A stretch of 59,520 nt of DNA, taken from assembly GCA_017474385.1 (NCBI GenBank), contig JAFVHU010000122.1, positions 1 through 59,520 of the forward strand. Direction: 5' to 3'. Made by a program: the position numbers and the translations under genes. The DNA is from Afipia sp. Its GTDB lineage: Bacteria; Pseudomonadota; Alphaproteobacteria; Rhizobiales; Xanthobacteraceae. Positions 1 through 59,520 of this stretch are shown here, in pieces. Below the pieces are notes generated by a model. The model had not been told where the DNA came from, ran no database searches, and saw only the letters and a program-made list of their open reading frames with translations. Position 1 is the stretch's first letter. Every line of letters starts with the position of its first letter.

Positions 1-791
1 CGGAACGGCGTCGGCGACGGCGGCGCGGCCGGCGCGGCGGCAGCCTGCGCGGCGGCGATCACCTGCACGGTGCCGTCGGCATTGATGATGGCGTTGGTCG
101 GCTGACCGTCAGGACCGGTGGGGCCTGCGATCATCGCCGGGTTCATGTTGTTCTTGGCGTCGGGACCGGCATAGGTCGCTTCAAGATCGATGATGTCGCG
201 AAGGAAGATCTTTCCTTCGTTGAGTTCGTCGCGCCAGATGATGATGGCCTGGAAGGTCAGCGGGCTTTCGCAGAGGCCCGCGATCATCGCCTCGCGGCCG
301 GCCTCGATGCGCTTGGCGATGGCGATTTCGCCTTCGCGCGACAGCAGCTCGACGGTGCCCATTTCGCGCAGATACATGCGCACCGGATCGTCGGTGCGCT
401 CGCCCGGCTCGGACTTCTTGGTTTCGGTGACGGCCTTGGAGGTGACCTCGACGAGTTCGTTATCGGTCTCGTCGTCGGCCTCTTCCTGCTTCTCTTCGTC
501 CTCGTCGGCGGCGTCGTCGGACTCCGACACGTTGATGCCCATGTCGGAGAGCATCGCCATGATGTCTTCGATCTGTTCGGGCGAGGTGGTGTCGGACGGA
601 AGAACTTCGTTGAGCTGATCGAAGGTCACGAAGCCGCGCTTCTTGGCCTGCTTGATCATCTTCTTGACGGCGGCGTCGGACAGGTCGAGCAACGGCGACG
701 GGGCGTCCGCACCATCTTTCTCGGGAGTGTCAGCAGCCTTCTGATCTTTCTCTTTGTCCTTGATCGCTGCTGTCTTTGCCTTGATGGCCAT
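1..791 (-). CDS. rpoD: RNA polymerase sigma factor RpoD, N-terminal part
   Basis: The minus strand opens at an ATG (789-791) and stays open for 263 codons to the window edge, so the C-terminal promoter-recognition regions are missing. Near residue 45 comes the region 1.1-type stretch KKRGFVTFDQLNEVLP, then a long Glu/Asp-rich linker, then region 1.2 (DDPVRMYLREMGTVELLSRE) and AKRIEAGREAM. This is the housekeeping sigma-70 of alphaproteobacteria. It lies directly downstream of dnaG on the same strand, the usual dnaG-rpoD arrangement, with 242 bp between them that carry a CtrA-like motif. The visible end is an Ala/Pro-rich non-conserved segment. Confidence 0.96.
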   Translation of the reverse strand, partial: MAIKAKTAAIKDKEKDQKAADTPEKDGADAPSPLLDLSDAAVKKMIKQAKKRGFVTFDQLNEVLPSDTTSPEQIEDIMAMLSDMGINVSESDDAADEDEEKQEEADDETDNELVEVTSKAVTETKKSEPGERTDDPVRMYLREMGTVELLSREGEIAIAKRIEAGREAMIAGLCESPLTFQAIIIWRDELNEGKIFLRDIIDLEATYAGPDAKNNMNPAMIAGPTGPDGQPTNAIINADGTVQVIAAAQAAAAPAAPPSPTPF

Positions 792-922
792 TCACTGCTC
801 CTGAAACGCGCTCACGACGTAGGCCCACGGCCTGCGTTGAATCTGACACCCGCACGATGCGGAAAGGGCGGCGCTTTTGAGGGCACCACCCGGGCCGAAG
901 ATGTAGGTATGGCCGAAGGCCG

Positions 923-938
923 TTAAGCTACGATTAAC
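923..938. promoter_or_regulatory. Perfect CtrA-type motif between dnaG and rpoD
   Basis: The sequence reads TTAA, seven bases, TTAAC, which matches the full CtrA consensus (TTAA-N7-TTAAC). It lies 132 bp upstream of the rpoD start. TTAA is rare in DNA this GC-rich, so two correctly spaced half-sites are noteworthy. Binding by CtrA is inferred. Confidence 0.5.
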
Positions 939-948
939 CCTGTTTTTG

Positions 949-1016
949 CGGGTAAAAACCCGGTTTGGCGAGTCTTTTTAAGGCCTTGGCGCAGACATAA
1001 AACCCCCGGCGGGGCC
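949..1016 (-). terminator. Hairpins downstream of dnaG
   Basis: Two hairpins lie between dnaG and rpoD. CGGGT-AAAA-ACCCG spans 949-962. A CCCC/GGGG stem at 1004-1014 is followed on the minus strand by GTTTTAT. The second could terminate or attenuate dnaG transcription ahead of rpoD. The stem is only 4-5 bp, so the call is weak. Confidence 0.3.
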
Positions 1017-1033
1017 CTGCCGCATCATTTTCA

Positions 1034-3058
1034 TCACACGCTGCGCTGGAACCGGCCGGAAGATTCGCCAAAACCCTCGATCAGCGCGTCAAGGCCGTCC
1101 ACGTCAGCAAGCCGGGCTTTCACATCGCGCAGCCAAGCCTCATTGGACTCGCTGCTGTCCTGCCCCAGTGCCTGCTCGGCATCCTTGAGTTCTCTAAGTA
1201 AGGAGTGGGATTGGCGATGCAAGACAACAAGTTGATGCCAGGTCGAAAGAACATCCTCTGCCGCAGCGCCTGCCTGCGCGCCCCATACGCTCTTGGTCGT
1301 CAGCGCCCGTTCAACCCGTTGAATTTGTTCATCATATCCGTTCGCCGTGAGCCAGGTCCGGATTCGGGTCCGTTCGGTCTCCAGATCGTTGGTCGGCCCA
1401 TAATTCGCAAAGGCCGTTACGATCCCGGCGCGCAGCTTGTGGGCTTCGGGATGGGCCAGCTCCAGAGCGGTGACTTCCTCCAGATGATCGTGCAGCAGCC
1501 AGGGGTGGTTGAGCAGCGATTGCAGGATCAGGGCCTCCCGCTTGGAGATGGAACTGCGCTGGCCGCGCATGATCGAGGAACCCGCCAACTGGGGGCTCGC
1601 GACCTGATAGGGCGACCGGTTGATGGTGCGCGGACCTGTGGATAGTCCGCCCCGCGCGTCGTTCCGCCCTGCTCCGCCGGGCGCAAACGGCGGGCGTTGC
1701 TGAAAACGCCGCCCTGATTCGCCGGCGAAGCCGGACTGGTTTGGGCCCCGGAAACCGCCGCCGCGAGCGCCGCCCTGATAGCCTCCCTGAGGCGCGAATG
1801 CATTGCGCAGCCGCTCGGAAAAATCCTGCTTGTAATAGCGCCGCACCACTTCATCGCGGATGCCGTTGGTCAGTTCGTTGATGCGCGCTTCCAGCGCCGC
1901 GCGGCGTTCGGGCGTGGCGAAGCTGCCGCCTTCGATCTCGCGCGACCACACGATCTCCGCCAGCGGCTTCGCCTGCGCGATCACCTCCTCGATCGCGCCG
2001 CGCCCGCCGGAGCGCGCGAGATCGTCGGGGTCCTGTCCTTCAGGCAGCAGCGCAACGCGCAGGCTCTTGCCCGGCTTGAGATGCGGCAACGCGAGGTCCG
2101 CCGCGCGGAATGCCGCGCGCTGGCCGGCACCGTCGCCGTCGAAACACAGGATCGGCTCGTCCGCCATCTTCCACAGCAGCGCGAGCTGGTTCTCGGTCAG
2201 CGCCGTGCCGAGCGGCGCGACGCTTCCGGTGAAGCCAACGCTGACCATCGCGATCACGTCGACGTAACCCTCCACCGCGATCAGCGGCGCGCCGTCGTGG
2301 GCGGCCTGCCGCGCGGTGGCGAGGTTGTAGAGATTGTCGCCCTTGTGAAACAGCGGCGTTTCCGGCGAGTTCAGATACTTCGCGGGCACATCCTTTTCGA
2401 GCGCACGGCCGCCGAAGGCGATGACGCGATTCCGTACATCGGTGATCGGAAACATCACCCGGTCGCGAAACCGGTCGTACGGCACAGGAATGTCGTCGCC
2501 CGCGATCAGCAGTCCGGCCTCGACCATGTCCGCGACCGGAATGCCGAGCGAGCCGAGGTGCTCCTTCAATGCAAAGCGTTCGCCCGGCGCGTAACCGAGA
2601 CGAAACTGCAATTGCGTCGCGGGTGAAATGGCACGGTCGCCGAGATAGCCGCGGGCTTTCGCGCCATTGCGCGACGCCAGCGTGTCGGCGAAGAATTTCG
2701 CGGCAAGGTCCATCACATCGTAGAGCGTCTTGCGGCGCTGCTCGTGGCGCGCGGCATCGGGCGTCACCGCCGGCAGTTGCATGCCCGCCATCGACGCGAG
2801 GCGCTCGACCGCTTCGGGGAAGCCGACGCCCTCAGTCTCCATCACGAACGAGATGATGTCGCCGTGCTTGTTGCTGGAGAAGTCGTGGTAAAATCCCTTC
2901 TGGTCGTTGACCGTGAAGGACGGCGTCTTCTCCTGATGGAACGGCGACAGCCCCTTCCACTCCTTGCCCGCCCGCTTCAACTTCACGCGCTTGCCCACGA
3001 CTTCCGAAACCGGAAGCCGGGCACGCAGTTCGTCAAGAAATTGGGGCGTAAATCGCAT
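1034..3058 (-). CDS. dnaG: DNA primase DnaG, zinc-ligand cysteines replaced
   Basis: Synthesises RNA primers at the replication fork. The 674-residue protein starts at MRFTPQFLDELRARLP; a longer frame adds 29 residues without family similarity and is rejected. The CHC2 fold is recognisable (GLSPFHQEKTPSFTVNDQKG, then FYHDFSSNKHGDI), but the cysteines expected in CPFH and in CFGCG are Ser, Asp and Ser. The TOPRIM domain is intact, with LIAVEGYVDVIAM and the acidic CFDGDGAGQRAA motif. A Gly/Arg-rich low-complexity linker (about residues 420-490) precedes the C-terminal helicase-binding region. From memory, loss of the cysteines is shared by related alphaproteobacteria. It lies just upstream of rpoD on the same strand. 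Confidence 0.96.
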   Translation of the reverse strand: MRFTPQFLDELRARLPVSEVVGKRVKLKRAGKEWKGLSPFHQEKTPSFTVNDQKGFYHDFSSNKHGDIISFVMETEGVGFPEAVERLASMAGMQLPAVTPDAARHEQRRKTLYDVMDLAAKFFADTLASRNGAKARGYLGDRAISPATQLQFRLGYAPGERFALKEHLGSLGIPVADMVEAGLLIAGDDIPVPYDRFRDRVMFPITDVRNRVIAFGGRALEKDVPAKYLNSPETPLFHKGDNLYNLATARQAAHDGAPLIAVEGYVDVIAMVSVGFTGSVAPLGTALTENQLALLWKMADEPILCFDGDGAGQRAAFRAADLALPHLKPGKSLRVALLPEGQDPDDLARSGGRGAIEEVIAQAKPLAEIVWSREIEGGSFATPERRAALEARINELTNGIRDEVVRRYYKQDFSERLRNAFAPQGGYQGGARGGGFRGPNQSGFAGESGRRFQQRPPFAPGGAGRNDARGGLSTGPRTINRSPYQVASPQLAGSSIMRGQRSSISKREALILQSLLNHPWLLHDHLEEVTALELAHPEAHKLRAGIVTAFANYGPTNDLETERTRIRTWLTANGYDEQIQRVERALTTKSVWGAQAGAAAEDVLSTWHQLVVLHRQSHSLLRELKDAEQALGQDSSESNEAWLRDVKARLADVDGLDALIEGFGESSGRFQRSV

Positions 3059-3197
3059 GGAATCGGGCAGCCTTTGCAACCGACCATCAATATAGGACGA
3101 TCTGTCCCATCCCCTAATTCTTCGCCCGTTGTCCCGGCTATTCACAGCCCTTATGGTCCGGCTTCGGTTCCGGATACCTCAACGAAAGCAAGAAAAT

Positions 3198-3824
3198 ATG
3201 GCCCCCGCCCCGAAATCCCTGCTCCAGATCGCCGGCGCGCCGCTGCATCCGAGCGCGCTCGACAAATCTGCCCTCGTCATCATCGACGCCCAGCTCGAAT
3301 ACTCGAGCAAGGGCAACCTGCCGCTGGACGGGGTCGATGCCGCCATTGTCGAGGCGACCAAGGTGCTGAAGCTGGCGCGCGAACGCGGGGTTCCGGTGTT
3401 CCATATCGTTCAGCATGCGCCGTCGGGCCGCCCGCTGTTCGCCGAGGACGGGCCCACCGCCGCGATCGTGCCGTTGCTGACTCCGGCCGCAGGCGAAGTC
3501 GTGGTGCGCAAGAACCTGCCGAATTCGTTCGCGGGCACCGATCTCGATGCGCTGGTGAAAAGCACCGGGCGCAGCGAGTTGATCCTTGCGGGCTTCATGA
3601 CCCACATGTGCGTCAGCGCCACCGCCCGCGCCGCGCTCGACCTGAAATACCGTACCACTGTTGTCGCGAACGCCACCGCGACCCGCGACCTGCCCGATCC
3701 GCTCGGTGGCACGATTCCCGCGAGCGTCGTGCATCGCGTGGCGCTGTCCGAACTGGCGGATCGTTTTGCGATTGTCGTGAAGGATACCGCGGCGCTGACG
3801 GCGGCGGCACAAGCGGTGGCCTGA
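3198..3824 (+). CDS. Isochorismatase-like cysteine hydrolase
   Basis: A 208-residue cytoplasmic hydrolase of the isochorismatase superfamily. The catalytic triad can be read directly: Asp30 (ALVIIDAQ), Lys105 (VRKNLPNSF) and Cys138 (GFMTHMCVSATA). The ATG at 3198 is chosen because similarity begins just after it and a purine-rich AACGAAAGCAAGA precedes it; an upstream in-frame start adds 23 unrelated residues. The substrate cannot be told from sequence; relatives include nicotinamidases and N-carbamoyl amidases. It is divergent from dnaG across 139 bp and stands alone. Confidence 0.88.
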   Translation: MAPAPKSLLQIAGAPLHPSALDKSALVIIDAQLEYSSKGNLPLDGVDAAIVEATKVLKLARERGVPVFHIVQHAPSGRPLFAEDGPTAAIVPLLTPAAGEVVVRKNLPNSFAGTDLDALVKSTGRSELILAGFMTHMCVSATARAALDLKYRTTVVANATATRDLPDPLGGTIPASVVHRVALSELADRFAIVVKDTAALTAAAQAVA

Positions 3825-3829
3825 AGCAG

Positions 3830-3868
3830 TTGACATTCTTTGATGTTGTATATACATTACGTCTATAC
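3830..3868 (+). promoter_or_regulatory. Putative brnTA promoter and operator
   Basis: TTGACA at 3830-3835 is followed by an AT-rich GTATATACATT with -10-like hexamers (TATACA at 3851, TACATT at 3853). Inverted arms GTATA (3848-3852) and TATAC (3864-3868) overlap the -10 region. BrnA-type antitoxins are known to repress their own promoter, so these arms are a plausible operator. Local base composition is clearly AT-richer than its surroundings. Confidence 0.45.
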
Positions 3869-3913
3869 GTACTTGCTCTGAACTGCACTCATTGGCGCGA
3901 TAGGAAAGATTTC

Positions 3914-4024
3914 ATGACCATCAATGGACTCACCGCGTTGCGGCAGAATGACAGCAGGAGCATTTGTCGATGGAGGCCCCGAACGGATTCGAATGGGATG
4001 ACGACAAGAATCGCCGGAACATAG
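3914..4024 (+). CDS. Possible 36-residue leader ORF overlapping brnT
   Basis: An ATG at 3914 has a good Shine-Dalgarno (AGGAAAG, 3902-3908). It opens a 36-codon frame starting MTINGLTALRQ that runs out of phase across the brnT start codon at 3970. It resembles no family I know. If translated, it would compete with or couple to brnT initiation. It may equally be fortuitous. Confidence 0.2.
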   Translation: MTINGLTALRQNDSRSICRWRPRTDSNGMTTRIAGT

Positions 4025-4272
4025 AAAAGCATGGCATCGATTTCGATGATGCAATCGGCATCTTCGATAATCCAATTCTGTTGTATCGGTCAGATCGCAA
4101 CCAAGAGGAGCGCTGGGTCGCGATTGGGAAGTCCAACAACCATGTCATTGCCGTTATCTTCACACGGCGAAATGACATCATCCGGATCATCTCAGCGCGC
4201 TCCGCGAGAAAGAATGAAAAAGAATCATATCGTCACGCGACAATCGGGAGACCGGCGAAAGGGAAAGACTGA
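3970..4272 (+). CDS. brnT: BrnT family toxin (ribonuclease)
   Basis: A 100-residue member of the BrnT toxins, small RelE-fold ribonucleases that inhibit translation and are neutralised by BrnA. Family motifs are in order: FEWDDDKNRRNIEKHGIDF near the N-terminus, then EERWVAIG, then RIISARSARKNEKESY. The ATG at 3970 is preceded by AGGAG nine bases upstream; an earlier TTG adds only two residues. The downstream brnA frame overlaps it by 59 bp, giving the toxin-first order typical of this module. Its composition is AT-richer than its neighbours, which fits recent acquisition. Confidence 0.9.
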   Translation: MEAPNGFEWDDDKNRRNIEKHGIDFDDAIGIFDNPILLYRSDRNQEERWVAIGKSNNHVIAVIFTRRNDIIRIISARSARKNEKESYRHATIGRPAKGKD

Positions 4273-4531
4273 CTGGTCCCGCGTTGGCAAACTCACCGAT
4301 CGTCAGATCAACGCCGCCATGGCGAACGATCCCGACTGGGCTGAATTCAAGAATATCGACTGGTCAAAGGCCGAACTTGTCATTCCAGCCAAGAAAAAAG
4401 CTATTTCCATCCGGATCGATGAAGACGTGCTTGATTACTTCAAAGGCCAGGGCGACGGCTATCAGGGCCGCATGAATGCCGTTCTGCGCTCTTACATGCA
4501 GCAGAAAGCCAAATCCAAAAAGCGGGCTTGA
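4214..4531 (+). CDS. brnA: BrnA family antitoxin, ribbon-helix-helix
   Basis: A 105-residue antitoxin that binds BrnT and represses the operon. The C-terminal half carries the ribbon-helix-helix: the strand KKAISIRIDEDVLDYFK, then a helix around GRMNAVLRSYMQQK. The N-terminal half holds the family signature TDWSRVGKLTDRQINAA and DPDWAEFKNIDW. The start ATG (4214) lies inside brnT, so translation is probably coupled. An upstream in-frame start would extend further into brnT without family similarity. Confidence 0.9.
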   Translation: MKKNHIVTRQSGDRRKGKTDWSRVGKLTDRQINAAMANDPDWAEFKNIDWSKAELVIPAKKKAISIRIDEDVLDYFKGQGDGYQGRMNAVLRSYMQQKAKSKKRA

Positions 4532-4573
4532 TTAGTCAACCGCAAGTGAGCGTCCGACGGGCACCGCTTCTGC

Positions 4574-4972
4574 CTACGACTCCACCTCGTCGAACCGGCC
4601 GGACTTGATCCGCTCCCGGTTCTCGAGGGGCCAGTTGTAGACATACATCCACGCCTCGACAGCCGTGCCGTCGGCGAGCGTCATTGTCTGAAGCTTGCGC
4701 AGATATTGAGTCGGCTCGGCATCGTCCGGGCCGCAGCCCTCATAGCGATCGAGCGCGGTCAGAATATCCAGGTCACGCAATTCGAAGACGTCTCCATACA
4801 TCCACTCATCCGGCAGACTGGACGGAACGACACCGGGATAATGCGTGATGCGATAAAGCCGGCCATTGTAGCGCGCTTCACCGAGGAAACTGGCCTTGGC
4901 CGCCAATTTTGCCGCCCATGGATGCCGCGAGCCGCGTCTCAGGGTGCCGTAGACAAACAAACGCTCAGTCAT
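4574..4972 (-). CDS. Gamma-glutamylcyclotransferase-like (AIG2) protein
   Basis: A 132-residue protein of the GGCT/AIG2 fold. The N-terminal substrate-binding motif FVYGTLRRGSRH is clear, as are the GRLYRITHYPGVV and EWMYGDVFEL segments. Relatives open gamma-glutamyl amide bonds, producing 5-oxoproline. I take the ATG at 4972 (MTERLFVYGTL); a frame opening 15 codons earlier is coded by the adjacent repeat. That repeat ends only 8 bp before the start codon, so any Shine-Dalgarno (GGGA) lies inside the repeat arm. The gene is codirectional with the transglutaminase-like genes upstream. Confidence 0.8.
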   Translation of the reverse strand: MTERLFVYGTLRRGSRHPWAAKLAAKASFLGEARYNGRLYRITHYPGVVPSSLPDEWMYGDVFELRDLDILTALDRYEGCGPDDAEPTQYLRKLQTMTLADGTAVEAWMYVYNWPLENRERIKSGRFDEVES

Positions 4973-4980
4973 CGCGACTG

Positions 4981-5140
4981 GTGTCCCGTATCCGACGTTC
5001 GCTTCACTTTGCAGCACCTCCCGAGCGAACGTCGGATACGAAAGGACACCAGCAAATTATAACTCTAGTGATCCTTTGGTTCTGACATTCGTAAAGGCGC
5101 CGGCTGAGAAATGATACGAATGTCAGAACCGGATCACTAG
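4981..5140. repeat. Composite double-hairpin repeat, copy 1
   Basis: Two long inverted repeats lie in tandem. Hairpin A (4981-5049) has outer arms GTGTCC/GGACAC and exact inner arms GTATCCGACGTTCGCT and AGCGAACGTCGGATAC. Hairpin B (5065-5140) has outer arms CTAGTGATCC/GGATCACTAG and exact inner arms GGTTCTGACATTCGTA and TACGAATGTCAGAACC. The same layout recurs near 27.5 kb and 57.2 kb. The B end supplies the TAG stop of the transglutaminase-like gene; the A end abuts the start of the next gene on the minus strand. Confidence 0.95.
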
Positions 5141-5958
5141 CTGGCCTTGGATTCCATAACCTCGTCACTCACGATGACGAACTTGTTCAGCACCATCTGC
5201 CCGAAGGTCGTCGAGATTGCAACGTCTGCGGCATCGCGGCCGATCCCCAACAGGATGCGGCCGATCCGCGGCTTGTTGTGACGCGCATCGAACGTGTACC
5301 ACTTGCCGGAAAGATAGACCTCGTACCAGCCGGACAGATCCATCGGCGCCGGGTCATAGGGAATGCCGATGTCACCCATGTAGCCGGTGACATAACGCGC
5401 CGGGATATTCATGCAGCGGCACAGCGTCAGCGCCAGATGCGCGAAATCGCGGCAGACACCCTGCTGTTCTTCAAAAACATCGAAGGCGGATTTGGTCGGC
5501 CGCGCCTGCTGGTAGTCAAACCGCACATGGTTGTGCACCCATGCATTGATCGCCTGCACGCGCGCCCATCCGGGCGGCGTGTTGCCGAACTGCGACCACG
5601 CGAAGTCGGTCAGGCGATCGGTCTCGCAATAACGGCTCGCCATCAGATAGAGCAGGACTTCGTCGGGCAATTGCTCGACCGGCATCTGCTGCGCTTCGGG
5701 GACGATCGCATCCGGCATGCCGGTGTCACGCACCAGCGCATCGGCGCGGAACGTGATGCCGCCCGGCGGCGCGGTCAGCCGCCCGCAAATGTTGCCGAAC
5801 GTGTCGTGATAATAGCGGATGGGCACATTCGGCTCGGTGATGACCGTCTCCTCGCCGACAATATCCCGGGCGCGGGATGGATGAATCCGCATCATCACAA
5901 CCATCGGCGTTTCCGCCACGGCGCCATAGGAAATTTCGAATCCGACGCGGATCAGCAT
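5137..5958 (-). CDS. Transglutaminase-like protein
   Basis: A 273-residue protein with an N-terminal beta region (LIRVGFEISYG...) and a transglutaminase core. The nucleophile Cys sits in QQGVCRDFAHLALTL and the Asp in WYTFDARHNKPRIGR. At the position where relatives have the catalytic His (HAW before the EVY strand) this protein reads MDLSGWYEVYL, so the triad may be incomplete. Its ATG overlaps the stop of the upstream paralogue (ATGCTGA, 7 bp), so the two are translationally coupled. The TAG stop lies inside the composite repeat. Probably a cytoplasmic protease or amidase-like enzyme rather than a crosslinker. Confidence 0.85.
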   Translation of the reverse strand: MLIRVGFEISYGAVAETPMVVMMRIHPSRARDIVGEETVITEPNVPIRYYHDTFGNICGRLTAPPGGITFRADALVRDTGMPDAIVPEAQQMPVEQLPDEVLLYLMASRYCETDRLTDFAWSQFGNTPPGWARVQAINAWVHNHVRFDYQQARPTKSAFDVFEEQQGVCRDFAHLALTLCRCMNIPARYVTGYMGDIGIPYDPAPMDLSGWYEVYLSGKWYTFDARHNKPRIGRILLGIGRDAADVAISTTFGQMVLNKFVIVSDEVMESKAS

Positions 5959-6851
5959 GCTGCTTCCTCTACGTCTTCCCCGACCGAGAGGACGTGAATG
6001 GTGACGTCCATGCCAAGATGGGCGTCGGCGGACCCCATATAGGTGCCGTGCAACGGAATCGCCTGTTGTGGATCGCGCGCCACCGCGACGCGAATGAGAT
6101 CGCGGCTGCCGACAATGCCGTTGGTCGGATCGAACTCGATCCAGCCCGCCCCCGGCAGATAGGCCCGCACCCAGGCGTGGGTCGAGCCGCCGCCGACATA
6201 ACCGTGTGCTTCATCGCCGGGGATGAAGATATAGCCGCTGACGAACCGCGAGGCGATGCCGAGGCGGCGCAGCGCCTCGATCATGAACAGCGCGAAATCG
6301 CGGCAGGTGCCTGAACCAATACTCAAGGTGTCGAGCGGGTGCTGGGTGCCGTGCTCGTGGCGCTTGCGGTAGCCGAACGACTCCCGGACGCCATGGGTCA
6401 TGCCAACCAGCAGATCGATCGTTCTGGTCCGGCTTCCGTCACTGAGAAACTGCCGCGCCCACGCCGCCAGCGCACCGTCGGGATCGCAGTATTGCGGCGT
6501 CATCGACGGCGTGAGGTCGGTCAGTTCATCATGATCGTAGAAGAACGGGTAGTAATAGGCCTGGTCATCGGGCGTCAGGACGATGTTCTCGAGCGGATAG
6601 TGGTCGACGGTGACGGTCGAGTCGAACACCAGCCGGTCCGCCTCGATGTCGAAATCGGCGATGGCGACGCTGTTGCCGAAAACATCGTGAATGCGGCGCA
6701 GCGAAGACGGCTGCGGCGAGATGTCGAGCCGTTCCGACAGCACACGGATGTCGTGGCCGTCGCGCGGGCGCAGCATGATCCGGTGCTCGCCGAACGCCAC
6801 CGGCCGGTCGTAGCGATACTCGGTTTTGTGGTGGATCGTCAGCAGGGGCAT
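5952..6851 (-). CDS. Transglutaminase-like protein with N-terminal domain
   Basis: A 299-residue protein. It begins with the bacterial transglutaminase N-terminal domain (LTIHHKTEYRYDRPV, LRPRDGHDIRVL) and continues with a complete core: Cys in GSGTCRDFALFMIEALRR, His in STHAWVRAYL and Asp in WIEFDPTNGIV. The full Cys-His-Asp triad is present, unlike its downstream partner. The ATG at 6851 (MPLLTIHHK) is preferred to a start 14 codons upstream because the domain begins there. It forms a two-gene unit with the next gene and is divergent from the N-formylglutamate amidohydrolase. Confidence 0.88.
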   Translation of the reverse strand: MPLLTIHHKTEYRYDRPVAFGEHRIMLRPRDGHDIRVLSERLDISPQPSSLRRIHDVFGNSVAIADFDIEADRLVFDSTVTVDHYPLENIVLTPDDQAYYYPFFYDHDELTDLTPSMTPQYCDPDGALAAWARQFLSDGSRTRTIDLLVGMTHGVRESFGYRKRHEHGTQHPLDTLSIGSGTCRDFALFMIEALRRLGIASRFVSGYIFIPGDEAHGYVGGGSTHAWVRAYLPGAGWIEFDPTNGIVGSRDLIRVAVARDPQQAIPLHGTYMGSADAHLGMDVTIHVLSVGEDVEEAAC

Positions 6852-6961
6852 CGTCTTGCTCAGGCTGATTGAATTCGTCTGCGAATCGTACATGCTGTTT
6901 TTGCTGCATTTCCGGCTAATTGTTGGGCTTGGATGCCGCTGTGATAGGCAACGAAAGCAAA

Positions 6962-7774
6962 ATGGCCCTGCCCGCTCCAGCCGACACTTTACGACTCCTT
7001 GGCGACGACGAAGTTCCCCCCGTGCTCGAGGAAAATGCCGGCAGCCGCTCGCCGTTCTTTTTCACCTGCGATCATTACGGCCGGCTGATCCCGCGCGCGC
7101 TCGGCGATCTCGGCGTCCACGCCGGCGAACTGGAGCGGCATATCGCATGGGACCTCGGCATTGCCGAGGTCGCGACCTGGCTGGCCAAGGAGATGGACGT
7201 GCATCTGATCGCGCAGCGCTATTCGCGCCTCGTGATCGACTGCAATCGCCCGTTCGACAGCCCGGGCTCGATTCCGCTGATCAGCGAGGCGACGGAAATT
7301 CCCGGCAATGGCGGGCTGACCCGCGAGCAGGTGGCGGAGCGGCAGCGCGCGGTGTTTCTGCCCTATCACACACGGATCGCGCAGGCGCTCGACGCGCGCA
7401 AGGCCAGCGGCCTGCCGACCATTGTGGTGTCGCTGCATTCATTCACGCCGGTCTATGCCGGCATCGCGCGGCCCTGGCACATCGGCACGCTGTACAACCG
7501 CGACGGCCGGCTGCCGCATCTGTTGCGCGACAAGCTGCGCCATGAGGGCGATCTCGTGGTCGGCGACAACGAGCCTTATGCGGTGAGCGATGCGACCGAC
7601 TACACCATCCCGGTGCACGCCGAAAAGCGCGGGCTGATGAATACCGGCATCGAGATCCGGCAGGATTTGATCAGCGACCAGTCCGGCCAGCATCAATGGG
7701 CGGAGCGGCTCTCGCGTCTGCTGCGCGAGATCGAGGAAGGGCTGCACGCCAAGAAGCTGATGCCCGCCGAGTGA
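6962..7774 (+). CDS. N-formylglutamate amidohydrolase family protein
   Basis: A 270-residue zinc amidohydrolase of the HutG-like N-formylglutamate family. Visible family motifs are FFFTCDHYGRLIPRALGDLG, HIAWDLGIAEVATWLA, YSRLVIDCNRP, TIVVSLHSFTPVYAG and the late PVHAEKRGLMNTGIEIRQD. The metal-binding His and Glu residues lie in these stretches. Start is the ATG at 6962; an upstream start adds 14 unrelated residues. No histidine-utilisation genes are nearby, so the physiological substrate is open. Confidence 0.87.
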   Translation: MALPAPADTLRLLGDDEVPPVLEENAGSRSPFFFTCDHYGRLIPRALGDLGVHAGELERHIAWDLGIAEVATWLAKEMDVHLIAQRYSRLVIDCNRPFDSPGSIPLISEATEIPGNGGLTREQVAERQRAVFLPYHTRIAQALDARKASGLPTIVVSLHSFTPVYAGIARPWHIGTLYNRDGRLPHLLRDKLRHEGDLVVGDNEPYAVSDATDYTIPVHAEKRGLMNTGIEIRQDLISDQSGQHQWAERLSRLLREIEEGLHAKKLMPAE

Positions 7775-7778
7775 GGCG

Positions 7779-8393
7779 CTAGCGCGCCCGTGTCAGGGCG
7801 AGCCAGATGCCGCCGCCGATCATGAAGCCGCCGGAGATGCGCGACACCAGCCGCACCCGCCGCGCCGACAGCAGCTTGCCTGCACGGCCCGCCAGCAGCG
7901 CGTAGGCGCCGTCGGACAGGGCTGCGATCACCGTGAAGGTGACGCCAAGCAATGCCACCTGAGGCAGATGATCCTGCTGCATGTCGACGAACTGCGGAAT
8001 GAACGCGCCGAAGAACACCAGCACCTTCGGATTGCTGAGCAGCACCAGAAAACCCTGAAGGAAGAATCCGCCGCGCGGTGGCGGCGGCGCGTCGGTTGCC
8101 GATAGCGCGCCGCTCGACCGGAACAGCTTGATGCCGAGCCAAACGAGATACGCCGCGCCGGCGAACCGCACCCACTCGAACCAGTAGCCCATCGTCGCCA
8201 TCAGCGATGTCAGGCCGACGGCGATGATCCCGATAATGATCACAAGTCCCACCTGCGCGCCGGCAATATTGGTGAGCGCCGCACGAGTGCCGTAGCGAAG
8301 GCCGTTGGCGATCACGAGCGTGACGATCGGACCCGGCAGGATCGCGAGCGCGACACAGGCGGCGACATAGGCAAGATAGACCTGAAGCGACAT
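7779..8393 (-). CDS. LysE/RhtB family amino-acid exporter
   Basis: A 204-residue inner-membrane protein of the LysE superfamily. The N-terminus AILPGPIVTLVIANGLRYGTRAAL carries the family's first-helix Pro-Gly-Pro and the following basic loop. About six membrane segments can be drawn. GFLVLLSNPKVLVFFGAFIPQF is the conserved Asn-Pro-Lys motif of the third segment. It probably exports an amino acid or small metabolite. It ends 4 bp from the convergent amidohydrolase and is divergent from the ArsR gene. Confidence 0.9.
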   Translation of the reverse strand: MSLQVYLAYVAACVALAILPGPIVTLVIANGLRYGTRAALTNIAGAQVGLVIIIGIIAVGLTSLMATMGYWFEWVRFAGAAYLVWLGIKLFRSSGALSATDAPPPPRGGFFLQGFLVLLSNPKVLVFFGAFIPQFVDMQQDHLPQVALLGVTFTVIAALSDGAYALLAGRAGKLLSARRVRLVSRISGGFMIGGGIWLALTRAR

Positions 8394-8484
8394 GAAATTC
8401 TCCGATGCGTGAGGCGCATCAAAGGATCAGACGCCGCGCAAAAGCAAGCGGTCCAGCCGGCGCGCAAATGATTTCGGTCGTCGC

Positions 8485-8514
8485 TTGACATGCAACCATT
8501 TGGTTGCCTATTAT
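8485..8514 (+). promoter_or_regulatory. ArsR-type promoter with palindromic operator
   Basis: TTGACA (8485-8490) and TATTAT (8509-8514) are 18 bp apart. The spacer holds a perfect palindrome, GCAACCA-TT-TGGTTGC (8492-8507). The start codon at 8522 lies where transcription should begin, so the mRNA is probably leaderless. The placement fits autorepression by the ArsR protein. Confidence 0.75.
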
Positions 8515-8521
8515 TCCGGCC

Positions 8522-8836
8522 ATGGACGAGGTCTTCAAGGCACTTGCGGACGCATCGCGGCGCTCATTGCTGGACCGGCTTCACGCCCGCAACGGGCAGA
8601 CATTGGTTGAGCTTTGCGACGGCCTCGCCATGACGCGGCAGGCCGTGACCAAGCATCTCGGGATTCTTGAAGACGCCAATCTCGTGACCACGCTCAAACA
8701 CGGCCGCGAGAAGCTGCACTACCTCAATCCCGTTCCGATCCATGAGATCGGCGAACGATGGATCAGGAAATTCGAGCGCAGCAAGCTCGCCGCGCTCAGC
8801 GAACTCAAACGTCAACTGGAGAAGCGTGATGCGTAA
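8522..8836 (+). CDS. ArsR family transcriptional regulator
   Basis: A 104-residue winged-helix repressor. Its recognition region is MTRQAVTKHLGILEDANLV, and the wing is TTLKHGREKLHYLNPVPI. There is no Cys-rich metal motif, so it belongs to the non-metal branch usually paired with SRPBCC proteins, as here. I choose the ATG at 8522 (MDEVFKALADASRR); an upstream start would overlap the promoter. No Shine-Dalgarno is visible, consistent with a leaderless message. It overlaps the following gene by 8 bp. Confidence 0.92.
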   Translation: MDEVFKALADASRRSLLDRLHARNGQTLVELCDGLAMTRQAVTKHLGILEDANLVTTLKHGREKLHYLNPVPIHEIGERWIRKFERSKLAALSELKRQLEKRDA

Positions 8837-9329
8837 ACCCGAATTCGTCTATGTGACTTTCATCAAGACCACGCCGGAGAAACTCTGGCATGCCCTGACC
8901 AACACGGCATTCACCGAAAGCTACTGGTTCGGTTGCAGCCTGACCTCGGACTGGAAGGTCGGCTCGCGCATGCATATGGACAGGGCCGGCAAGGTGGTGA
9001 ACGAGGGCTTTGTGCTCGAATCCGATCCGCCGCGCCGGCTGTCCTATAGCTGGCTGTCGGTTTTCGATGCAGAGATGATCAAGGAACGCCCCTCGCGCGT
9101 GACGTTCGTGCTTGAGCCCAGCGACGGCGCGGTCAAGCTCACCGTGACCCACGAGGATTTCGCGGAGGGCAGCAAGACACTGCCGAGCATTTCCGAAGGC
9201 TGGCCGCTGGTCCTCTCCAGCCTCAAGAGCGTGCTGGAAACCGGAAAACCGCTGGCGATCAAAATGGAGCCGCCGAAGCGGATGCTGGAGGCACTGAAGA
9301 AGCTGGGGATTAAAGTGCCGGGAGTGTAA
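8829..9329 (+). CDS. SRPBCC/AHSA1 domain protein
   Basis: A 166-residue START-like (AHSA1) protein. The N-terminus FVYVTFIKTTPEKLWHALTN and the late GWPLVLSSLKSVLETGKPL are typical of the family, whose deep cavity binds hydrophobic ligands. The start ATG lies inside the end of the ArsR gene, so translation is coupled. The ArsR-SRPBCC pair is common, but the ligand and role are generally unknown. Confidence 0.9.
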   Translation: MRKPEFVYVTFIKTTPEKLWHALTNTAFTESYWFGCSLTSDWKVGSRMHMDRAGKVVNEGFVLESDPPRRLSYSWLSVFDAEMIKERPSRVTFVLEPSDGAVKLTVTHEDFAEGSKTLPSISEGWPLVLSSLKSVLETGKPLAIKMEPPKRMLEALKKLGIKVPGV

Positions 9330-9349
9330 CGTCGGCTCCATCCTCAATC

Positions 9350-9423
9350 GTCATACGCGGGCTTGACCCGCGTATCCATTCTGTTTCGAAAAGATGGATT
9401 GCCGGGTCAAGCCCGGCAATGAC
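9350..9423. repeat. Palindromic repeat, GTCAT...GGGCTTGACCC type, copy 1
   Basis: A long inverted repeat. GTCAT, GCGGGCTTGACCCGC and ATCCAT on the left mirror ATGGAT, GCCGGGTCAAGCCCGGC and ATGAC on the right. The same element recurs at 16422-16496. Short intergenic palindromes of this type are abundant in Bradyrhizobium relatives. It lies between convergent genes. Confidence 0.9.
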
Positions 9424-9443
9424 GAATTCGGTTGATCGACTTG

Positions 9444-11054
9444 CTAACCCAGTGCCCGCAACTCCCGCCGCAGCACCTTGCCCGTCGCCGTCATCGGCAA
9501 GGTGTCCGCGAACTGGATGTGGCGCGGATATTCGTGGGCCGCGAGCTGCACCTTGACGAAGTCCTGAATTTCCTTTGCGAGCGCGTCGCTCGCCGCAAAT
9601 CCCGGACGCAGCACGATCCAGGCCTTGATCGCCTCGGTCCGGATCGGATCCGGAATCCCGACCACGGCGGACATCGCCACCGCCGGATGCTTCATCAAGG
9701 TATGCTCGATCTCCGCCGGACCGATCCGATAGCCTGCGCTGGTGATGACGTCGTCCTCGCGGCTGACGTACCAGAAGTAGCCGTCGTCATCCTGCACACC
9801 GAGATCGCCGGTGAGCAGAAAGCCGCCAGCATATTTCTTCGCGGTGGCCTCCGGGTTCTTCCAGTATTCGATCATCGTCACCGGATTGGGCACGCGCACG
9901 CCGACAATGCCGCGCGCATTGCGCGGCTGTTCCTCGCCGCGCTCGTCGACGATGCGGACATCGAAGCCCGGCGTCGGCTTGCCCATCGACCCCGGCTTGA
10001 TCGGAAACAGTTTCGAATTGTTGGCCAGTACCAGATTGCATTCGGTCTGGCCGTAGATCTCGTGCACATCGACGCCGAATGTGGTGCGCACCCACTCGAT
10101 CAGTTCGGCGCCGAGCGACTCGCCGCCGGAGAAGATGCTGCGCAGCTTCACGCCGTCATGCTTGACGTCCGCCTGACGCATCAGCTTCAGCGCGGTCGGC
10201 GGCAAAAATACATTGCGCACGCCGTGATCCGCCATCAGTTGCATCGCCGCCTGCGGCTCGAACTTCCTGGCGCGATAGCCAAGCATCGGCACGCCGTGAT
10301 ACCAGGCCGGGAACAGCGCATCGAACAATCCGCCGATCCAGGCCCAGTCCGCCGGCGTCCACATCAGGTCATCCGGCTTCGGAAAGAAGTCGTGCGCCAT
10401 CTCGACATTCGGCAGATGGCCGAGCAGCACCCGATGGGCATGCAGCGCGCCCTTGGGATTCCCGGTCGTGCCCGAGGTGTAGATGATGATGGCGGGATCG
10501 TCCGCGCTAGTCTCGACCGGCGCAAAATCCTCCGAGGCATCCTCGATGGTCTGCCAGAACGATTTCGCACCGGCATGGATCGCGCCGCTGGTCACATAGA
10601 TGTCCTGCAAGTGCGGCAGGCGATCGCGGATTTTCGATAGCTTGTCCCAGCCGCCCTCGTCGGTGATGACCGCCCTCGCCCCGCTGTTCGACAGCCGGAA
10701 TTCCAGCCCATCCTCGCCGAACAGCGTGAACAGCGGCACCGACACGCAACCGGAGCGAAATGCGGCGAGATGCGCAATCGGCAATTCCACCGACTGCGAC
10801 AGGAACACGGCGACGCGGTCGCCGCGCTTAAGGCCATCGGCCTTCAGCACATTGGCGAAGCTCTTGGACAGGGCGCTGATCTCGTCGAACGACAGCTTCT
10901 GCGTGCCGCCGTCTTCATCCACATAGATCAGCGCGAGCCTGCCGGAGCCATCGGCGTGCCGGTCGCACGCAGCCGTCGCGATATTGAACGTCGCCGGAAT
11001 GTCCCAGCGGAAATTCTTGTAGAGATCGTCGTAGTTGTCGGTTTCGGTGAGCAT
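9444..11054 (-). CDS. AMP-forming acyl-CoA synthetase (acetyl-CoA synthetase-like)
   Basis: A 536-residue adenylate-forming enzyme that activates a carboxylic acid as acyl-AMP and transfers it to CoA. Core motifs: IIIYTSGTTGNPKGALHAHR (P-loop), EIYGQTECN, LLTGDLGVQDDDGYFWYVSR, and the C-terminal lysine motif LPMTATGKVLRREL. The N-terminal FRWDIPATFNIA resembles medium-chain (MACS) acyl-CoA synthetases. Start is the ATG at 11054; a longer frame runs into an intergenic repeat. The acyl specificity cannot be read from sequence. Confidence 0.9.
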   Translation of the reverse strand: MLTETDNYDDLYKNFRWDIPATFNIATAACDRHADGSGRLALIYVDEDGGTQKLSFDEISALSKSFANVLKADGLKRGDRVAVFLSQSVELPIAHLAAFRSGCVSVPLFTLFGEDGLEFRLSNSGARAVITDEGGWDKLSKIRDRLPHLQDIYVTSGAIHAGAKSFWQTIEDASEDFAPVETSADDPAIIIYTSGTTGNPKGALHAHRVLLGHLPNVEMAHDFFPKPDDLMWTPADWAWIGGLFDALFPAWYHGVPMLGYRARKFEPQAAMQLMADHGVRNVFLPPTALKLMRQADVKHDGVKLRSIFSGGESLGAELIEWVRTTFGVDVHEIYGQTECNLVLANNSKLFPIKPGSMGKPTPGFDVRIVDERGEEQPRNARGIVGVRVPNPVTMIEYWKNPEATAKKYAGGFLLTGDLGVQDDDGYFWYVSREDDVITSAGYRIGPAEIEHTLMKHPAVAMSAVVGIPDPIRTEAIKAWIVLRPGFAASDALAKEIQDFVKVQLAAHEYPRHIQFADTLPMTATGKVLRRELRALG

Positions 11055-11099
11055 GACGGAGTCTTCCAGAGGCAAAACGACACGTCGTCTGACTTTCAC

Positions 11100-11229
11100 C
11101 TCTCCCCGTTTACGGGGAGAGGTCGAAGACCGAGCGTAGCGAGGTTTTCGGGTGAGGGGCAATTGCGAGGGCGGCCCCTCACCCGCTCACCTGAAGGCTC
11201 GCGACCTCTCCCCGCTTGCGGGGAGAGGT
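11100..11229. repeat. CTCTCCCCG-type palindromic repeat cluster
   Basis: Three nested palindromes: CTCTCCCCG/CGGGGAGAG (11100-11121), GTGAGGGGC/GCCCCTCAC (11152-11182) and CCTCTCCCCGC/GCGGGGAGAGG (11206-11229). The same CTCTCCCCGC motif recurs at 39155-39313. It fills the gap between yqeY and the acyl-CoA synthetase. Confidence 0.85.
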
Positions 11230-11241
11230 AAAGAAAAGCAA

Positions 11242-11697
11242 TCACCCCGCCAGCGCGGCCTTCACCAATCCGCTGGCCTTGCCGAAATCCATCTGGCCGG
11301 CGTATTTCGCCTTCAGCGCGGCGATCACCTTGCCCATGTCCTTCATGCTGGAGGCGCCGGTCTCGGTGACGGTGGCGGCGATGGCGGCCTTCACCTCGTC
11401 GTCCGACATCTGCTTCGGCAGATAGGCCGAGATCACCGCGATCTCCTCGCGCTCCTGCGCGGCGAGTTCCGGGCGGCCGCCCTTGTCATACAGTTCGACC
11501 GATTCCTGGCGCTGCTTGATCATCTTCTGCAGCACGCCAAGAATGTCCTCGTCGGACAGAGGCGGTTTGCCCTGCCCGCGCGCCTCGATGTCCGAGTTCT
11601 TCAGCGTCGAGTTGACCATGCGCAGCGTCGAGAGCTTGCGCTCGTCCTTCGCCTTCATCGCGTCCTTGACGGCGTTGTTGATGTCATCGCGCAGCAT
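11242..11697 (-). CDS. GatB/YqeY domain protein
   Basis: A 151-residue stand-alone YqeY protein, homologous to the tail domain of the amidotransferase GatB. It matches the family throughout: MLRDDINNAVKDAMKAKD, RKLSTLRMVNSTLKN, MIKQRQESVELYDKGGRPEL, ISAYLPKQMSDDEV and MGKVIAALKAKYAGQMDF. GatB-tail domains bind tRNA, but the function of the free protein is not settled. In related genomes it lies near dnaG/rpoD and carAB, as here. Confidence 0.93.
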   Translation of the reverse strand: MLRDDINNAVKDAMKAKDERKLSTLRMVNSTLKNSDIEARGQGKPPLSDEDILGVLQKMIKQRQESVELYDKGGRPELAAQEREEIAVISAYLPKQMSDDEVKAAIAATVTETGASSMKDMGKVIAALKAKYAGQMDFGKASGLVKAALAG

Positions 11698-11769
11698 CGG
11701 TCTCTCCCTCGCGGCAAATCAGATTGCCGTTCATTTAGGTCGTTTTGCGAGCCCGCACAACCAACGCCG

Positions 11770-12471
11770 TCACATCTCCAGCCAATCGCGCAGTGCAGCG
11801 GTCACGGCTTCCGGCTGCTCGATCGGCGACAGATGCCCGCAATCCGCCACCGTGATGAGCTTCGCGCCTGCGATACCGTTCGCGATCTCGACCGACATCC
11901 GGCTCGGAACACTGTTGTCTGTATCGCTGGTCATGACCAGCGTCGGGCATTTGATCGCCGCCAGCATCGGCCGCGAGTCCGCCCGCGTCATGATCGCCTC
12001 CACCTGCCAGACGAAGGCATCGGGTCCGGTATCGTCCGCCATGTCGGTCACGATGGCCTTCAGACGTGCGTCATTGGCCCGCGACGGATGCACGGCGCCG
12101 GCAAACATCGCGTCCATCATCGCGCGGTAGCCGCCCTGCTTCACCTTTGCGATCAGGCCGCGCCAGAACTCGGCGAACGCCGGCGTCTCGGGATGCGCAT
12201 AGGTGTTGAGCAGCGCCAGCCGCGCGATGCGCTCGGGCGCCTGCCGGAACATCTCGAACACGATAGCACCGCCCATCGAATGGCCCGCGAGCGCAAAACG
12301 CAACGGCGCTTCCATCAGAATGCGCCGCGCGATCGCCGCCATGTCGCCGCCGCGGGCGTGGTTGGCGAGAAACACCGGCCCTCTCCGCCATAATGCGGGA
12401 ATCTGCGGATCGTAGATACGCGACGAACACGCAAGGCCGGGAACGAGCACGACGGGAAGCGCGCCGGTCAT
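11770..12471 (-). CDS. Alpha/beta hydrolase, tandem copy 2
   Basis: A 233-residue alpha/beta hydrolase. The nucleophile is Ser65 in LAGHSMGGAIVF, with an oxyanion segment LVPGLACSSR, a late Asp in MTSDTDNSVPS and the catalytic His in VADCGHLSPIE. I use the ATG at 12471, which gives exactly the length of the upstream paralogue. A GTG at 12480 overlapping that gene's stop (GTGA) is an alternative and would couple translation. It is very similar to its neighbour along its whole length. The substrate is unknown. Confidence 0.85.
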   Translation of the reverse strand: MTGALPVVLVPGLACSSRIYDPQIPALWRRGPVFLANHARGGDMAAIARRILMEAPLRFALAGHSMGGAIVFEMFRQAPERIARLALLNTYAHPETPAFAEFWRGLIAKVKQGGYRAMMDAMFAGAVHPSRANDARLKAIVTDMADDTGPDAFVWQVEAIMTRADSRPMLAAIKCPTLVMTSDTDNSVPSRMSVEIANGIAGAKLITVADCGHLSPIEQPEAVTAALRDWLEM

Positions 12472-12476
12472 GAAGG

Positions 12477-13178
12477 TCACATCTCCAGCCAGTCGAGCAG
12501 CGCATCGGTCACCGCCTGCGGCTTCTCAAGCTGCGTGAGATGACCGCAATCCTGAATGGTGACCAGCTTCGCGCCCGGAATGGCGCTCGCGATCTCGCTT
12601 GATGCATCGGGCGGCATCATGTTGTCGGTGTCGCTGGTCAGGACCAGCGTCGGGCACTTGATCGTCGCCAGCGTCGGACGGGAGTCGATGCGCCCCGTGA
12701 TCGCCTCGAGTTGCCAGACGAAGGCATCGGGACCGACATCGTCCGCCATGTCGAGAACGATGCGATGCAGATGCTCGTCGCGCGCCAGCGCGGGATGCAC
12801 GAAGTTCGCAAACAGGCGGTCCATCACGGCACGATAGCCGCCCTGCTTCACTTCCTGGATCATCACCCGCCGCTTCTCGGTGACCTCCGGCGCTTCGGGC
12901 CGCGCCGATGTGTTCAGGAAGGCCAGCCGTGAAATGCGCTCGGGGGCCTGACGGAACATTTCAAAGATGATGTAGCCGCCCATCGAATGGCCCGCGAGCG
13001 CGAAGCGCAGCGGCGCTTCGGCGAGAATGCGCCGCGCGATCGCGGCCATGTCGCCGCCGCGGGCATGGTTGGCGATGAACACCGGACCTTGCCGCCACAG
13101 CGACGGAATCTGCGGATCATAAATCCGCGGCGAACACGCAAGACCGGGAACCAGCACGACGGGAAGCGAATTGGGCAT
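12477..13178 (-). CDS. Alpha/beta hydrolase, tandem copy 1
   Basis: A 233-residue hydrolase nearly colinear with the following gene. Ser65 lies in LAGHSMGGYIIF, Asp in LTSDTDNMMPP and His in IQDCGHLTQLE. The ATG at 13178 (MPNSLPVVLVPG) matches the paralogue's start; a longer frame adds ten residues. Divergence between the copies is concentrated in the cap (about residues 95-140), the part that selects substrate. The pair looks like an old tandem duplication with specialised caps. Confidence 0.86.
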   Translation of the reverse strand: MPNSLPVVLVPGLACSPRIYDPQIPSLWRQGPVFIANHARGGDMAAIARRILAEAPLRFALAGHSMGGYIIFEMFRQAPERISRLAFLNTSARPEAPEVTEKRRVMIQEVKQGGYRAVMDRLFANFVHPALARDEHLHRIVLDMADDVGPDAFVWQLEAITGRIDSRPTLATIKCPTLVLTSDTDNMMPPDASSEIASAIPGAKLVTIQDCGHLTQLEKPQAVTDALLDWLEM

Positions 13179-13203
13179 GCAAACTCCGATACGTTTCCTG
13201 CTC

Positions 13204-13341
13204 GTCATCCTTCGAGGCTCGCAAGTGCTCGCACCTCAGGATGACGTCTTAACCTGTTTCGTCACCCTGAGGTGCCGTAGCCAACGGGTCCGCGCAAAGC
13301 GCGGCCCGATGATAAACTCCGCGAAGGCCTCGAAGGGCGAC
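13204..13341. repeat. Palindromic repeats, GTCATCCTTCGAGG and GTCACCCTGAGG types
   Basis: The first element (13204-13246) reads from CGTCATCC through TCGCAAGTGCTCGC to GGATGACG as an interrupted palindrome. The second (13261-13341) pairs GTCACCCTGAGG with CCTCGAAGGGCGAC. This is a familiar dispersed palindrome type in Nitrobacteraceae. It occupies the gap between two minus-strand genes. Confidence 0.75.
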
Positions 13342-13356
13342 GGCCCACTGTATCCA

Positions 13357-14949
13357 TCACGCCACGCCGCGCTTGCGGCCTTCCCAGTAAGGCGCGCGCA
13401 GCGCCTTGCGGTCAATCTTGCCGAGACCGGTCACGGGGATGACCTCGACGAAATCGATGGTCTTCGGCGACCACGGCGCGCCGCGCTTGTCCTTGACGTG
13501 CGCCTGCAACTCGGCGACGCCGCTGTTGGCGCCGGCCTTTAGCACCACAAAGCCCTTCACCGCCTCGCCCCACTTGTCGTCGGGAATGCCGATCACGGCG
13601 GCCGAGGCGACGGAGGGATGGGACATCAGCGCATCCTCGACCTCGCGCGGATAGATGTTGAAGCCGCCGGAGATGATCATGTCCTTGGTGCGGTCGACGA
13701 TATAGAAGTAGCCCTCCTCGTCCTTCACCGCGACGTCGCCGGTGTGCAGCCAGCCGCCTTTCAGGGTTTCGGCATTGGCCTCAGGGCGTTTCCAGTAGCC
13801 GTCCATCACCAGCGGGCCGCGCACGCAGATTTCGCCGGGCTCATTGATTCCGACCTCGCGCATCTCCGCGTCGAACAGCTTGACGTCGACGAAGGGACTG
13901 GCGCGGCCGCAGGAGCCGAGCCGCTGCGGCTTGGTTTCGTCGTGGTCGATCTTGCGCATCGAGGTGATGCATTGCGGCGCTTCGGTCTGGCCGTAAAGCT
14001 GCACGAACACCTTGCCGAAAATCTTCATGCCTTCGAGCAGGCGGTCCGGCGACATCGGCGCGGCGCCGTAGACGATCATTTCCAGCGACGACAGGTCATG
14101 CCGCTTGCGCAGGTCCTCGTTGTCGATCAGCGCGTAAATCAGCGTCGGCACCAGGAAGGTCGAGTTGATTTTTTCTGCCGCGACCACGCTGGCATAGACT
14201 TCGGGCTCGAAGCCCTGCACGAGGCGCATCAGGCCGCCGCGCATCATCACCGGAAACAGCGTGACGCCGGCGGCATGGCTGATCGGGGTCGCGGCGAGAA
14301 AGCGGATCTGTTCGGGCCAGTCCCAGTCCGAATAGAGCAGCAGCGTCATCGTCACCAGCGCACGATGCGGCAGCATCACGCCCTTGGAGCGGCCGGTGGT
14401 GCCGCCGGTGTAAGCCAGAAACGCGATCTCGTGGGACGAGCTTTCATCGACCAGCGGCGCAGCCTTGACGGTGGCGAGGTCCGGCATGATGTCGCGCACG
14501 CCGTCCATCGGCCCGATCGAGTAAATGTTCTTCAGCGACGGCACCCGGCTCTTGATGGCAAGGCCGCGCGGGCCGAACTTCGCGCCTTCGACGATCAGGA
14601 GATCGATTTCGGCGTCCTCGATGATGAAGGCGTGGTCGTCTTCCGCCGCCATCGGATGCAGCGGCGTATAACGCACGCCCATCACCAGCGCGGCGCAGAT
14701 CGCAGCCCAGGATTCGGCGCGGTTGCTGGCCAGTATGGAGAGCGCGCTGCCTTTCTTGAGGCCGAGCGAGCGAAACAGGCTGATGAAACGGCCGATGGTG
14801 TCGCCGAATTCGCGGTAGTTCCACCGCACCTTGCCGTCGGCGATGGCAGGCTGGTCGGCATACCGGCCCACTGCATTGACGATCATATTGCCGATCGTTC
14901 CGCCAGAGTGAAGGTGATGCAATTCCGGCGCAACGCCCGTCGAACTCAT
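13357..14949 (-). CDS. AMP-dependent acyl-CoA synthetase/ligase (FadD-like)
   Basis: A 530-residue adenylate-forming ligase of the long-chain or aromatic acyl-CoA synthetase branch. The motifs are in order: FLAYTGGTTGRSKGVMLPHR, QLYGQTEAPQCIT, GWLHTGDVAVKDEEGYFYIV, RTKDMIISGGFNIYPREVE and VTGLGKIDRKALR (catalytic Lys). The ATG at 14949 is used; 41 extra upstream codons read through a palindromic repeat. The organic acid activated is not determinable. It is divergent from carA. Confidence 0.9.
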   Translation of the reverse strand: MSSTGVAPELHHLHSGGTIGNMIVNAVGRYADQPAIADGKVRWNYREFGDTIGRFISLFRSLGLKKGSALSILASNRAESWAAICAALVMGVRYTPLHPMAAEDDHAFIIEDAEIDLLIVEGAKFGPRGLAIKSRVPSLKNIYSIGPMDGVRDIMPDLATVKAAPLVDESSSHEIAFLAYTGGTTGRSKGVMLPHRALVTMTLLLYSDWDWPEQIRFLAATPISHAAGVTLFPVMMRGGLMRLVQGFEPEVYASVVAAEKINSTFLVPTLIYALIDNEDLRKRHDLSSLEMIVYGAAPMSPDRLLEGMKIFGKVFVQLYGQTEAPQCITSMRKIDHDETKPQRLGSCGRASPFVDVKLFDAEMREVGINEPGEICVRGPLVMDGYWKRPEANAETLKGGWLHTGDVAVKDEEGYFYIVDRTKDMIISGGFNIYPREVEDALMSHPSVASAAVIGIPDDKWGEAVKGFVVLKAGANSGVAELQAHVKDKRGAPWSPKTIDFVEVIPVTGLGKIDRKALRAPYWEGRKRGVA

Positions 14950-14966
14950 GGATATGTCTCCTGCCA

Positions 14967-15014
14967 GAGCGCGATCAGCAAAAGTGGAAACCGGTTTTGC
15001 GTTCGATCGCGCTC
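14967..15014. repeat. GAGCGCGATC palindromic repeat
   Basis: GAGCGCGATC (14967-14976) is mirrored by GATCGCGCTC (15005-15014), with CAAAA/TTTTG inner arms around AAACCGG. It begins 18 bp upstream of the acyl-CoA ligase start and so would be in its 5' leader. Confidence 0.8.
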
Positions 15015-15124
15015 CTAAAATACCAGGGACGCTAGATCTTTTCGCCAAACCGCCCACACTTTGGCGGATCACGCGTTACCACAGCTCTTCGGCCGGCTGC
15101 GTGGGGGCGCAGATTAGGGTTCTC

Positions 15125-15138
15125 TTGACACCTGTCAA
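15125..15138. promoter_or_regulatory. Perfect palindrome TTGACA-CC-TGTCAA between ligase and carA
   Basis: Six-base arms with a two-base spacer form an exact palindrome in the 274-bp divergent gap. It lies 86 bp upstream of carA and 176 bp upstream of the ligase, and includes a TTGACA that could be a -35 element. It looks like an operator for a dimeric (TetR-like) repressor. No regulator gene is adjacent. Confidence 0.4.
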
Positions 15139-15223
15139 TTTTTTCAAAAACCCCAAAAAACCTCATGGAATACACGCGTTCCGCCTTTGACGCGCCGCGG
15201 CACAGAGGTTATGTGATGGGCTT

Positions 15224-16414
15224 ATGACCACATCAGATAATTCCTCAGCCTGGCCGGACCTGAAACCGACCGCGCTCCTCGTGCTCGCCGATGGCACCGT
15301 GCTGGAAGGCTTCGGCCTCGGCGCGGAAGGCCAGGCCGTTGGCGAAGTCTGCTTCAACACGGCGATGACCGGTTACGAGGAAATCCTCACCGATCCATCC
15401 TATGCCGGGCAGCTCATCACCTTCACATTTCCGCATATCGGGAATGTCGGCACCAACGACGAAGACATCGAAACGGTGAACATGGCGGCGACGCCGGGTG
15501 CGCGCGGCGTGATCCTGCGCGCGGGCATCACCGATCCGTCGAACTATCGCGCCGCCAAGCATCTCGATGCATGGCTGAAGGCGCGCGGCATCATCGGTCT
15601 CTCCGGCATCGACACCCGCGCGCTGACCGCGCTGATCCGCAGCAAGGGCATGCCCAATGCCGTGATCGCGCATTCGCAGAGCGGCAAGTTCGATCTGCAC
15701 GGCCTCAAGGAAGAGGCGCGCGAATGGCCCGGCCTCGAGGGCATGGATCTCGTGCCGATGGTGACCAGCACCCAGCGCTTCACCTGGGACGAGACCCCGT
15801 GGGAATGGGACAAGGGTTTCGGCAAGCAGGACAAGCCGGAGTTCAACGTCGTCGCCATCGACTACGGCATCAAGCGCAACATCCTGCGCCTCTTGGCGGG
15901 TGAAGGCTGCAAGGTCACCGTCGTCACCGCGAAGACCTCGGCCGAAGACATTCTGGCGATGAAGCCGGACGGCGTGTTCCTGTCCAATGGCCCCGGCGAT
16001 CCGGCGGCGACCGGCGAATATGCCGTGCCCGTCATCAAGAAGGTCATCGAGTCCGGCACGCCCACATTCGGGATTTGCCTCGGCCACCAGATGCTCGGCC
16101 TTGCCGTCGGCGGCAAGACCATGAAGATGCATCAGGGCCACCACGGCGCCAATCATCCGGTGAAGGACCTCACCACCGGCAAGGTCGAGATCACCTCGAT
16201 GAACCACGGCTTCGCGGTGGACAAGACCACGCTGCCGAACAACGTGACCCAGACGCACATTTCGCTGTTCGACGACTCGAACTGCGGCATCGCGCTGGAA
16301 GACAAGCCGGTGTTCTCGGTGCAGTACCATCCGGAGGCCTCACCCGGCCCGCGCGACTCGCACTATCTGTTCAGGCGGTTCGCGGACCTGATGCGCGAGA
16401 AGAAGCGGGCTTAA
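15224..16414 (+). CDS. carA: Carbamoyl-phosphate synthase small chain CarA
   Basis: The 396-residue glutaminase subunit hydrolyses glutamine and channels ammonia to CarB for arginine and pyrimidine synthesis. The N-terminal domain has [18 protein letters not shown] and the C-terminal class I amidotransferase domain has [11 protein letters not shown]. The nucleophile is Cys285 in [10 protein letters not shown], and the His-Glu pair is in [11 protein letters not shown]. It is separated from carB by 2.3 kb that hold an antiporter remnant, dps and a methyltransferase gene. Confidence 0.97.
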
Positions 16415-16421
16415 TTTCTCT

Positions 16422-16496
16422 GTCATTGCCGGGCTTGACCCGGCAATCCATCTCTTTGGAAGAATGATGGATGCCCGGATCAAGTCCGGGCATGAC
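16422..16496. repeat. Palindromic repeat, GTCAT...GGGCTTGACCC type, copy 2
   Basis: GTCATTGCCGGGCTTGACC opens the left arm and GATGGATGCCCGG...CATGAC closes the right arm. The element is colinear with the one at 9350-9423. It lies just after the carA stop codon, between convergent reading frames. Confidence 0.9.
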
Positions 16497-16516
16497 AGTC
16501 AGCAAACCGGGCGGCC

Positions 16517-17131
16517 TCACGACTTCGCCGCGCTGAGTTCCGCCCAGTCGAGTTCTTCTTCCAGCCGGTGAAACGCGTCGTCGCCGATTTCGCCTGACTG
16601 ACGCATGTCGAACAGCGCGCGGCGCGCGGCCCCGATCGCCTGCCGCCGCAGCGGGTCGGCGGGCATTTCGCCCGAGATCATGCTGTCCGGATCGCTCTCA
16701 GCCTGAGTCAGCATCTGCTGATATTCCAGCCGCAACATTTCCGCTTCGGGAGATTTGTCGCCGTCGATGGATTCGAGTGCGGCATGGAAAGCCGCACGCC
16801 GCGCCCAGCCGACCTCGCGCCCCACCGGATCGCCGTCATCCAGCGCGAGCCACGCAATCAGCGGACGCAGCGTCAGTCCCTGAATCACAAGCGTGCCGAG
16901 CACGACGCCGAACGCGGTGAGCAGGATCAGGTCGCGATAGGGAAAGCCTTGCGGCAGCGCGAACGCCGCGGCCAGCGTGACGATGCCGCGCATCCCGCAC
17001 CAGGACATCAGCAGACTGCTCTTCACCGAAGGAGCGCCTGTGTGCCTGCTGGGATTGTAGAGATAGGTGGCGAACCTCGTGTGTATCACGGCGATGTAGA
17101 ACATCATCCAGACAATGCGTGTCAGGATCAC
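16517..17131 (-). pseudogene. C-terminal remnant of a CPA1-type Na+/H+ antiporter
   Basis: The frame encodes only the last membrane segments and cytoplasmic tail of a CPA1 antiporter: ILTRIVWMMFYIAVI, SWCGMRGIVTLAAAFALP (the conserved GMRG motif) and LVIQGLTLRPLIAWL. Antiporters of this family have roughly 350 further residues before this point. Upstream the same frame continues as unrelated codons and reaches a stop at 17177-17179, at the edge of dps. The 5' two-thirds have therefore been lost, most likely by deletion. No start codon with a Shine-Dalgarno is evident, so I treat it as a decayed gene. Confidence 0.75.
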
Positions 17132-17176
17132 CGCCGCTGTGCAGCGGGCGTTTTCTCGGAGGATGACAGAAACATA

Positions 17177-17701
17177 TCAGGCTTCGTTGCCGCCTTCCTG
17201 ACGGCTGGCCTCGAACAGGAACCAGGTCCGGCGTTCGGCGGCGTCGATGAAGTTCTCGAGAAGGCTCGCTGTCGCAGAGTCGTCGTACTTGTCGGCAACC
17301 TCGTGCGCCTTGCGCATGGCGACGACGGTCTTCTTGTTGTCTTCCATCAGTTCGCGCAGCATCTCGCGCGGCGGCACGAATTTCTCGTCATTGTCCTTGA
17401 TGCTGGTCAACCTGGCGAGATGGCCGACGGAGCACAGCGTGGTGCCGCCGATCTTGCGGACGCGCTCGGCCAGTTCGTCAATGGAAGCGAAGATCGCATC
17501 GGCCTGCTCGTCCATCAGCAGGTGGTAGTCGCGGAAGTGACGCCCGCTGACATGCCAGTGGAAATTCTTGGTCTTGATGTAAAGCGCGAAGGCATCGGCC
17601 ACCAGCGGGTTGAGCGCTGCGGAAATCTTGTCGACAGCCTCCTGCGAGAGATCGGTGGGTGTATCGAGATCGGGGGAAACGCTGGACTTGGTTTTGCTCA
17701 C
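17177..17701 (-). CDS. dps: Dps family ferritin-like DNA protection protein
   Basis: A 174-residue Dps/bacterioferritin-like protein that oxidises and stores iron in a dodecamer and protects DNA from peroxide. The ferroxidase signature is intact: NFHWHVSGRHFRDYHLLMDE followed by ADAIFASIDELAERV. The N-terminal tail is Ser/Lys-rich. The start is a GTG (17701) with AGGAAGG upstream. An EcfG-type promoter lies 62 bp upstream, which fits control by the general stress response. Confidence 0.94.
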   Translation of the reverse strand: MSKTKSSVSPDLDTPTDLSQEAVDKISAALNPLVADAFALYIKTKNFHWHVSGRHFRDYHLLMDEQADAIFASIDELAERVRKIGGTTLCSVGHLARLTSIKDNDEKFVPPREMLRELMEDNKKTVVAMRKAHEVADKYDDSATASLLENFIDAAERRTWFLFEASRQEGGNEA

Positions 17702-17762
17702 GGCGGGGCCTTCCTGCTAGGAGATACAAATCGGGCGATGGACAGGGATCGCCAGACCTTCT

Positions 17763-17787
17763 AACGCCTCCTGTACCCGCCAGTTCC
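17763..17787 (-). promoter_or_regulatory. EcfG-type (general stress) promoter of dps
   Basis: On the minus strand GGAAC and CGTT are separated by 16 bases, an exact match to the alphaproteobacterial EcfG consensus (GGAAC-N16/17-CGTT). The -35 GGAAC is part of a perfect palindrome, GTTCCC-GCAT-GGGAAC (17783-17798). Confidence 0.7.
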
Positions 17788-17810
17788 CGCATGGGAACCT
17801 TCATTTAGAC

Positions 17811-17852
17811 GCATGATTTCCTGAAACCGGCTTCCGTTTTTCAGGTTCATGC
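17811..17852. repeat. GCATGA...TCATGC palindromic repeat
   Basis: The arms GCATGA/TCATGC and CTGAAA/TTTCAG surround CCGGCTTCCG. It resembles a degenerate copy of a common rhizobial palindrome. It sits between the dps promoter and the methyltransferase start. Confidence 0.6.
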
Positions 17853-17868
17853 CAGTCCGGACAGGCCT

Positions 17869-18591
17869 ATGGACGACTGGATCGACTATTACGATTCAAC
17901 GCACACGATTTATGTCAGCAAGCTGCATCGCGACGTCCATTTTCGCGTGATCGCCAATGACATTCTCGCATATGTGCCCTCGCCCGACGCCGTCGTGCTC
18001 GACTATTCCTGCGGCGAAGCGCTGTCCGCAGCGCAGGTGGCCGCGGCCTGCCAGAAGCTCATTCTTGCCGAACCCGCGCCCGGTGTGCGCGGGCGGCTGA
18101 CCGCCCGCTTCGGGCCGAACCCGAAAATCGAAGTCCGCTCCCTCGACGACCTTCAGCAATTGCCGAACGGTTCGGTCGATCTCGCGGTGATGATTTCGGT
18201 CGCGCAGTACATGACGCCGGTCGAACTCGACCGCGCCTTCGGCCTGATGCGGCGAATCCTGAAGCCGGGCGGCAAGTTCGTGCTCGGCGACATCCTGCGG
18301 CCGGAGGTCGGAGCCGCCGCCGACGTGATCGCGCTGCTTAAACTTGCGGCCAAAAACGGCTTCCTGACCGACGCGCTGTGGGGTCTCGCACGCACCGTGC
18401 TGTCGGATTACTGGCAATTGCGCCAGAGCATCGGGCTTCAGCGCTACAGCGAAGCGGAGATGATCGCGAAGCTGAAGGCCGCGGGTTTTTCGCCGTCGCG
18501 CGCCAAAACCAATGTCGGTTACAATCCGGCCCGCATGACCTTCGTGGCGACAGCGCCGGACCTGGAGACCAAAGAGCCCGAAACTGCATAA
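17869..18591 (+). CDS. Class I SAM-dependent methyltransferase
   Basis: A 240-residue methyltransferase. The SAM-binding motif I is VVLDYSCGEALSA (a variant of the Gly-rich loop), motif II acidic is LILAEPAPGVRG, and the post-motif segment is SVDLAVMISVAQYMTPVELD with RILKPGGKFVLGDILRP. The start ATG (MDDWIDYYDSTHTIYVS) has no strong Shine-Dalgarno. The methyl acceptor is unknown. It precedes an intrinsic terminator that separates it from carB. Confidence 0.85.
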   Translation: MDDWIDYYDSTHTIYVSKLHRDVHFRVIANDILAYVPSPDAVVLDYSCGEALSAAQVAAACQKLILAEPAPGVRGRLTARFGPNPKIEVRSLDDLQQLPNGSVDLAVMISVAQYMTPVELDRAFGLMRRILKPGGKFVLGDILRPEVGAAADVIALLKLAAKNGFLTDALWGLARTVLSDYWQLRQSIGLQRYSEAEMIAKLKAAGFSPSRAKTNVGYNPARMTFVATAPDLETKEPETA

Positions 18592-18687
18592 AATTGCCGG
18601 TTGATCGCGGCCTTAAAGGCCTTTCAACGCTCCGGAATCTGGTCTAAAGACACGGCGCGCGCGAGGGCAACCTGGCGCTTGGCTCAA

Positions 18688-18715
18688 GGGACGCGCGGAT
18701 GCGCGCCCTTTTTTT
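18688..18715 (+). terminator. Intrinsic terminator 27 bp upstream of carB
   Basis: GGG and CGCGC (18688-18696, one bulged A) pair with GCGCG and CCC (18701-18708), followed by seven T residues. GGCGCGC at 18654-18660 could pair instead with GCGCGCC of the descending arm, so an attenuation switch is possible. Otherwise it simply ends the methyltransferase transcript. Confidence 0.75.
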
Positions 18716-18742
18716 GTGCCCAATTTCCTGCCGTGAGACTTA

Positions 18743-22207
<3,465 letters not shown>

Positions 22208-22377
22208 ATTGTTAGCCGGTCTTCGAGACCGGCATAGTATAAGTGGAACTTGCGGCGGGAACCGCCCGCCGCGGCGATGTTCTTTTTGTCCCCCTGCGGC
22301 CGGTTGCCAACAGGATCACATCGAAACGTTTCGCGACCATGGCAGTGCCACCCGCGAAACTGAAGGACGACGACGAA

Positions 22378-22854
22378 ATGGTTGAAAAGGTACCGATGAC
22401 ACAGGGCGGGTACGCCGCTCTGGAAGTTGAGTTGAAGCAGCGCCAGTCGGTGGATCGCCCGCGCATCGTCGAGCAGATCGCCGAAGCGCGTTCGCATGGC
22501 GACCTGTCGGAAAACGCCGAGTATCACGCCGCGAAGGAAGCGCAGTCGCATAACGAGGGCCGCATTGCGGAAATCGAGGACAAGCTTGCGCGCGCCGACA
22601 TCATCGACGTCTCGAAACTGTCCGGCGACACCATCATGTTCGGCGCGACCGTCACCCTGATCGACGAGGACACCGAGAAGAAAGCGGTCTGGCAGATCGT
22701 CGGCGAGCCCGAAGCGGACGCCAAGAAGGGCCGCATCTCGATCACGTCGCCGCTCGCGCGTGCACTGATCGGAAAGAAGAAGGGCGCGTCCGTCGAGGTC
22801 GTCGCTCCCGGCGGTGCGAAAGCTTACGAGATCACCAAGGTGGACTGGAAGTAA
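22378..22854 (+). CDS. greA: Transcription elongation factor GreA
   Basis: The 158-residue factor rescues backtracked RNA polymerase by stimulating transcript cleavage. The N-terminal coiled coil contains the tip acidic motif [19 protein letters not shown], and the C-terminal domain has [18 protein letters not shown]. The ATG at 22378 with AAGGACGACGACGAA upstream gives the standard length; a frame opening 45 codons earlier is rejected. A strong terminator follows. Confidence 0.97.
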
Positions 22855-22887
22855 GCGGGCTGCTTGCAACAACGCAATTCAACGAAG

Positions 22888-22914
22888 ATGGCCGGGATTT
22901 CCCGGCCATTTTTA
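22888..22914 (+). terminator. greA intrinsic terminator
   Basis: A perfect 9-bp stem, TGGCCGGGA-TT-TCCCGGCCA (22889-22908), is followed by TTTTT. Confidence 0.93.
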
Positions 22915-22937
22915 TTGGATTGCTGTAGCATACGCTC

Positions 22938-23249
22938 ATGGTTCGGTTCGCGGCGACGAGGAATCTGATGCGACGTTCCCATGTAACGATGCTGGTGCTG
23001 GCGGTCCTTCTGGCTGCAACCGGCGCGCATGCCGCCGAGATCGAGATCCCGCCGCCCGGCAAACCGAAAGAGTTGTCGGTCTACGTCAACCAGCCGAACT
23101 GCGCGCGCTGGACCGATGACTGTGTCAACTGCGCGCGCGGGGCGAATGGCGAAGCGCCGACCTGCTCGAACATCGGTTTTGCCTGTCAGCCCAAGGCCAT
23201 CCGCTGCGTCGGCGCGGATATTCCGCAGGGCGAACCGCAGAAGAAGTAG
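22938..23249 (+). CDS. Small secreted Cys-rich hypothetical protein
   Basis: A 103-residue protein. A basic start and the hydrophobic VTMLVLAVLLAATGAHAAE look like a signal peptide cleaved after AHA, leaving about 70 residues. The mature part has six cysteines (NCARWTDDCVNCARG, PTCSN, FACQPK, IRCVG), enough for three disulfides. An internal ATG (MRRSHVTM) is an alternative start. I do not recognise a family. Probably periplasmic. Confidence 0.7.
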   Translation: MVRFAATRNLMRRSHVTMLVLAVLLAATGAHAAEIEIPPPGKPKELSVYVNQPNCARWTDDCVNCARGANGEAPTCSNIGFACQPKAIRCVGADIPQGEPQKK

Positions 23250-23398
23250 CGGTTTCCCCCCGGAAACCAGGGCACTGCCACCTTCGACAAATTCCGGATT
23301 GTCCCACGAAATCGTCATTGAGTCGGACTGCTGCAATCTTTCGCTTCGGCCGGCGGCGCGATAACAAAGTGTGTGGAATCACACAGGGGGGATTTTCC

Positions 23399-23809
23399 AT
23401 GGACTTCAAGTTTCTCGAACCGTACCGGCCGCAGCTTCTGAGCGTGCTACGCATCATGACGGGCCTGCTGCTGTTTCAATTTGGCGTCGCAAAACTTTTG
23501 AAATTTCCGAGCGGCACAATGTTCGAAAAGGTCGAGTTGATGTCGCTCTCTGGAGCGGCAGGGACACTGGAGTTGATTTTCGGTGCCCTTCTAATAGTGG
23601 GTCTGTTCAGTCGGTTTGCGGCATTCATACTGTCGGGCGAAATGGCCTTTGCATATTTTATCGGCCACATGTTCAAGACAGGAACCCCGATCTGGCATCC
23701 ACTCTTTAACGGCGGCACCGCGGCTGCAGTGTTCTGCTTCGTGTGTTTGTATCTGGCGAGCGCGGGCCCCGGCCCATGGAGCGTCGACGCCTCGCGCGAC
23801 AAGACCTGA
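23399..23809 (+). CDS. DoxX family membrane protein
   Basis: A 136-residue integral membrane protein of the DoxX family with four membrane segments. The first carries SVLRIMTGLLLFQFGVAKLL; GTLELIFGALLIVGLFSRFAAF is the central conserved segment. A strong Shine-Dalgarno (CAGGGGGGAT) precedes the ATG at 23399. The upstream and coding DNA are AT-richer than neighbouring genes. Functions in this family are poorly defined, with links to thiol and redox stress. Confidence 0.88.
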   Translation: MDFKFLEPYRPQLLSVLRIMTGLLLFQFGVAKLLKFPSGTMFEKVELMSLSGAAGTLELIFGALLIVGLFSRFAAFILSGEMAFAYFIGHMFKTGTPIWHPLFNGGTAAAVFCFVCLYLASAGPGPWSVDASRDKT

Positions 23810-23820
23810 TCTCTCAAGCC

Positions 23821-23850
23821 GTCAGGACATGATTTCGATCATGTCCTGAC
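23821..23850. terminator. 13-bp hairpin with TTCG loop between convergent genes
   Basis: GTCAGGACATGAT (23821-23833) and ATCATGTCCTGAC (23838-23850) form a perfect stem closed by TTCG, an exceptionally stable tetraloop. It includes the stop codon of the TSUP gene. There is no T-run, so it is better seen as a 3'-end stabiliser or bidirectional roadblock than a classical terminator. Confidence 0.7.
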
Positions 23851-24597
23851 AAAGAACACGACAGTCAAAACCGCGCCGATGGCCACCACCACGGCGCGGA
23901 TTATTTTTTCCGGCACCCGGCGCGCGAGCGTGACGCCGTAATATCCGCCGACGGCTGAAGCTGCGATCGTCACCAGCGCCTGCGGCCAGTGAACGAGGCC
24001 ACCAGCGATCAGCAGCGCTGCCGACATGATCTGGATCAGGAACGCGACAAGAATCTTGGTGGCGTTGGCCTTGTGAAAATTGCCGCTTTCGAGGATCGCC
24101 AATGCCGCGAGCATCATGATGCCGGTGCCAGCTCCGAAGAATCCGCCATAGATCGCCACCACCATCATCAGCGCGTAGGCCGCAATCCGCGCGCCCGCAT
24201 GCTGCCCGCGCGACCAGGGTTCAACGAAGGCGCGGATCTGGTTGCTGAACGCAAACAGCAACGTGGCCACCAGCAGCAGCCACGGCACCAGCGGGCGGAA
24301 ACCGCTGTCGCCCAGCCCGATCAGCAACAGGGCGCCGGCTGCTCCGCCGATCAGCCCGATGATCGCGAACGGAATCATCTCGCGATAGTAGGTGCGGACC
24401 TCGGAGCGATACGCCGCGACACTTGCGAGATTGGCCGGCGTCAGCGCCACCGCGCTGGTGGCGTTGGCATCCAGCGTCGGCAGCCCGCTGACGACCAGCG
24501 CCGCGAACGTAATGAACGTGCCGCCACCGGCGACAGCATTGACGGTGCCGGCGGCAAAACCCGCCAGCGCCAGCACAACGATCTGGAATAAAGTCAC
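23839..24597 (-). CDS. TSUP family permease (TauE/SafE-like)
   Basis: A 252-residue membrane protein of the sulfite exporter TauE/SafE family with about eight segments. The two conserved repeats are visible: FAAGTVNAVAGGGTFITFAAL and VVAIYGGFFGAGTGIMML. I take a GTG at 24597 (VTLFQIVVLALAG); the frame extends 44 codons upstream into a palindromic repeat, with no similarity there. The substrate is probably a sulfur-containing or organic anion. Confidence 0.87.
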   Translation of the reverse strand: MTLFQIVVLALAGFAAGTVNAVAGGGTFITFAALVVSGLPTLDANATSAVALTPANLASVAAYRSEVRTYYREMIPFAIIGLIGGAAGALLLIGLGDSGFRPLVPWLLLVATLLFAFSNQIRAFVEPWSRGQHAGARIAAYALMMVVAIYGGFFGAGTGIMMLAALAILESGNFHKANATKILVAFLIQIMSAALLIAGGLVHWPQALVTIAASAVGGYYGVTLARRVPEKIIRAVVVAIGAVLTVVFFVRT

Positions 24598-24699
24598 GTC
24601 AGCCCCATCACGCAATTGGGCGAGGGAAGCGCCCGGCAAAGGGCTTTTAGAGCATGCATCTGCCGGGGAGAACGCTGGGTCTCGTATGGCCTCCATGCC

Positions 24700-24788
24700 G
24701 TCCCCGCGAAAGCGGGGACCCAGAAGCACAGAAGATCAATGAGGTGCTCGTGAACTCTCCAAGGATGGGTCCCCGCTTTCGTGGGGAC
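24700..24788. repeat. GTCCCCGCTTTCG-type palindromic repeat
   Basis: GTCCCCGCGAAAGCGGGGAC (24700-24719) is itself a palindrome, and it is mirrored by GTCCCCGCTTTCGTGGGGAC (24769-24788). TGGG flanks the pair internally. It sits between the Lrp and TSUP genes. Confidence 0.9.
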
Positions 24789-24816
24789 GACCCAACTATG
24801 GCGAGCAGCGCGCGCT

Positions 24817-25299
24817 TCAGCCGTGCGGGACTTTCAGTTCGAGCGGGACGTCCGGCGCGTTCTTGGAGTTGTGCAGCACCAGCGAGGTTCGCACATTGCG
24901 CACGTGGGGGGCGGCGGTGAGGTGCGAGACGAAGTTCTGGAAGGTCGCCATGTCCGGCGCGACGCATTTGAGAATGAAATCGATCTCGCCCGACAGCATC
25001 CAGCATTCGCGCACCAGCGGCTCGTGGCGAACGAATTCCTCGAACGCGCGGAGATCAGCATCGGCCTGGCTCGACAGGTGCACCGAGGCAAACACCGTGA
25101 CGTCAAAGCCGAGGGACGGCGGATCCAGCAGCCCGCGGTAGCCGCGAATATAGCCCTCCTCCTCCAGGGTGCGGACCCGGCGCAGGCACGGGGGCGGCGA
25201 GATGCCGACCCGCTTGGCCAGTTCGACATTGGTGATTCGGCCATCAGCCTGAATCTCATTGAGTATTTTCAGGTCGATTTCGTCGAGGCTTTTTGACAC
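24817..25299 (-). CDS. Lrp/AsnC family transcriptional regulator
   Basis: A 160-residue feast/famine regulator. The helix-turn-helix lies in ILNEIQADGRITNVELAKRV and GISPPPCLRRVRTLEEEGYI; the effector-binding RAM domain follows (VTVFASVHLSSQAD, ECWMLSGEIDFILKCVAPD, VRNVRTSLVLHNSK). It probably senses an amino acid. It is divergent from trxB across 277 bp. Confidence 0.94.
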   Translation of the reverse strand: MSKSLDEIDLKILNEIQADGRITNVELAKRVGISPPPCLRRVRTLEEEGYIRGYRGLLDPPSLGFDVTVFASVHLSSQADADLRAFEEFVRHEPLVRECWMLSGEIDFILKCVAPDMATFQNFVSHLTAAPHVRNVRTSLVLHNSKNAPDVPLELKVPHG

Positions 25300-25327
25300 G
25301 GATACCTAATCCCCTGGATCCCCTGGC

Positions 25328-25459
25328 GGCCGGATACTTGCGGCCTTTTTCCAAAACTGTTCTAGCCAGCGGCACGGCTTCGCGCAATTTTATTTCGCCA
25401 GCATGCTTCTCATGGCTAGCTGGGGAAAATTTCATGATAGGGGTTGCATATCTTGCATA
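25328..25459. promoter_or_regulatory. Lrp-trxB divergent gap: hairpin and direct repeat
   Basis: The 277-bp gap holds a GGCCG/CGGCC hairpin followed by TTTTT (25328-25350). It also has an exact direct repeat, TTGCATA-TC-TTGCATA (25444-25459), about 120 bp upstream of trxB. The repeat could be a -35/-10 neighbourhood or an activator site. No consensus operator is identified. Confidence 0.3.
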
Positions 25460-25576
25460 GCTCGCAGGATGGCCTACATTCGGAACATGCACTTTTAACA
25501 GCGCAGCGATGCCTTTGCGGGCATTTCCCGCCTCTTCGCTGGTCAATCCATGCAACAAACTCCTAAGGGTCGGATT

Positions 25577-26542
25577 ATGGCCGCTCCCATTCATGCCAAG
25601 GTTGTCATCATCGGTTCGGGACCGGCGGGTTACACAGCCGCGATTTACGCCGCACGCGCTATGCTCGAGCCCGTGCTGATCCAGGGCATTCAGCCCGGCG
25701 GCCAGCTCACCATCACCACCGACGACGAAAACTATCCGGGATTTGCCGACGTCATCCAGGGCCCCTGGCTGATGGAGCAGATGGAAAAGCAGGCGGCGCA
25801 TGTCGGCACCAAGATCGTCACCGATCACGTCAACAAGCTCGAGTTGAGCCGGCGCCCGTTCCGCATCACCACCGACAGCGGCGACGTTTATCTCGCTGAC
25901 GCCGTGATCCTCTCCACCGGCGCGCAGGCGCGCTGGCTCGGCATTCCGTCGGAAGAGAAGTTCAAGGGCTTCGGCGTCTCGGCCTGCGCGACCTGCGACG
26001 GCTTCTTCTACCGCAACAAGGAGGTGTTCGTGGTTGGCGGCGGCAACACCGCCGTCGAGGAAGCACTGTTCCTCACCAACTTCGCCTCGCATGTCACGCT
26101 GGTTCATCGCCGCGACAGCCTGCGCGCCGAGCGTATCTTGCAGGACCGCATGTTCAAGCATCCCAAGATCAGTGTGATCTGGGACAGCGAGGTCGACGAA
26201 ATCCGCGGCCAGGACAATCCGTCCAAGGTGACCCACGTCCGCCTCAGGAATCTCAAAAGCGGTACCGTGACCGAACACGCCGCCGACGGCGTGTTTATCG
26301 CGATCGGCCACGCGCCGGCGACGGAACTCGTCACCGGCCAGTTGAAACTGAAATCGTCCGGCTACGTCGAGATCGCACCACATTCCACCGCGACCTCGGT
26401 GCCCGGCGTCTTCGCCGCGGGCGATGTCGCGGATGAAACCTATCGCCAGGCCGTGACGGCTGCGGGCCTCGGCTGTATGGCGGCGCTGGAAGCGGAACGC
26501 TTCCTGGCGCACAGCGCAACCGAACGCGCAGCGGCGGAGTGA
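25577..26542 (+). CDS. trxB: Thioredoxin reductase TrxB
   Basis: The 321-residue flavoenzyme passes electrons from NADPH to thioredoxin. Motifs: FAD loop IIGSGPAGYTAAIYAARA, redox pair Cys137/Cys140 in SACATCDGFFY, NADPH loop VVGGGNTAVEEALFL, and the late FAD segment GVFAAGDVADETYRQ. The ATG at 25577 has AAGGGTCGG upstream. The lysR gene follows within a few bases, so the two are cotranscribed. Confidence 0.96.
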   Translation: MAAPIHAKVVIIGSGPAGYTAAIYAARAMLEPVLIQGIQPGGQLTITTDDENYPGFADVIQGPWLMEQMEKQAAHVGTKIVTDHVNKLELSRRPFRITTDSGDVYLADAVILSTGAQARWLGIPSEEKFKGFGVSACATCDGFFYRNKEVFVVGGGNTAVEEALFLTNFASHVTLVHRRDSLRAERILQDRMFKHPKISVIWDSEVDEIRGQDNPSKVTHVRLRNLKSGTVTEHAADGVFIAIGHAPATELVTGQLKLKSSGYVEIAPHSTATSVPGVFAAGDVADETYRQAVTAAGLGCMAALEAERFLAHSATERAAAE

Positions 26543-26544
26543 CC

Positions 26545-27468
26545 ATGGCTCGAACACGCGACGGATTAAGCGATATGGATTGGGACAAGCTGAAGGTCTT
26601 CCACGCGGCTGCGGAAGCGGGAAGCTTCACGCACGCGGGCGAACAACTCGGGCTGTCGCAGTCGGCCGTCTCGCGCCAGGTCAGCGCGCTGGAGCAGGAA
26701 CTGGCGGTCTCGCTGTTTCACCGCCACGCCCGCGGACTGATCCTCACCGAACAGGGCGACCTTCTGTTCCGCACCGCGCATGACGTGTTCATGCAGTTGC
26801 AGGCGGCCCGCGCCAAGCTCACCGACAGCCGGGAGCGGCCGAGCGGCGACCTCAAGGTCACCACCACACCGGGCGTCGGCATCAACTGGCTGATCCCGCG
26901 GCTTGGCGAGTTCACCGCGCTGTATCCGGACATCCGTATTTCACTGATCGTGACCGATGAGGAACTCGATCTGTCGATGCGCGAAGCCGACGTTGCGATC
27001 CGCACCCGCAAGCCGACCCAGCCGGATCTCATTCAGCGCAAGCTGTTCTCGATGGGCTTCCATGCCTATTGCTCGCCGGAATACGTCAAGCGCCACGGCA
27101 CGCCGCGCACGCTGGATGAGCTGGACGCGCACCGGATCATCGTCCTCAGTGACCAGAACGTGCCGCAGCACCTGCAAAACCGGAACTGGCTGATCGAGGC
27201 CAATACCAACGGCTCCGGCCCGCGCGAGCCCGTCTTCAAGGTCAACAACATCCTGGGCCTGGTGCGTGCCTGCCAGCAGGGCCTCGGAATTGCGGCGCTG
27301 CCGGACTATCTGGTCGAGGACAATAACCGGCTGGTGCAGCTGTTCAGCGAGGCGGACTCGATTCAATTGGATACGTATTTTGTTTATCCCGAAGAATTGA
27401 AGTCGGTGGCGCGCGTGCAGGTTTTCCGTGATTTTATCGTGAGTAAGGCGCAACGCTGGCCGTCCTAG
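26545..27468 (+). CDS. LysR family transcriptional regulator
   Basis: A 307-residue regulator. The N-terminal winged helix contains WDKLKVFHAAAEAGSFTHAG and QLGLSQSAVSRQVSALEQEL; the effector domain has GVGINWLIPRLGEF and ACQQGLGIAALPDYLVED. The start may be ATG 26545 or 26575; a GTG at 26539 would overlap the trxB stop. It lies directly downstream of trxB, so redox-linked control is a reasonable guess. Its TAG stop coincides with the start of composite repeat copy 2. Confidence 0.93.
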   Translation: MARTRDGLSDMDWDKLKVFHAAAEAGSFTHAGEQLGLSQSAVSRQVSALEQELAVSLFHRHARGLILTEQGDLLFRTAHDVFMQLQAARAKLTDSRERPSGDLKVTTTPGVGINWLIPRLGEFTALYPDIRISLIVTDEELDLSMREADVAIRTRKPTQPDLIQRKLFSMGFHAYCSPEYVKRHGTPRTLDELDAHRIIVLSDQNVPQHLQNRNWLIEANTNGSGPREPVFKVNNILGLVRACQQGLGIAALPDYLVEDNNRLVQLFSEADSIQLDTYFVYPEELKSVARVQVFRDFIVSKAQRWPS

Positions 27469-27623
27469 TGTCCCGTATCCGACGTTTGCTTCATGTTGCA
27501 GCGCCGTCCGAGCAAACGTCGGATACGAAGGACACTAGTAAATAATGATTCTAGTGATCCTTTGGTTCTGACATTCGTAAAAATGCCCGCGAAAGATACG
27601 TACGAATGTCAGAACCGGATCAC
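27466..27623. repeat. Composite double-hairpin repeat, copy 2
   Basis: Same order and structure as copy 1. Hairpin A is bounded by CTAGTGTCC and GGACACTAG; its inner arms, GTATCCGACGTTTGCT and AGCAAACGTCGGATAC, differ from copy 1 by one base in each arm, and the change keeps the pair. Hairpin B starts at CTAGTGATCC and has inner arms identical to copy 1. The A end provides the lysR stop codon. Its orientation relative to the flanking gene is opposite to copies 1 and 3. Confidence 0.95.
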
Positions 27624-27699
27624 GAGCCGGGTTAAAACGGACGTTTGAGCCCGCATCCTGAGCATGACTGACATACCGGGATCGGAGTTGTCCGCATGG

Positions 27700-27858
27700 G
27701 AAGTCGGGGCATACTCCCCCCACACTGAATGAGCGTTCTGCGCACTGTCCCCCTCCTCCAGCGGAGCGCGCGTTCAGTTATCCCTCTTGGAAGGTGATTG
27801 TGTCGGCCTCACGTGGCCAAAACTAAACAAGCCGGGCTCTTTAGCCCGGCTTTTTTTC
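27700..27858 (+). ncRNA. Candidate small RNA with anti-Shine-Dalgarno loop
   Basis: A non-coding stretch with a strong hairpin: ACTGAATGAGCG (27724-27735) pairs with CGCGCGTTCAGT (27767-27778), 11 of 12 positions. The stem extends inward through CTGCGC/GCGGAG. The loop exposes CCCCCTCCTCC, complementary to Shine-Dalgarno sequences. A GGCC/GGCC hairpin and a terminator stem (27830-27851, AGCCGGGCT/AGCCCGGCT) with seven T residues follow. The CCTCCTCC loop resembles rhizobial alpha-r14/'cuckoo' type small RNAs. The 5' end is not defined. Confidence 0.6.
27830..27858. terminator. Intrinsic terminator
   Basis: A 9-bp stem AGCCGGGCT/AGCCCGGCT is followed on the plus strand by TTTTTTT. On the minus strand the hairpin leads into a T-rich stretch (TTGTTTAGTTTT), so it may also end copA transcription. 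Confidence 0.92.
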
Positions 27859-27915
27859 TGCGCATCTACCTTTGCGATCGCGCATGCCCCGATAACAATT
27901 CCGAATGAAGTCCTC

Positions 27916-30336
27916 TTATAATTGAAGCTTCATGCGCGCCAGCCGTAGCGCATTGCCGATCACGCTGAGCGACGACAGCGCCATCGCCGCGGCGGCAATC
28001 ATCGGCGACAGCAGAATCCCGAACACCGGATAGAGCACGCCTGCCGCGACCGGAATGCCGGCTGCGTTGTACAGGAAGGCGAACGCCAGGTTCTGGCGGA
28101 TATTGCGCATCGTCGCCCGCGACAATTGCCGGGCTTCCACCAGCCCCATGAGATCGCCGCGCAGCAATGTGATGCCTGCGCTTTCGATCGCCACATCGGT
28201 ACCGCTGCCCATGGCGATGCCGACATCGGCCGCAGCAAGCGCCGGGGCGTCATTGATGCCGTCACCGGCCATCGCCACCACCCGTCCTTCGCCGCGCAGC
28301 CGCGTCACCACATCGCCCTTGCGCTCGGGCAGAACGTCGGCCTCGACCTCGGTGATGCCAAGCGTCTTCGCCACCGCCTGTGCCGTCGTCACATTGTCAC
28401 CAGTTAGCATGACAATACGCAGCCCGTTGCCGCGCAGTTGCCTGAGCGCCTCAGGCGCGCTCGGCTTGACCGGATCGGCAATCGCAATGACGCCGGCAGC
28501 GCGGCCGTCGACCGCCACATAGATCGCGGTCGCGCCACGCTCGCGCTGGGTACGCGCATCCTTCTCCAGTGCCTGAGTATCGACGCCGGACAACTGCATG
28601 ATCGCAGCATTGCCGAGCACGACCTTGCGGCCATCGACGGTGCCGCTGGCGCCCTTGCCTGCGGGAGAATCGAAGTCGCGCACCTCGCGCAGTTCAAGGC
28701 CTTCGTCCTTCGCCGCATTGAGTATCGCGAAGGCCAGCGGATGCTCGCTGGCGCGCTCGACGCTGGCGGCGAGCCGCAGCAACTCGTTCCGATCAAAGCC
28801 CTCGGCAGCAACCACAGCCACAACCTTCGGCTTGCCTTCGGTCAGCGTGCCGGTCTTGTCGATCACCAATGTGTCGACCTTCTCCATCCGCTCCAGCGCT
28901 TCGGCGTCACGGATGAGAATGCCGGAACGCGCACCGCGGCCGACGCCGACCATGATCGACATCGGGGTCGCAAGGCCGAGTGCGCAGGGGCACGCAATGA
29001 TGAGTACGGTGACGGCGGCGACCAGCGCATAGGTGAATCGCGGCTCGGGACCGAACACCGCCCACGCCGCAAACGCCGCAAGCGCCACAACAATCACCAC
29101 GGGCACGAACCAGCCTGCGACCTGATCCGCCAGACGCTGCACCGGCGCGCGCGAACGCTGCGCCCGCGCCACCAGATCGACAATGCGTGCCAGCATGGTG
29201 TCGCGGCCGATCCTGTCGGCGCGGACCACAAGGCCGCCGCTCTGGTTGACGGTGCCGCCGATCACCTGCGCGCCTTCGGCCTTCTTCACCGGCATCGACT
29301 CGCCGGTGACAAGGGATTCATCGACCAGCGACACTCCCTCGGTGACGGTGCCGTCGACCGGAACTTTCTCGCCGGGCCGCACCCGCAACAGATCGCCCAC
29401 GGCGATGGCGTCGATATCAATATCCTCATCGCCGGCCTCCGAGATTCGCCGCGCGGTCTTCGGTGCCAGACCGAGCAGTGCGCGGATCGCGCCTGACGTG
29501 CGCGCACGGGCGCGCAATTCGAGCACCTGACCCAGCAGAACGAGAACGGTAATCACGGCGGCCGCCTCGAAATACACCGCGACCGCGCCGTGGTGATCGC
29601 GGAACGTCTGCGGAAACACCTGCGGCGCCAGTGTCGCAACCACGCTGTAGACATAGGCGACACCGGTGCCCATCGCGATCAGCGTGAACATGTTGAGATT
29701 GCGCGTTTTGACCGACTGCCAGCCACGCTCGAAGAACGGCCAGCCTGCCCACAGCACCACCGGCGTCGCCAGTGCGAACGAGAGCCAGTTCGATGTTTGC
29801 AGCGGCAACAGATGCACGCCGCCGAGATGCGCCGCCATGTCGATGACGAACACCGGCAGGGTCAGCGCCAGGCCGATCCAGAATCGGCGCGTCATGTCGA
29901 TCAATTCGGGATCGGGCGCATCATCCAGCGAAACGGTTTCGGGCTCGAGCGCCATGCCGCAGATTGGACAGCTTCCCGGCCCTACCTGACGGACCTCGGG
30001 ATGCATCGGACAGGTGTAAATGGTGCCTTCAGGCAGTTTTTCTTCAGGCGCGGATGATTTTGGCGCGAGGAATTTCTCCGGGTTTGCCTCGAACTTTGTG
30101 CGGCAGCCCGCGGAGCAGAAGAAATAGTCCTGACCTTTGTATGCGAACCGGTGCTTCGCCGTCGCCGGATCAACCGTCATCCCGCAGACCGGATCGATCA
30201 CGCGCGCCGCGGCGTGATCCGCTGCGTGCGAATGGCCGTGCGCAGGCTTGTCGTGGCTGTGATCGCCAGAACCTTGATTGTTGTGGCCGCCGCAGCAACC
30301 GCCCTTGTCGTTGTTTTGATGATCCGCTGACGCCAC
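27916..30336 (-). CDS. copA: Copper-translocating P1B-type ATPase
   Basis: An 806-residue copper-exporting ATPase. The N-terminus is His-rich ([16 protein letters not shown]), followed by a YHS domain ([20 protein letters not shown]) and a heavy-metal-binding domain ([19 protein letters not shown]) in place of the classical HMA domain. Core motifs: [10 protein letters not shown] in the membrane, VTGESMP, the phosphorylated Asp in [20 protein letters not shown], and [14 protein letters not shown]. Eight membrane segments are expected. Start is a GTG (30336). It is divergent from csoR with a shared operator. Confidence 0.95.
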
Positions 30337-30352
30337 GATTTCAATTCCCTGC

Positions 30353-30381
30353 TTGCAATAGATACCCTATGGGGGTATATA
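30353..30381. promoter_or_regulatory. csoR/copA divergent promoter with CsoR-type operator
   Basis: For csoR, TTGCAA (30353-30358) and TATATA (30376-30381) are exactly 17 bp apart. Between them lies ATACCC-TATGG-GGGTAT (30362-30378), the G-tract inverted repeat typical of CsoR. The csoR ATG at 30389 is 7 bases after the -10, so its mRNA is probably leaderless. Confidence 0.8.
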
Positions 30382-30388
30382 AGTCGTC

Positions 30389-30664
30389 ATGCGCAAGGAA
30401 ATCAAGTCATCGTGCCTGAAAAGGCTGAAACGGATCGAAGGCCAGGTTCGCGGTCTCGCGGGCATGGTCGAGGACGATCGCTATTGCATCGACATCGTCA
30501 CGCAGATTTCCGCCGCCCGCACAGCGCTGCGGCGGGTCGAAGAAGAGATTCTGCGCGACCATGTCGCGCATTGCGTGGAGCATGCGATCACGTCGGGCGA
30601 CAAGGCCGACCAGCGGCGCAAGATCGCCGAACTGATGGATGTGGTCAGCCGCGCGGATCGCTGA
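30389..30664 (+). CDS. csoR: CsoR-type copper-sensing repressor
   Basis: A 91-residue all-helical repressor of the CsoR/RcnR/FrmR family. The copper ligands are Cys33, His58 and Cys62 (RYCIDIV and RDHVAHCVEHA), with the same spacing as the Mycobacterium CsoR Cys-His-Cys set. RcnR- or FrmR-type extra ligands are absent. Cu(I) binding should release the operator and induce copA. No Shine-Dalgarno is visible. Confidence 0.92.
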   Translation: MRKEIKSSCLKRLKRIEGQVRGLAGMVEDDRYCIDIVTQISAARTALRRVEEEILRDHVAHCVEHAITSGDKADQRRKIAELMDVVSRADR

Positions 30665-30927
30665 TCGGCGAGAGAAGGATCATCTCATCGTCACATGGTT
30701 TATTGCGCGTTAGTCCCCGGTTTCCTGCGGGATACTTCGTTCGCATGCGAAAAGTGACTGCGGCACAGGGCTTATCGCGATTGTTCGCTGTGCGTACAAG
30801 TCAGGACGATGGCCGGGAGCGCCCCGTGCAAACGCATCGGTCAAACATGCGCCGGTGAGTTTACCTCTTCTTACGCAATTCCCCGTACCTGCCGACGCTT
30901 GCGTGTTCTCGCGTTCCAGGTTGACCC

Positions 30928-33339
30928 ATGTTGAAAGTCTACAACTGTATCGCCACCGCCCATGATCTGCGGCTTGTGGGACTCGCGGCCGTCATTTGCG
31001 CCATCGCTTCGCTTGCGGCGATCAACCTGCTCCGACATGCCCGCCTGTCGACCGGCCACATGCGTGTGGTCTGGCTCGCGGTATCCGCCATTTCGACCGG
31101 CTTCGGCATCTGGTCCACGCATTTCATCGCGATGCTTGCGTTCTCGCCCGGGATTCCGAACGGCTACAATATCTCCCTGACCGCGCTGTCGCTGATCGCT
31201 GCGATCGTGTTGACCGGCGCCGGCCTTGCAATGTCGATGCAGCCAAAGTGGCGGCTTGGGCCATGGCTCGGCGGCGCCGTCGTCGGCGGCGGCATTGCCA
31301 CGATGCATTATCTCGGCATGGCGGCCTTCGAGATCGAAGGGACAATTCTCTGGGATCCGACGCTGGTCGCGGCATCCATTCTTCTGGGGACCGTGATCGG
31401 CGCGGCAGCGCTGCCGGCGGGTCTCCATGGTCAATCGGAGCGCTGGAAGGCCACCGGCGCACTGCTCCTGACCCTTGCGATCTGCAGCCATCATTTCACC
31501 GCCATGGGTGCGGCGTCGATCGTGCCGGACCCGGCCATCAAGGTCTCGCAGCAGGCCCTGCCCGCTGCCTGGCTCGCATTCAGCGTCGCGGTCGCAAGTT
31601 TCACGATCATCATCCTCGCGCTGGCCGGCCTCGCGCTGGACATCCGCGACCAGCGCCGGTCGGTGCTTGAAGCCGAGCGGATGCTCGGTCTCGCCAATGC
31701 CGCGGTCGAAGGCCTCTTGGTCTGCGACGGCGACGTCGCAGTGACCGTCAACACCAGTTTCGCGCAGCTTGTCGGGTCAACGTCGGACAAGCTCATCGGT
31801 ACAAGCCTGCAATCGTACATTCCGGATGCCGGCGCGCGCGCGAAACTGTTCGCCACGCCGAACCAGCCGGTCGAAGCCGATCTTCGTCACGCCGACGGGT
31901 CGATGATTCCGGTCGAACTGATCCTGCGGCCGATCGATTTCGCCGGGCATGCGCATCATGTCATCGCCGTCCGCAACCTGCAGGCGCGCAAGAGGGCCGA
32001 GCAGCACATCCGCTATCTCGCGCATCACGATGCGCTGACCTCGCTGCCGAACCGCAACACGTTCCATGCGCGGCTCGATCACGAGATCGCGGCAGCCATG
32101 GCAGGCGGCCAGAAGTGCGCCGTGCTCTGCTTCGACCTCGACAGGTTCAAGGAGGTCAACGATCTGTTCGGACACGCGGCCGGCGACAAGGTTCTTCAGA
32201 CCGTGGCCTCACGCGTCACCGCGATCCTCGACAAGACATGCATGGTCGCGCGCCTCGGCGGCGACGAATTCGCGATCCTTGTCCCCGGACTGTCCAGCCC
32301 TGCCATGGCGGGACGGCTGGCCGACCGCATCCTCGAGGCGCTGCGAACCGGCGGTGACAATTCCGACAGCGACAACATGACCTCGTGCAGCATCGGCATC
32401 GCGATCTGCCCGGACGATGCGGACAATCGCGAGGCGCTGCTCATGCACGCCGATACCGCGCTCTACCGCGCCAAGATGGAAGGCCGCGCCACCTACCGTT
32501 TCTTCGAAGCGAGAATGGGCGCGGAAGTCCATGACCGCCGCGTGCTGGAGCACGATCTGCGGCAGGCGGTGTCCCGCGGCGAGTTCAATCTGGTCTATCA
32601 GCCACAGGAAGACATTCAGAGAAGGACCGTGGTCGGCTTCGAAGCCCTGCTGCGCTGGAATCACAAGACCCGCGGTTCGATTTCGCCGGCCGTGTTCATT
32701 CCGATCGCGGAGGAAACCGGCGCCATTCTCGGCATCGGCGAGTGGGTTCTGCGCGAGGCCTGCAAGCAGGCCGCGACCTGGCCGCAGCCGCTGACCATCG
32801 CCGTCAACGTTTCGGCGGTGCAGATCTACAACGAGAATTTCGTGCAGCTCGTGCATGAAGTGCTGCTGGAAACCGGCCTCGCACCCAGCCGGCTCGAACT
32901 CGAGATCACCGAGACCGCGCTGGTGCGCGATCTCAACCGCGCGCTCACGACACTGCGGCGTATCAAGGCGCTCGGCGTGCATATCGCGATGGACGATTTC
33001 GGCACCGGCTATTCGTCGCTCTCCAACCTGCGCGCATTCCCGTTCGACAAGATCAAGATCGACGGCTCGTTCATCAAATCGGTCAACACCAACGAGCAGG
33101 CCGCGACCATCGTGCGCGCCGTGCTGGGCCTCGGCCGCGGTCTCGGTCTGCCGGTGCTTGCGGAAGGCGTCGAGACGCCGGCGGAGCTGGCGTTCCTGCA
33201 ATCGGAACTGTGCAACGAGGTTCAGGGCTATCTGGTCGGACGCCCCGCGGCGATCGGAACCTTCGCGACGCTCACCCACCCCGGAAGCGAGCCTGCAACA
33301 GGCGACGAAATCCGCGTCCTGCTGGCGCAGTCGGCCTGA
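30928..33339 (+). CDS. MHYT-PAS-GGDEF-EAL c-di-GMP protein
   Basis: An 803-residue membrane protein. The N-terminal MHYT domain has about seven membrane helices, with the three signature motifs ISTGFGIWSTHFIAMLAF, GIATMHYLGMAAFEIEG and ICSHHFTAMGAA; these are thought to bind copper or sense gas. A PAS-like segment (about 250-365) precedes an intact GGDEF (ARLGGDEFAILVPG) without an RxxD I-site. An intact EAL follows (VVGFEALLRWNH, LEITETALVRD, IAMDDFGTGYSSL, VLAEGVETPAE). Both synthesis and breakdown of c-di-GMP are possible. Confidence 0.94.
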   Translation: MLKVYNCIATAHDLRLVGLAAVICAIASLAAINLLRHARLSTGHMRVVWLAVSAISTGFGIWSTHFIAMLAFSPGIPNGYNISLTALSLIAAIVLTGAGLAMSMQPKWRLGPWLGGAVVGGGIATMHYLGMAAFEIEGTILWDPTLVAASILLGTVIGAAALPAGLHGQSERWKATGALLLTLAICSHHFTAMGAASIVPDPAIKVSQQALPAAWLAFSVAVASFTIIILALAGLALDIRDQRRSVLEAERMLGLANAAVEGLLVCDGDVAVTVNTSFAQLVGSTSDKLIGTSLQSYIPDAGARAKLFATPNQPVEADLRHADGSMIPVELILRPIDFAGHAHHVIAVRNLQARKRAEQHIRYLAHHDALTSLPNRNTFHARLDHEIAAAMAGGQKCAVLCFDLDRFKEVNDLFGHAAGDKVLQTVASRVTAILDKTCMVARLGGDEFAILVPGLSSPAMAGRLADRILEALRTGGDNSDSDNMTSCSIGIAICPDDADNREALLMHADTALYRAKMEGRATYRFFEARMGAEVHDRRVLEHDLRQAVSRGEFNLVYQPQEDIQRRTVVGFEALLRWNHKTRGSISPAVFIPIAEETGAILGIGEWVLREACKQAATWPQPLTIAVNVSAVQIYNENFVQLVHEVLLETGLAPSRLELEITETALVRDLNRALTTLRRIKALGVHIAMDDFGTGYSSLSNLRAFPFDKIKIDGSFIKSVNTNEQAATIVRAVLGLGRGLGLPVLAEGVETPAELAFLQSELCNEVQGYLVGRPAAIGTFATLTHPGSEPATGDEIRVLLAQSA

Positions 33340-33365
33340 GCTTCGGATTTGCGGTGCTTTGGAAG

Positions 33366-33442
33366 TGGTACAGTTGGGTGGGATCGAACCACCGACCTCC
33401 GGATCCACAATCCGGCGCTCTAACCAGCTGAGCTACAACTGC
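33366..33442 (-). tRNA. tRNA-His (GTG)
   Basis: A complete 77-nt cloverleaf. Acceptor GCAGTTG/CAACTGT, D-arm GCTC/GAGC, anticodon stem CCGGA/TCCGG around TTGTGGA, T-arm GGTGG/CCACC with TTCGATC, and an encoded CCA. The discriminator is A73 and the base before position 1 is T, so the usual G-1:C73 pair is not encoded. This is the known alphaproteobacterial variant. Confidence 0.97.
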
Positions 33443-33647
33443 ATTTTTCAATCGACGGCAGCCGGTCGGCTGCCCCGCCGAGGGCGGCGATTTTGCGGGA
33501 AACTAGGTGCAACGCCGCGCTTTGGCAAGACGCTTTGACCCGCCGAAATCACGTCGCCAACAGCCCGTTATGGGTGGCGGCGGCGACGGAAACGGTTCAT
33601 TCGCGTGGCCCCTGCCCGAGAGCAGACGCCGAGAGCAGACGCCCCAA

Positions 33648-34073
33648 TCAGACGCCCGGCTTGAAAGCCTTTGCCGCGCCGGCGGCGATCGGCTCGACGG
33701 CCGCAGCCGCCGCCTTCTGGGTCATGGCCGCGAGGTCCTGGGACTGCGCGGTGAGAACCTCGAACTGCTTGCGGGCGTGAGCGTTCATCAGCTCGAAGGC
33801 CTCCGGCAGCGATTTCACACCCATCAGGCTCTGGGTGAAGGCGAACGCGGCTTCAGTGTTGGTCTGGGCCATTCCGATCACCTTCGAGGTGAAATCGCCG
33901 GCGCCCTTGGTGGCCTGCTCAACCAGTGCCTCAAGAGCCCCGTTGTTGGAAACAGCCGCGTCCTTGAACTTCTGATAGCCGTCACGGGCCTGGAAAATGC
34001 CCATCTCGGTGAATGCGCGAAACTGCTCAGGAACCTTGAAGGGGACGACAGCAAATGGATCGTTCGCGCTCAT
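33648..34073 (-). CDS. Phasin family protein
   Basis: A 141-residue phasin-like protein that coats polyhydroxyalkanoate granules. It is almost entirely amphipathic helix, with AFTEMGIFQARDGYQKFKDA, VIGMAQTNTEAAFAFTQSL and LMNAHARKQFEVLTAQSQD; the C-terminus is Ala-rich. A PhaR-type motif overlaps its likely -35 region. A second phasin lies immediately upstream on the same strand. Confidence 0.9.
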   Translation of the reverse strand: MSANDPFAVVPFKVPEQFRAFTEMGIFQARDGYQKFKDAAVSNNGALEALVEQATKGAGDFTSKVIGMAQTNTEAAFAFTQSLMGVKSLPEAFELMNAHARKQFEVLTAQSQDLAAMTQKAAAAAVEPIAAGAAKAFKPGV

Positions 34074-34170
34074 AGGGGCAGTCCTTGTGTCTGGAAATGA
34101 AGTCGCCGGAACGGCGCGAGCGGCAGCGCGAGGCCCACAGGCCGGGCGCTGGTCCGTATCTATTTGGCAC

Positions 34171-34201
34171 TATATGGGGGATTTTGTGCAATGCAACAAA
34201 A
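34171..34201 (-). promoter_or_regulatory. Phasin promoter with PhaR-type motif
   Basis: On the minus strand TTGCAT and TATAGT are 16 bp apart. TGCATTGCACAA (34184-34195) overlaps the -35. It fits the PhaR motif reported in Bradyrhizobium as I recall it (TGCRNYGCASMA), at all 12 positions. PhaR represses phasin genes until polyhydroxybutyrate accumulates. Confidence 0.6.
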
Positions 34202-34227
34202 TAGCGCGAGGCCGTGCGCATGCCTGA

Positions 34228-34245
34228 TCCGGCGCAAGCGCCGGA
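34228..34245 (-). terminator. 8-bp hairpin after second phasin gene
   Basis: TCCGGCGC-AA-GCGCCGGA is a perfect stem located 34 bp past the stop codon of the upstream phasin gene. There is no T-run, so it may be a dispersed palindrome rather than a true terminator. Confidence 0.45.
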
Positions 34246-34278
34246 CCAACCCTCCAAATGACCGCGCCAGAGGAAGGA

Positions 34279-34653
34279 TTATTTGGGCTTGGCGGCATCC
34301 ATGGCCGCGCGGGTCACGGTCTGACCCATTTCGCTGGCCTGCTCGGCCAGCGCCCGCATCTGGCCCTGCACGTACTCGGTATGGAGACGCATCACCTCGG
34401 TGAGGTCCTTGGCTTGAATCAGCTGCTGCGCATAGGCCAGCGAGGCCTGCACGTTCTTTTCAGCGAACGCGATGGCCTTGGCGCTGATCTCCTTGGCCGC
34501 ACCACCGGGACCGCCGAGCGACGAGCCGCCGAACGCCGCCGCCGTCTGCTGCGCGCTGCTGATGAAGGTCTCGAATGCCTTGCGTGCCTGATCGAGACTG
34601 GCTTCCGCCATCGATCGCATTTCCTTCGGGATCTCGAACTGATTGCCTGACAT
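34279..34653 (-). CDS. Phasin family protein
   Basis: A 124-residue phasin of the phasin_2 type. It has EMRSMAEASLDQARKAFETF and AIAFAEKNVQASLAYAQQLI with VMRLHTEYVQGQMRALAEQ, the helical motif found on polyhydroxybutyrate granules. Start is the ATG at 34653 with a good Shine-Dalgarno (AGGAGG); the frame runs 45 codons upstream without similarity. It lies upstream of the other phasin, 205 bp apart. Confidence 0.92.
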   Translation of the reverse strand: MSGNQFEIPKEMRSMAEASLDQARKAFETFISSAQQTAAAFGGSSLGGPGGAAKEISAKAIAFAEKNVQASLAYAQQLIQAKDLTEVMRLHTEYVQGQMRALAEQASEMGQTVTRAAMDAAKPK

Positions 34654-34984
34654 GTCGCACCTCCTGTTGGGTCTCTGAGCGGACCCCGTTGCTCCGCAAT
34701 TTACCGCCGGGCGACATCTCGCGTATGACGCAGCGCAACGACAGCTCCTGCCCGTCCATCGTGAACGTTTGAATATCTTTTGCAACACCCAACGCCCGGA
34801 CCGCGCCGGGGGTTCAGTGCGCCGGGGAATTAACGTTATCGCTGGTTTGGATGGGTAGTCTCGGGCCGCACTGGTGGACCTTGAGGCAGCAGCGCCATAC
34901 TAATCATTTGTTAAGGCTGTTCGACCCCATCTCCCGCGCCAGAATCCGGCGCCACGAAAGCGAGACGCAGGCCCGTTGTCCAAC
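34654..34984. promoter_or_regulatory. Phasin-kinase divergent gap with CtrA-like site
   Basis: This 331-bp gap separates the divergent phasin and sensor-kinase genes. At 34900-34914 it has CTAA, seven bases, TTAA, one base short of the paired CtrA half-sites. It lies about 70 bp upstream of the kinase ATG. A few short reading frames here have no family similarity. Confidence 0.4.
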
Positions 34985-37951
34985 ATGAGTGAAGCCGACT
35001 TCCAGCTCCATGGCATCCGCGATCCGCGCCTTGCGGTTCACGCGACAAGCAGCCTGCCTGCGTGGATCTGGTCGCTCGACGGCGCACACATTCTCTGGGC
35101 CAACACCGTCGGAGCGCGGCTGTTCGGCGAACGCAACGCCGCCGCCCTCGCCGAAAAAACCATCGGCCCTGCCGACCCGCGCCGCCGCCAGGCCGCACAG
35201 CTTGCAGCACGGCTGTCACCATCGGGCGCAACGCGGCTCGAACGGCTGCGCGGTTTCGGCGCGCCGCTCGGCCGCCTGCTGACATGCTCATGCGCACGGC
35301 TCACCTTCGCCGACGCAAGCGCGGGGATTCTCATCGCCGCCGCCGATCCTGTCGGACGTCCGATGCCGCTCACCGAGCGGCTCGCGCATCTGGTCGACAG
35401 CATCACGATGCCTGCGATGACCTTCACGCCGAACGGCGCGCTCGCCGGCGCCAATGATCGTGCGAAAAATTTCCCCGGATTGTTCAACGATCTGACCGGG
35501 CCCGGTTTCGACGACGCGCGCACCGGCGCGCTGCGTAACGGACAATCGATCCTGCAAATGGAGTCCAGCCGAGTCACGGTTCATCGCGTCGGCAGCGGAG
35601 CGGAGACCGCGCTGGTCGCATTGATCGACACCGTGATCGTGCCCAAGCCGATGCCGAAGCCGATCCCTGTGGTGCTCGCGCCCGAGGAGCCGGAGCCGGT
35701 GCGCGATAGCCTTATCGAACACCCTGCGAAAGCTGTAACGCCTGAACCTGCTTTGGCTGAAGCGGCCGCGCAAACACCCGCAGAGGTCTCCGATCAAACC
35801 ACCGCGCCGGCCGAAGTGACACCGGTCGATCTTTTCGAATCCGTGTTCGATGAATCGTCCGAACAGCAGGCACCGCTTCAGACCGTCGCGAAAATCGAAG
35901 CGGCGCCTCAAAACACCGCGAGCGACGAACCCGAGCCGGCCGCGCACGACGACGCGCCGCGCGATGAACCCGCACAGCACGACGCGTCCGCAGAAAACGT
36001 CACCCGGATCTATATCGACGACGGGCGCCGTGACGACGTGCTGTATTCGTCCAGGCCGCCCGCAGCGGCGCCGTCCAGCGAACCGCCATCAGGCGTGCTT
36101 CCGTCAGGGACGGGCAGCGTGCAAGATAACTTCCCAAGGGACACTGTCCCGAGAACCGAGCAGAATGTCGTGGACACTCCGCAAAACGTCGTGCCGTTTC
36201 CAGTCGCCGAACCGAAATCGCCGGCGCTGACGGCGGTCGAGAGCAACGCGTTCGACGAACTGGCGCGGCGGCTAGCGGCGCGTCTCGATAATGGCACTGA
36301 GGGCGAAACGCTGACCGACGCCTCGGTGGCCGAACTGTTCACCGTGGACGACGCTGGGCAATCGCGCGAACCTGTGTCTGAACAGCCTGCGCTTGAAAAT
36401 CCCCCCGCGTTCCTCCAGCCGGAGCCGGTTCTGCCGCGCGCCAATGCCGCGCAGGATTCGCAGTTGCTCGATCGCCTCCCGGTCGGCGTGCTGGTGTATC
36501 GGCTCGACCGGCTGATCTACGCCAACAAGGCGTTTCTTGCGTCCACCGGATACGACAACCTTCATGCGCTGACCGAGGCCGGCGGCCTCGATGCGCTGAT
36601 CGTCGAAGCCGGTGCGGGATCTGCCAGCAGCACCTCCGAGACCGGCACGCCTGTCGTGATCGCGGCCACCAGCAAGAGCGGCCCCGACAAGGGCGAGCCC
36701 GCCGATGCCCGGCTGTTCGCCATCACGTGGGACAACGAGCCGGCACATGCGCTGGTGTTCTCCGGCCCGCGCACTGAACTCCGGATCGAACCCGCACCCG
36801 TTTTGGCGATCGCGCCGGTCGCAGTGGCCAGCGATGACACCACGCAGGCCGAAGAACTCGGCACCATTCTCGACAACACCGCCGAGGGCGTCCTTGTTTT
36901 CGACGGCCAGGGCCGCGTCCTTTCCTGCAATCGCAGCGCCGAGGTGCTGTTCGGCCGCGACGACAACGAGATGGCCACGCTCAACCTGACCGATCTGTTC
37001 GCATCCGACAGCCAGCGCGCCGTGCAGGACTATATGAGCGAGGTCAGGACCGCTGCGGTGACGAGCCTGCTCAGCCACGACCGCGCCATGCTGGGCCGCG
37101 CGCGCGACGGCAGCGCCATTCCGCTGTCGATGACATTGGGCCGGACCCGGCCTGACGGCACGCGCTTCTTCGCGATTTTCCGCGACCAGTCGAAGACGAA
37201 GAAAAGCGAAGGCGAGCTCACTCAGGCAAAGCGGCAGGTCGAGCGCGCGGTGAACGCGCGTGCGGACATCCTCGGGCGGATCAGCCACGAGGTCCGTATG
37301 CCGCTGAGCGCCATCATCGGCTTTGCCGACGTGATGATCGACGAGCGCTTCGGCGCGCTCGGCAACGACCGCTATGTCGAATACATGAAGGACATCCGCG
37401 CCTCCGGGCAGCGCGTGATGGCGATCATCGACGATCTGCTCGACCTGTCGCGCATCGAAACCGGCAAGATGGAACTGTCGTTCGCGAGCCAGGACCTCAA
37501 CAGCATGGTCGAGCAATGCGTCGCGGTGATGCAGCCGCAGGCCAACCGCGAACGCATCATCATCCGCACCTCTCTGGCTCACGCGCTGCCGACGGTGAAG
37601 GCCGATGCGCGCGCGCTGCGCCAGATCGCGCTGAACCTGATCGGCAACTCGATCCATCTGGCCAATGCCGGCGGGCAGGTCATCGTCTCGACCGCCACCA
37701 CTGACTTCGGCGACATCGTGCTGCGTGTCCGCGACACCGGCCCCGGCCTCAACGACAACGAGATTGCTGCCGCCATGGCGCCGTTCCGCACGACGGGCGC
37801 ATCTGACCAGACCGCCGATGGCTCGGTTGTGAACCTGTCGCTGACCAAGGCGCTGGTGGAAGCCAACCGCGCGCAATTCCACATCAAGACGGCGCCGCAT
37901 TCGGGCACGCTGATCGAGGTCGTGTTCTCGCACGCCAGCGCGATCGCCTGA
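34985..37951 (+). CDS. PdhS/PleC-like PAS sensor histidine kinase, altered ATP lid
   Basis: A 988-residue cytoplasmic protein. The N-terminal third is a sensor region with PAS-like folds. A long Pro/Glu/Ala-rich disordered stretch follows (about 220-490), then two PAS segments (LLDRLPVGVLVYRLDRLIYAN; GTILDNTAEGVLVFDGQGRV). The phospho-acceptor is His768 in RISHEVRMPLSAIIGFADVM. The N box is QIALNLIGNSIHLANAGG and the G1 box is VRDTGPGLNDNEI. The G2 box, normally GTGLGL, reads ADGSVVNLSLTKAL, so ATP binding may be weak. The layout resembles PdhS/PleC/DivJ cell-cycle kinases. A TTG three codons upstream is an alternative start. Confidence 0.88.
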   Translation: MSEADFQLHGIRDPRLAVHATSSLPAWIWSLDGAHILWANTVGARLFGERNAAALAEKTIGPADPRRRQAAQLAARLSPSGATRLERLRGFGAPLGRLLTCSCARLTFADASAGILIAAADPVGRPMPLTERLAHLVDSITMPAMTFTPNGALAGANDRAKNFPGLFNDLTGPGFDDARTGALRNGQSILQMESSRVTVHRVGSGAETALVALIDTVIVPKPMPKPIPVVLAPEEPEPVRDSLIEHPAKAVTPEPALAEAAAQTPAEVSDQTTAPAEVTPVDLFESVFDESSEQQAPLQTVAKIEAAPQNTASDEPEPAAHDDAPRDEPAQHDASAENVTRIYIDDGRRDDVLYSSRPPAAAPSSEPPSGVLPSGTGSVQDNFPRDTVPRTEQNVVDTPQNVVPFPVAEPKSPALTAVESNAFDELARRLAARLDNGTEGETLTDASVAELFTVDDAGQSREPVSEQPALENPPAFLQPEPVLPRANAAQDSQLLDRLPVGVLVYRLDRLIYANKAFLASTGYDNLHALTEAGGLDALIVEAGAGSASSTSETGTPVVIAATSKSGPDKGEPADARLFAITWDNEPAHALVFSGPRTELRIEPAPVLAIAPVAVASDDTTQAEELGTILDNTAEGVLVFDGQGRVLSCNRSAEVLFGRDDNEMATLNLTDLFASDSQRAVQDYMSEVRTAAVTSLLSHDRAMLGRARDGSAIPLSMTLGRTRPDGTRFFAIFRDQSKTKKSEGELTQAKRQVERAVNARADILGRISHEVRMPLSAIIGFADVMIDERFGALGNDRYVEYMKDIRASGQRVMAIIDDLLDLSRIETGKMELSFASQDLNSMVEQCVAVMQPQANRERIIIRTSLAHALPTVKADARALRQIALNLIGNSIHLANAGGQVIVSTATTDFGDIVLRVRDTGPGLNDNEIAAAMAPFRTTGASDQTADGSVVNLSLTKALVEANRAQFHIKTAPHSGTLIEVVFSHASAIA

Positions 37952-37956
37952 CGCAA

Positions 37957-37973
37957 TCTGGAATTGCTCTAAA
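37957..37973. promoter_or_regulatory. Possible iron control element upstream of iron transporter
   Basis: TCTGGAATTGCTCTAAA matches about 11 of 14 defined positions of an Irr-type palindrome (TTTAGAA-N3-TTCTAAA). It lies 113 bp upstream of the binding-protein gene. It is a weak site by eye. Confidence 0.3.
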
Positions 37974-38085
37974 CTCCCGCACTCGCGACATAGCGTCGCG
38001 TGAATGTGCGCGCTCTGTAGGCTACAGAACCGGCACGATGCGCTGCGGTTCGTGCAGCGCACTTATCAAGCGCCGGAGCATTCTC

Positions 38086-39111
38086 ATGTCACGAACTCGC
38101 ATTCTCGCCGCAGCAACCGCCGTCGCATCCGCGATGACCCTGAATGCCGCCGCATTCGCCCAGTCCGGCGAGGTGAACGTCTACACCTATCGCGAGACCA
38201 AGCTGGTGCAGCCGCTGTTCGAGGCTTTCACCAAGGACACCGGCATCAAGGTCAATGTGGTCTCGGCCAGTTCCGGCCTTGAGCAGCGGATGAAGGCGGA
38301 AGGCGCCAACAGCCCTGCCGACGTGCTGCTGACGGTGGATGTCGGCCGCATCGCGGAAGCGGTGGACGCCGGTGTGACCCAGCCGATCAAATCCGAGGCG
38401 CTCGACAAGATCGTTCCTGCGCAATACCGCGATCCCGACGGCCACTGGGCCGGCATCTCGATGCGCGCGCGCGTGATCTACGCCTCGAAGGACCGCGTGA
38501 AGCAGGACGCTATCACCTATGAAGAACTTGCCGACCCGAAATGGAAGGGCAAGATCTGCATCCGCTCCGGCCAGCACATCTACAACAACGCGCTGTTCGC
38601 GGCCTATGTCGCCCATCACGGCGAGGCGAAAGCTGAAGAATGGCTGCGCGGCGTCAAGGCCAATCTCGCGCAGAAGCCGTCGGGCGGCGACCGCGAGACC
38701 GCGCGCGACGTCGCGGCGGGCAAGTGCGACATCGGCATCGGCAACACCTATTACTGGGCGCTGATGATGAACAACGATCCCGACAAGAAGCCGTGGGCGG
38801 AAGCCACCAAGGTGATCCTGCCGACCTTCGCCGGTGGCGGTACCCATGTGAATCTCTCGGGCGTGCTGCTGGCGAAGAACGCGCCGAACCGCGCCAACGC
38901 CATCAAGCTGATCGAATGGCTGGCCGGCGAGCACGCGCAGCACCTCTATGCCGACGCCAACTACGAGTATCCGGTCCGCGCCGGTGTCGCCGTCAATCCA
39001 ACCATTGCAGGTTACGGCAAGCTGAACCCGGACGCGCTGCCGATCTCGAAGATTGCGGCCAGCCGCAAGGCGGCCTCGACGCTGGTCGACAAGGTTGGGT
39101 TTGACAATTGA
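38086..39111 (+). CDS. Iron(III) ABC transporter substrate-binding protein
   Basis: A 341-residue periplasmic protein of the FbpA/FutA/AfuA family. The signal peptide is ILAAATAVASAMTLNAAAFAQ, cleaved before SGEVNVYTYRE. Family motifs include VNVVSASSGLEQRMKAEG, ADVLLTVDVGRIAEA, KGKICIRSGQHIYNNALFAA and the iron-ligand tyrosine pair in GIGNTYYWALM. Start is the ATG at 38086. The permease gene follows after a repeat-filled 255-bp gap. No ATPase gene is adjacent. Confidence 0.93.
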   Translation: MSRTRILAAATAVASAMTLNAAAFAQSGEVNVYTYRETKLVQPLFEAFTKDTGIKVNVVSASSGLEQRMKAEGANSPADVLLTVDVGRIAEAVDAGVTQPIKSEALDKIVPAQYRDPDGHWAGISMRARVIYASKDRVKQDAITYEELADPKWKGKICIRSGQHIYNNALFAAYVAHHGEAKAEEWLRGVKANLAQKPSGGDRETARDVAAGKCDIGIGNTYYWALMMNNDPDKKPWAEATKVILPTFAGGGTHVNLSGVLLAKNAPNRANAIKLIEWLAGEHAQHLYADANYEYPVRAGVAVNPTIAGYGKLNPDALPISKIAASRKAASTLVDKVGFDN

Positions 39112-39145
39112 GGCGCCTGTTCTGATCGACCGACACCAAAAGCCG

Positions 39146-39314
39146 CTCACCCCAACCCTCTCCCCGCAAGCGGGGAGAGGGAGTGCATCTCGTATGACCT
39201 GCGCTCATCGTTCCCTCCCCCCTTGCGGGGGAGGGTCAGGGTGGGGGGTAAGTCGCACACACCGAAACCTTATCTACCCCCCTCTCCAACTCTCCCCCGC
39301 AAGGGGGGAGAGAG
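39146..39314. repeat. CTCTCCCCGC/CCCTCCCCC palindromic repeat cluster
   Basis: Three palindromes lie here: CCTCTCCCCGC/GCGGGGAGAGG (39157-39180), CCCTCCCCC/GGGGGAGGG (39213-39236) and CTCTCCCCC/GGGGGGAGAG (39290-39313). They are related to the cluster at 11100-11229. They lie between two genes of one transport system, where they may lower expression of the permease relative to the binding protein. Confidence 0.8.
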
Positions 39315-39366
39315 CATATCGCGCCTGTTTCGCGCGGCGAGGTTTACCTCGCAAAGCCCAGTTTAC

Positions 39367-41010
39367 ATGACCACCACGCGCATCGCGGAGCCCGCCGTCT
39401 CGGCGCTGGCGGTCTTCACCGCGGCGCTTGTCGTGTTGCCTGTGCTCGCGATTGTCGTGATCGCGGCGCAGCCCGTGCCCGGTCTCTGGTCGCATCTCAT
39501 CGGCTACGTGCTGCCGCTGGCGCTGCGCGACACCGCGGCGCTGCTGATCGGCGTTGGGTCGGTCGCGCTGCTCACAGGTGCCGGCACCGCGTGGCTGGTG
39601 TCGTCGCATGATTTTCCCGGACGCGGACTGCTGCTCTGGCTGCTGCCGCTGCCGCTGGCGATTCCGACCTACATCGCGGCTTACGTCTATGTCGATCTGT
39701 TCGAGCCACTCGGACTCGTCCATCGCACGCTGACGCTGTGGCTTCCCGCGCGCGACGCGCTGGCGCTGCTGCCGAACCTGCGTTCGCTGCCCGGCGCGAT
39801 ATTCATCATCGGCATTGTGCTCTATCCGTATGTCTATCTCTCCGCGCGCGCGACGTTCCAGTTGCAGAGTGCTGAATTTGCGGAAGCCGCGCGCACGCTC
39901 GGCGCCGGACGCTGGAATGTGTTTCGCCGCATCTCGCTGCCGATGGCACGCCCGGCGCTCGCCGTCGGCCTTGCCCTCGTCGCGCTGGAAACGCTGAACG
40001 ACATCGGCGCCAGCGAATATCTCGGGGTGCGCACCCTCACCGTCTCGATCTTCACGACCTGGCTCAATCGCGGCAGCCTCGCGGGCGCTGCGCAACTGTC
40101 ATGCCTTGTGCTGGTGATCGTCGGCGGACTGATCGCGCTGGAGCGCTACGGCCGCCGCAACGCCGTCACCGAATTCTCGTCCGAGAGTCCGCGGCTGACG
40201 CCGCGCACACCCTTCACCGGGATCAAGGGCTGGCTGGCCTTCGCCGCATGCGCGCTGCCGGCGCTGCTCGGCTTCGTCGTGCCGCTGCTGTTTTTGCTGC
40301 ATCAGAGCATCCACCGATCATCGGTGACGATGGATACCGCGATCTGGCGCGATGCATTCAGTTCGGTCAGTTTCGCGGCGCTCGCCACACTCGTTGCATT
40401 GGGTCTGGGGCTGGCGACAATCCTCGCAACGCGCTGGCGTCCCGGCTCATGGCGCATGGTCTCGGCCAATATCGCGCAGACGGGTTACGCGCTGCCGGGA
40501 CTGGTGCTGGCGCTCGGCCTGCTCTCCCCAGTGCTGACCATCGACAATGCACTGAACACAATCGCGGCGTGGCTCGGGCTCTCGCTGCCCGGCCTTGTGC
40601 TGATGGGCTCCGGCGCAGCGGTGGTCACCGCCTATGTGATCCGCTTTCTCGCGGTGCCGACCGGGTTCCTGCGCGCCGGTTTCGAGCGCATTCCGTTCGA
40701 TTACGACGACAGCGCGCGCAGCGCAGGCGCCGGGCAGATCACCGCCATGCGGCGGATCCACCTGCCGCTGCTGCGCCCCGCATTGCTCGGCGCAGCCATC
40801 GTCGTATTCGTCGATTGCCTGAAGGAGTTGCCGGCGACACTGCTGCTGCGTCCGCTCAATGTCGAAACGCTGGCGACCTCGATCTATCAATATGCCAGCC
40901 GCGGCAGCTTCGAGGACGGCGCCCTCGCCGCACTTCTGATCGTGGCCGCAAGCATCGGCCCGGTGGCGTGGCTGACGCGGTTCTCGGATATTCCGCAGGG
41001 ACCGGCCTAG
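39367..41010 (+). CDS. Iron(III) ABC transporter permease, fused two-domain
   Basis: A 547-residue FbpB-type permease with two binding-protein-dependent transport domains and about 12 membrane segments. Each half has an EAA-type loop for the ATPase: EFAEAARTLGAGRWNVFRRI in the first, YDDSARSAGAGQITAMRRI in the second. Start is the ATG at 39367; the longer frame is repeat-derived. It ends in CTAG, which also provides the stop codon of the convergent PerM gene. It partners the upstream binding protein; its ATPase must lie elsewhere. Confidence 0.92.
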   Translation: MTTTRIAEPAVSALAVFTAALVVLPVLAIVVIAAQPVPGLWSHLIGYVLPLALRDTAALLIGVGSVALLTGAGTAWLVSSHDFPGRGLLLWLLPLPLAIPTYIAAYVYVDLFEPLGLVHRTLTLWLPARDALALLPNLRSLPGAIFIIGIVLYPYVYLSARATFQLQSAEFAEAARTLGAGRWNVFRRISLPMARPALAVGLALVALETLNDIGASEYLGVRTLTVSIFTTWLNRGSLAGAAQLSCLVLVIVGGLIALERYGRRNAVTEFSSESPRLTPRTPFTGIKGWLAFAACALPALLGFVVPLLFLLHQSIHRSSVTMDTAIWRDAFSSVSFAALATLVALGLGLATILATRWRPGSWRMVSANIAQTGYALPGLVLALGLLSPVLTIDNALNTIAAWLGLSLPGLVLMGSGAAVVTAYVIRFLAVPTGFLRAGFERIPFDYDDSARSAGAGQITAMRRIHLPLLRPALLGAAIVVFVDCLKELPATLLLRPLNVETLATSIYQYASRGSFEDGALAALLIVAASIGPVAWLTRFSDIPQGPA

Positions 41011-42080
41011 GTGTTGGTCGAAACAGTCCCGGCCTGATCCTTCCGCGATATCGAAAAGATATCCCACACCGCGATGAACATGGCAGCGATGACCGGGCCG
41101 ATGACAAAGCCGTTGAGCCCGAACGCTTCGATGCCGCCCAATGTCGAGATCAGCACCACATAGTCCGGCAGCTTGGTGTCCTTGCCCACCAGCATCGGGC
41201 GCAGCAGGTTGTCGACGAGGCCGATGACCAGAAAGCCGTAGGCGATCAGGATCACGCCCTGAAAAAACGATCCTGTGGCCAGGAGATAAAGCGCGACCGG
41301 CATCCAGACCAGCCCGGCGCCGACGGCCGGCAGCAGCGACAGGAACGCCATCAGCACCGCCCACAGCAGCGCCGCATTGATGCCGAGAATCCAGAAGATG
41401 ACGCCGCCGAGCGCGCCCTGCGCCATGGCAACTAGAAGACTTCCCTTCACCGTGGCGCGGATCACGACAGTGAACTTTTCCAGCAGTGCATCGCGCAGTT
41501 CGGCGCGCAGTGGAATGGCATCCTTGATGCGCCATGACAGCGCATTGCCGTCGCGGAACAGAAAGAACAGCAGATAAAGCATGATGGCGACATTGACCAT
41601 GAATTCGAGCGTGCTCTGGCCGATGTTCAATGCCTGGGAAGCGATCTGCTGGCTGCCCTTGATAAGTCCTGCGGAGATTTTCTCCTGCATCCCGCCCAAG
41701 CTGGCGACGCCGAAGCGGTCGAGCACGCTGGTCACCCATTGCGGCAGGGCATCGAGGATCTGCTGAAACAACTTGACGAAGTTGAGTTCGCCGGACTGCA
41801 CCTTTGCGAACACGACCGCGGCCTGCTGGGTCAATGAGGCGGCAATCATGATCAGCGGCAGGATCACGATCATGACGACCAGCACGATCATCGCCACCGC
41901 CGCCAAAGTGGGCCGCTGCGGAATCTTCCGCAGCAGCCGCCGGTAGAGCGGCGCGAACATGATGGCGATCACGACGCCCCACAGGATCGCCCCGTAGAAC
42001 GAGGTGAGAATCCAGCCGAAGGCCAGCGACACCACGACGATCAGGATCAGGAAAGCCTTGTCTTCAATACTGCCGCGCAT
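41007..42080 (-). CDS. AI-2E/PerM family transporter
   Basis: A 357-residue membrane protein of the AI-2E exporter (PerM/TqsA) family, with about eight segments. Conserved pieces are GAILWGVVIAIMFAPLYRRL, QGALGGVIFWILGINAALLW, FLSLLPAVGAGLVWMPVALY and LVDNLLRPMLVGKDTKLPDY. Family members transport diverse small molecules, and the substrate here is unknown. The ATG at 42080 (MRGSIEDKAF) is preferred over one 15 codons upstream. It overlaps the convergent permease gene by 4 bp. Confidence 0.9.
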   Translation of the reverse strand: MRGSIEDKAFLILIVVVSLAFGWILTSFYGAILWGVVIAIMFAPLYRRLLRKIPQRPTLAAVAMIVLVVMIVILPLIMIAASLTQQAAVVFAKVQSGELNFVKLFQQILDALPQWVTSVLDRFGVASLGGMQEKISAGLIKGSQQIASQALNIGQSTLEFMVNVAIMLYLLFFLFRDGNALSWRIKDAIPLRAELRDALLEKFTVVIRATVKGSLLVAMAQGALGGVIFWILGINAALLWAVLMAFLSLLPAVGAGLVWMPVALYLLATGSFFQGVILIAYGFLVIGLVDNLLRPMLVGKDTKLPDYVVLISTLGGIEAFGLNGFVIGPVIAAMFIAVWDIFSISRKDQAGTVSTNT

Positions 42081-42289
42081 GAGGGTGTCCTTGTTCGGGT
42101 CCGATACGGACCGCGTTCGGGACAAAATGCAAGAGCCTCAATGCGGGCAAAGGACGCAATGACTTGCGCAATAGCGAAAGGAAAGACCATGCACTCTGCG
42201 ATCGATGTTCTCGGATATACCTTCAGGCCCAGCAAAATTTATGCTGAACCGGCTGTGCTTAGGTCCGCCACGATCGTATAGTGCGCGAG

Positions 42290-42877
42290 ATGATGGAACT
42301 TCTGAAATGCCGAGTCGCAGTCCAACGCGGGCTTGCCTTCGCCGCTGTGCTGTATCTGGCGGCACCTGCCGCTCAGGCCCAGGTGGCGCCAATCCGGTAC
42401 TGGATTCCGGGTGGACCTTTCGGACTCGGTGGCGAGACCACGACGCAATATTGGGGAAGTGCGCCGGACGAGGACGGCTTCCGCAAGGGCCTTTCGTTCA
42501 GCAGCTACAGCATGCCCGCAAATTCATTCGCCGTCCCATTTAGCGCCAGCGCATTTACCGCTGGGAGCGGATTGTCGTCGGAGGGTGCCCAATACGCCTA
42601 CAGCTTCAAGAGCCTCGGCGACACGCCGGTCACATTCTTCGGAGGCGTCAGTTCGCTTCGAACGACGCCGGACGTATTTACTTCGCTCGTCACACCCGGC
42701 CTCGAGCGGAGCAGCACTCTTGCTACCAGCATTAACGCCGGGGTCGAATTCAAACCGACGTCGAACATCAGTCTGTCGCTTTCAGCCGGTTACGTCCAGC
42801 CGTCCGCGACCCTCGACACCGACATGCATTCGCAGTTGCCGTTCGCGCAAAATCCCGGAATTTTCGGCCGGCGATAG
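42290..42877 (+). CDS. Exported protein of unknown function
   Basis: A 195-residue protein I do not recognise. The N-terminal GLAFAAVLYLAAPAAQAQVA looks like a signal peptide cleaved after AQA. The mature part is Ser/Thr/Gly-rich with alternating hydrophobic residues near its end (STLATSINAGVEFKPTSNIS, LSLSAGYVQPS), suggestive of a few outer-membrane beta strands. It is shorter than most porins. A GTG at 42281 is an alternative start. It stands alone, with AT-richer flanking DNA. Confidence 0.6.
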   Translation: MMELLKCRVAVQRGLAFAAVLYLAAPAAQAQVAPIRYWIPGGPFGLGGETTTQYWGSAPDEDGFRKGLSFSSYSMPANSFAVPFSASAFTAGSGLSSEGAQYAYSFKSLGDTPVTFFGGVSSLRTTPDVFTSLVTPGLERSSTLATSINAGVEFKPTSNISLSLSAGYVQPSATLDTDMHSQLPFAQNPGIFGRR

Positions 42878-42932
42878 CGTCAGATCGCGCGGCCGATGCG
42901 GCCGCGCCGTACCGTCATGATGGTCGAGGCGT

Positions 42933-43583
42933 TCAGGCGTTCTTCAGCGCAACGCGGAAGCTGGCTTCGGTCTTGGCCTTCACTTCATCGAGCGTGACCC
43001 CGTCGGCGAGTTCGATCAGCGCCATGCCGTCGTTGCCGTGCTTGTCGATGGTGAACACCGCCAGATCGGTGACGACCATGTCCACCACGCGCTCGCCGGT
43101 GAGCGGCAGGTTGCAGCGGTGCAGCAGCTTCGCGCCGTCCTTGGCGGAGTGCTCCATCACGACGACGACGCGCTTGACGCCCGCGACAAGATCCATCGCG
43201 CCGCCCATGCCCTTCACCATCTTGCCGGGGATCATCCAGTTGGCGAGATCGCCGTTCTCGGCGACCTGCATCGCGCCGAGGATCGACAGATCGATATGAC
43301 CGCCGCGCACCATCGCGAACGAATCCGCGCTGGAGAAATAGCTGGTCTCCGGCAGTTCGGTCACGGTCTGCTTGCCGGCGTTGATGAGGTCGGGATCTTC
43401 CTCGCCCTCATACGGAAACGGACCCATGCCGAGCATGCCGTTCTCGCTCTGCAGCGCGACGTCGACGCCGTCGGGAATGTAGTTGGAAACCAGCGTCGGA
43501 ATTCCGATGCCGAGATTGACGTAATAGCCGTCACGCAGTTCCTTCGCGGCGCGCGCTGCCATCTGTTCACGGGTCCAGGCCAT
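42933..43583 (-). CDS. scoB: 3-oxoacid CoA-transferase subunit B
   Basis: A 216-residue class I CoA-transferase beta subunit. It has the catalytic Glu in [12 protein letters not shown], the N-terminal [14 protein letters not shown] and the [14 protein letters not shown] segment. Together with subunit A it moves CoA from succinyl-CoA to acetoacetate or a related acid. It follows the A subunit gene by 22 bp. With phasins in the window, a link to polyhydroxybutyrate turnover is plausible. Confidence 0.94.
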
Positions 43584-43605
43584 GGGGCTCTCCTCTGGAA
43601 ATCAG

Positions 43606-44307
43606 TTACGCGCGCTTGCGCAGGGTGCGTTGCTCGATCCGCTTCAGTTTCGGATCGACCGCGATCATGCGCTGCACGAAAATGCCGGGGGTGTGGATGT
43701 GATCGGGATCGATCTCGCCCGCGGGCACCAGGTGCTCGACTTCCGCGATGGTAATCTTCGCAGCGGTCGCCATCATCGGGTTAAAGTTGCGCGCGGTCTT
43801 GCGGTACACGAGGTTGCCCGCGGTATCGCCCTTCCAGGCGTGCACGATGGCGAGATCGGCGACGAGGCCGGTCTCCATGATGTACTTCTCGCCGTTGAAT
43901 TCCTTCACTTCCTTGCCTTCGGCGATCAGGGTGCCGACACCGGTCTTGGTGTAAAAGCCGGGAATGCCCGCGCCGCCGGCGCGAATGCGCTCAGCCAGCG
44001 TGCCCTGCGGATTGAACTCGAGCTCGAGCTCGCCCGCGAGGTACTGCTGCGCGAACAGCTTGTTCTCGCCGACATAGGACGAGATCATCTTCTTGATCTG
44101 GCGGGTTTCCAGCAGGCGGCTGAGGCCGATGCCGTCGACACCGGCATTGTTCGAGACGACCGTCAGGTTCTTGACGCCGGTTTCGCGCAACGCGTCGGAC
44201 AGTGTCTCGGCGATACCGCAGAGGCCGAAACCGCCGGACATGATCATCATGCCGTCTTTGACAACGCCTTCGAGCGCGGACTTCGCGTCGGGGTAAACCT
44301 TGTTCAT
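43606..44307 (-). CDS. scoA: 3-oxoacid CoA-transferase subunit A
   Basis: A 233-residue alpha subunit of the same enzyme. Motifs: MIMSGGFGLCGIAETLSDAL (the GGFGLCG CoA-binding loop), VSNNAGVDGIGLSRLL, and the late IPGFYTKTGVGTLIAEGKEV. Start is the ATG at 44307 (MNKVYPDAKSAL). It is the first gene of the scoAB pair. Confidence 0.95.
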   Translation of the reverse strand: MNKVYPDAKSALEGVVKDGMMIMSGGFGLCGIAETLSDALRETGVKNLTVVSNNAGVDGIGLSRLLETRQIKKMISSYVGENKLFAQQYLAGELELEFNPQGTLAERIRAGGAGIPGFYTKTGVGTLIAEGKEVKEFNGEKYIMETGLVADLAIVHAWKGDTAGNLVYRKTARNFNPMMATAAKITIAEVEHLVPAGEIDPDHIHTPGIFVQRMIAVDPKLKRIEQRTLRKRA

Positions 44308-44599
44308 GGGGGTGCAACCTGATGGAGGAAAATAGGCGGGCCAGCCGCTTTGCCGGGCGATTATTAGGCGGAATTTTCAAGGCGCGTCAATCGCGGCGCG
44401 GCGCCCCGCTCCGCCAGCCTCTGCAACGATCCTGGTCGGAGCGCCGTATTGTCCGAACACCTTCGAATACCTTTGGTTTTCGGGCGCAATTGCAGGGGTT
44501 AGGCCCTTGGATGGCCTTGAAAGCGTCAAGAAAAACAATCAAGTTGCGGTTGCTCGGCGCAGGAAAGCCCGCCGATGCCGCACACAGCAACCTTACCGG

Positions 44600-46696
44600 A
44601 TGAACTCATTGACGATGGCCCAAGGGATAAAGCGCCTCGGGATGCCGATTGCGGCGTTTCTCGCTGCCGCGCTGATCGGCCTGATCGCCATTTCCTGGAT
44701 GATCGACCAGAACGCCGTGCGGCTTTCGGTCGAGAACCAGATTCGTGCGGCGACCGGTCTCGACCTCAAGGTCAACGGCGACGTCCGTGTCTCGGTTTTC
44801 CCCGGCAGTTCCATCACCCTGCGGCAGGTCGGACTGAAAGGCGCGAGTTCGCGCGGCAGCGGCATTGCCGATGAGCCGCTCGCCGTCGATGAACTGACCG
44901 CCAACCTGCGCCTGCTGCCGCTGCTGATGCGGCGCTACGAAATCGCCGACGTGACATTGCAGAATCCGCGGATCAACGTGGAGCGCAGCGCCGACGGCCG
45001 CAGCAACTGGGCGGCCATCGTCGAGACGCTGGCACGCACCGTGAAGCCCGGCGTCGACAGTCCGGTGTCATTTTCCGAAATCCGCATCAAGGACGGCGTC
45101 CTCACCTATCAGAACGACGCGCGTGACATCGCCGAGACCGTCAACGGCATCGACCTGTCGCTGGCGTGGCCGTCGATCTCGCGCTCCTTCGCCGCCACCG
45201 GTCAGTTCAACTGGCGCAATGAACTCGTCGACGGCAGCCTGAGCATCAACGACTTCATCGCCGCGCTGTCCGGCGACCGGTCCGGCATCAAGGTCCGGGT
45301 CGCCAGCGCGCCGCTCAAGTTCGCTTTCGACGGCGCAGTCGCCAACCGCACCAGCCTCTTGATGGAAGGCACGCTGAGCGCCGACAGTCCGTCGCTGCGC
45401 AATGCCATGCGCTGGGCTGGACAGGCTCCTCCCGGCACCGGCGGGCTTGGACGCCTCTCGCTCAAGGCTCGCACCAATGTGGTTGGTGAATCCATTGCGC
45501 TGACCAACGTCAATATCGAACTCGACGGCAACACCGCTGAGGGCGTCATCACCTACAGCAGCAATGATCGCCAGACCGTGCAGGCGACCCTCGCCGCCGA
45601 GGCGCTCGACTTTTCGCCTTACATCGAGACCATCCGTCTGCTCGCCAGCGGTGCCCGCGACTGGAATCGGCAGTTGTTCGACCTGCGCGGTCTCTCCGCC
45701 ACCGATCTCGACATGCGCCTGTCGGCCGCGAAGGTCACCATCGGCACCTCCAGGCTCGGCCGCACCGCGCTCGGCGCCAATCTGCGCAGTGGCACGCTGG
45801 CGCTGAGCATCGGCGAAGCGCAGATCTATGGCGGCATCCTCAAGGGCTCGTTCGGCATTGCACGGACCAATGCCGATGCAGACGTCAAAGCCCAGTTCCA
45901 GTTCACCGATGTCGATCTGGCGAGCTGCGTTCAGGAGCTGTTCGGCGTCAACAAGCTGACCGGGCGCGGCAATCTCAACTTCGCGCTGGAAGCCAAGGGC
46001 GCCAGCCCGTTTGCGCTCGCGCAGTCGCTCGACGGCACTGCGACGCTGACGGGGCATGACGGCGCGATCAGCGGACTCAATGTCGAACAACTGCTGAAGC
46101 GTCTTGAGCGCCGCCCGTTGTCGGGCGCCGGCAATTTCCGCAGCGGCTCGACACCGTTCGAGACGCTGAATATCGCGATCCGGTTCAATGACGGTGTCGC
46201 CACCGCAGAGGATGCGCGGATCGAAGGGCCCACCACGCGCGTGCTGCTCACCGGCACGGCTTCAGTGCCGTCACGCGAATACGACCTGAAGGGTGTTGCC
46301 AGCCTTGTGGTCGCCAGCGATGTGCCGCCGGCGTTCCAACTGCCGTTCGTGGTGCAGGGCCCGTGGGACGATCCGCTGGTTTTCCCGGATTCGGATTCGC
46401 TGATCCGCCGCTCACCGGCCTCCGCGCCGCTGCTGGATTCCCTGAAGGACCGCAAGACGCGCGATGCGGTGAAATCGGTGATCGATCGCTTCACCGGCGG
46501 CAGGAAAGCTCCGGCTGAGCCGGCGGCGCAGCCCCAGGCCGCAGCTCCGCAGCCCAGCGCGCCTGCCGCCGTCGTCCTGCCGACGCCGGTCCTGCCCGCG
46601 CCCATTGCACCTGCTGCGGAAGCACCGTCCGCCGATGCGCCGTCAGCACCCGCCACACCGCCGGCGACAGAAACCCACACGGAAAAAGCGGACTAG
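44600..46696 (+). CDS. AsmA family protein
   Basis: A 698-residue AsmA-like protein. One N-terminal membrane anchor (MPIAAFLAAALIGLIAISWM) leads into a large periplasmic region with the AsmA N-terminal domain (IRAATGLDLKVNGDVRVSVF, SSITLRQVGLKG). The C-terminal domain has TGRGNLNFALEAKGASPFAL and SLDGTATLTGHDGAISGLNV. A Pro/Ala-rich low-complexity tail follows. AsmA-like proteins are thought to form hydrophobic grooves for lipid transport to the outer membrane. The TAG stop shares a CTAG with the stop of the convergent potI-like gene. Confidence 0.9.
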   Translation: MNSLTMAQGIKRLGMPIAAFLAAALIGLIAISWMIDQNAVRLSVENQIRAATGLDLKVNGDVRVSVFPGSSITLRQVGLKGASSRGSGIADEPLAVDELTANLRLLPLLMRRYEIADVTLQNPRINVERSADGRSNWAAIVETLARTVKPGVDSPVSFSEIRIKDGVLTYQNDARDIAETVNGIDLSLAWPSISRSFAATGQFNWRNELVDGSLSINDFIAALSGDRSGIKVRVASAPLKFAFDGAVANRTSLLMEGTLSADSPSLRNAMRWAGQAPPGTGGLGRLSLKARTNVVGESIALTNVNIELDGNTAEGVITYSSNDRQTVQATLAAEALDFSPYIETIRLLASGARDWNRQLFDLRGLSATDLDMRLSAAKVTIGTSRLGRTALGANLRSGTLALSIGEAQIYGGILKGSFGIARTNADADVKAQFQFTDVDLASCVQELFGVNKLTGRGNLNFALEAKGASPFALAQSLDGTATLTGHDGAISGLNVEQLLKRLERRPLSGAGNFRSGSTPFETLNIAIRFNDGVATAEDARIEGPTTRVLLTGTASVPSREYDLKGVASLVVASDVPPAFQLPFVVQGPWDDPLVFPDSDSLIRRSPASAPLLDSLKDRKTRDAVKSVIDRFTGGRKAPAEPAAQPQAAAPQPSAPAAVVLPTPVLPAPIAPAAEAPSADAPSAPATPPATETHTEKAD

Positions 46697-47508
46697 AGCG
46701 GCGCGGCGCTTTTGCCCTGCTCGCTCGACAGTTTCGACGCCAGCGACGCGGCTACGATCACCACCGCTACCACCGCGATGAACAGCGTGCAGATCGCGTT
46801 GATCTGCGGCTTCACGCCGAGCCGGACTTCGGAGTAAACCCGGACCGGCAGCGTCGCAGAGCCCGGCCCGGTGGTGAAGCTCGCGATCACCAGATCATCC
46901 AGTGACAGCGTGAACGCCAGCATCCAGCCCGCCGCGATCGACGGCAGCATCAGCGGCAGCGTCACCGCAATGAACGCCTGCACCGGCGAGCAGCCGAGAT
47001 CCATCGCGGCTTCTTCGAGACTGCGATCGAGCGCGCTCAGCCGCGACTGCACCACCACCGCGACGAAGCACATGGTCAGCGTGGTGTGCGCGATGGTGAC
47101 GGTCCAGAACCCGCGCCCTGCATCGATCGCCACGAACAGCAGCAACAGCGACAGCCCGGTGATGACTTCGGGCATCACCAGCGGCGCGTAGAGCATGCCT
47201 GAGAACAGCGTGCGTCCCTTGAAGCGCTCGCCGCGCGCCAGCCCCAGTGCCGCCAGCGTGCCGAGCAGCGTCGCAGCCGTCGCCGAGCAGAACGCCACGC
47301 GCAGGCTCATCCACGCCGCCGACAGCATGGCCTCGTCGTTGAAGAATTCGATGTACCAGCGCAGCGACCAGCCGCCCCACACCGTCACGAGCCGCGAGGC
47401 GTTGAACGAATAGATCACAAGGATCGCAATCGGCAGATACAGGAACGCCAGCCCGAGCGCGACCGAAGCGAGATTGAAGCCGGAGAAACGGGTTTGCCGC
47501 GCAGCCAT
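46693..47508 (-). CDS. potI: Polyamine-type ABC transporter permease (PotI/PotC-like)
   Basis: A 271-residue inner-membrane permease with six segments. The EAA loop is SLEEAAMDLGCSPVQAFIAV; the N-terminal LYLPIAILVIYSFNAS is typical of PotC/PotI. Start is the ATG at 47508, which shares its A with the TGA of potH (TGATG); the longer frame upstream is a potH shadow. Last gene of the operon. The substrate is inferred from family likeness only. Confidence 0.9.
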   Translation of the reverse strand: MAARQTRFSGFNLASVALGLAFLYLPIAILVIYSFNASRLVTVWGGWSLRWYIEFFNDEAMLSAAWMSLRVAFCSATAATLLGTLAALGLARGERFKGRTLFSGMLYAPLVMPEVITGLSLLLLFVAIDAGRGFWTVTIAHTTLTMCFVAVVVQSRLSALDRSLEEAAMDLGCSPVQAFIAVTLPLMLPSIAAGWMLAFTLSLDDLVIASFTTGPGSATLPVRVYSEVRLGVKPQINAICTLFIAVVAVVIVAASLASKLSSEQGKSAAPL

Positions 47509-48419
47509 CAGTGCTGCTCCAGATGGCGGCGTTGCAGTTTCTCGTAGATCAGCAGCGGCACCAGCAGCACGACCAGCAGCACGACCGCGATCGCCGATGC
47601 GACCGGCCAGTCCTTGTTGGTGAAAAACTCCAGCCACAACGTCTGTCCGATCATCATGCGATCTGAGCCAGCCAGCAGATCGGGAATCACGAACTCGCCG
47701 ACAATGGGAATGAAGCACAGCAGCACGCCCGCACTGACGCCCGACAAGGACAGCGGAACTGTCACCAGCCAGAAGGCCTTCAGCTTTGAGGCGCCGAGAT
47801 CAGCGGCAGCTTCCAGTAACGCGTCGTCCATCTTCGACAGCGTCGCGTAAAGCGGCAGGATCATGAACGGAAAGTATGAGTAGACGATGCCGAGATACAT
47901 CGCCGCATCGGTCGAGAGCCAGACCAGCGGCTTGTCGATGATGCCGAGCGCAAGCAGCGCCTTGTTGAGCAGACCGTCATGCTGGAGCACGTTGATCCAG
48001 GCATAAATGCGGATCAGAAACGAGGTCCAGAACGGCACGATCACCAGCATCATCGCGATGGGCTGCCAGCGTTGCGGCAGCCGCGACATGCCATAAGCCA
48101 CCGGATAGCCGATCAGCAGCAATATGGCAGTGGACGTGATCGCGACCACGAGGCTGCGCACATAAGAGAAAATATAAAGGTCGTCCGACGCCAGCAGCCT
48201 GAAGTTGTCGAACGAGAGCGCCGACAGCGCCGCTTTGAACGCGTCCCAGCCCGCAGCGAGATCGAACACCGGAATATAAGGCGGCTGCGCGATGGCGGTC
48301 TGCGACAGCGCGATCTTCAGCACAAAGCCGAACGGCACCAGAAAGAACAGCGCCATCCAGAGATAGGGCGCAATGGCTGCGAGCCGCGCCGGACGGGTGA
48401 AGATGCGCCGCCCGCTCAT
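47508..48419 (-). CDS. potH: Polyamine-type ABC transporter permease (PotH/PotB-like)
   Basis: A 303-residue permease with six segments. It has YLWMALFFLVPFGFVLKIAL at the start and the EAA loop LLEAAADLGASKLKAFWLVT; LCFIPIVGEFVIPDLLAGSD is characteristic of PotB/PotH. Its ATG overlaps the stop of the ATPase gene (ATGA), showing translational coupling. Confidence 0.92.
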   Translation of the reverse strand: MSGRRIFTRPARLAAIAPYLWMALFFLVPFGFVLKIALSQTAIAQPPYIPVFDLAAGWDAFKAALSALSFDNFRLLASDDLYIFSYVRSLVVAITSTAILLLIGYPVAYGMSRLPQRWQPIAMMLVIVPFWTSFLIRIYAWINVLQHDGLLNKALLALGIIDKPLVWLSTDAAMYLGIVYSYFPFMILPLYATLSKMDDALLEAAADLGASKLKAFWLVTVPLSLSGVSAGVLLCFIPIVGEFVIPDLLAGSDRMMIGQTLWLEFFTNKDWPVASAIAVVLLVVLLVPLLIYEKLQRRHLEQH

Positions 48420-49519
48420 CGGTCGAGCACCACGACATCGTCGGGCGCGAATGAAACGGTCACCCGTTGCCCAACCACAAACCCATCCGCGGCTGTTCGC
48501 GTCGCGTTGGCCGCAGCCACACGCAGCACCGCACCGCCATCGAGTTTGACCGCATAGACCGATACGCCGCCGAGAAATCCGGTGGACGTCAGTTCGCCGT
48601 TGAACGTGTTGACGGCGGGTTCGTCCTGCGTCGCCTTGGATATCCGGATTTTTTCCGGACGGATCGCGACGCAGACGCTGCTGGTTCCCGATGAAGGCAC
48701 GTGCGACGCGACGATGGCGCCCGCACTCTCCGTCGCAATCGTGAAGTGCCCTGCCTGACGCGCGGCGACCTGTCCCTCGATCAGATTGATGTCGCCGACG
48801 AAGCCGGCGATCCAGCGCGAGTTCGGCGCTTCGTAGAGTTCGCGCGGCGGCGCGACCTGCACCAGCTTGCCTTTGTCCATCACGCCGATGCGGTCGGCGA
48901 CCGTCATCGCCTCTTCCTGATCGTGGGTGACGATGATGAAGGTCATGCCCAGACGGCGCTGCACCTCCATCAGTTCGGCCTGCGTGCCTTCGCGCAGTTT
49001 CTTGTCGAGCGCGGCCAGCGGCTCGTCGAGCAGCAACACCCGCGGACGGCGCGCCAGCGACCGCGCCAGCGCCACACGCTGGCGCTGACCGCCCGATAGT
49101 TGATCGGGGCGGCGTTTCTCAAGTCCCTCGAGCCGCACCAGCGCCACCATCTCGGCGACGCGCGCGGCGATCTCGTCTTTCGGCAAGCCAGCGCGCTTGA
49201 GGCCAAACGCAATGTTGTCCTTGACGGTCAGATGCGGAAACAGCGCATAGTTCTGGAACATCATGTTGACGGGCCGCTCATGCGGCAGCACATGCGCGAT
49301 ATCCGCGCCGTCGAGATGGATCGCGCCCGCGTCCGGTGCTTCAAATCCCGCCAGCATGCGCAACAGCGTGGTCTTGCCGCAACCGCTCGGGCCCAGCAGC
49401 GCGAAAAATTCTCCGGCCGCGATATCGAGCGACAGATCGTCGACCGCCGTGAAGCCGCCGAAGCGCTTCACCACCGACGCGATCCGCAGCAATGGAGTTT
49501 TAGCCGCATTCGCCATCAT
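48416..49519 (-). CDS. potG: Polyamine-type ABC transporter ATPase (PotG/PotA-like)
   Basis: A 367-residue ATPase. Walker A is LLGPSGCGKTTLLRML, the signature is QLSGGQRQRVALARSLA, Walker B is VLLLDEPLAALD and the switch His is in IIVTHDQEEAMT. The C-terminal TOBE domain includes VCVAIRPEKIRISK. The start (ATG 49519 or 49516) overlaps the stop of the GlpD-like gene. A substrate-binding protein gene is missing from the operon. Confidence 0.93.
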   Translation of the reverse strand: MMANAAKTPLLRIASVVKRFGGFTAVDDLSLDIAAGEFFALLGPSGCGKTTLLRMLAGFEAPDAGAIHLDGADIAHVLPHERPVNMMFQNYALFPHLTVKDNIAFGLKRAGLPKDEIAARVAEMVALVRLEGLEKRRPDQLSGGQRQRVALARSLARRPRVLLLDEPLAALDKKLREGTQAELMEVQRRLGMTFIIVTHDQEEAMTVADRIGVMDKGKLVQVAPPRELYEAPNSRWIAGFVGDINLIEGQVAARQAGHFTIATESAGAIVASHVPSSGTSSVCVAIRPEKIRISKATQDEPAVNTFNGELTSTGFLGGVSVYAVKLDGGAVLRVAAANATRTAADGFVVGQRVTVSFAPDDVVVLDR

Positions 49520-50961
49520 GCCGCGGCCATGAATGTTTCAAGCGCCTCGCGGTCCTGCCGCGACAACGTCAGGCCGAGTTTGGAGCGCCGCCACACAATG
49601 TCGTCGGCGAAACGGGCAAATTCTTCTGTCATCAAGTAACGGACCTCCGCGCCGGTGAGGTCATCGCCAAACCTCGGGCCGAGATCATCCATGCTTTTTG
49701 CCGCACCCAGAATCCGCTCGATCCGTGTGCCGTATGACGCGATCAGCCGCTCCGCGTGATGTTCGCTCAGGAATGCCCAGCGCTTGCGCGCAATGTCCAC
49801 CTGATCGCCGAACGTATCCCAGGAAAAATCCCCGCCCGGTAACGGTTCGGCTTCCGTCCACGACGGCTGCATCTTGAGAAACGATCCAAGCCGCGCCAGC
49901 GCGATCTCAGCGCGCCGCCGTGCACTTGTCGTCGCACCGCCGATCATCGTCAGCAACGGCGCCTTGCGGAATTTCCGGCCCAGCTTCACGATGCCGTCGC
50001 GCTGGCCCGTGGCATTGCAGCCGGCCATTGCATGCACGACGTCGGCCGCCTCGATCCGCACACGGAAATAGCGGCTCGCGGCCGCACACAGATAGGCGAT
50101 GTCGTCCGCGCCGGCCGACGTCATCGCCGGATCACCGGTGAAGCTCCGCTCGGACGTGCCGATCAGCGTGAAGTCGCGATGAAAGGGAATGGCATAGACC
50201 ATGCGGCGGTCGTCGTTCTGGAGCACGTAGACATCGTCGTGATCGAACATCCGCCTCACGACGATCTGGCTGACTTTCGCGAAGCTCGCTTGAACGGCGG
50301 GCAAATGCAAGACGGTTTCGGCGACCTGCCGCGTCCACGCTCCGGTCGTATTCACCAGCGCCCGCGCGGTGACGGTTTCGCGCCGGCCGCGGTTGACCAC
50401 CACGAGCCGCCAGACGTCAGAGCGTTCGACCCAGACGCAGCGCGCGCCGGTCCGGATCGCAGCGCCGCGCGCGGCGGCGTCAACGGCGTTCAGGACGACA
50501 AGCCGCGATTCATCGACGGTGCAGTCGGAATACGCCAGCGCCAGCCCGAGCGACCGCTTGAGCGGATGACCCGCCTCATGGATCGTCAGGTCCAGCACTT
50601 CGGAACGCGGCAGCGGGCTCCTCGCCGCAAGGCGGCCGTAGACAAAGAGCCCGCCGCGCAGCATTGCCGGAGGCCGCTCATCGGAATGAACCGGAAGCAC
50701 AAAACGAGCCGGCCGTACCAGATGCGGCGCCGTGCGCAGCGCGATGTCCCGCTCCGCCAGCGCGGCGCGCACCCGCAGCGCATTTCCGCGCTCGAGATCG
50801 ATGAAATTGCCATGCATCAGATGGGGAGCGGCAGACGTCGCGCCATTGCCGAGGTCGGTTTGTTCGAACAACGCGACCCGCAGACCGCGCCCGGCAGCAT
50901 CGCGCGCGATGCTCGTGCCATTGAGGCCGCCTCCGATGATCGCGATGTCGACATCCGCCAT
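49516..50961 (-). CDS. GlpD-like FAD-dependent dehydrogenase, diverged
   Basis: A 481-residue protein homologous along its length to aerobic glycerol-3-phosphate dehydrogenase: FAD loop DIAIIGGGLNGTSIARDAAG, middle region APHLVRPARFVLPV, and C-terminal DDIVWRRSKLGLTLS. The hallmark STKLIHGGLRYL segment is replaced by SAAPHLMHGNFIDL, so a basic residue and a Gly-Gly of the usual active site are gone. It is the first gene of an operon with the PotGHI-like transporter and overlaps potG by 4 bp, suggesting that it oxidises the imported compound. The start is ATG 50961 (GGAG upstream) or 50988. Confidence 0.82.
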   Translation of the reverse strand: MADVDIAIIGGGLNGTSIARDAAGRGLRVALFEQTDLGNGATSAAPHLMHGNFIDLERGNALRVRAALAERDIALRTAPHLVRPARFVLPVHSDERPPAMLRGGLFVYGRLAARSPLPRSEVLDLTIHEAGHPLKRSLGLALAYSDCTVDESRLVVLNAVDAAARGAAIRTGARCVWVERSDVWRLVVVNRGRRETVTARALVNTTGAWTRQVAETVLHLPAVQASFAKVSQIVVRRMFDHDDVYVLQNDDRRMVYAIPFHRDFTLIGTSERSFTGDPAMTSAGADDIAYLCAAASRYFRVRIEAADVVHAMAGCNATGQRDGIVKLGRKFRKAPLLTMIGGATTSARRRAEIALARLGSFLKMQPSWTEAEPLPGGDFSWDTFGDQVDIARKRWAFLSEHHAERLIASYGTRIERILGAAKSMDDLGPRFGDDLTGAEVRYLMTEEFARFADDIVWRRSKLGLTLSRQDREALETFMAAA

Positions 50962-51029
50962 GCGGAGATGATCTCCGACGGCCATCATCGCGAGTCAAGT
51001 GTTGCGGTGTTCGGGCAGTCAGGGACGCG

Positions 51030-53753
51030 TCAGCCGGCTCTGCGCGGGAGTTTCGAGACGTTCGTGCCCGAAACGCTCTTGGGGCGGCCAATCCACTCGG
51101 CGTAGTTCTCAATCGGCGCAGGCTTGCCGAGGAAATACCCCTGCACCTGATCGCAGGCTTCGTCCGCAAGGAAGGCAAGCTGTTCCTGGGTTTCGACGCC
51201 TTCCGCAACGATGGAGATGTTGAGGCCGTGGCCAAGTCCGATCATGGCGCGGATGATCGCGGCGGACTGCGTGTTGCGCCCCAGATTCATCACGAAAGCG
51301 CGGTCGATCTTGATCTTGTCGAACGGGAACGCCTGCAGGTAGGTCAGCGAGGAATAACCGCTGCCGAAATCGTCCATGGCAATCCGCACGCCGAGCGCCT
51401 TCAGCCGCCGCAGCAATGAGAGCCCGCGGTCGAAATCCTCGATCAGCACACCCTCGGTGATCTCAAGCTCCAGCCGGCCCGGCGCGAGGCCGGTCTCGAT
51501 CAGGATGGAATGAACCAGGCCGACGAGATCGCCGTGCATGAACTGCGCCGGCGACAGGTTGACCGAGATTTGCAGGTCCTTCGGCCACGACGCCGCCTCG
51601 CGGCAGGCTTCGCGCAGAATCCACTCGCCCATCTCGACGATCAGGCCGCTTTCTTCCGCGAGCGGAATGAAATCGCCGGGCGGAACGAAGCCGCGCACCG
51701 GATGGGTCCACCGCGCCAGCGCCTCGAAACCGAGAACGTGATCGGCCTTCATCTTGTGGCGCGCGCGGGCCTGCGGCTGATAGTGCAGCGACAGTTCGCC
51801 GTTCCTGATCGCGGTCGACAGTTCCTGATGCAGCGCGCGGCGGTCGCGGAGCTGCTGGTCGAGCTCCATATCGAAGAAATTGATGGAGCCGCGCGCTTTC
51901 GTCTTGGCCCGGAACAAGGCGGCGTCGGCGTTGGTGAGCAATGTTTCGGCGTCGCGGCCATTGCGCGGGTACACCGAGATTCCGATGGTCAGACCGATGC
52001 GAACCGCACGGCCCTCGAACGTGAATTCGGTCTGCATCGACTGCATCAGGCGCGTGGCAAGCGCCTTGGCGGAATCGGGCTGAAGGCCATCGATGATAAG
52101 ACCGAACTCGTCGCCGCTGAGACGCGCAACGACGCCACCGGAAATGACCGATTCAAGACGCCGCGAGAATTCGATCAGCAACTGGTCGCCGACCTCGTGG
52201 CCGAACACATCGTTGATTTCCTTCAGCCGGTCGAGATCGAGCGACAGCACCGCGAATTCCTCGTCGGTGTCCTCGCAGGCGTCGATCATCTGCTCCAGGG
52301 CCTGGAGGAACGCCGCGCGGTTCGGCAGTTCTGTCAGCGCATCGTGATAAGCCATGTGGGCCATGCGCGACTCGGTTTCGCGCCGGTCGGTGATGTCTTC
52401 GTTGGTCTTGATCAGATATTGCGGCTCACCGGCCTCGTCGAGCACGGTCACGCGCCGGGTCAGGAACAGACGCAGCCCGTTTTCGGTCTGGATCGGATGC
52501 TCCTCGGTGACAACGCCCTTCTTGCGGACGGCGTCCTCGTCGCGCTTGAGCATGAGCCGCACATCGGCCGGATTGTAGATGTCCTCGAGCGTGGCGCCGA
52601 TAACGTCCTCGCGCCTGCGGGTCAGCATCGCCTCGGCGGCGCGGTTGGCGAGGACATACTGGCCGTCGCTCAGCCGCTTGACGACAAGCGAGACCGGAAT
52701 GTTGTCGACCACCAGTTCCAGGAATTTCTTCGCGCTTTGAATCTCGCGCGTCAGGGACCGGCGATCGGTCACGTCCTCGAACAGGGAAACCAGGAATTCC
52801 GGCTTGCCCTTTTCGTCGCGCGCGATCATACGGTTGCAAGCTATCAGGCGTCTGGCGCCATTGTGCTCGATGGACAATTCGGTGCGCGTCTGGCCGGTCG
52901 GCGAAACAATCGCGTCGCGGTCAGCCTCCGCCACTGCCAGTGCCGCTTCCGGCACGTAAACCTTCTCCGCGGTGTGGCCGATGATCTGATCGCGGCTCAG
53001 CCCGGAGAATTGCTCGAACGCGCGGTTGGCGAGAATATATCTGCCATCCTCGATGCTTTTGGCCGCGACACAGACCGGAATGTTGTCGATGACCGATTCA
53101 AGGAAGTGCGTGGTGGTCGCAAGCTGCCGGGACATTTTGCGCTGTGCGGTGCAATCCCCGTGCGTCGACACCGTTCCGCCGTTGGCCAGCTTTCGATGCT
53201 TGATCAGGATCGAGCGGCTATCGGAAAGCTCGCAGATGTGCCCATCCGTATGCTCAACGTTGCGATAGTAAGTGTCGAGCAGCCCATCGAACATGCCGCG
53301 CTGTTTCCGCAAATCCAGAAGATCAGGCCCCGTCATTCCGGGGAAAAGGTCGAAGCGGTCCAGCCCATAGATTTCCAGATAACGGTCGTTGCAGAACACG
53401 ACGCGCTTGTGCGCATCGAGCATCACTATGCCGGTGGTCAGGTTGTTAAGGGCGCTGGAGACAAAAGCCGCACGCCGGATATTGGCGTGACGCGCGCGCC
53501 GCAGCGCGGTCGAGACCCAGAGAATGATCGCGGCAAGAAACGCGGCGACCACGAAGCCGCCCATTGCCACCTGCCACACGAGCGCGGTGTTCGAGATCTC
53601 CAGCGCCGTTGCGGAGAACGAGCCATCGGGATTGGCGACGATCTGCGCGGCAGCGCTGCCCGGCGCCAAAATATTGGCGCAGAGACACGCGGCGGCCCAC
53701 ACCGGGCTCGCTGTGGTCGCTCGTGCTTGCTTCTGCCAGCCGGTCATTACCAT
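51030..53753 (-). CDS. Multi-PAS GGDEF-EAL c-di-GMP protein
   Basis: A 907-residue signalling protein. A signal-like hydrophobic N-terminus and a second membrane segment (VWQVAMGGFVVAAFLAAIIL) bracket a short periplasmic loop. Three PAS domains follow (about 100-210, 215-330, 340-455). The GGDEF domain has SGDEF in the active loop (VARLSGDEFGLII), a tolerated variant, with no I-site. The EAL domain is complete: LGFEALARWTHP, LEITEGVLIED, IAMDDFGSGYSSL, IVAEGVETQEQ. Probably a phosphodiesterase, perhaps with cyclase activity. Confidence 0.93.
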   Translation of the reverse strand: MVMTGWQKQARATTASPVWAAACLCANILAPGSAAAQIVANPDGSFSATALEISNTALVWQVAMGGFVVAAFLAAIILWVSTALRRARHANIRRAAFVSSALNNLTTGIVMLDAHKRVVFCNDRYLEIYGLDRFDLFPGMTGPDLLDLRKQRGMFDGLLDTYYRNVEHTDGHICELSDSRSILIKHRKLANGGTVSTHGDCTAQRKMSRQLATTTHFLESVIDNIPVCVAAKSIEDGRYILANRAFEQFSGLSRDQIIGHTAEKVYVPEAALAVAEADRDAIVSPTGQTRTELSIEHNGARRLIACNRMIARDEKGKPEFLVSLFEDVTDRRSLTREIQSAKKFLELVVDNIPVSLVVKRLSDGQYVLANRAAEAMLTRRREDVIGATLEDIYNPADVRLMLKRDEDAVRKKGVVTEEHPIQTENGLRLFLTRRVTVLDEAGEPQYLIKTNEDITDRRETESRMAHMAYHDALTELPNRAAFLQALEQMIDACEDTDEEFAVLSLDLDRLKEINDVFGHEVGDQLLIEFSRRLESVISGGVVARLSGDEFGLIIDGLQPDSAKALATRLMQSMQTEFTFEGRAVRIGLTIGISVYPRNGRDAETLLTNADAALFRAKTKARGSINFFDMELDQQLRDRRALHQELSTAIRNGELSLHYQPQARARHKMKADHVLGFEALARWTHPVRGFVPPGDFIPLAEESGLIVEMGEWILREACREAASWPKDLQISVNLSPAQFMHGDLVGLVHSILIETGLAPGRLELEITEGVLIEDFDRGLSLLRRLKALGVRIAMDDFGSGYSSLTYLQAFPFDKIKIDRAFVMNLGRNTQSAAIIRAMIGLGHGLNISIVAEGVETQEQLAFLADEACDQVQGYFLGKPAPIENYAEWIGRPKSVSGTNVSKLPRRAG

Positions 53754-53958
53754 TCCGCGGAATTCTTCATCCCGCAGTGTCTGGCTGTACCTCTTTGGAT
53801 CGGGTAAACGCGTAATCGCGGCCCCCGGACATTATGACTTAAATGCGGGCAAATGGCCGCTTATGCTTAACCAAATCCTAACGCGGACAGCATCGCAAAG
53901 CGGCGCACTGAACATAGAATGAGCAAGAAACGAATCGTTCCGGCAAAGCGAAGCATCC

Positions 53959-55065
53959 ATGGACAGAATTGAGTGTGTCGTCGTCGGCGCCGGCGTGGTC
54001 GGGCTCGCCGTTGCACGCAACCTGGCGCGCGCGGGTCTTGAGGTCGTCGTGGTCGAGGCCGCCGGAGACATCGGGACCGGCACATCGTCGCGCAACAGCG
54101 AGGTGATCCACGCCGGAATCTACTATCCCGCGGGCAGTCTGATGGCGCGGATGTGTGTTGCCGGCAAACAGGCGCTCTATGCCTATTGCGACGCCCACGG
54201 CGTGCCGTACCGGCGCTGCGGCAAGCTGATCGTCGCGACCGCAGCCAATGAGGACGAGAAGCTGGTTTCGATCAAGTCGCATGCCGAAGCCAACGGCGTT
54301 GACGATATGCGCGTGTTGTCGGCGGCCGAAGCGCGCTCGCTCGAGCCCGCCCTGCATTGCACCGGCGCGTTGCTGTCGCCATCCACCGGCATCGTCGACA
54401 GCCATGCCTATATGCTGGCGCTGCGCGGCGAGATCGAGGATGCCGGCGGCGCACTCGCGTTTCACGCGCCGCTCAAGCGCGCGAAAGCCGTGGCCGATGG
54501 TTTTGAAGTGGAGATCGGCGGCGATGCGCCGATGACGCTTGCGTGCCGCATCCTGATCAACTCGGCCGGGCTCAATGCGCCTGGAATTGCGCGCGCCATC
54601 GACGGCATGCCGGCCGATCGCATTCCGGTGAGCTATTACGCCAAGGGCAACTATTTCAGTTGCAGCACGCGCGCGCCGTTCTCGCACCTGATCTATCCGG
54701 TGCCGGAGCCCGGCGGCCTCGGCGTGCATCTGACCATCGATCTCGGTGGTCAGGCGAAATTCGGCCCTGACGTCGAATGGGTGGACACGCTCGACTACGC
54801 CGTCGACCCCGCGCGGGCCGAGCGGTTCTATCCGGCGATCCGCCGTTACTGGCCAACGCTTCCCGACGGCGCCCTGGCCCCGAGCTATTCGGGAATCCGG
54901 CCCAAGATCGTACCGCCCGCCGTGGCGCGGCAGGATTTCGTGATCCAAGGCCCGCAGGACCATGGTCTTGCGGGGCTGGTCAACCTGTTCGGGATCGAGT
55001 CGCCCGGCCTGACCTCATCCCTCGCCATTGCGGACGATGTGGCTCAACGCGCCGGAGCGGTGTAG
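53959..55065 (+). CDS. FAD-dependent oxidoreductase, L-2-hydroxyglutarate oxidase-like
   Basis: A 368-residue DAO-family flavoprotein. The FAD loop is [40 protein letters not shown] is the hallmark of the L2HGDH/LhgO group, where the His is near the flavin; the end has [20 protein letters not shown]. It probably oxidises an L-2-hydroxyacid and feeds electrons to quinone. The ATG at 53959 has no strong Shine-Dalgarno. It is divergent from the PAS-GGDEF-EAL gene. Confidence 0.87.
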
Positions 55066-55160
55066 CCTCTCAGCCGCACGCGCCACCGCTCCTCGCAACG
55101 GCAACTGTTGCCGTTACGAGCATCGCGTTGAATCGCTTGTGGGATTCGGTAGTGGAAAAG

Positions 55161-55337
55161 TCAGTGGACCGTTGCGAGCTTGATACGCTCGATTTGGTCC
55201 TTGAGCACCAGCTTGCGGCGCTTGAGTTCGATAATCTGGAGGTCGTCGGTGGAAAGATGCTGGAGAGCATCGTGCAATTCGTTTTCCAGAACTTCGTGTT
55301 TACGTTCCAGTTCAACGAGATGCGCCTGAATCGCCAT
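55161..55337 (-). CDS. DUF465 (YdcH) family protein, 58 residues
   Basis: A short gene with an excellent Shine-Dalgarno (AAAGGAGACTTCT before the ATG). The 58-residue product begins MAIQAHLVELERKHEVLEN and has LQIIELKRRKLVLKDQIERI, the charged helical hairpin of DUF465/YdcH. A longer frame over the same DNA is a shadow. The function is unknown in general. A second DUF465 gene lies 252 bp away, divergently. Confidence 0.9.
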   Translation of the reverse strand: MAIQAHLVELERKHEVLENELHDALQHLSTDDLQIIELKRRKLVLKDQIERIKLATVH

Positions 55338-55589
55338 AGAAGTCTCCTTTGTGAGTGGACCTCAGATCGGATCTGGACGGCCAAGTCTACATGACCGGAG
55401 CCGTCTGTCGACAGCGGAGTCAAAACAACCGTTCAAAATTTTCGTACACAAAGGAAACGAATTGTGAGGGAACCCGCCCCGCGATACCGTCGCTAGTACT
55501 CCACTGGAGTTGGTAACGATTTTCTGCAATGACGATCATGCGGAAGCGTTCTGAGACACTTACCTGAAAGTCTGGGCAAATTCAGTCAA
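55338..55589. promoter_or_regulatory. Gap between divergent DUF465 genes
   Basis: The 252-bp gap must hold two promoters. On the plus strand GGAAC (55469-55473) and CGCT (55491-55494) are 17 bp apart, an imperfect EcfG-type promoter (consensus CGTT). No strong sigma-70 pair or hairpin is evident. Confidence 0.25.
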
Positions 55590-55805
55590 ATGACGGTTAT
55601 GGTAGATCAGGACAACAACGAATACGCGCTTGAACTGGCGCAGTTGCAGCAGGAGCATCGCGACCTGGACGCCGCCATCGAGGCGCTGCATCAGTCGCCC
55701 GCGCCGGACCTGCTCAGATTGCAGCGTTTAAAAAAACGCAAGTTGCAGTTGCGCGACCGGATTTCATTTATCGAAGACCAGATCACGCCTGACATCATCG
55801 CCTGA
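55590..55805 (+). CDS. DUF465 (YdcH) family protein, 71 residues
   Basis: A 71-residue acidic-basic helical protein: YALELAQLQQEHRDLDAAIE, then LLRLQRLKKRKLQLRDRISF with IEDQI. The Lys/Arg core KKRKLQLRDRI mirrors the RRKLVLKDQI of its divergent neighbour, so the two are paralogues. The start is ATG 55590 or 55599. The function is unknown. Confidence 0.87.
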   Translation: MTVMVDQDNNEYALELAQLQQEHRDLDAAIEALHQSPAPDLLRLQRLKKRKLQLRDRISFIEDQITPDIIA

Positions 55806-55838
55806 TTTTGCGTCACGACGCCGCAGCATGATGCAGTC

Positions 55839-56540
55839 TCAGAGAACTGCCTGCGCGCGGCCTCCTCGCCGCAATGCCTTTCGCACATACATCGCGCGGT
55901 CGGCCGCCTCCATCACATCAGCGACATTGTCCGCAACACCGATCAGCGCAATGCCCGCGGATGCGCCCGCGACCACGGGTCCTCCCTTGAAAACAAATGT
56001 GAGCTGATCGATGGCCTGTTCAAGTGCCGCCGCTTTCGCCAGCGCATCGGCCTCGGTCAAATTCCAGAGCAGCAATCCGAATTCGTCGCCGCCGAGCCGG
56101 CCCACCACATCCGATGAGCGGACATGACGCATCAGAACAGCGACCACGCCCTTGAGCACGATATCGCCGGCCGCGTGACCGAAGGTGTCGTTGATCGGCT
56201 TGAGGCGATCGACGTCGAGCACGATCAGCGCGCCGCTCGCCTTGTAGCGCCGGATGTAGGCGATCGAGCGGTCAAGCTCGCGTTCGAAGCCGCGGCGGTT
56301 GTAGATGTTCAGCAGGAAGTCAGTATCGGCCCAGGCCTGAAGTTCGTCGATCCGGGCCTCGGCCGCGGCGAGTTCCGCCTTCAGGGCCGCGACCTGCCGC
56401 CTGGCTTTGGCCGCCGATGAGGCCGTTGCAGGTTTGCGCTTGGGGTTGGCGGATACCTTGCTGCGGGGCACCGCCGCACGCTTCGACGGCTTCTTCGCCG
56501 CAGTGCGTCGCATTGCCGCTTTTCTGCCCGGTTTCTTCAA
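55839..56540 (-). CDS. Diguanylate cyclase with basic N-terminal tail
   Basis: A 233-residue (from TTG 56540) or 224-residue (from ATG 56513) protein. The first 50 residues are Lys/Arg/Ala/Pro-rich (KPGRKAAMRRTAAKKPSKRA), followed by a short coiled coil (RQVAALKAELAAAEARIDEL). The GGDEF domain is complete: TDFLLNIYNRRGFERELDRS, VLDVDRLKPINDTFGHAAGD, GRLGGDEFG, with the product-inhibition I-site RSSD five residues upstream. There is no membrane or known sensor domain. Activity is very likely; the tail could bind nucleic acid. Confidence 0.9.
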   Translation of the reverse strand: MKKPGRKAAMRRTAAKKPSKRAAVPRSKVSANPKRKPATASSAAKARRQVAALKAELAAAEARIDELQAWADTDFLLNIYNRRGFERELDRSIAYIRRYKASGALIVLDVDRLKPINDTFGHAAGDIVLKGVVAVLMRHVRSSDVVGRLGGDEFGLLLWNLTEADALAKAAALEQAIDQLTFVFKGGPVVAGASAGIALIGVADNVADVMEAADRAMYVRKALRRGGRAQAVL

Positions 56541-56656
56541 TTTACCGCCCCGCCGTTGACCATGAAAGGATAACGGATTCGCGTTAGCTTGCCACGCAGG
56601 GACGCAACCCTATAATCCGCCCCTCTTTTTCCGGCCTTTTTGAAGATTCCGTCCAA

Positions 56657-57142
56657 ATGACCACCCCCGTTGCCATTATCATGGGAAGCCAGTCCGACTG
56701 GGAAACCATGCGCCATGCCGCAGAGACCCTGACCGCCCTCGGCGTTTCGCATGAGGCGCGCATCGTCTCGGCGCACCGCACCCCCGAGCGGCTCTACAGC
56801 TTTGCCAAGGGCGCCAAGGCGGCCGGGTTCCAGGTCATCATCGCAGGCGCCGGAGGTGCTGCGCATCTGCCCGGCATGGCGGCGGCTTTGACGGAACTTC
56901 CGGTGTTCGGTGTGCCGGTGGAATCCAAGGCGCTGTCGGGCGTGGATTCGCTGTACTCCATTGTGCAAATGCCCGCCGGAATCCCGGTCGGCACCTTGGC
57001 GATCGGAAAGTCCGGCGCTATCAATGCCGCCCTGCTCGCCGCAAGCGTTCTGGCGCTCAACGATGCCGGCCTTGCAACCCGGCTTGCAACATGGCGCAAG
57101 CAACAGACCGAGGCCGTGAGCGAGCGCCCAAAGGACGCCTAG
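56657..57142 (+). CDS. purE: 5-(carboxyamino)imidazole ribonucleotide mutase PurE
   Basis: The 161-residue class I PurE converts N5-CAIR to CAIR in purine synthesis. Motifs: [34 protein letters not shown] and [19 protein letters not shown]. Its TAG stop lies at the edge of composite repeat copy 3. In most genomes purE and purK overlap or nearly touch; here the repeat separates them by 136 bp. Confidence 0.97.
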
Positions 57143-57271
57143 TGATCATTGGTTCTGACATTCGTTTCAGAACCAAAGGATCACTAGAATTGTAATTTAC
57201 GAGTGTCCTTTCGTATCCGACGTTCGCTCGGAAGGCGCTGCAGAGTGAAGCGAACGTCGGATACGGGACAC
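57140..57271. repeat. Composite double-hairpin repeat, copy 3 (reverse orientation)
   Basis: On this strand the order is hairpin B then A. Hairpin B starts TAGTGATC and has an internal deletion, leaving GGTTCTGA/TCAGAACC arms around CATTCGTT. Hairpin A (57203-57271) has GTGTCC/GGACAC and the same exact 16-bp inner arms as copy 1. The B end overlaps the purE stop; the A end is 7 bp before the purK start codon. Confidence 0.95.
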
Positions 57272-57278
57272 GAACTAA

Positions 57279-58379
57279 GTGACATCTTCCAATCGGGTGA
57301 CGCTGAAACCAGGCGACACCATCGGAATTCTCGGCGGCGGACAATTGGGCAGGATGCTCGCGCTCGCGGCCGCGCGTCTCGGCCTCAAGGCGCAGGTATT
57401 TTCGCCGGACCCGGATTCACCGGCCTTCGATGTGGTGCAGAACGCGACCTGCGCGGAGTATGCCGATGTCGAGGCGCTCGAACTGTTCGCATCCGATGTC
57501 GCCGTCATCACCTACGAATTCGAGAACATTCCCTCCTCGACCGCGATGATCCTGTCGGCCCGCCGCCCGGTGCTGCCGGATCCGAAGGTGCTGGAAACCG
57601 TGCAGGACCGGTTCGCGGAAAAGAATTTCGTGAGCAAACTCGGCATCGCCACTGCGCGTTATGCCGATGCCTCCTCAGCACAGGAATTGAAAACCGCGAT
57701 CGGACAGATCGGGCTGCCTGCCGTGCTCAAGACGCGGCGCTTCGGCTACGACGGCAAGGGCCAGGTCGTGGTCCGCGAAGGCGACGATCCGGAAACGGTG
57801 TGGGCCGATCTCGAAACGCGGTCCGCGATCCTCGAGGCCTTCGTGCCGTTCGAGCGCGAGATTTCCGTGGTCGCGGCGCGCAGCGTCAACGGCGAGGTGG
57901 TTTGCTACGACGTCACCGAGAACGAGCATCGCGACCATATTCTGAAGTATTCCTACGCACCGGCGCGCATCTCCGACGATCTCGCGGCGCAGGCTCGCGT
58001 CATCGCGGAGAAGATCGCGACCGCGCTGGACTATGTCGGCGTACTCGCGGTGGAATTGTTCGTGGTGCCCGGCAAGGATGGACCAAGCCTACTGGTCAAC
58101 GAGATCGCCCCGCGGGTGCATAATTCCGGCCACTGGACGCTGGACGGCGCATCGGTGTCGCAGTTCGAGCAGCACATCCGCGCCATCGCCGGCTGGCCGC
58201 TGGCGCATCCGGTCCGGCATGGCGACGTCATCATGACCAATCTGATCGGCGACGACATCCTCGACTACGGCAAGTGGCTGGGCATCCCCGGCGCCACGGT
58301 GCATCTGTACGGCAAGGGCGCCCCCCGCCCCGGCCGCAAGATGGGCCATGTGACCGAGGTCAAGGCTCCACAGAAGTAG
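57279..58379 (+). CDS. purK: N5-carboxyaminoimidazole ribonucleotide synthase PurK
   Basis: A 366-residue ATP-grasp enzyme that makes N5-CAIR from AIR, bicarbonate and ATP. The start region is GDTIGILGGGQLGRMLALAA; ATP-grasp pieces are VLKTRRFGYDGKGQ, EAFVPFEREISVVAARS and VNEIAPRVHNSGHWT. The start codon is a GTG (57279). The only Shine-Dalgarno-like bases (GGGA) belong to the outer arm of the composite repeat. It acts immediately before PurE in the pathway. Confidence 0.96.
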   Translation: MTSSNRVTLKPGDTIGILGGGQLGRMLALAAARLGLKAQVFSPDPDSPAFDVVQNATCAEYADVEALELFASDVAVITYEFENIPSSTAMILSARRPVLPDPKVLETVQDRFAEKNFVSKLGIATARYADASSAQELKTAIGQIGLPAVLKTRRFGYDGKGQVVVREGDDPETVWADLETRSAILEAFVPFEREISVVAARSVNGEVVCYDVTENEHRDHILKYSYAPARISDDLAAQARVIAEKIATALDYVGVLAVELFVVPGKDGPSLLVNEIAPRVHNSGHWTLDGASVSQFEQHIRAIAGWPLAHPVRHGDVIMTNLIGDDILDYGKWLGIPGATVHLYGKGAPRPGRKMGHVTEVKAPQK

Positions 58380-58382
58380 CAA

Positions 58383-58417
58383 TGAAAAAGGCTGCCGCGA
58401 TCGCTCGCGACAGCCTT
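58383..58417 (-). terminator. aqpZ intrinsic terminator
   Basis: AAGGCTG and CGCGA (58388-58400) pair with TCGCG and CAGCCTT (58405-58417). On the minus strand the stem is followed by TTTTT, so it ends aqpZ transcription. It also lies just after the purK stop. Confidence 0.75.
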
Positions 58418-58440
58418 GGTCTTTCCCTAAAAATCAGGCG

Positions 58441-59154
58441 TTACCTGCCGGCGACGATTCCTTCCGGCTCATCGCTCAGCCAGCGATAGACCACGCCGCC
58501 GATGACGCCGCCGATCAGCGGCGCGACCCAGAACAGCCAGAGTTGCTGAATGGCCCAGCCGCCGACGAACAGGGCGGGACCGGTGCTGCGCGCCGGGTTT
58601 ACCGAGGTGTTGGTGACGGGGATGCTGACGAGATGGATCAGCACCAGCGCAAGGCCGATGGCGAGCGGGGCGAAACCGGCCGGCGCCTTGCCATGAGTCG
58701 CGCCCATGATGATGAACAGGAACATCGCCGTCATCGCCACTTCGCACACGAAACCGGCCAGCAGGCTGTACTTGCCCGGCGAATGGTCGGCGTAGCCGTT
58801 GGAGGCGAAGCCGCCCGCGAGGTCGAAACCGGCCTTGCCGCTGGCGATCACGTACAGCAGGGCCGCGCCCAGAATCGCGCCGATAACCTGGGCGATGATG
58901 TAGGGAATGACCTGCCCGCCGGGAAAGCGGCCGCCGGCCGCGAGCCCGACGGTGACGGCGGGATTGAGATGGCAGCCGGACACATGGCCGATGGCGAACG
59001 CCATGGTGACGACGCTCAGGCCGAAGGCAAACGAGACCCCGAGCAGGCCGATGCCGACCTGCGGAAAGGCGGCCGCGAGGACCGCGCTGCCGCAGCCTGC
59101 AAATGTCAGCCAGAACGTGCCGATGACCTCGGCGGCGTATTTCTTCGCATTCAT
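58441..59154 (-). CDS. aqpZ: Aquaporin Z
   Basis: A 237-residue water channel with six membrane segments and both pore motifs: [15 protein letters not shown] and [16 protein letters not shown]. The His and the ar/R Arg next to the second NPA fit the narrow AqpZ filter rather than a glycerol facilitator. Start is the ATG at 59154. It is convergent with purK and has its own terminator. Confidence 0.95.
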
Positions 59155-59426
59155 GTCACGTCTCCCCTGAATCGTGGTGTTGGATCACCTCGGGAACCGT
59201 AGAAATGGGAGTCTTAAGCCTTCCTTCTGAATTCCCCCGAATCGCGGGCCCGGCCCGTCTAATTTGCCCCGGAATCATGACTTTCAGGCCCCTGAAAAAG
59301 GCCATCCACAGGTGGACATTCCCGGTTTGATCTGGTACATCCGCGCCTTCGATGAGAAGGGCGTGGCCTTTAGCCGGTCCTTCGTCGTCTCCTGAATTTC
59401 ATGATTGAAACCAAAGAGGATGCCGC
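59155..59426. promoter_or_regulatory. aqpZ-rpsU divergent gap
   Basis: The 272-bp gap carries hairpins TTTCAGG/CCTGAAA (59282-59297) and GCGCCTTC/GAAGGGCGT (about 59342-59365). The second lies in the presumed rpsU leader. AGAGGA at 59415-59420 is the rpsU ribosome-binding site. No recognised riboswitch is seen. Confidence 0.3.
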
Positions 59427-59520
59427 GTGCAGGTTCTCGTCCGCGATAACAATGTCGACCAGGCTCTCAAGGCGCTGAAGAAAAAGATGCAGCGCGAGGG
59501 CATTTTCCGCGAGATGAAGC
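59427..59520 (+). CDS. rpsU: 30S ribosomal protein S21, 5' part
   Basis: The frame opens at a GTG and reads [20 protein letters not shown] then [10 protein letters not shown] before the window ends, an unmistakable S21 N-terminus. AGAGGA is placed six bases upstream. S21 helps 16S rRNA engage mRNA. In enterobacteria it is linked with dnaG and rpoD, but here it is far from them. Confidence 0.95.

Follow-up and report, generated by a model that had tools for sequence, protein, structure and literature searches.

The DNA window analysed here, a stretch of 59,520 nucleotides from Afipia sp. (contig JAFVHU010000122.1), carries three copies of a hairpin composite that we read, with evenly balanced confidence, as a non-autonomous, REPIN-like mobile element targeted to CTAG, in which one bulged module with CTAG feet, doubled in inverted orientation, forms the unit that moves. 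The initial annotation, which described a three-copy composite of two hairpins and proposed a REP-like family moved by RAYT transposases, holds in part in both its observation and its interpretation, as mobility is supported, whereas the RAYT link is not.

The element is about 160 bases long and consists of one 75-78 nt module in inverted dimeric form with a 12-nt AT-rich spacer. The module follows the plan CTAG-TG-N3/4-TTT bulge-about 16 bp stem-loop-stem-CACTAG, with 26 paired positions and two mutually complementary feet, which in most cases read CTAG. Hairpin A read on the opposite strand has the plan of B, indicating one module in two orientations, and the module alignment identifies A and B as diverged copies of it. 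The TTT bulge first described for B was recovered, whereas A has an AAA bulge in copies 1 and 3 and an AA bulge in copy 2. DNA folding yielded z values of -6.7 to -9.5 for the five full-length hairpins of the window and -8.3 for the shortened sixth, and the module E-values of the five full hairpins (2.5e-18 to 6.2e-15) lie far beyond chance, with one of them, copy 2 B, contained in the training set of the model. Pair counts outside the feet in alignment A1 do not constitute covariation evidence, because its modules were chosen by a pairing-demanding grammar. The features in the window are:

4978..5140, plus strand: copy 1, complete inverted dimer with hairpin A before B (feet, covariance model)
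4978..5052, minus strand: copy 1 module A, feet CTGG/CCAG (82.4 bits on the minus strand vs 50.4 on the plus strand)
5065..5140, plus strand: copy 1 module B, feet CTAG/CTAG (81.1 bits)
5137..5140, no strand assigned: copy 1 outer foot CTAG; TAG on the minus strand is the stop of a transglutaminase-like gene, 5137-5958 (PF01841)
27465..27626, plus strand: copy 2, full inverted hairpin dimer (feet, covariance model)
27465..27538, minus strand: copy 2 module A, feet CTAG/CTAG, with a compensated C-to-T/G-to-A stem pair
27551..27626, plus strand: copy 2 module B, feet CTAG/CGAG
27465..27468, plus strand: copy 2 outer foot CTAG; TAG at 27466-27468 is the stop of a LysR-type regulator gene, 26539-27468
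57139..57274, minus strand: copy 3, reverse-orientation dimer with shortened B hairpin
57139..57187, minus strand: copy 3 module B, upper stem and loop deleted
57200..57274, plus strand: copy 3 module A, feet no longer pairing
57139..57142, plus strand: copy 3 outer foot CTAG; TAG at 57140-57142 ends the purE gene, 56657-57142 (PF00731)
55492..55508, plus strand: putative trace of a copy since lost (CTAGT and CCACTGG, 3 nt apart); a relative's locus, L083, has a full dimer there

The composite is present at all three places originally reported, with bounds set here by the feet and the covariance model, which moved the earlier limits of 4981-5140, 27466-27623 and 57140-57271 to 4978-5140, 27465-27626 and 57139-57274. 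The fixed A-then-B order holds for copies 1 and 2 but not for copy 3, in which B precedes A on the plus strand and only 49 nt of the B hairpin are left. The foot pair given as best preserved for A, CTAGTGTCC/GGACACTAG, is intact in copy 2 only; copy 1 has CTGG/CCAG, and the copy 3 feet, TTCG and CTCG when read along the A-to-B strand, are not complementary. CGAG terminates B in copy 2, and the compensatory C-to-T/G-to-A pair claimed for the A stem of copy 2 is present (GTTTGC/GCAAAC). The outer CTAG provides the TAG stop of a Pfam-matching gene in 3/3 copies, and the purK ORF (PF02222) starts at 57279, past copy 3.

A chance three-copy repeat was ruled out by genome-wide and order-wide searches. 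The element occupies at least 37 distinct places in the window's own genome (in 44 matches), and 24 of 25 same-genus genomes have a match, compared with 0/16 from other families in the DNA search; the number per same-genus genome ranges from 0 to 29 among the matches listed. At family level 69/198 genomes match, and the module model extends the distribution at order level to 47/297 genomes and 26/123 genera. In addition, a Sphingobium plasmid carries one, and dimers of other genera sit on plasmids. The 42 copies examined from the complete genome G012, at 41 loci, comprise 36 full dimers, one copy without most of B and five halves; the predominance of full minus-then-plus dimers (36/42) points to a unit built as an inverted doublet. 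That phages or plasmids carry the window-type dimer was rejected, since viral contigs gave no exact match to one 23-base pattern of this dimer and plasmids gave no match to copy 1. A known RNA family was likewise rejected, as only a tRNA in the window reaches the Rfam gathering score.

Many copies, empty sites, junction CTAGs and the CTAG that supplies TAG stops in the window copies jointly support mobility. Empty orthologous sites, which the initial annotation had named as a check, exist in relatives: among 16 genomes searched at the purE/purK site, 11 are empty, three are filled and two have no match there. A spanning ortholog was found for 19 of 20 further own-genome copies (all but L010), among 50 loci from the matches listed. 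A CTAG lies within 10 nt of the junction at 6/19 of these sites and in 11/51 orthologs, versus 138/6610 control windows, and sites 9, 11, 24 and 27 have a junction CTAG in two or three genomes. At 13/19 sites no examined ortholog has a junction CTAG, some showing CTGG, CTAC or unrelated letters. In a relative, genome G353, two dimers 3.1 Mb apart are 99.4% identical, and their flanks are 62% alike, the same as shuffled sequence. Together with the many further copies and the empty sites, this pair bears out the suggestion of a non-autonomous mobile family. Full copies in the window's own genome reach at most 94% identity to each other, and those of G012 at most 92%, so the element has not been recently active in the lineage of the window. 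Precise loss could be the source of some clean empty sites.

Several sites have a single CTAG in the element-free ortholog and CTAG at both ends when filled, and site 12 has CTGG at both element ends and in the single ortholog examined. Such a pattern is also compatible with a MITE, that is, an internally deleted derivative of a DDE cut-and-paste element that targets and duplicates CTAG, with the outer arms as its inverted repeats and the hairpins incidental. Bacterial MITEs of DDE insertion sequences share with this element its short, gene-free build, its inverted ends and a CTAG at each end that may be a target duplication; here the outer arms are similar, since a single module gave rise to both A and B by divergence, and relatives of IS630, IS481 and IS5 can prefer CTAG. 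However, a MITE would need neither the two complete hairpins nor the conserved inner feet and bulge, and no gene lies inside any of the 42 G012 copies. G012 also has no IS630 or DDE_Tnp_1 match and only weak IS481 matches (1/16 genomes over the cut-off for IS481, 15/16 with some match at E 0.001), and no module was found at 55 transposase loci (183.6 kb). The family searches turned up no parent of IS481, IS630 or IS4/IS5 type. Among outer feet pairs in which both are non-CTAG, 5/34 are equal versus 5.6 by shuffle, with no excess over chance, so target duplication is not demonstrated beyond CTAG itself. We regard the MITE explanation as a serious contender that is nonetheless unlikely.

Copies common to two genomes differ strongly between their parts. 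Across 21 shared sites, with one pair per site, bases changed at 12.9% in the loop, 13.1% in the foot and 1.9% in the stem, although loci L049-L157 were fetched with an exact pattern covering the 3' arm of that hairpin A, which biases A-stem figures including them. For the 10 sites without pattern-fetched loci the values are 0.25% in the A stem versus 10.5% in its loop and 3.0% in the B stem versus 14.8%, these remaining loci having come from similarity searches with a window copy, a route that likewise favours conserved stems. The change in stems is 5- to 40-fold lower than in loops. Both sides changed in 15/168 foot pairs (21 shared sites), compared with 1.0 expected. The compensatory pairs, from which the initial annotation concluded that the fold was selected or copied as a structure, do show coupled change, but the wobble preference typical of RNA is absent, and template switching can yield such pairs without selection. 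Selection at the RNA level was rejected, as G-U pairs are about as common as A-C pairs (81 and 82 over 139 copies; 26 and 23 on the transcript strand of 48 tandem cases, with direction taken from rough ORF calls). Inverted loops, sought as a mark of template switching, were also set aside: the 148 distinct B loops include a single clear example (L075 B against L109), and the 144 A loops a single weak one.

The conserved stems at the 10 sites could alternatively reflect host use, with the elements serving protein binding or chromosome structure in a REP-like manner, kept by selection, and their presence or absence mostly due to loss from an old set; the halves and remnants show that loss occurs. 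However, the near-identical copies with unrelated flanks in G353 and the CTAG at empty sites of several genomes conflict with this scenario, and the variation in the matches listed per same-genus genome fits gain better, making it improbable.

The preferred REPIN-like reading draws on a clear resemblance to REPINs and BIMEs, which, in the cited reports (PMC3116915, PMC3733652, PMC8266576), are small non-autonomous hairpin units forming inverted doublets, with a foot tetranucleotide, a stem bulge and TAG-supplying termini, all of which recur in the present element. To this extent the 'REP-like' label stands for the architecture but not for the RAYT mover. The proposed transfer by a RAYT (Y1, PF01797) transposase would account for these shared traits, and a PF01797 match does occur in 3/16 same-genus genomes, two of them near the cut-off (control rings, 5/14). 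However, PF01797 is missing from the other 13/16, including G000 (84% complete) and the complete G012 with its at least 36 full dimers, and no module (L238-L240, around Y1 matches) or dimer-profile match (L238-L242) was found with flanks of 1.5 kb. Searches for Y1, IS481, IS630 and DDE_Tnp_1 identified no mover enzyme. The long stems and CTAG foot were correctly singled out as unlike REP elements: the module has 26 pairs, whereas GTAG REP families have stems of 6-13 bp according to PMC3733652. Its CTAG foot is present on both sides and base-paired, in contrast to the unpaired GTAG (or GTGG) of GTAG REPs, and the 4/138 B 5' feet that do read GTAG pair with CTAC. The three-base bulge on one arm, the CTAG at empty sites and the lack of a PF01797 match in most hosts tested further separate the element from REPINs and BIMEs, and we therefore consider movement by a RAYT highly improbable.

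Other repeats of alphaproteobacteria offer partial parallels. RIME of rhizobia and Bru-RS of Brucella are dispersed intergenic palindromic repeats from the same order; RIME1 comprises two palindromes in about 108 bp. PMC2267715 gives 103-105 bp for Bru-RS. Compared by description, both are shorter than the element of about 160 bp here. The module search for RIME in S. meliloti pSymB, which covered 450 kb of its 1683 kb, gave no match. The CGTC-tagged repeats are, in PMC3733652, alphaproteobacterial palindromes without an associated transposase, as here, but are described as small and REP-type, whereas the end motif here is CTAG. None of 137 copies with four readable feet has a CGTC foot, and 94 are not CTAG throughout.

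Under the REPIN-like reading, the elements would move as extruded single-stranded hairpins, recognised by the foot, the TTT bulge and the stem, through an enzyme presumably supplied in trans. This enzyme would act like the IS200/REP single-strand transposases, but in most hosts tested it would not be a recognisable PF01797 protein. DNA template switching within the hairpin may rewrite the feet, while selection or a binding protein may keep the stem. More tentatively, and at somewhat less than even confidence, the elements may belong to an alphaproteobacteria-wide superfamily (at least Hyphomicrobiales plus the Sphingobium plasmid) of CTAG-targeting hairpin dimers, both mobile and maintained, whose in-trans mover would be a non-Y1/IS200 transposase or a host hairpin enzyme, with feet rewritten in complementary pairs at a roughly neutral rate and the stem conserved as DNA. 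Many bacteria carry REP-type repeats, but what is known of their spread comes mainly from RAYT systems; the present hairpin-dimer family is widespread, has empty sites and a defined 4-bp target, and lacks a RAYT in most hosts tested, so that the mover can be looked for directly. In addition, copies shared between genomes provide a natural experiment in which pairing for RNA function and pairing at the DNA level are separable.

Inspection by eye of the 25 largest clusters from 1164 flanking ORFs revealed no recurrent neighbour gene, and G012 showed no replication strand bias (21 vs 19 by eye, assuming that the contig starts at the origin). The context of 139 copies is tandem in 48, divergent in 29, convergent in 12 and unusable in 50, based on longest-ORF calls rather than annotation, with a suspiciously high divergent share. 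Outside the elements, CTAG occurs at 0.26 per kb compared with 3.4 expected from base composition. Outer CTAG ends show no excess of stop codons over background CTAGs (21/131 vs 47/252), so an element seeking stop codons was rejected; the rarity of CTAG is sufficient, and together with its service as a TAG stop can account for copies that often lie flush between genes. The landing of elements on stop codons thus follows from the CTAG target with no further assumptions.

The repeat is an inverted dimer in which two hairpins, A and B, are separated by an AT-rich spacer of 12 nt in all three copies of the window. The initial annotation described three copies running from A to B in fixed order, which holds for copies 1 and 2, while copy 3 lies in reverse orientation with its second hairpin shortened.

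Dimer copies in the window
4978-5140: copy 1, inverted hairpin dimer
27465-27626: copy 2, inverted hairpin dimer
57139-57274: copy 3, reverse orientation, second hairpin shortened

Both hairpins follow one module, CTAG-TG-N3/4-TTT-stem-loop-stem-CACTAG on its proper strand, with a stem of about 16 bp and a 3' arm free of the bulge; hairpin A is the minus-strand and hairpin B the plus-strand version. Under a single module model trained on 60 modules, the full-length hairpins of the window score higher on these strands, as do both hairpins of 36 full dimers from G012, a complete genome of the same genus. Because the A and B loops share a common core in the module alignment, both hairpins seem to have diverged from a single ancestor.

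A genome-wide copy count, proposed in the initial annotation, revealed an abundant family with many matching relatives. In the source genome (4.48 Mb, 162 contigs), a DNA search gave 44 matches at no fewer than 37 distinct places, and the module model lists further places. Matches by DNA occur in 24 of the 25 same-genus genomes, a count that includes the source genome, in 69 of 198 genomes at the family level, and in none of 16 genomes from other families. A pattern scan of named genomes found at least 109 stretches; among the 80 matches listed, a hand count of the labels gives 41 for Afipia, 20 for 'Hyphomicrobiales bacterium' and 4 for Nitrobacter. Across the order, the module model finds matches in 47 of 297 genomes, which represent 26 of 123 genera; 41 of these 47 genomes lie outside the family. 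Plasmids of Roseibium, Rhizobium, Agrobacterium and Martelella also carry dimers of the same plan, and so does one from outside the order, of Sphingobium sp. V4; both modules are present in all five plasmid records examined. Five half elements of G012 (loci L263, L264, L269, L271 and L273) stop close to the hairpin loop, as though cut there and rejoined.

Empty sites, which the initial annotation had named as a sign of mobility, are present. Copy 3 lies at the purE/purK site, which is empty in 11 of the 16 genomes searched and filled in three (G012, G018 and G019); the other two gave no match there. In G017, where the site is empty, the purE stop is a TGA overlapping the GTG at which purK starts; the window instead has the TAG of the element foot as the stop, and its purE is two codons shorter than in G017. 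The joined flanks of 20 further own-genome copies were searched against nine genomes, and the 50 loci examined include a spanning ortholog for 19 of these copies. Of 51 orthologs, 11 carry CTAG no more than 10 nt from the junction, and these belong to 6 of the 19 sites; the rate in control windows is 2.1% (138 of 6610). At sites 7, 11 and 16, an ortholog reads flank-CTAG-flank and the filled site flank-CTAG-element-CTAG-flank; site 24 follows the same pattern except for one base, and at site 27 three orthologs carry CTAG, which the filled copy keeps only at its right foot. Since the other 13 sites show CTAG in none of the orthologs examined, some having CTGG or CTAC and others being unclear, the target may be wider than CTAG or the sites may have drifted. 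Among 20 loci examined from genomes G353, G290 and G435, 13 dimers were recognised; two in the relative G353, 3.1 Mb apart, are 99.4% identical, with 300-nt flanks only as alike (62%) as shuffled sequence. The closest full copies are 94% identical in the window's genome and 92% in G012, and movement there is therefore older. At 55492-55508, the window carries CTAGT, 3 nt and CCACTGG where a relative's locus (L083) holds a full dimer, which looks like the footprint of a lost copy.

The full dimers are too small to hold a gene, and none was recognised in the partial copies examined. The link to RAYT, the Y1 (PF01797) transposase of GTAG REPs, raised in the initial annotation was not borne out, as Y1_Tnp matches occur in 3 of 16 same-genus genomes and are absent from both G000 and G012, the latter with at least 36 full dimers. 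The elements could alternatively be MITEs of a DDE insertion sequence whose parent has been lost; however, IS630 and DDE_Tnp_1 have no match in G012, IS481 exceeds the cut-off in only 1 of 16 genomes, and none of 55 transposase loci searched contains a module. From the transposase families searched, we tentatively favour an enzyme that would be supplied in trans and act on the hairpins over the MITE reading. The dimer resembles REPINs and BIMEs in its inverted hairpin doublet, foot tetranucleotide and bulge, and to this extent the earlier term 'REP-like' is apt; however, it differs from GTAG REPs in having no unpaired GTAG, no short stem and, in most genomes tested, no RAYT. For TnpAREP, a GTAG-to-CTAG change is reported to have kept binding by the Stenotrophomonas enzyme and lowered cleavage (PMC8266576). 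No description of this dimer was recognised from titles and abstract openings, mostly in non-subscription journals, which is weak evidence of novelty.

CTAG is scarce outside the elements (0.26 per kb of DNA examined versus 3.4 expected from base composition). The outer TAG ends a gene with a Pfam match in all three window copies, and an SDR gene of Roseibium and an RraA gene of Agrobacterium (NCBI annotation) each stop on the fourth base of an element. Among 85 CTAG ends having an incoming ORF of at least 100 codons, the TAG lies in frame with the longest such ORF in 46, the other two frames having 21 and 18, and in 48 tandem contexts the element sits a median of 3 nt from the stop upstream and 4.5 nt from the start that follows. 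A called ORF has its TAG stop in a CTAG in 47 of 252 background cases and 21 of 131 outer element ends, and thus there is no excess at the elements; the pattern is accounted for by insertion at CTAG and the loss of those insertions that do harm. Supply of stops is also reported for GTAG REPs (PMC3733652). Across the fetched loci, transcripts reach hairpin B first in 33 of the 48 tandem cases, and window-type dimers carry two consecutive stops, TAG TGA, at their B end.

Change after insertion was followed at 21 sites common to at least two full copies with both flanks alike, using one pair per site. Differing bases amount to 154 of 1196 in loops, 43 of 250 in the spacer and 468 of 4917 in flanks; feet change as fast as loops, and stems by 1.9% per base. 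Among 168 foot pairs, 15 differ at both bases yet still form a Watson-Crick pair, where independent sides would give 1.0; another 14 differ at one base, and 2 at both bases with pairing lost; the corresponding counts for 810 stem pairs are 5 with pairing, 21 one-sided and 2 otherwise. At the 10 sites without pattern-fetched loci, change is 0.25% in the A stem and 10.5% in its loop, and 3.0% and 14.8% in those of B. In 137 of 139 copies all four feet are readable, and where both feet of a hairpin are non-CTAG they are complementary in 33 of 48 A and 38 of 52 B hairpins (10.3 and 8.7 in shuffles), whereas two non-CTAG outer feet are unrelated to each other (5 of 34 equal; shuffle 5.6). Selection on RNA should favour G-U on the transcript, but G-U and A-C mismatches are about equally frequent over 6505 pair cells (81 and 82, other 78) and in the 48 tandem cases with assigned transcript direction (26 and 23); the pairing therefore looks DNA-based, although the counts are small and the gene calls rough. 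Template switching in DNA is known to produce paired changes and to repair stems (PMC8794818). It does not explain the slow stem change, which suggests selection or a binding protein. At one shared site (L075 from 4585, L109 from 5582), the hairpin B loop is inverted between copies and the TTT bulge lost, which fits such switching.

Other repeats were also encountered. S. meliloti pSymB (L381, 26222-26264) carries a perfect palindrome of another kind, whose feet are both CTAG, and the surrounding 221 bases match 164 plasmid records, of which 121 are from Sinorhizobium. Short palindromes in the window at 11098-11123, 11204-11229 and 39156-39181, for example ACCTCTCCCCGTTTACGGGGAGAGGT, are perhaps another small repeat family. 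At 11770-13208, alpha/beta hydrolase genes form a tandem duplication, 707 nt apart and 75-78% identical where matched.
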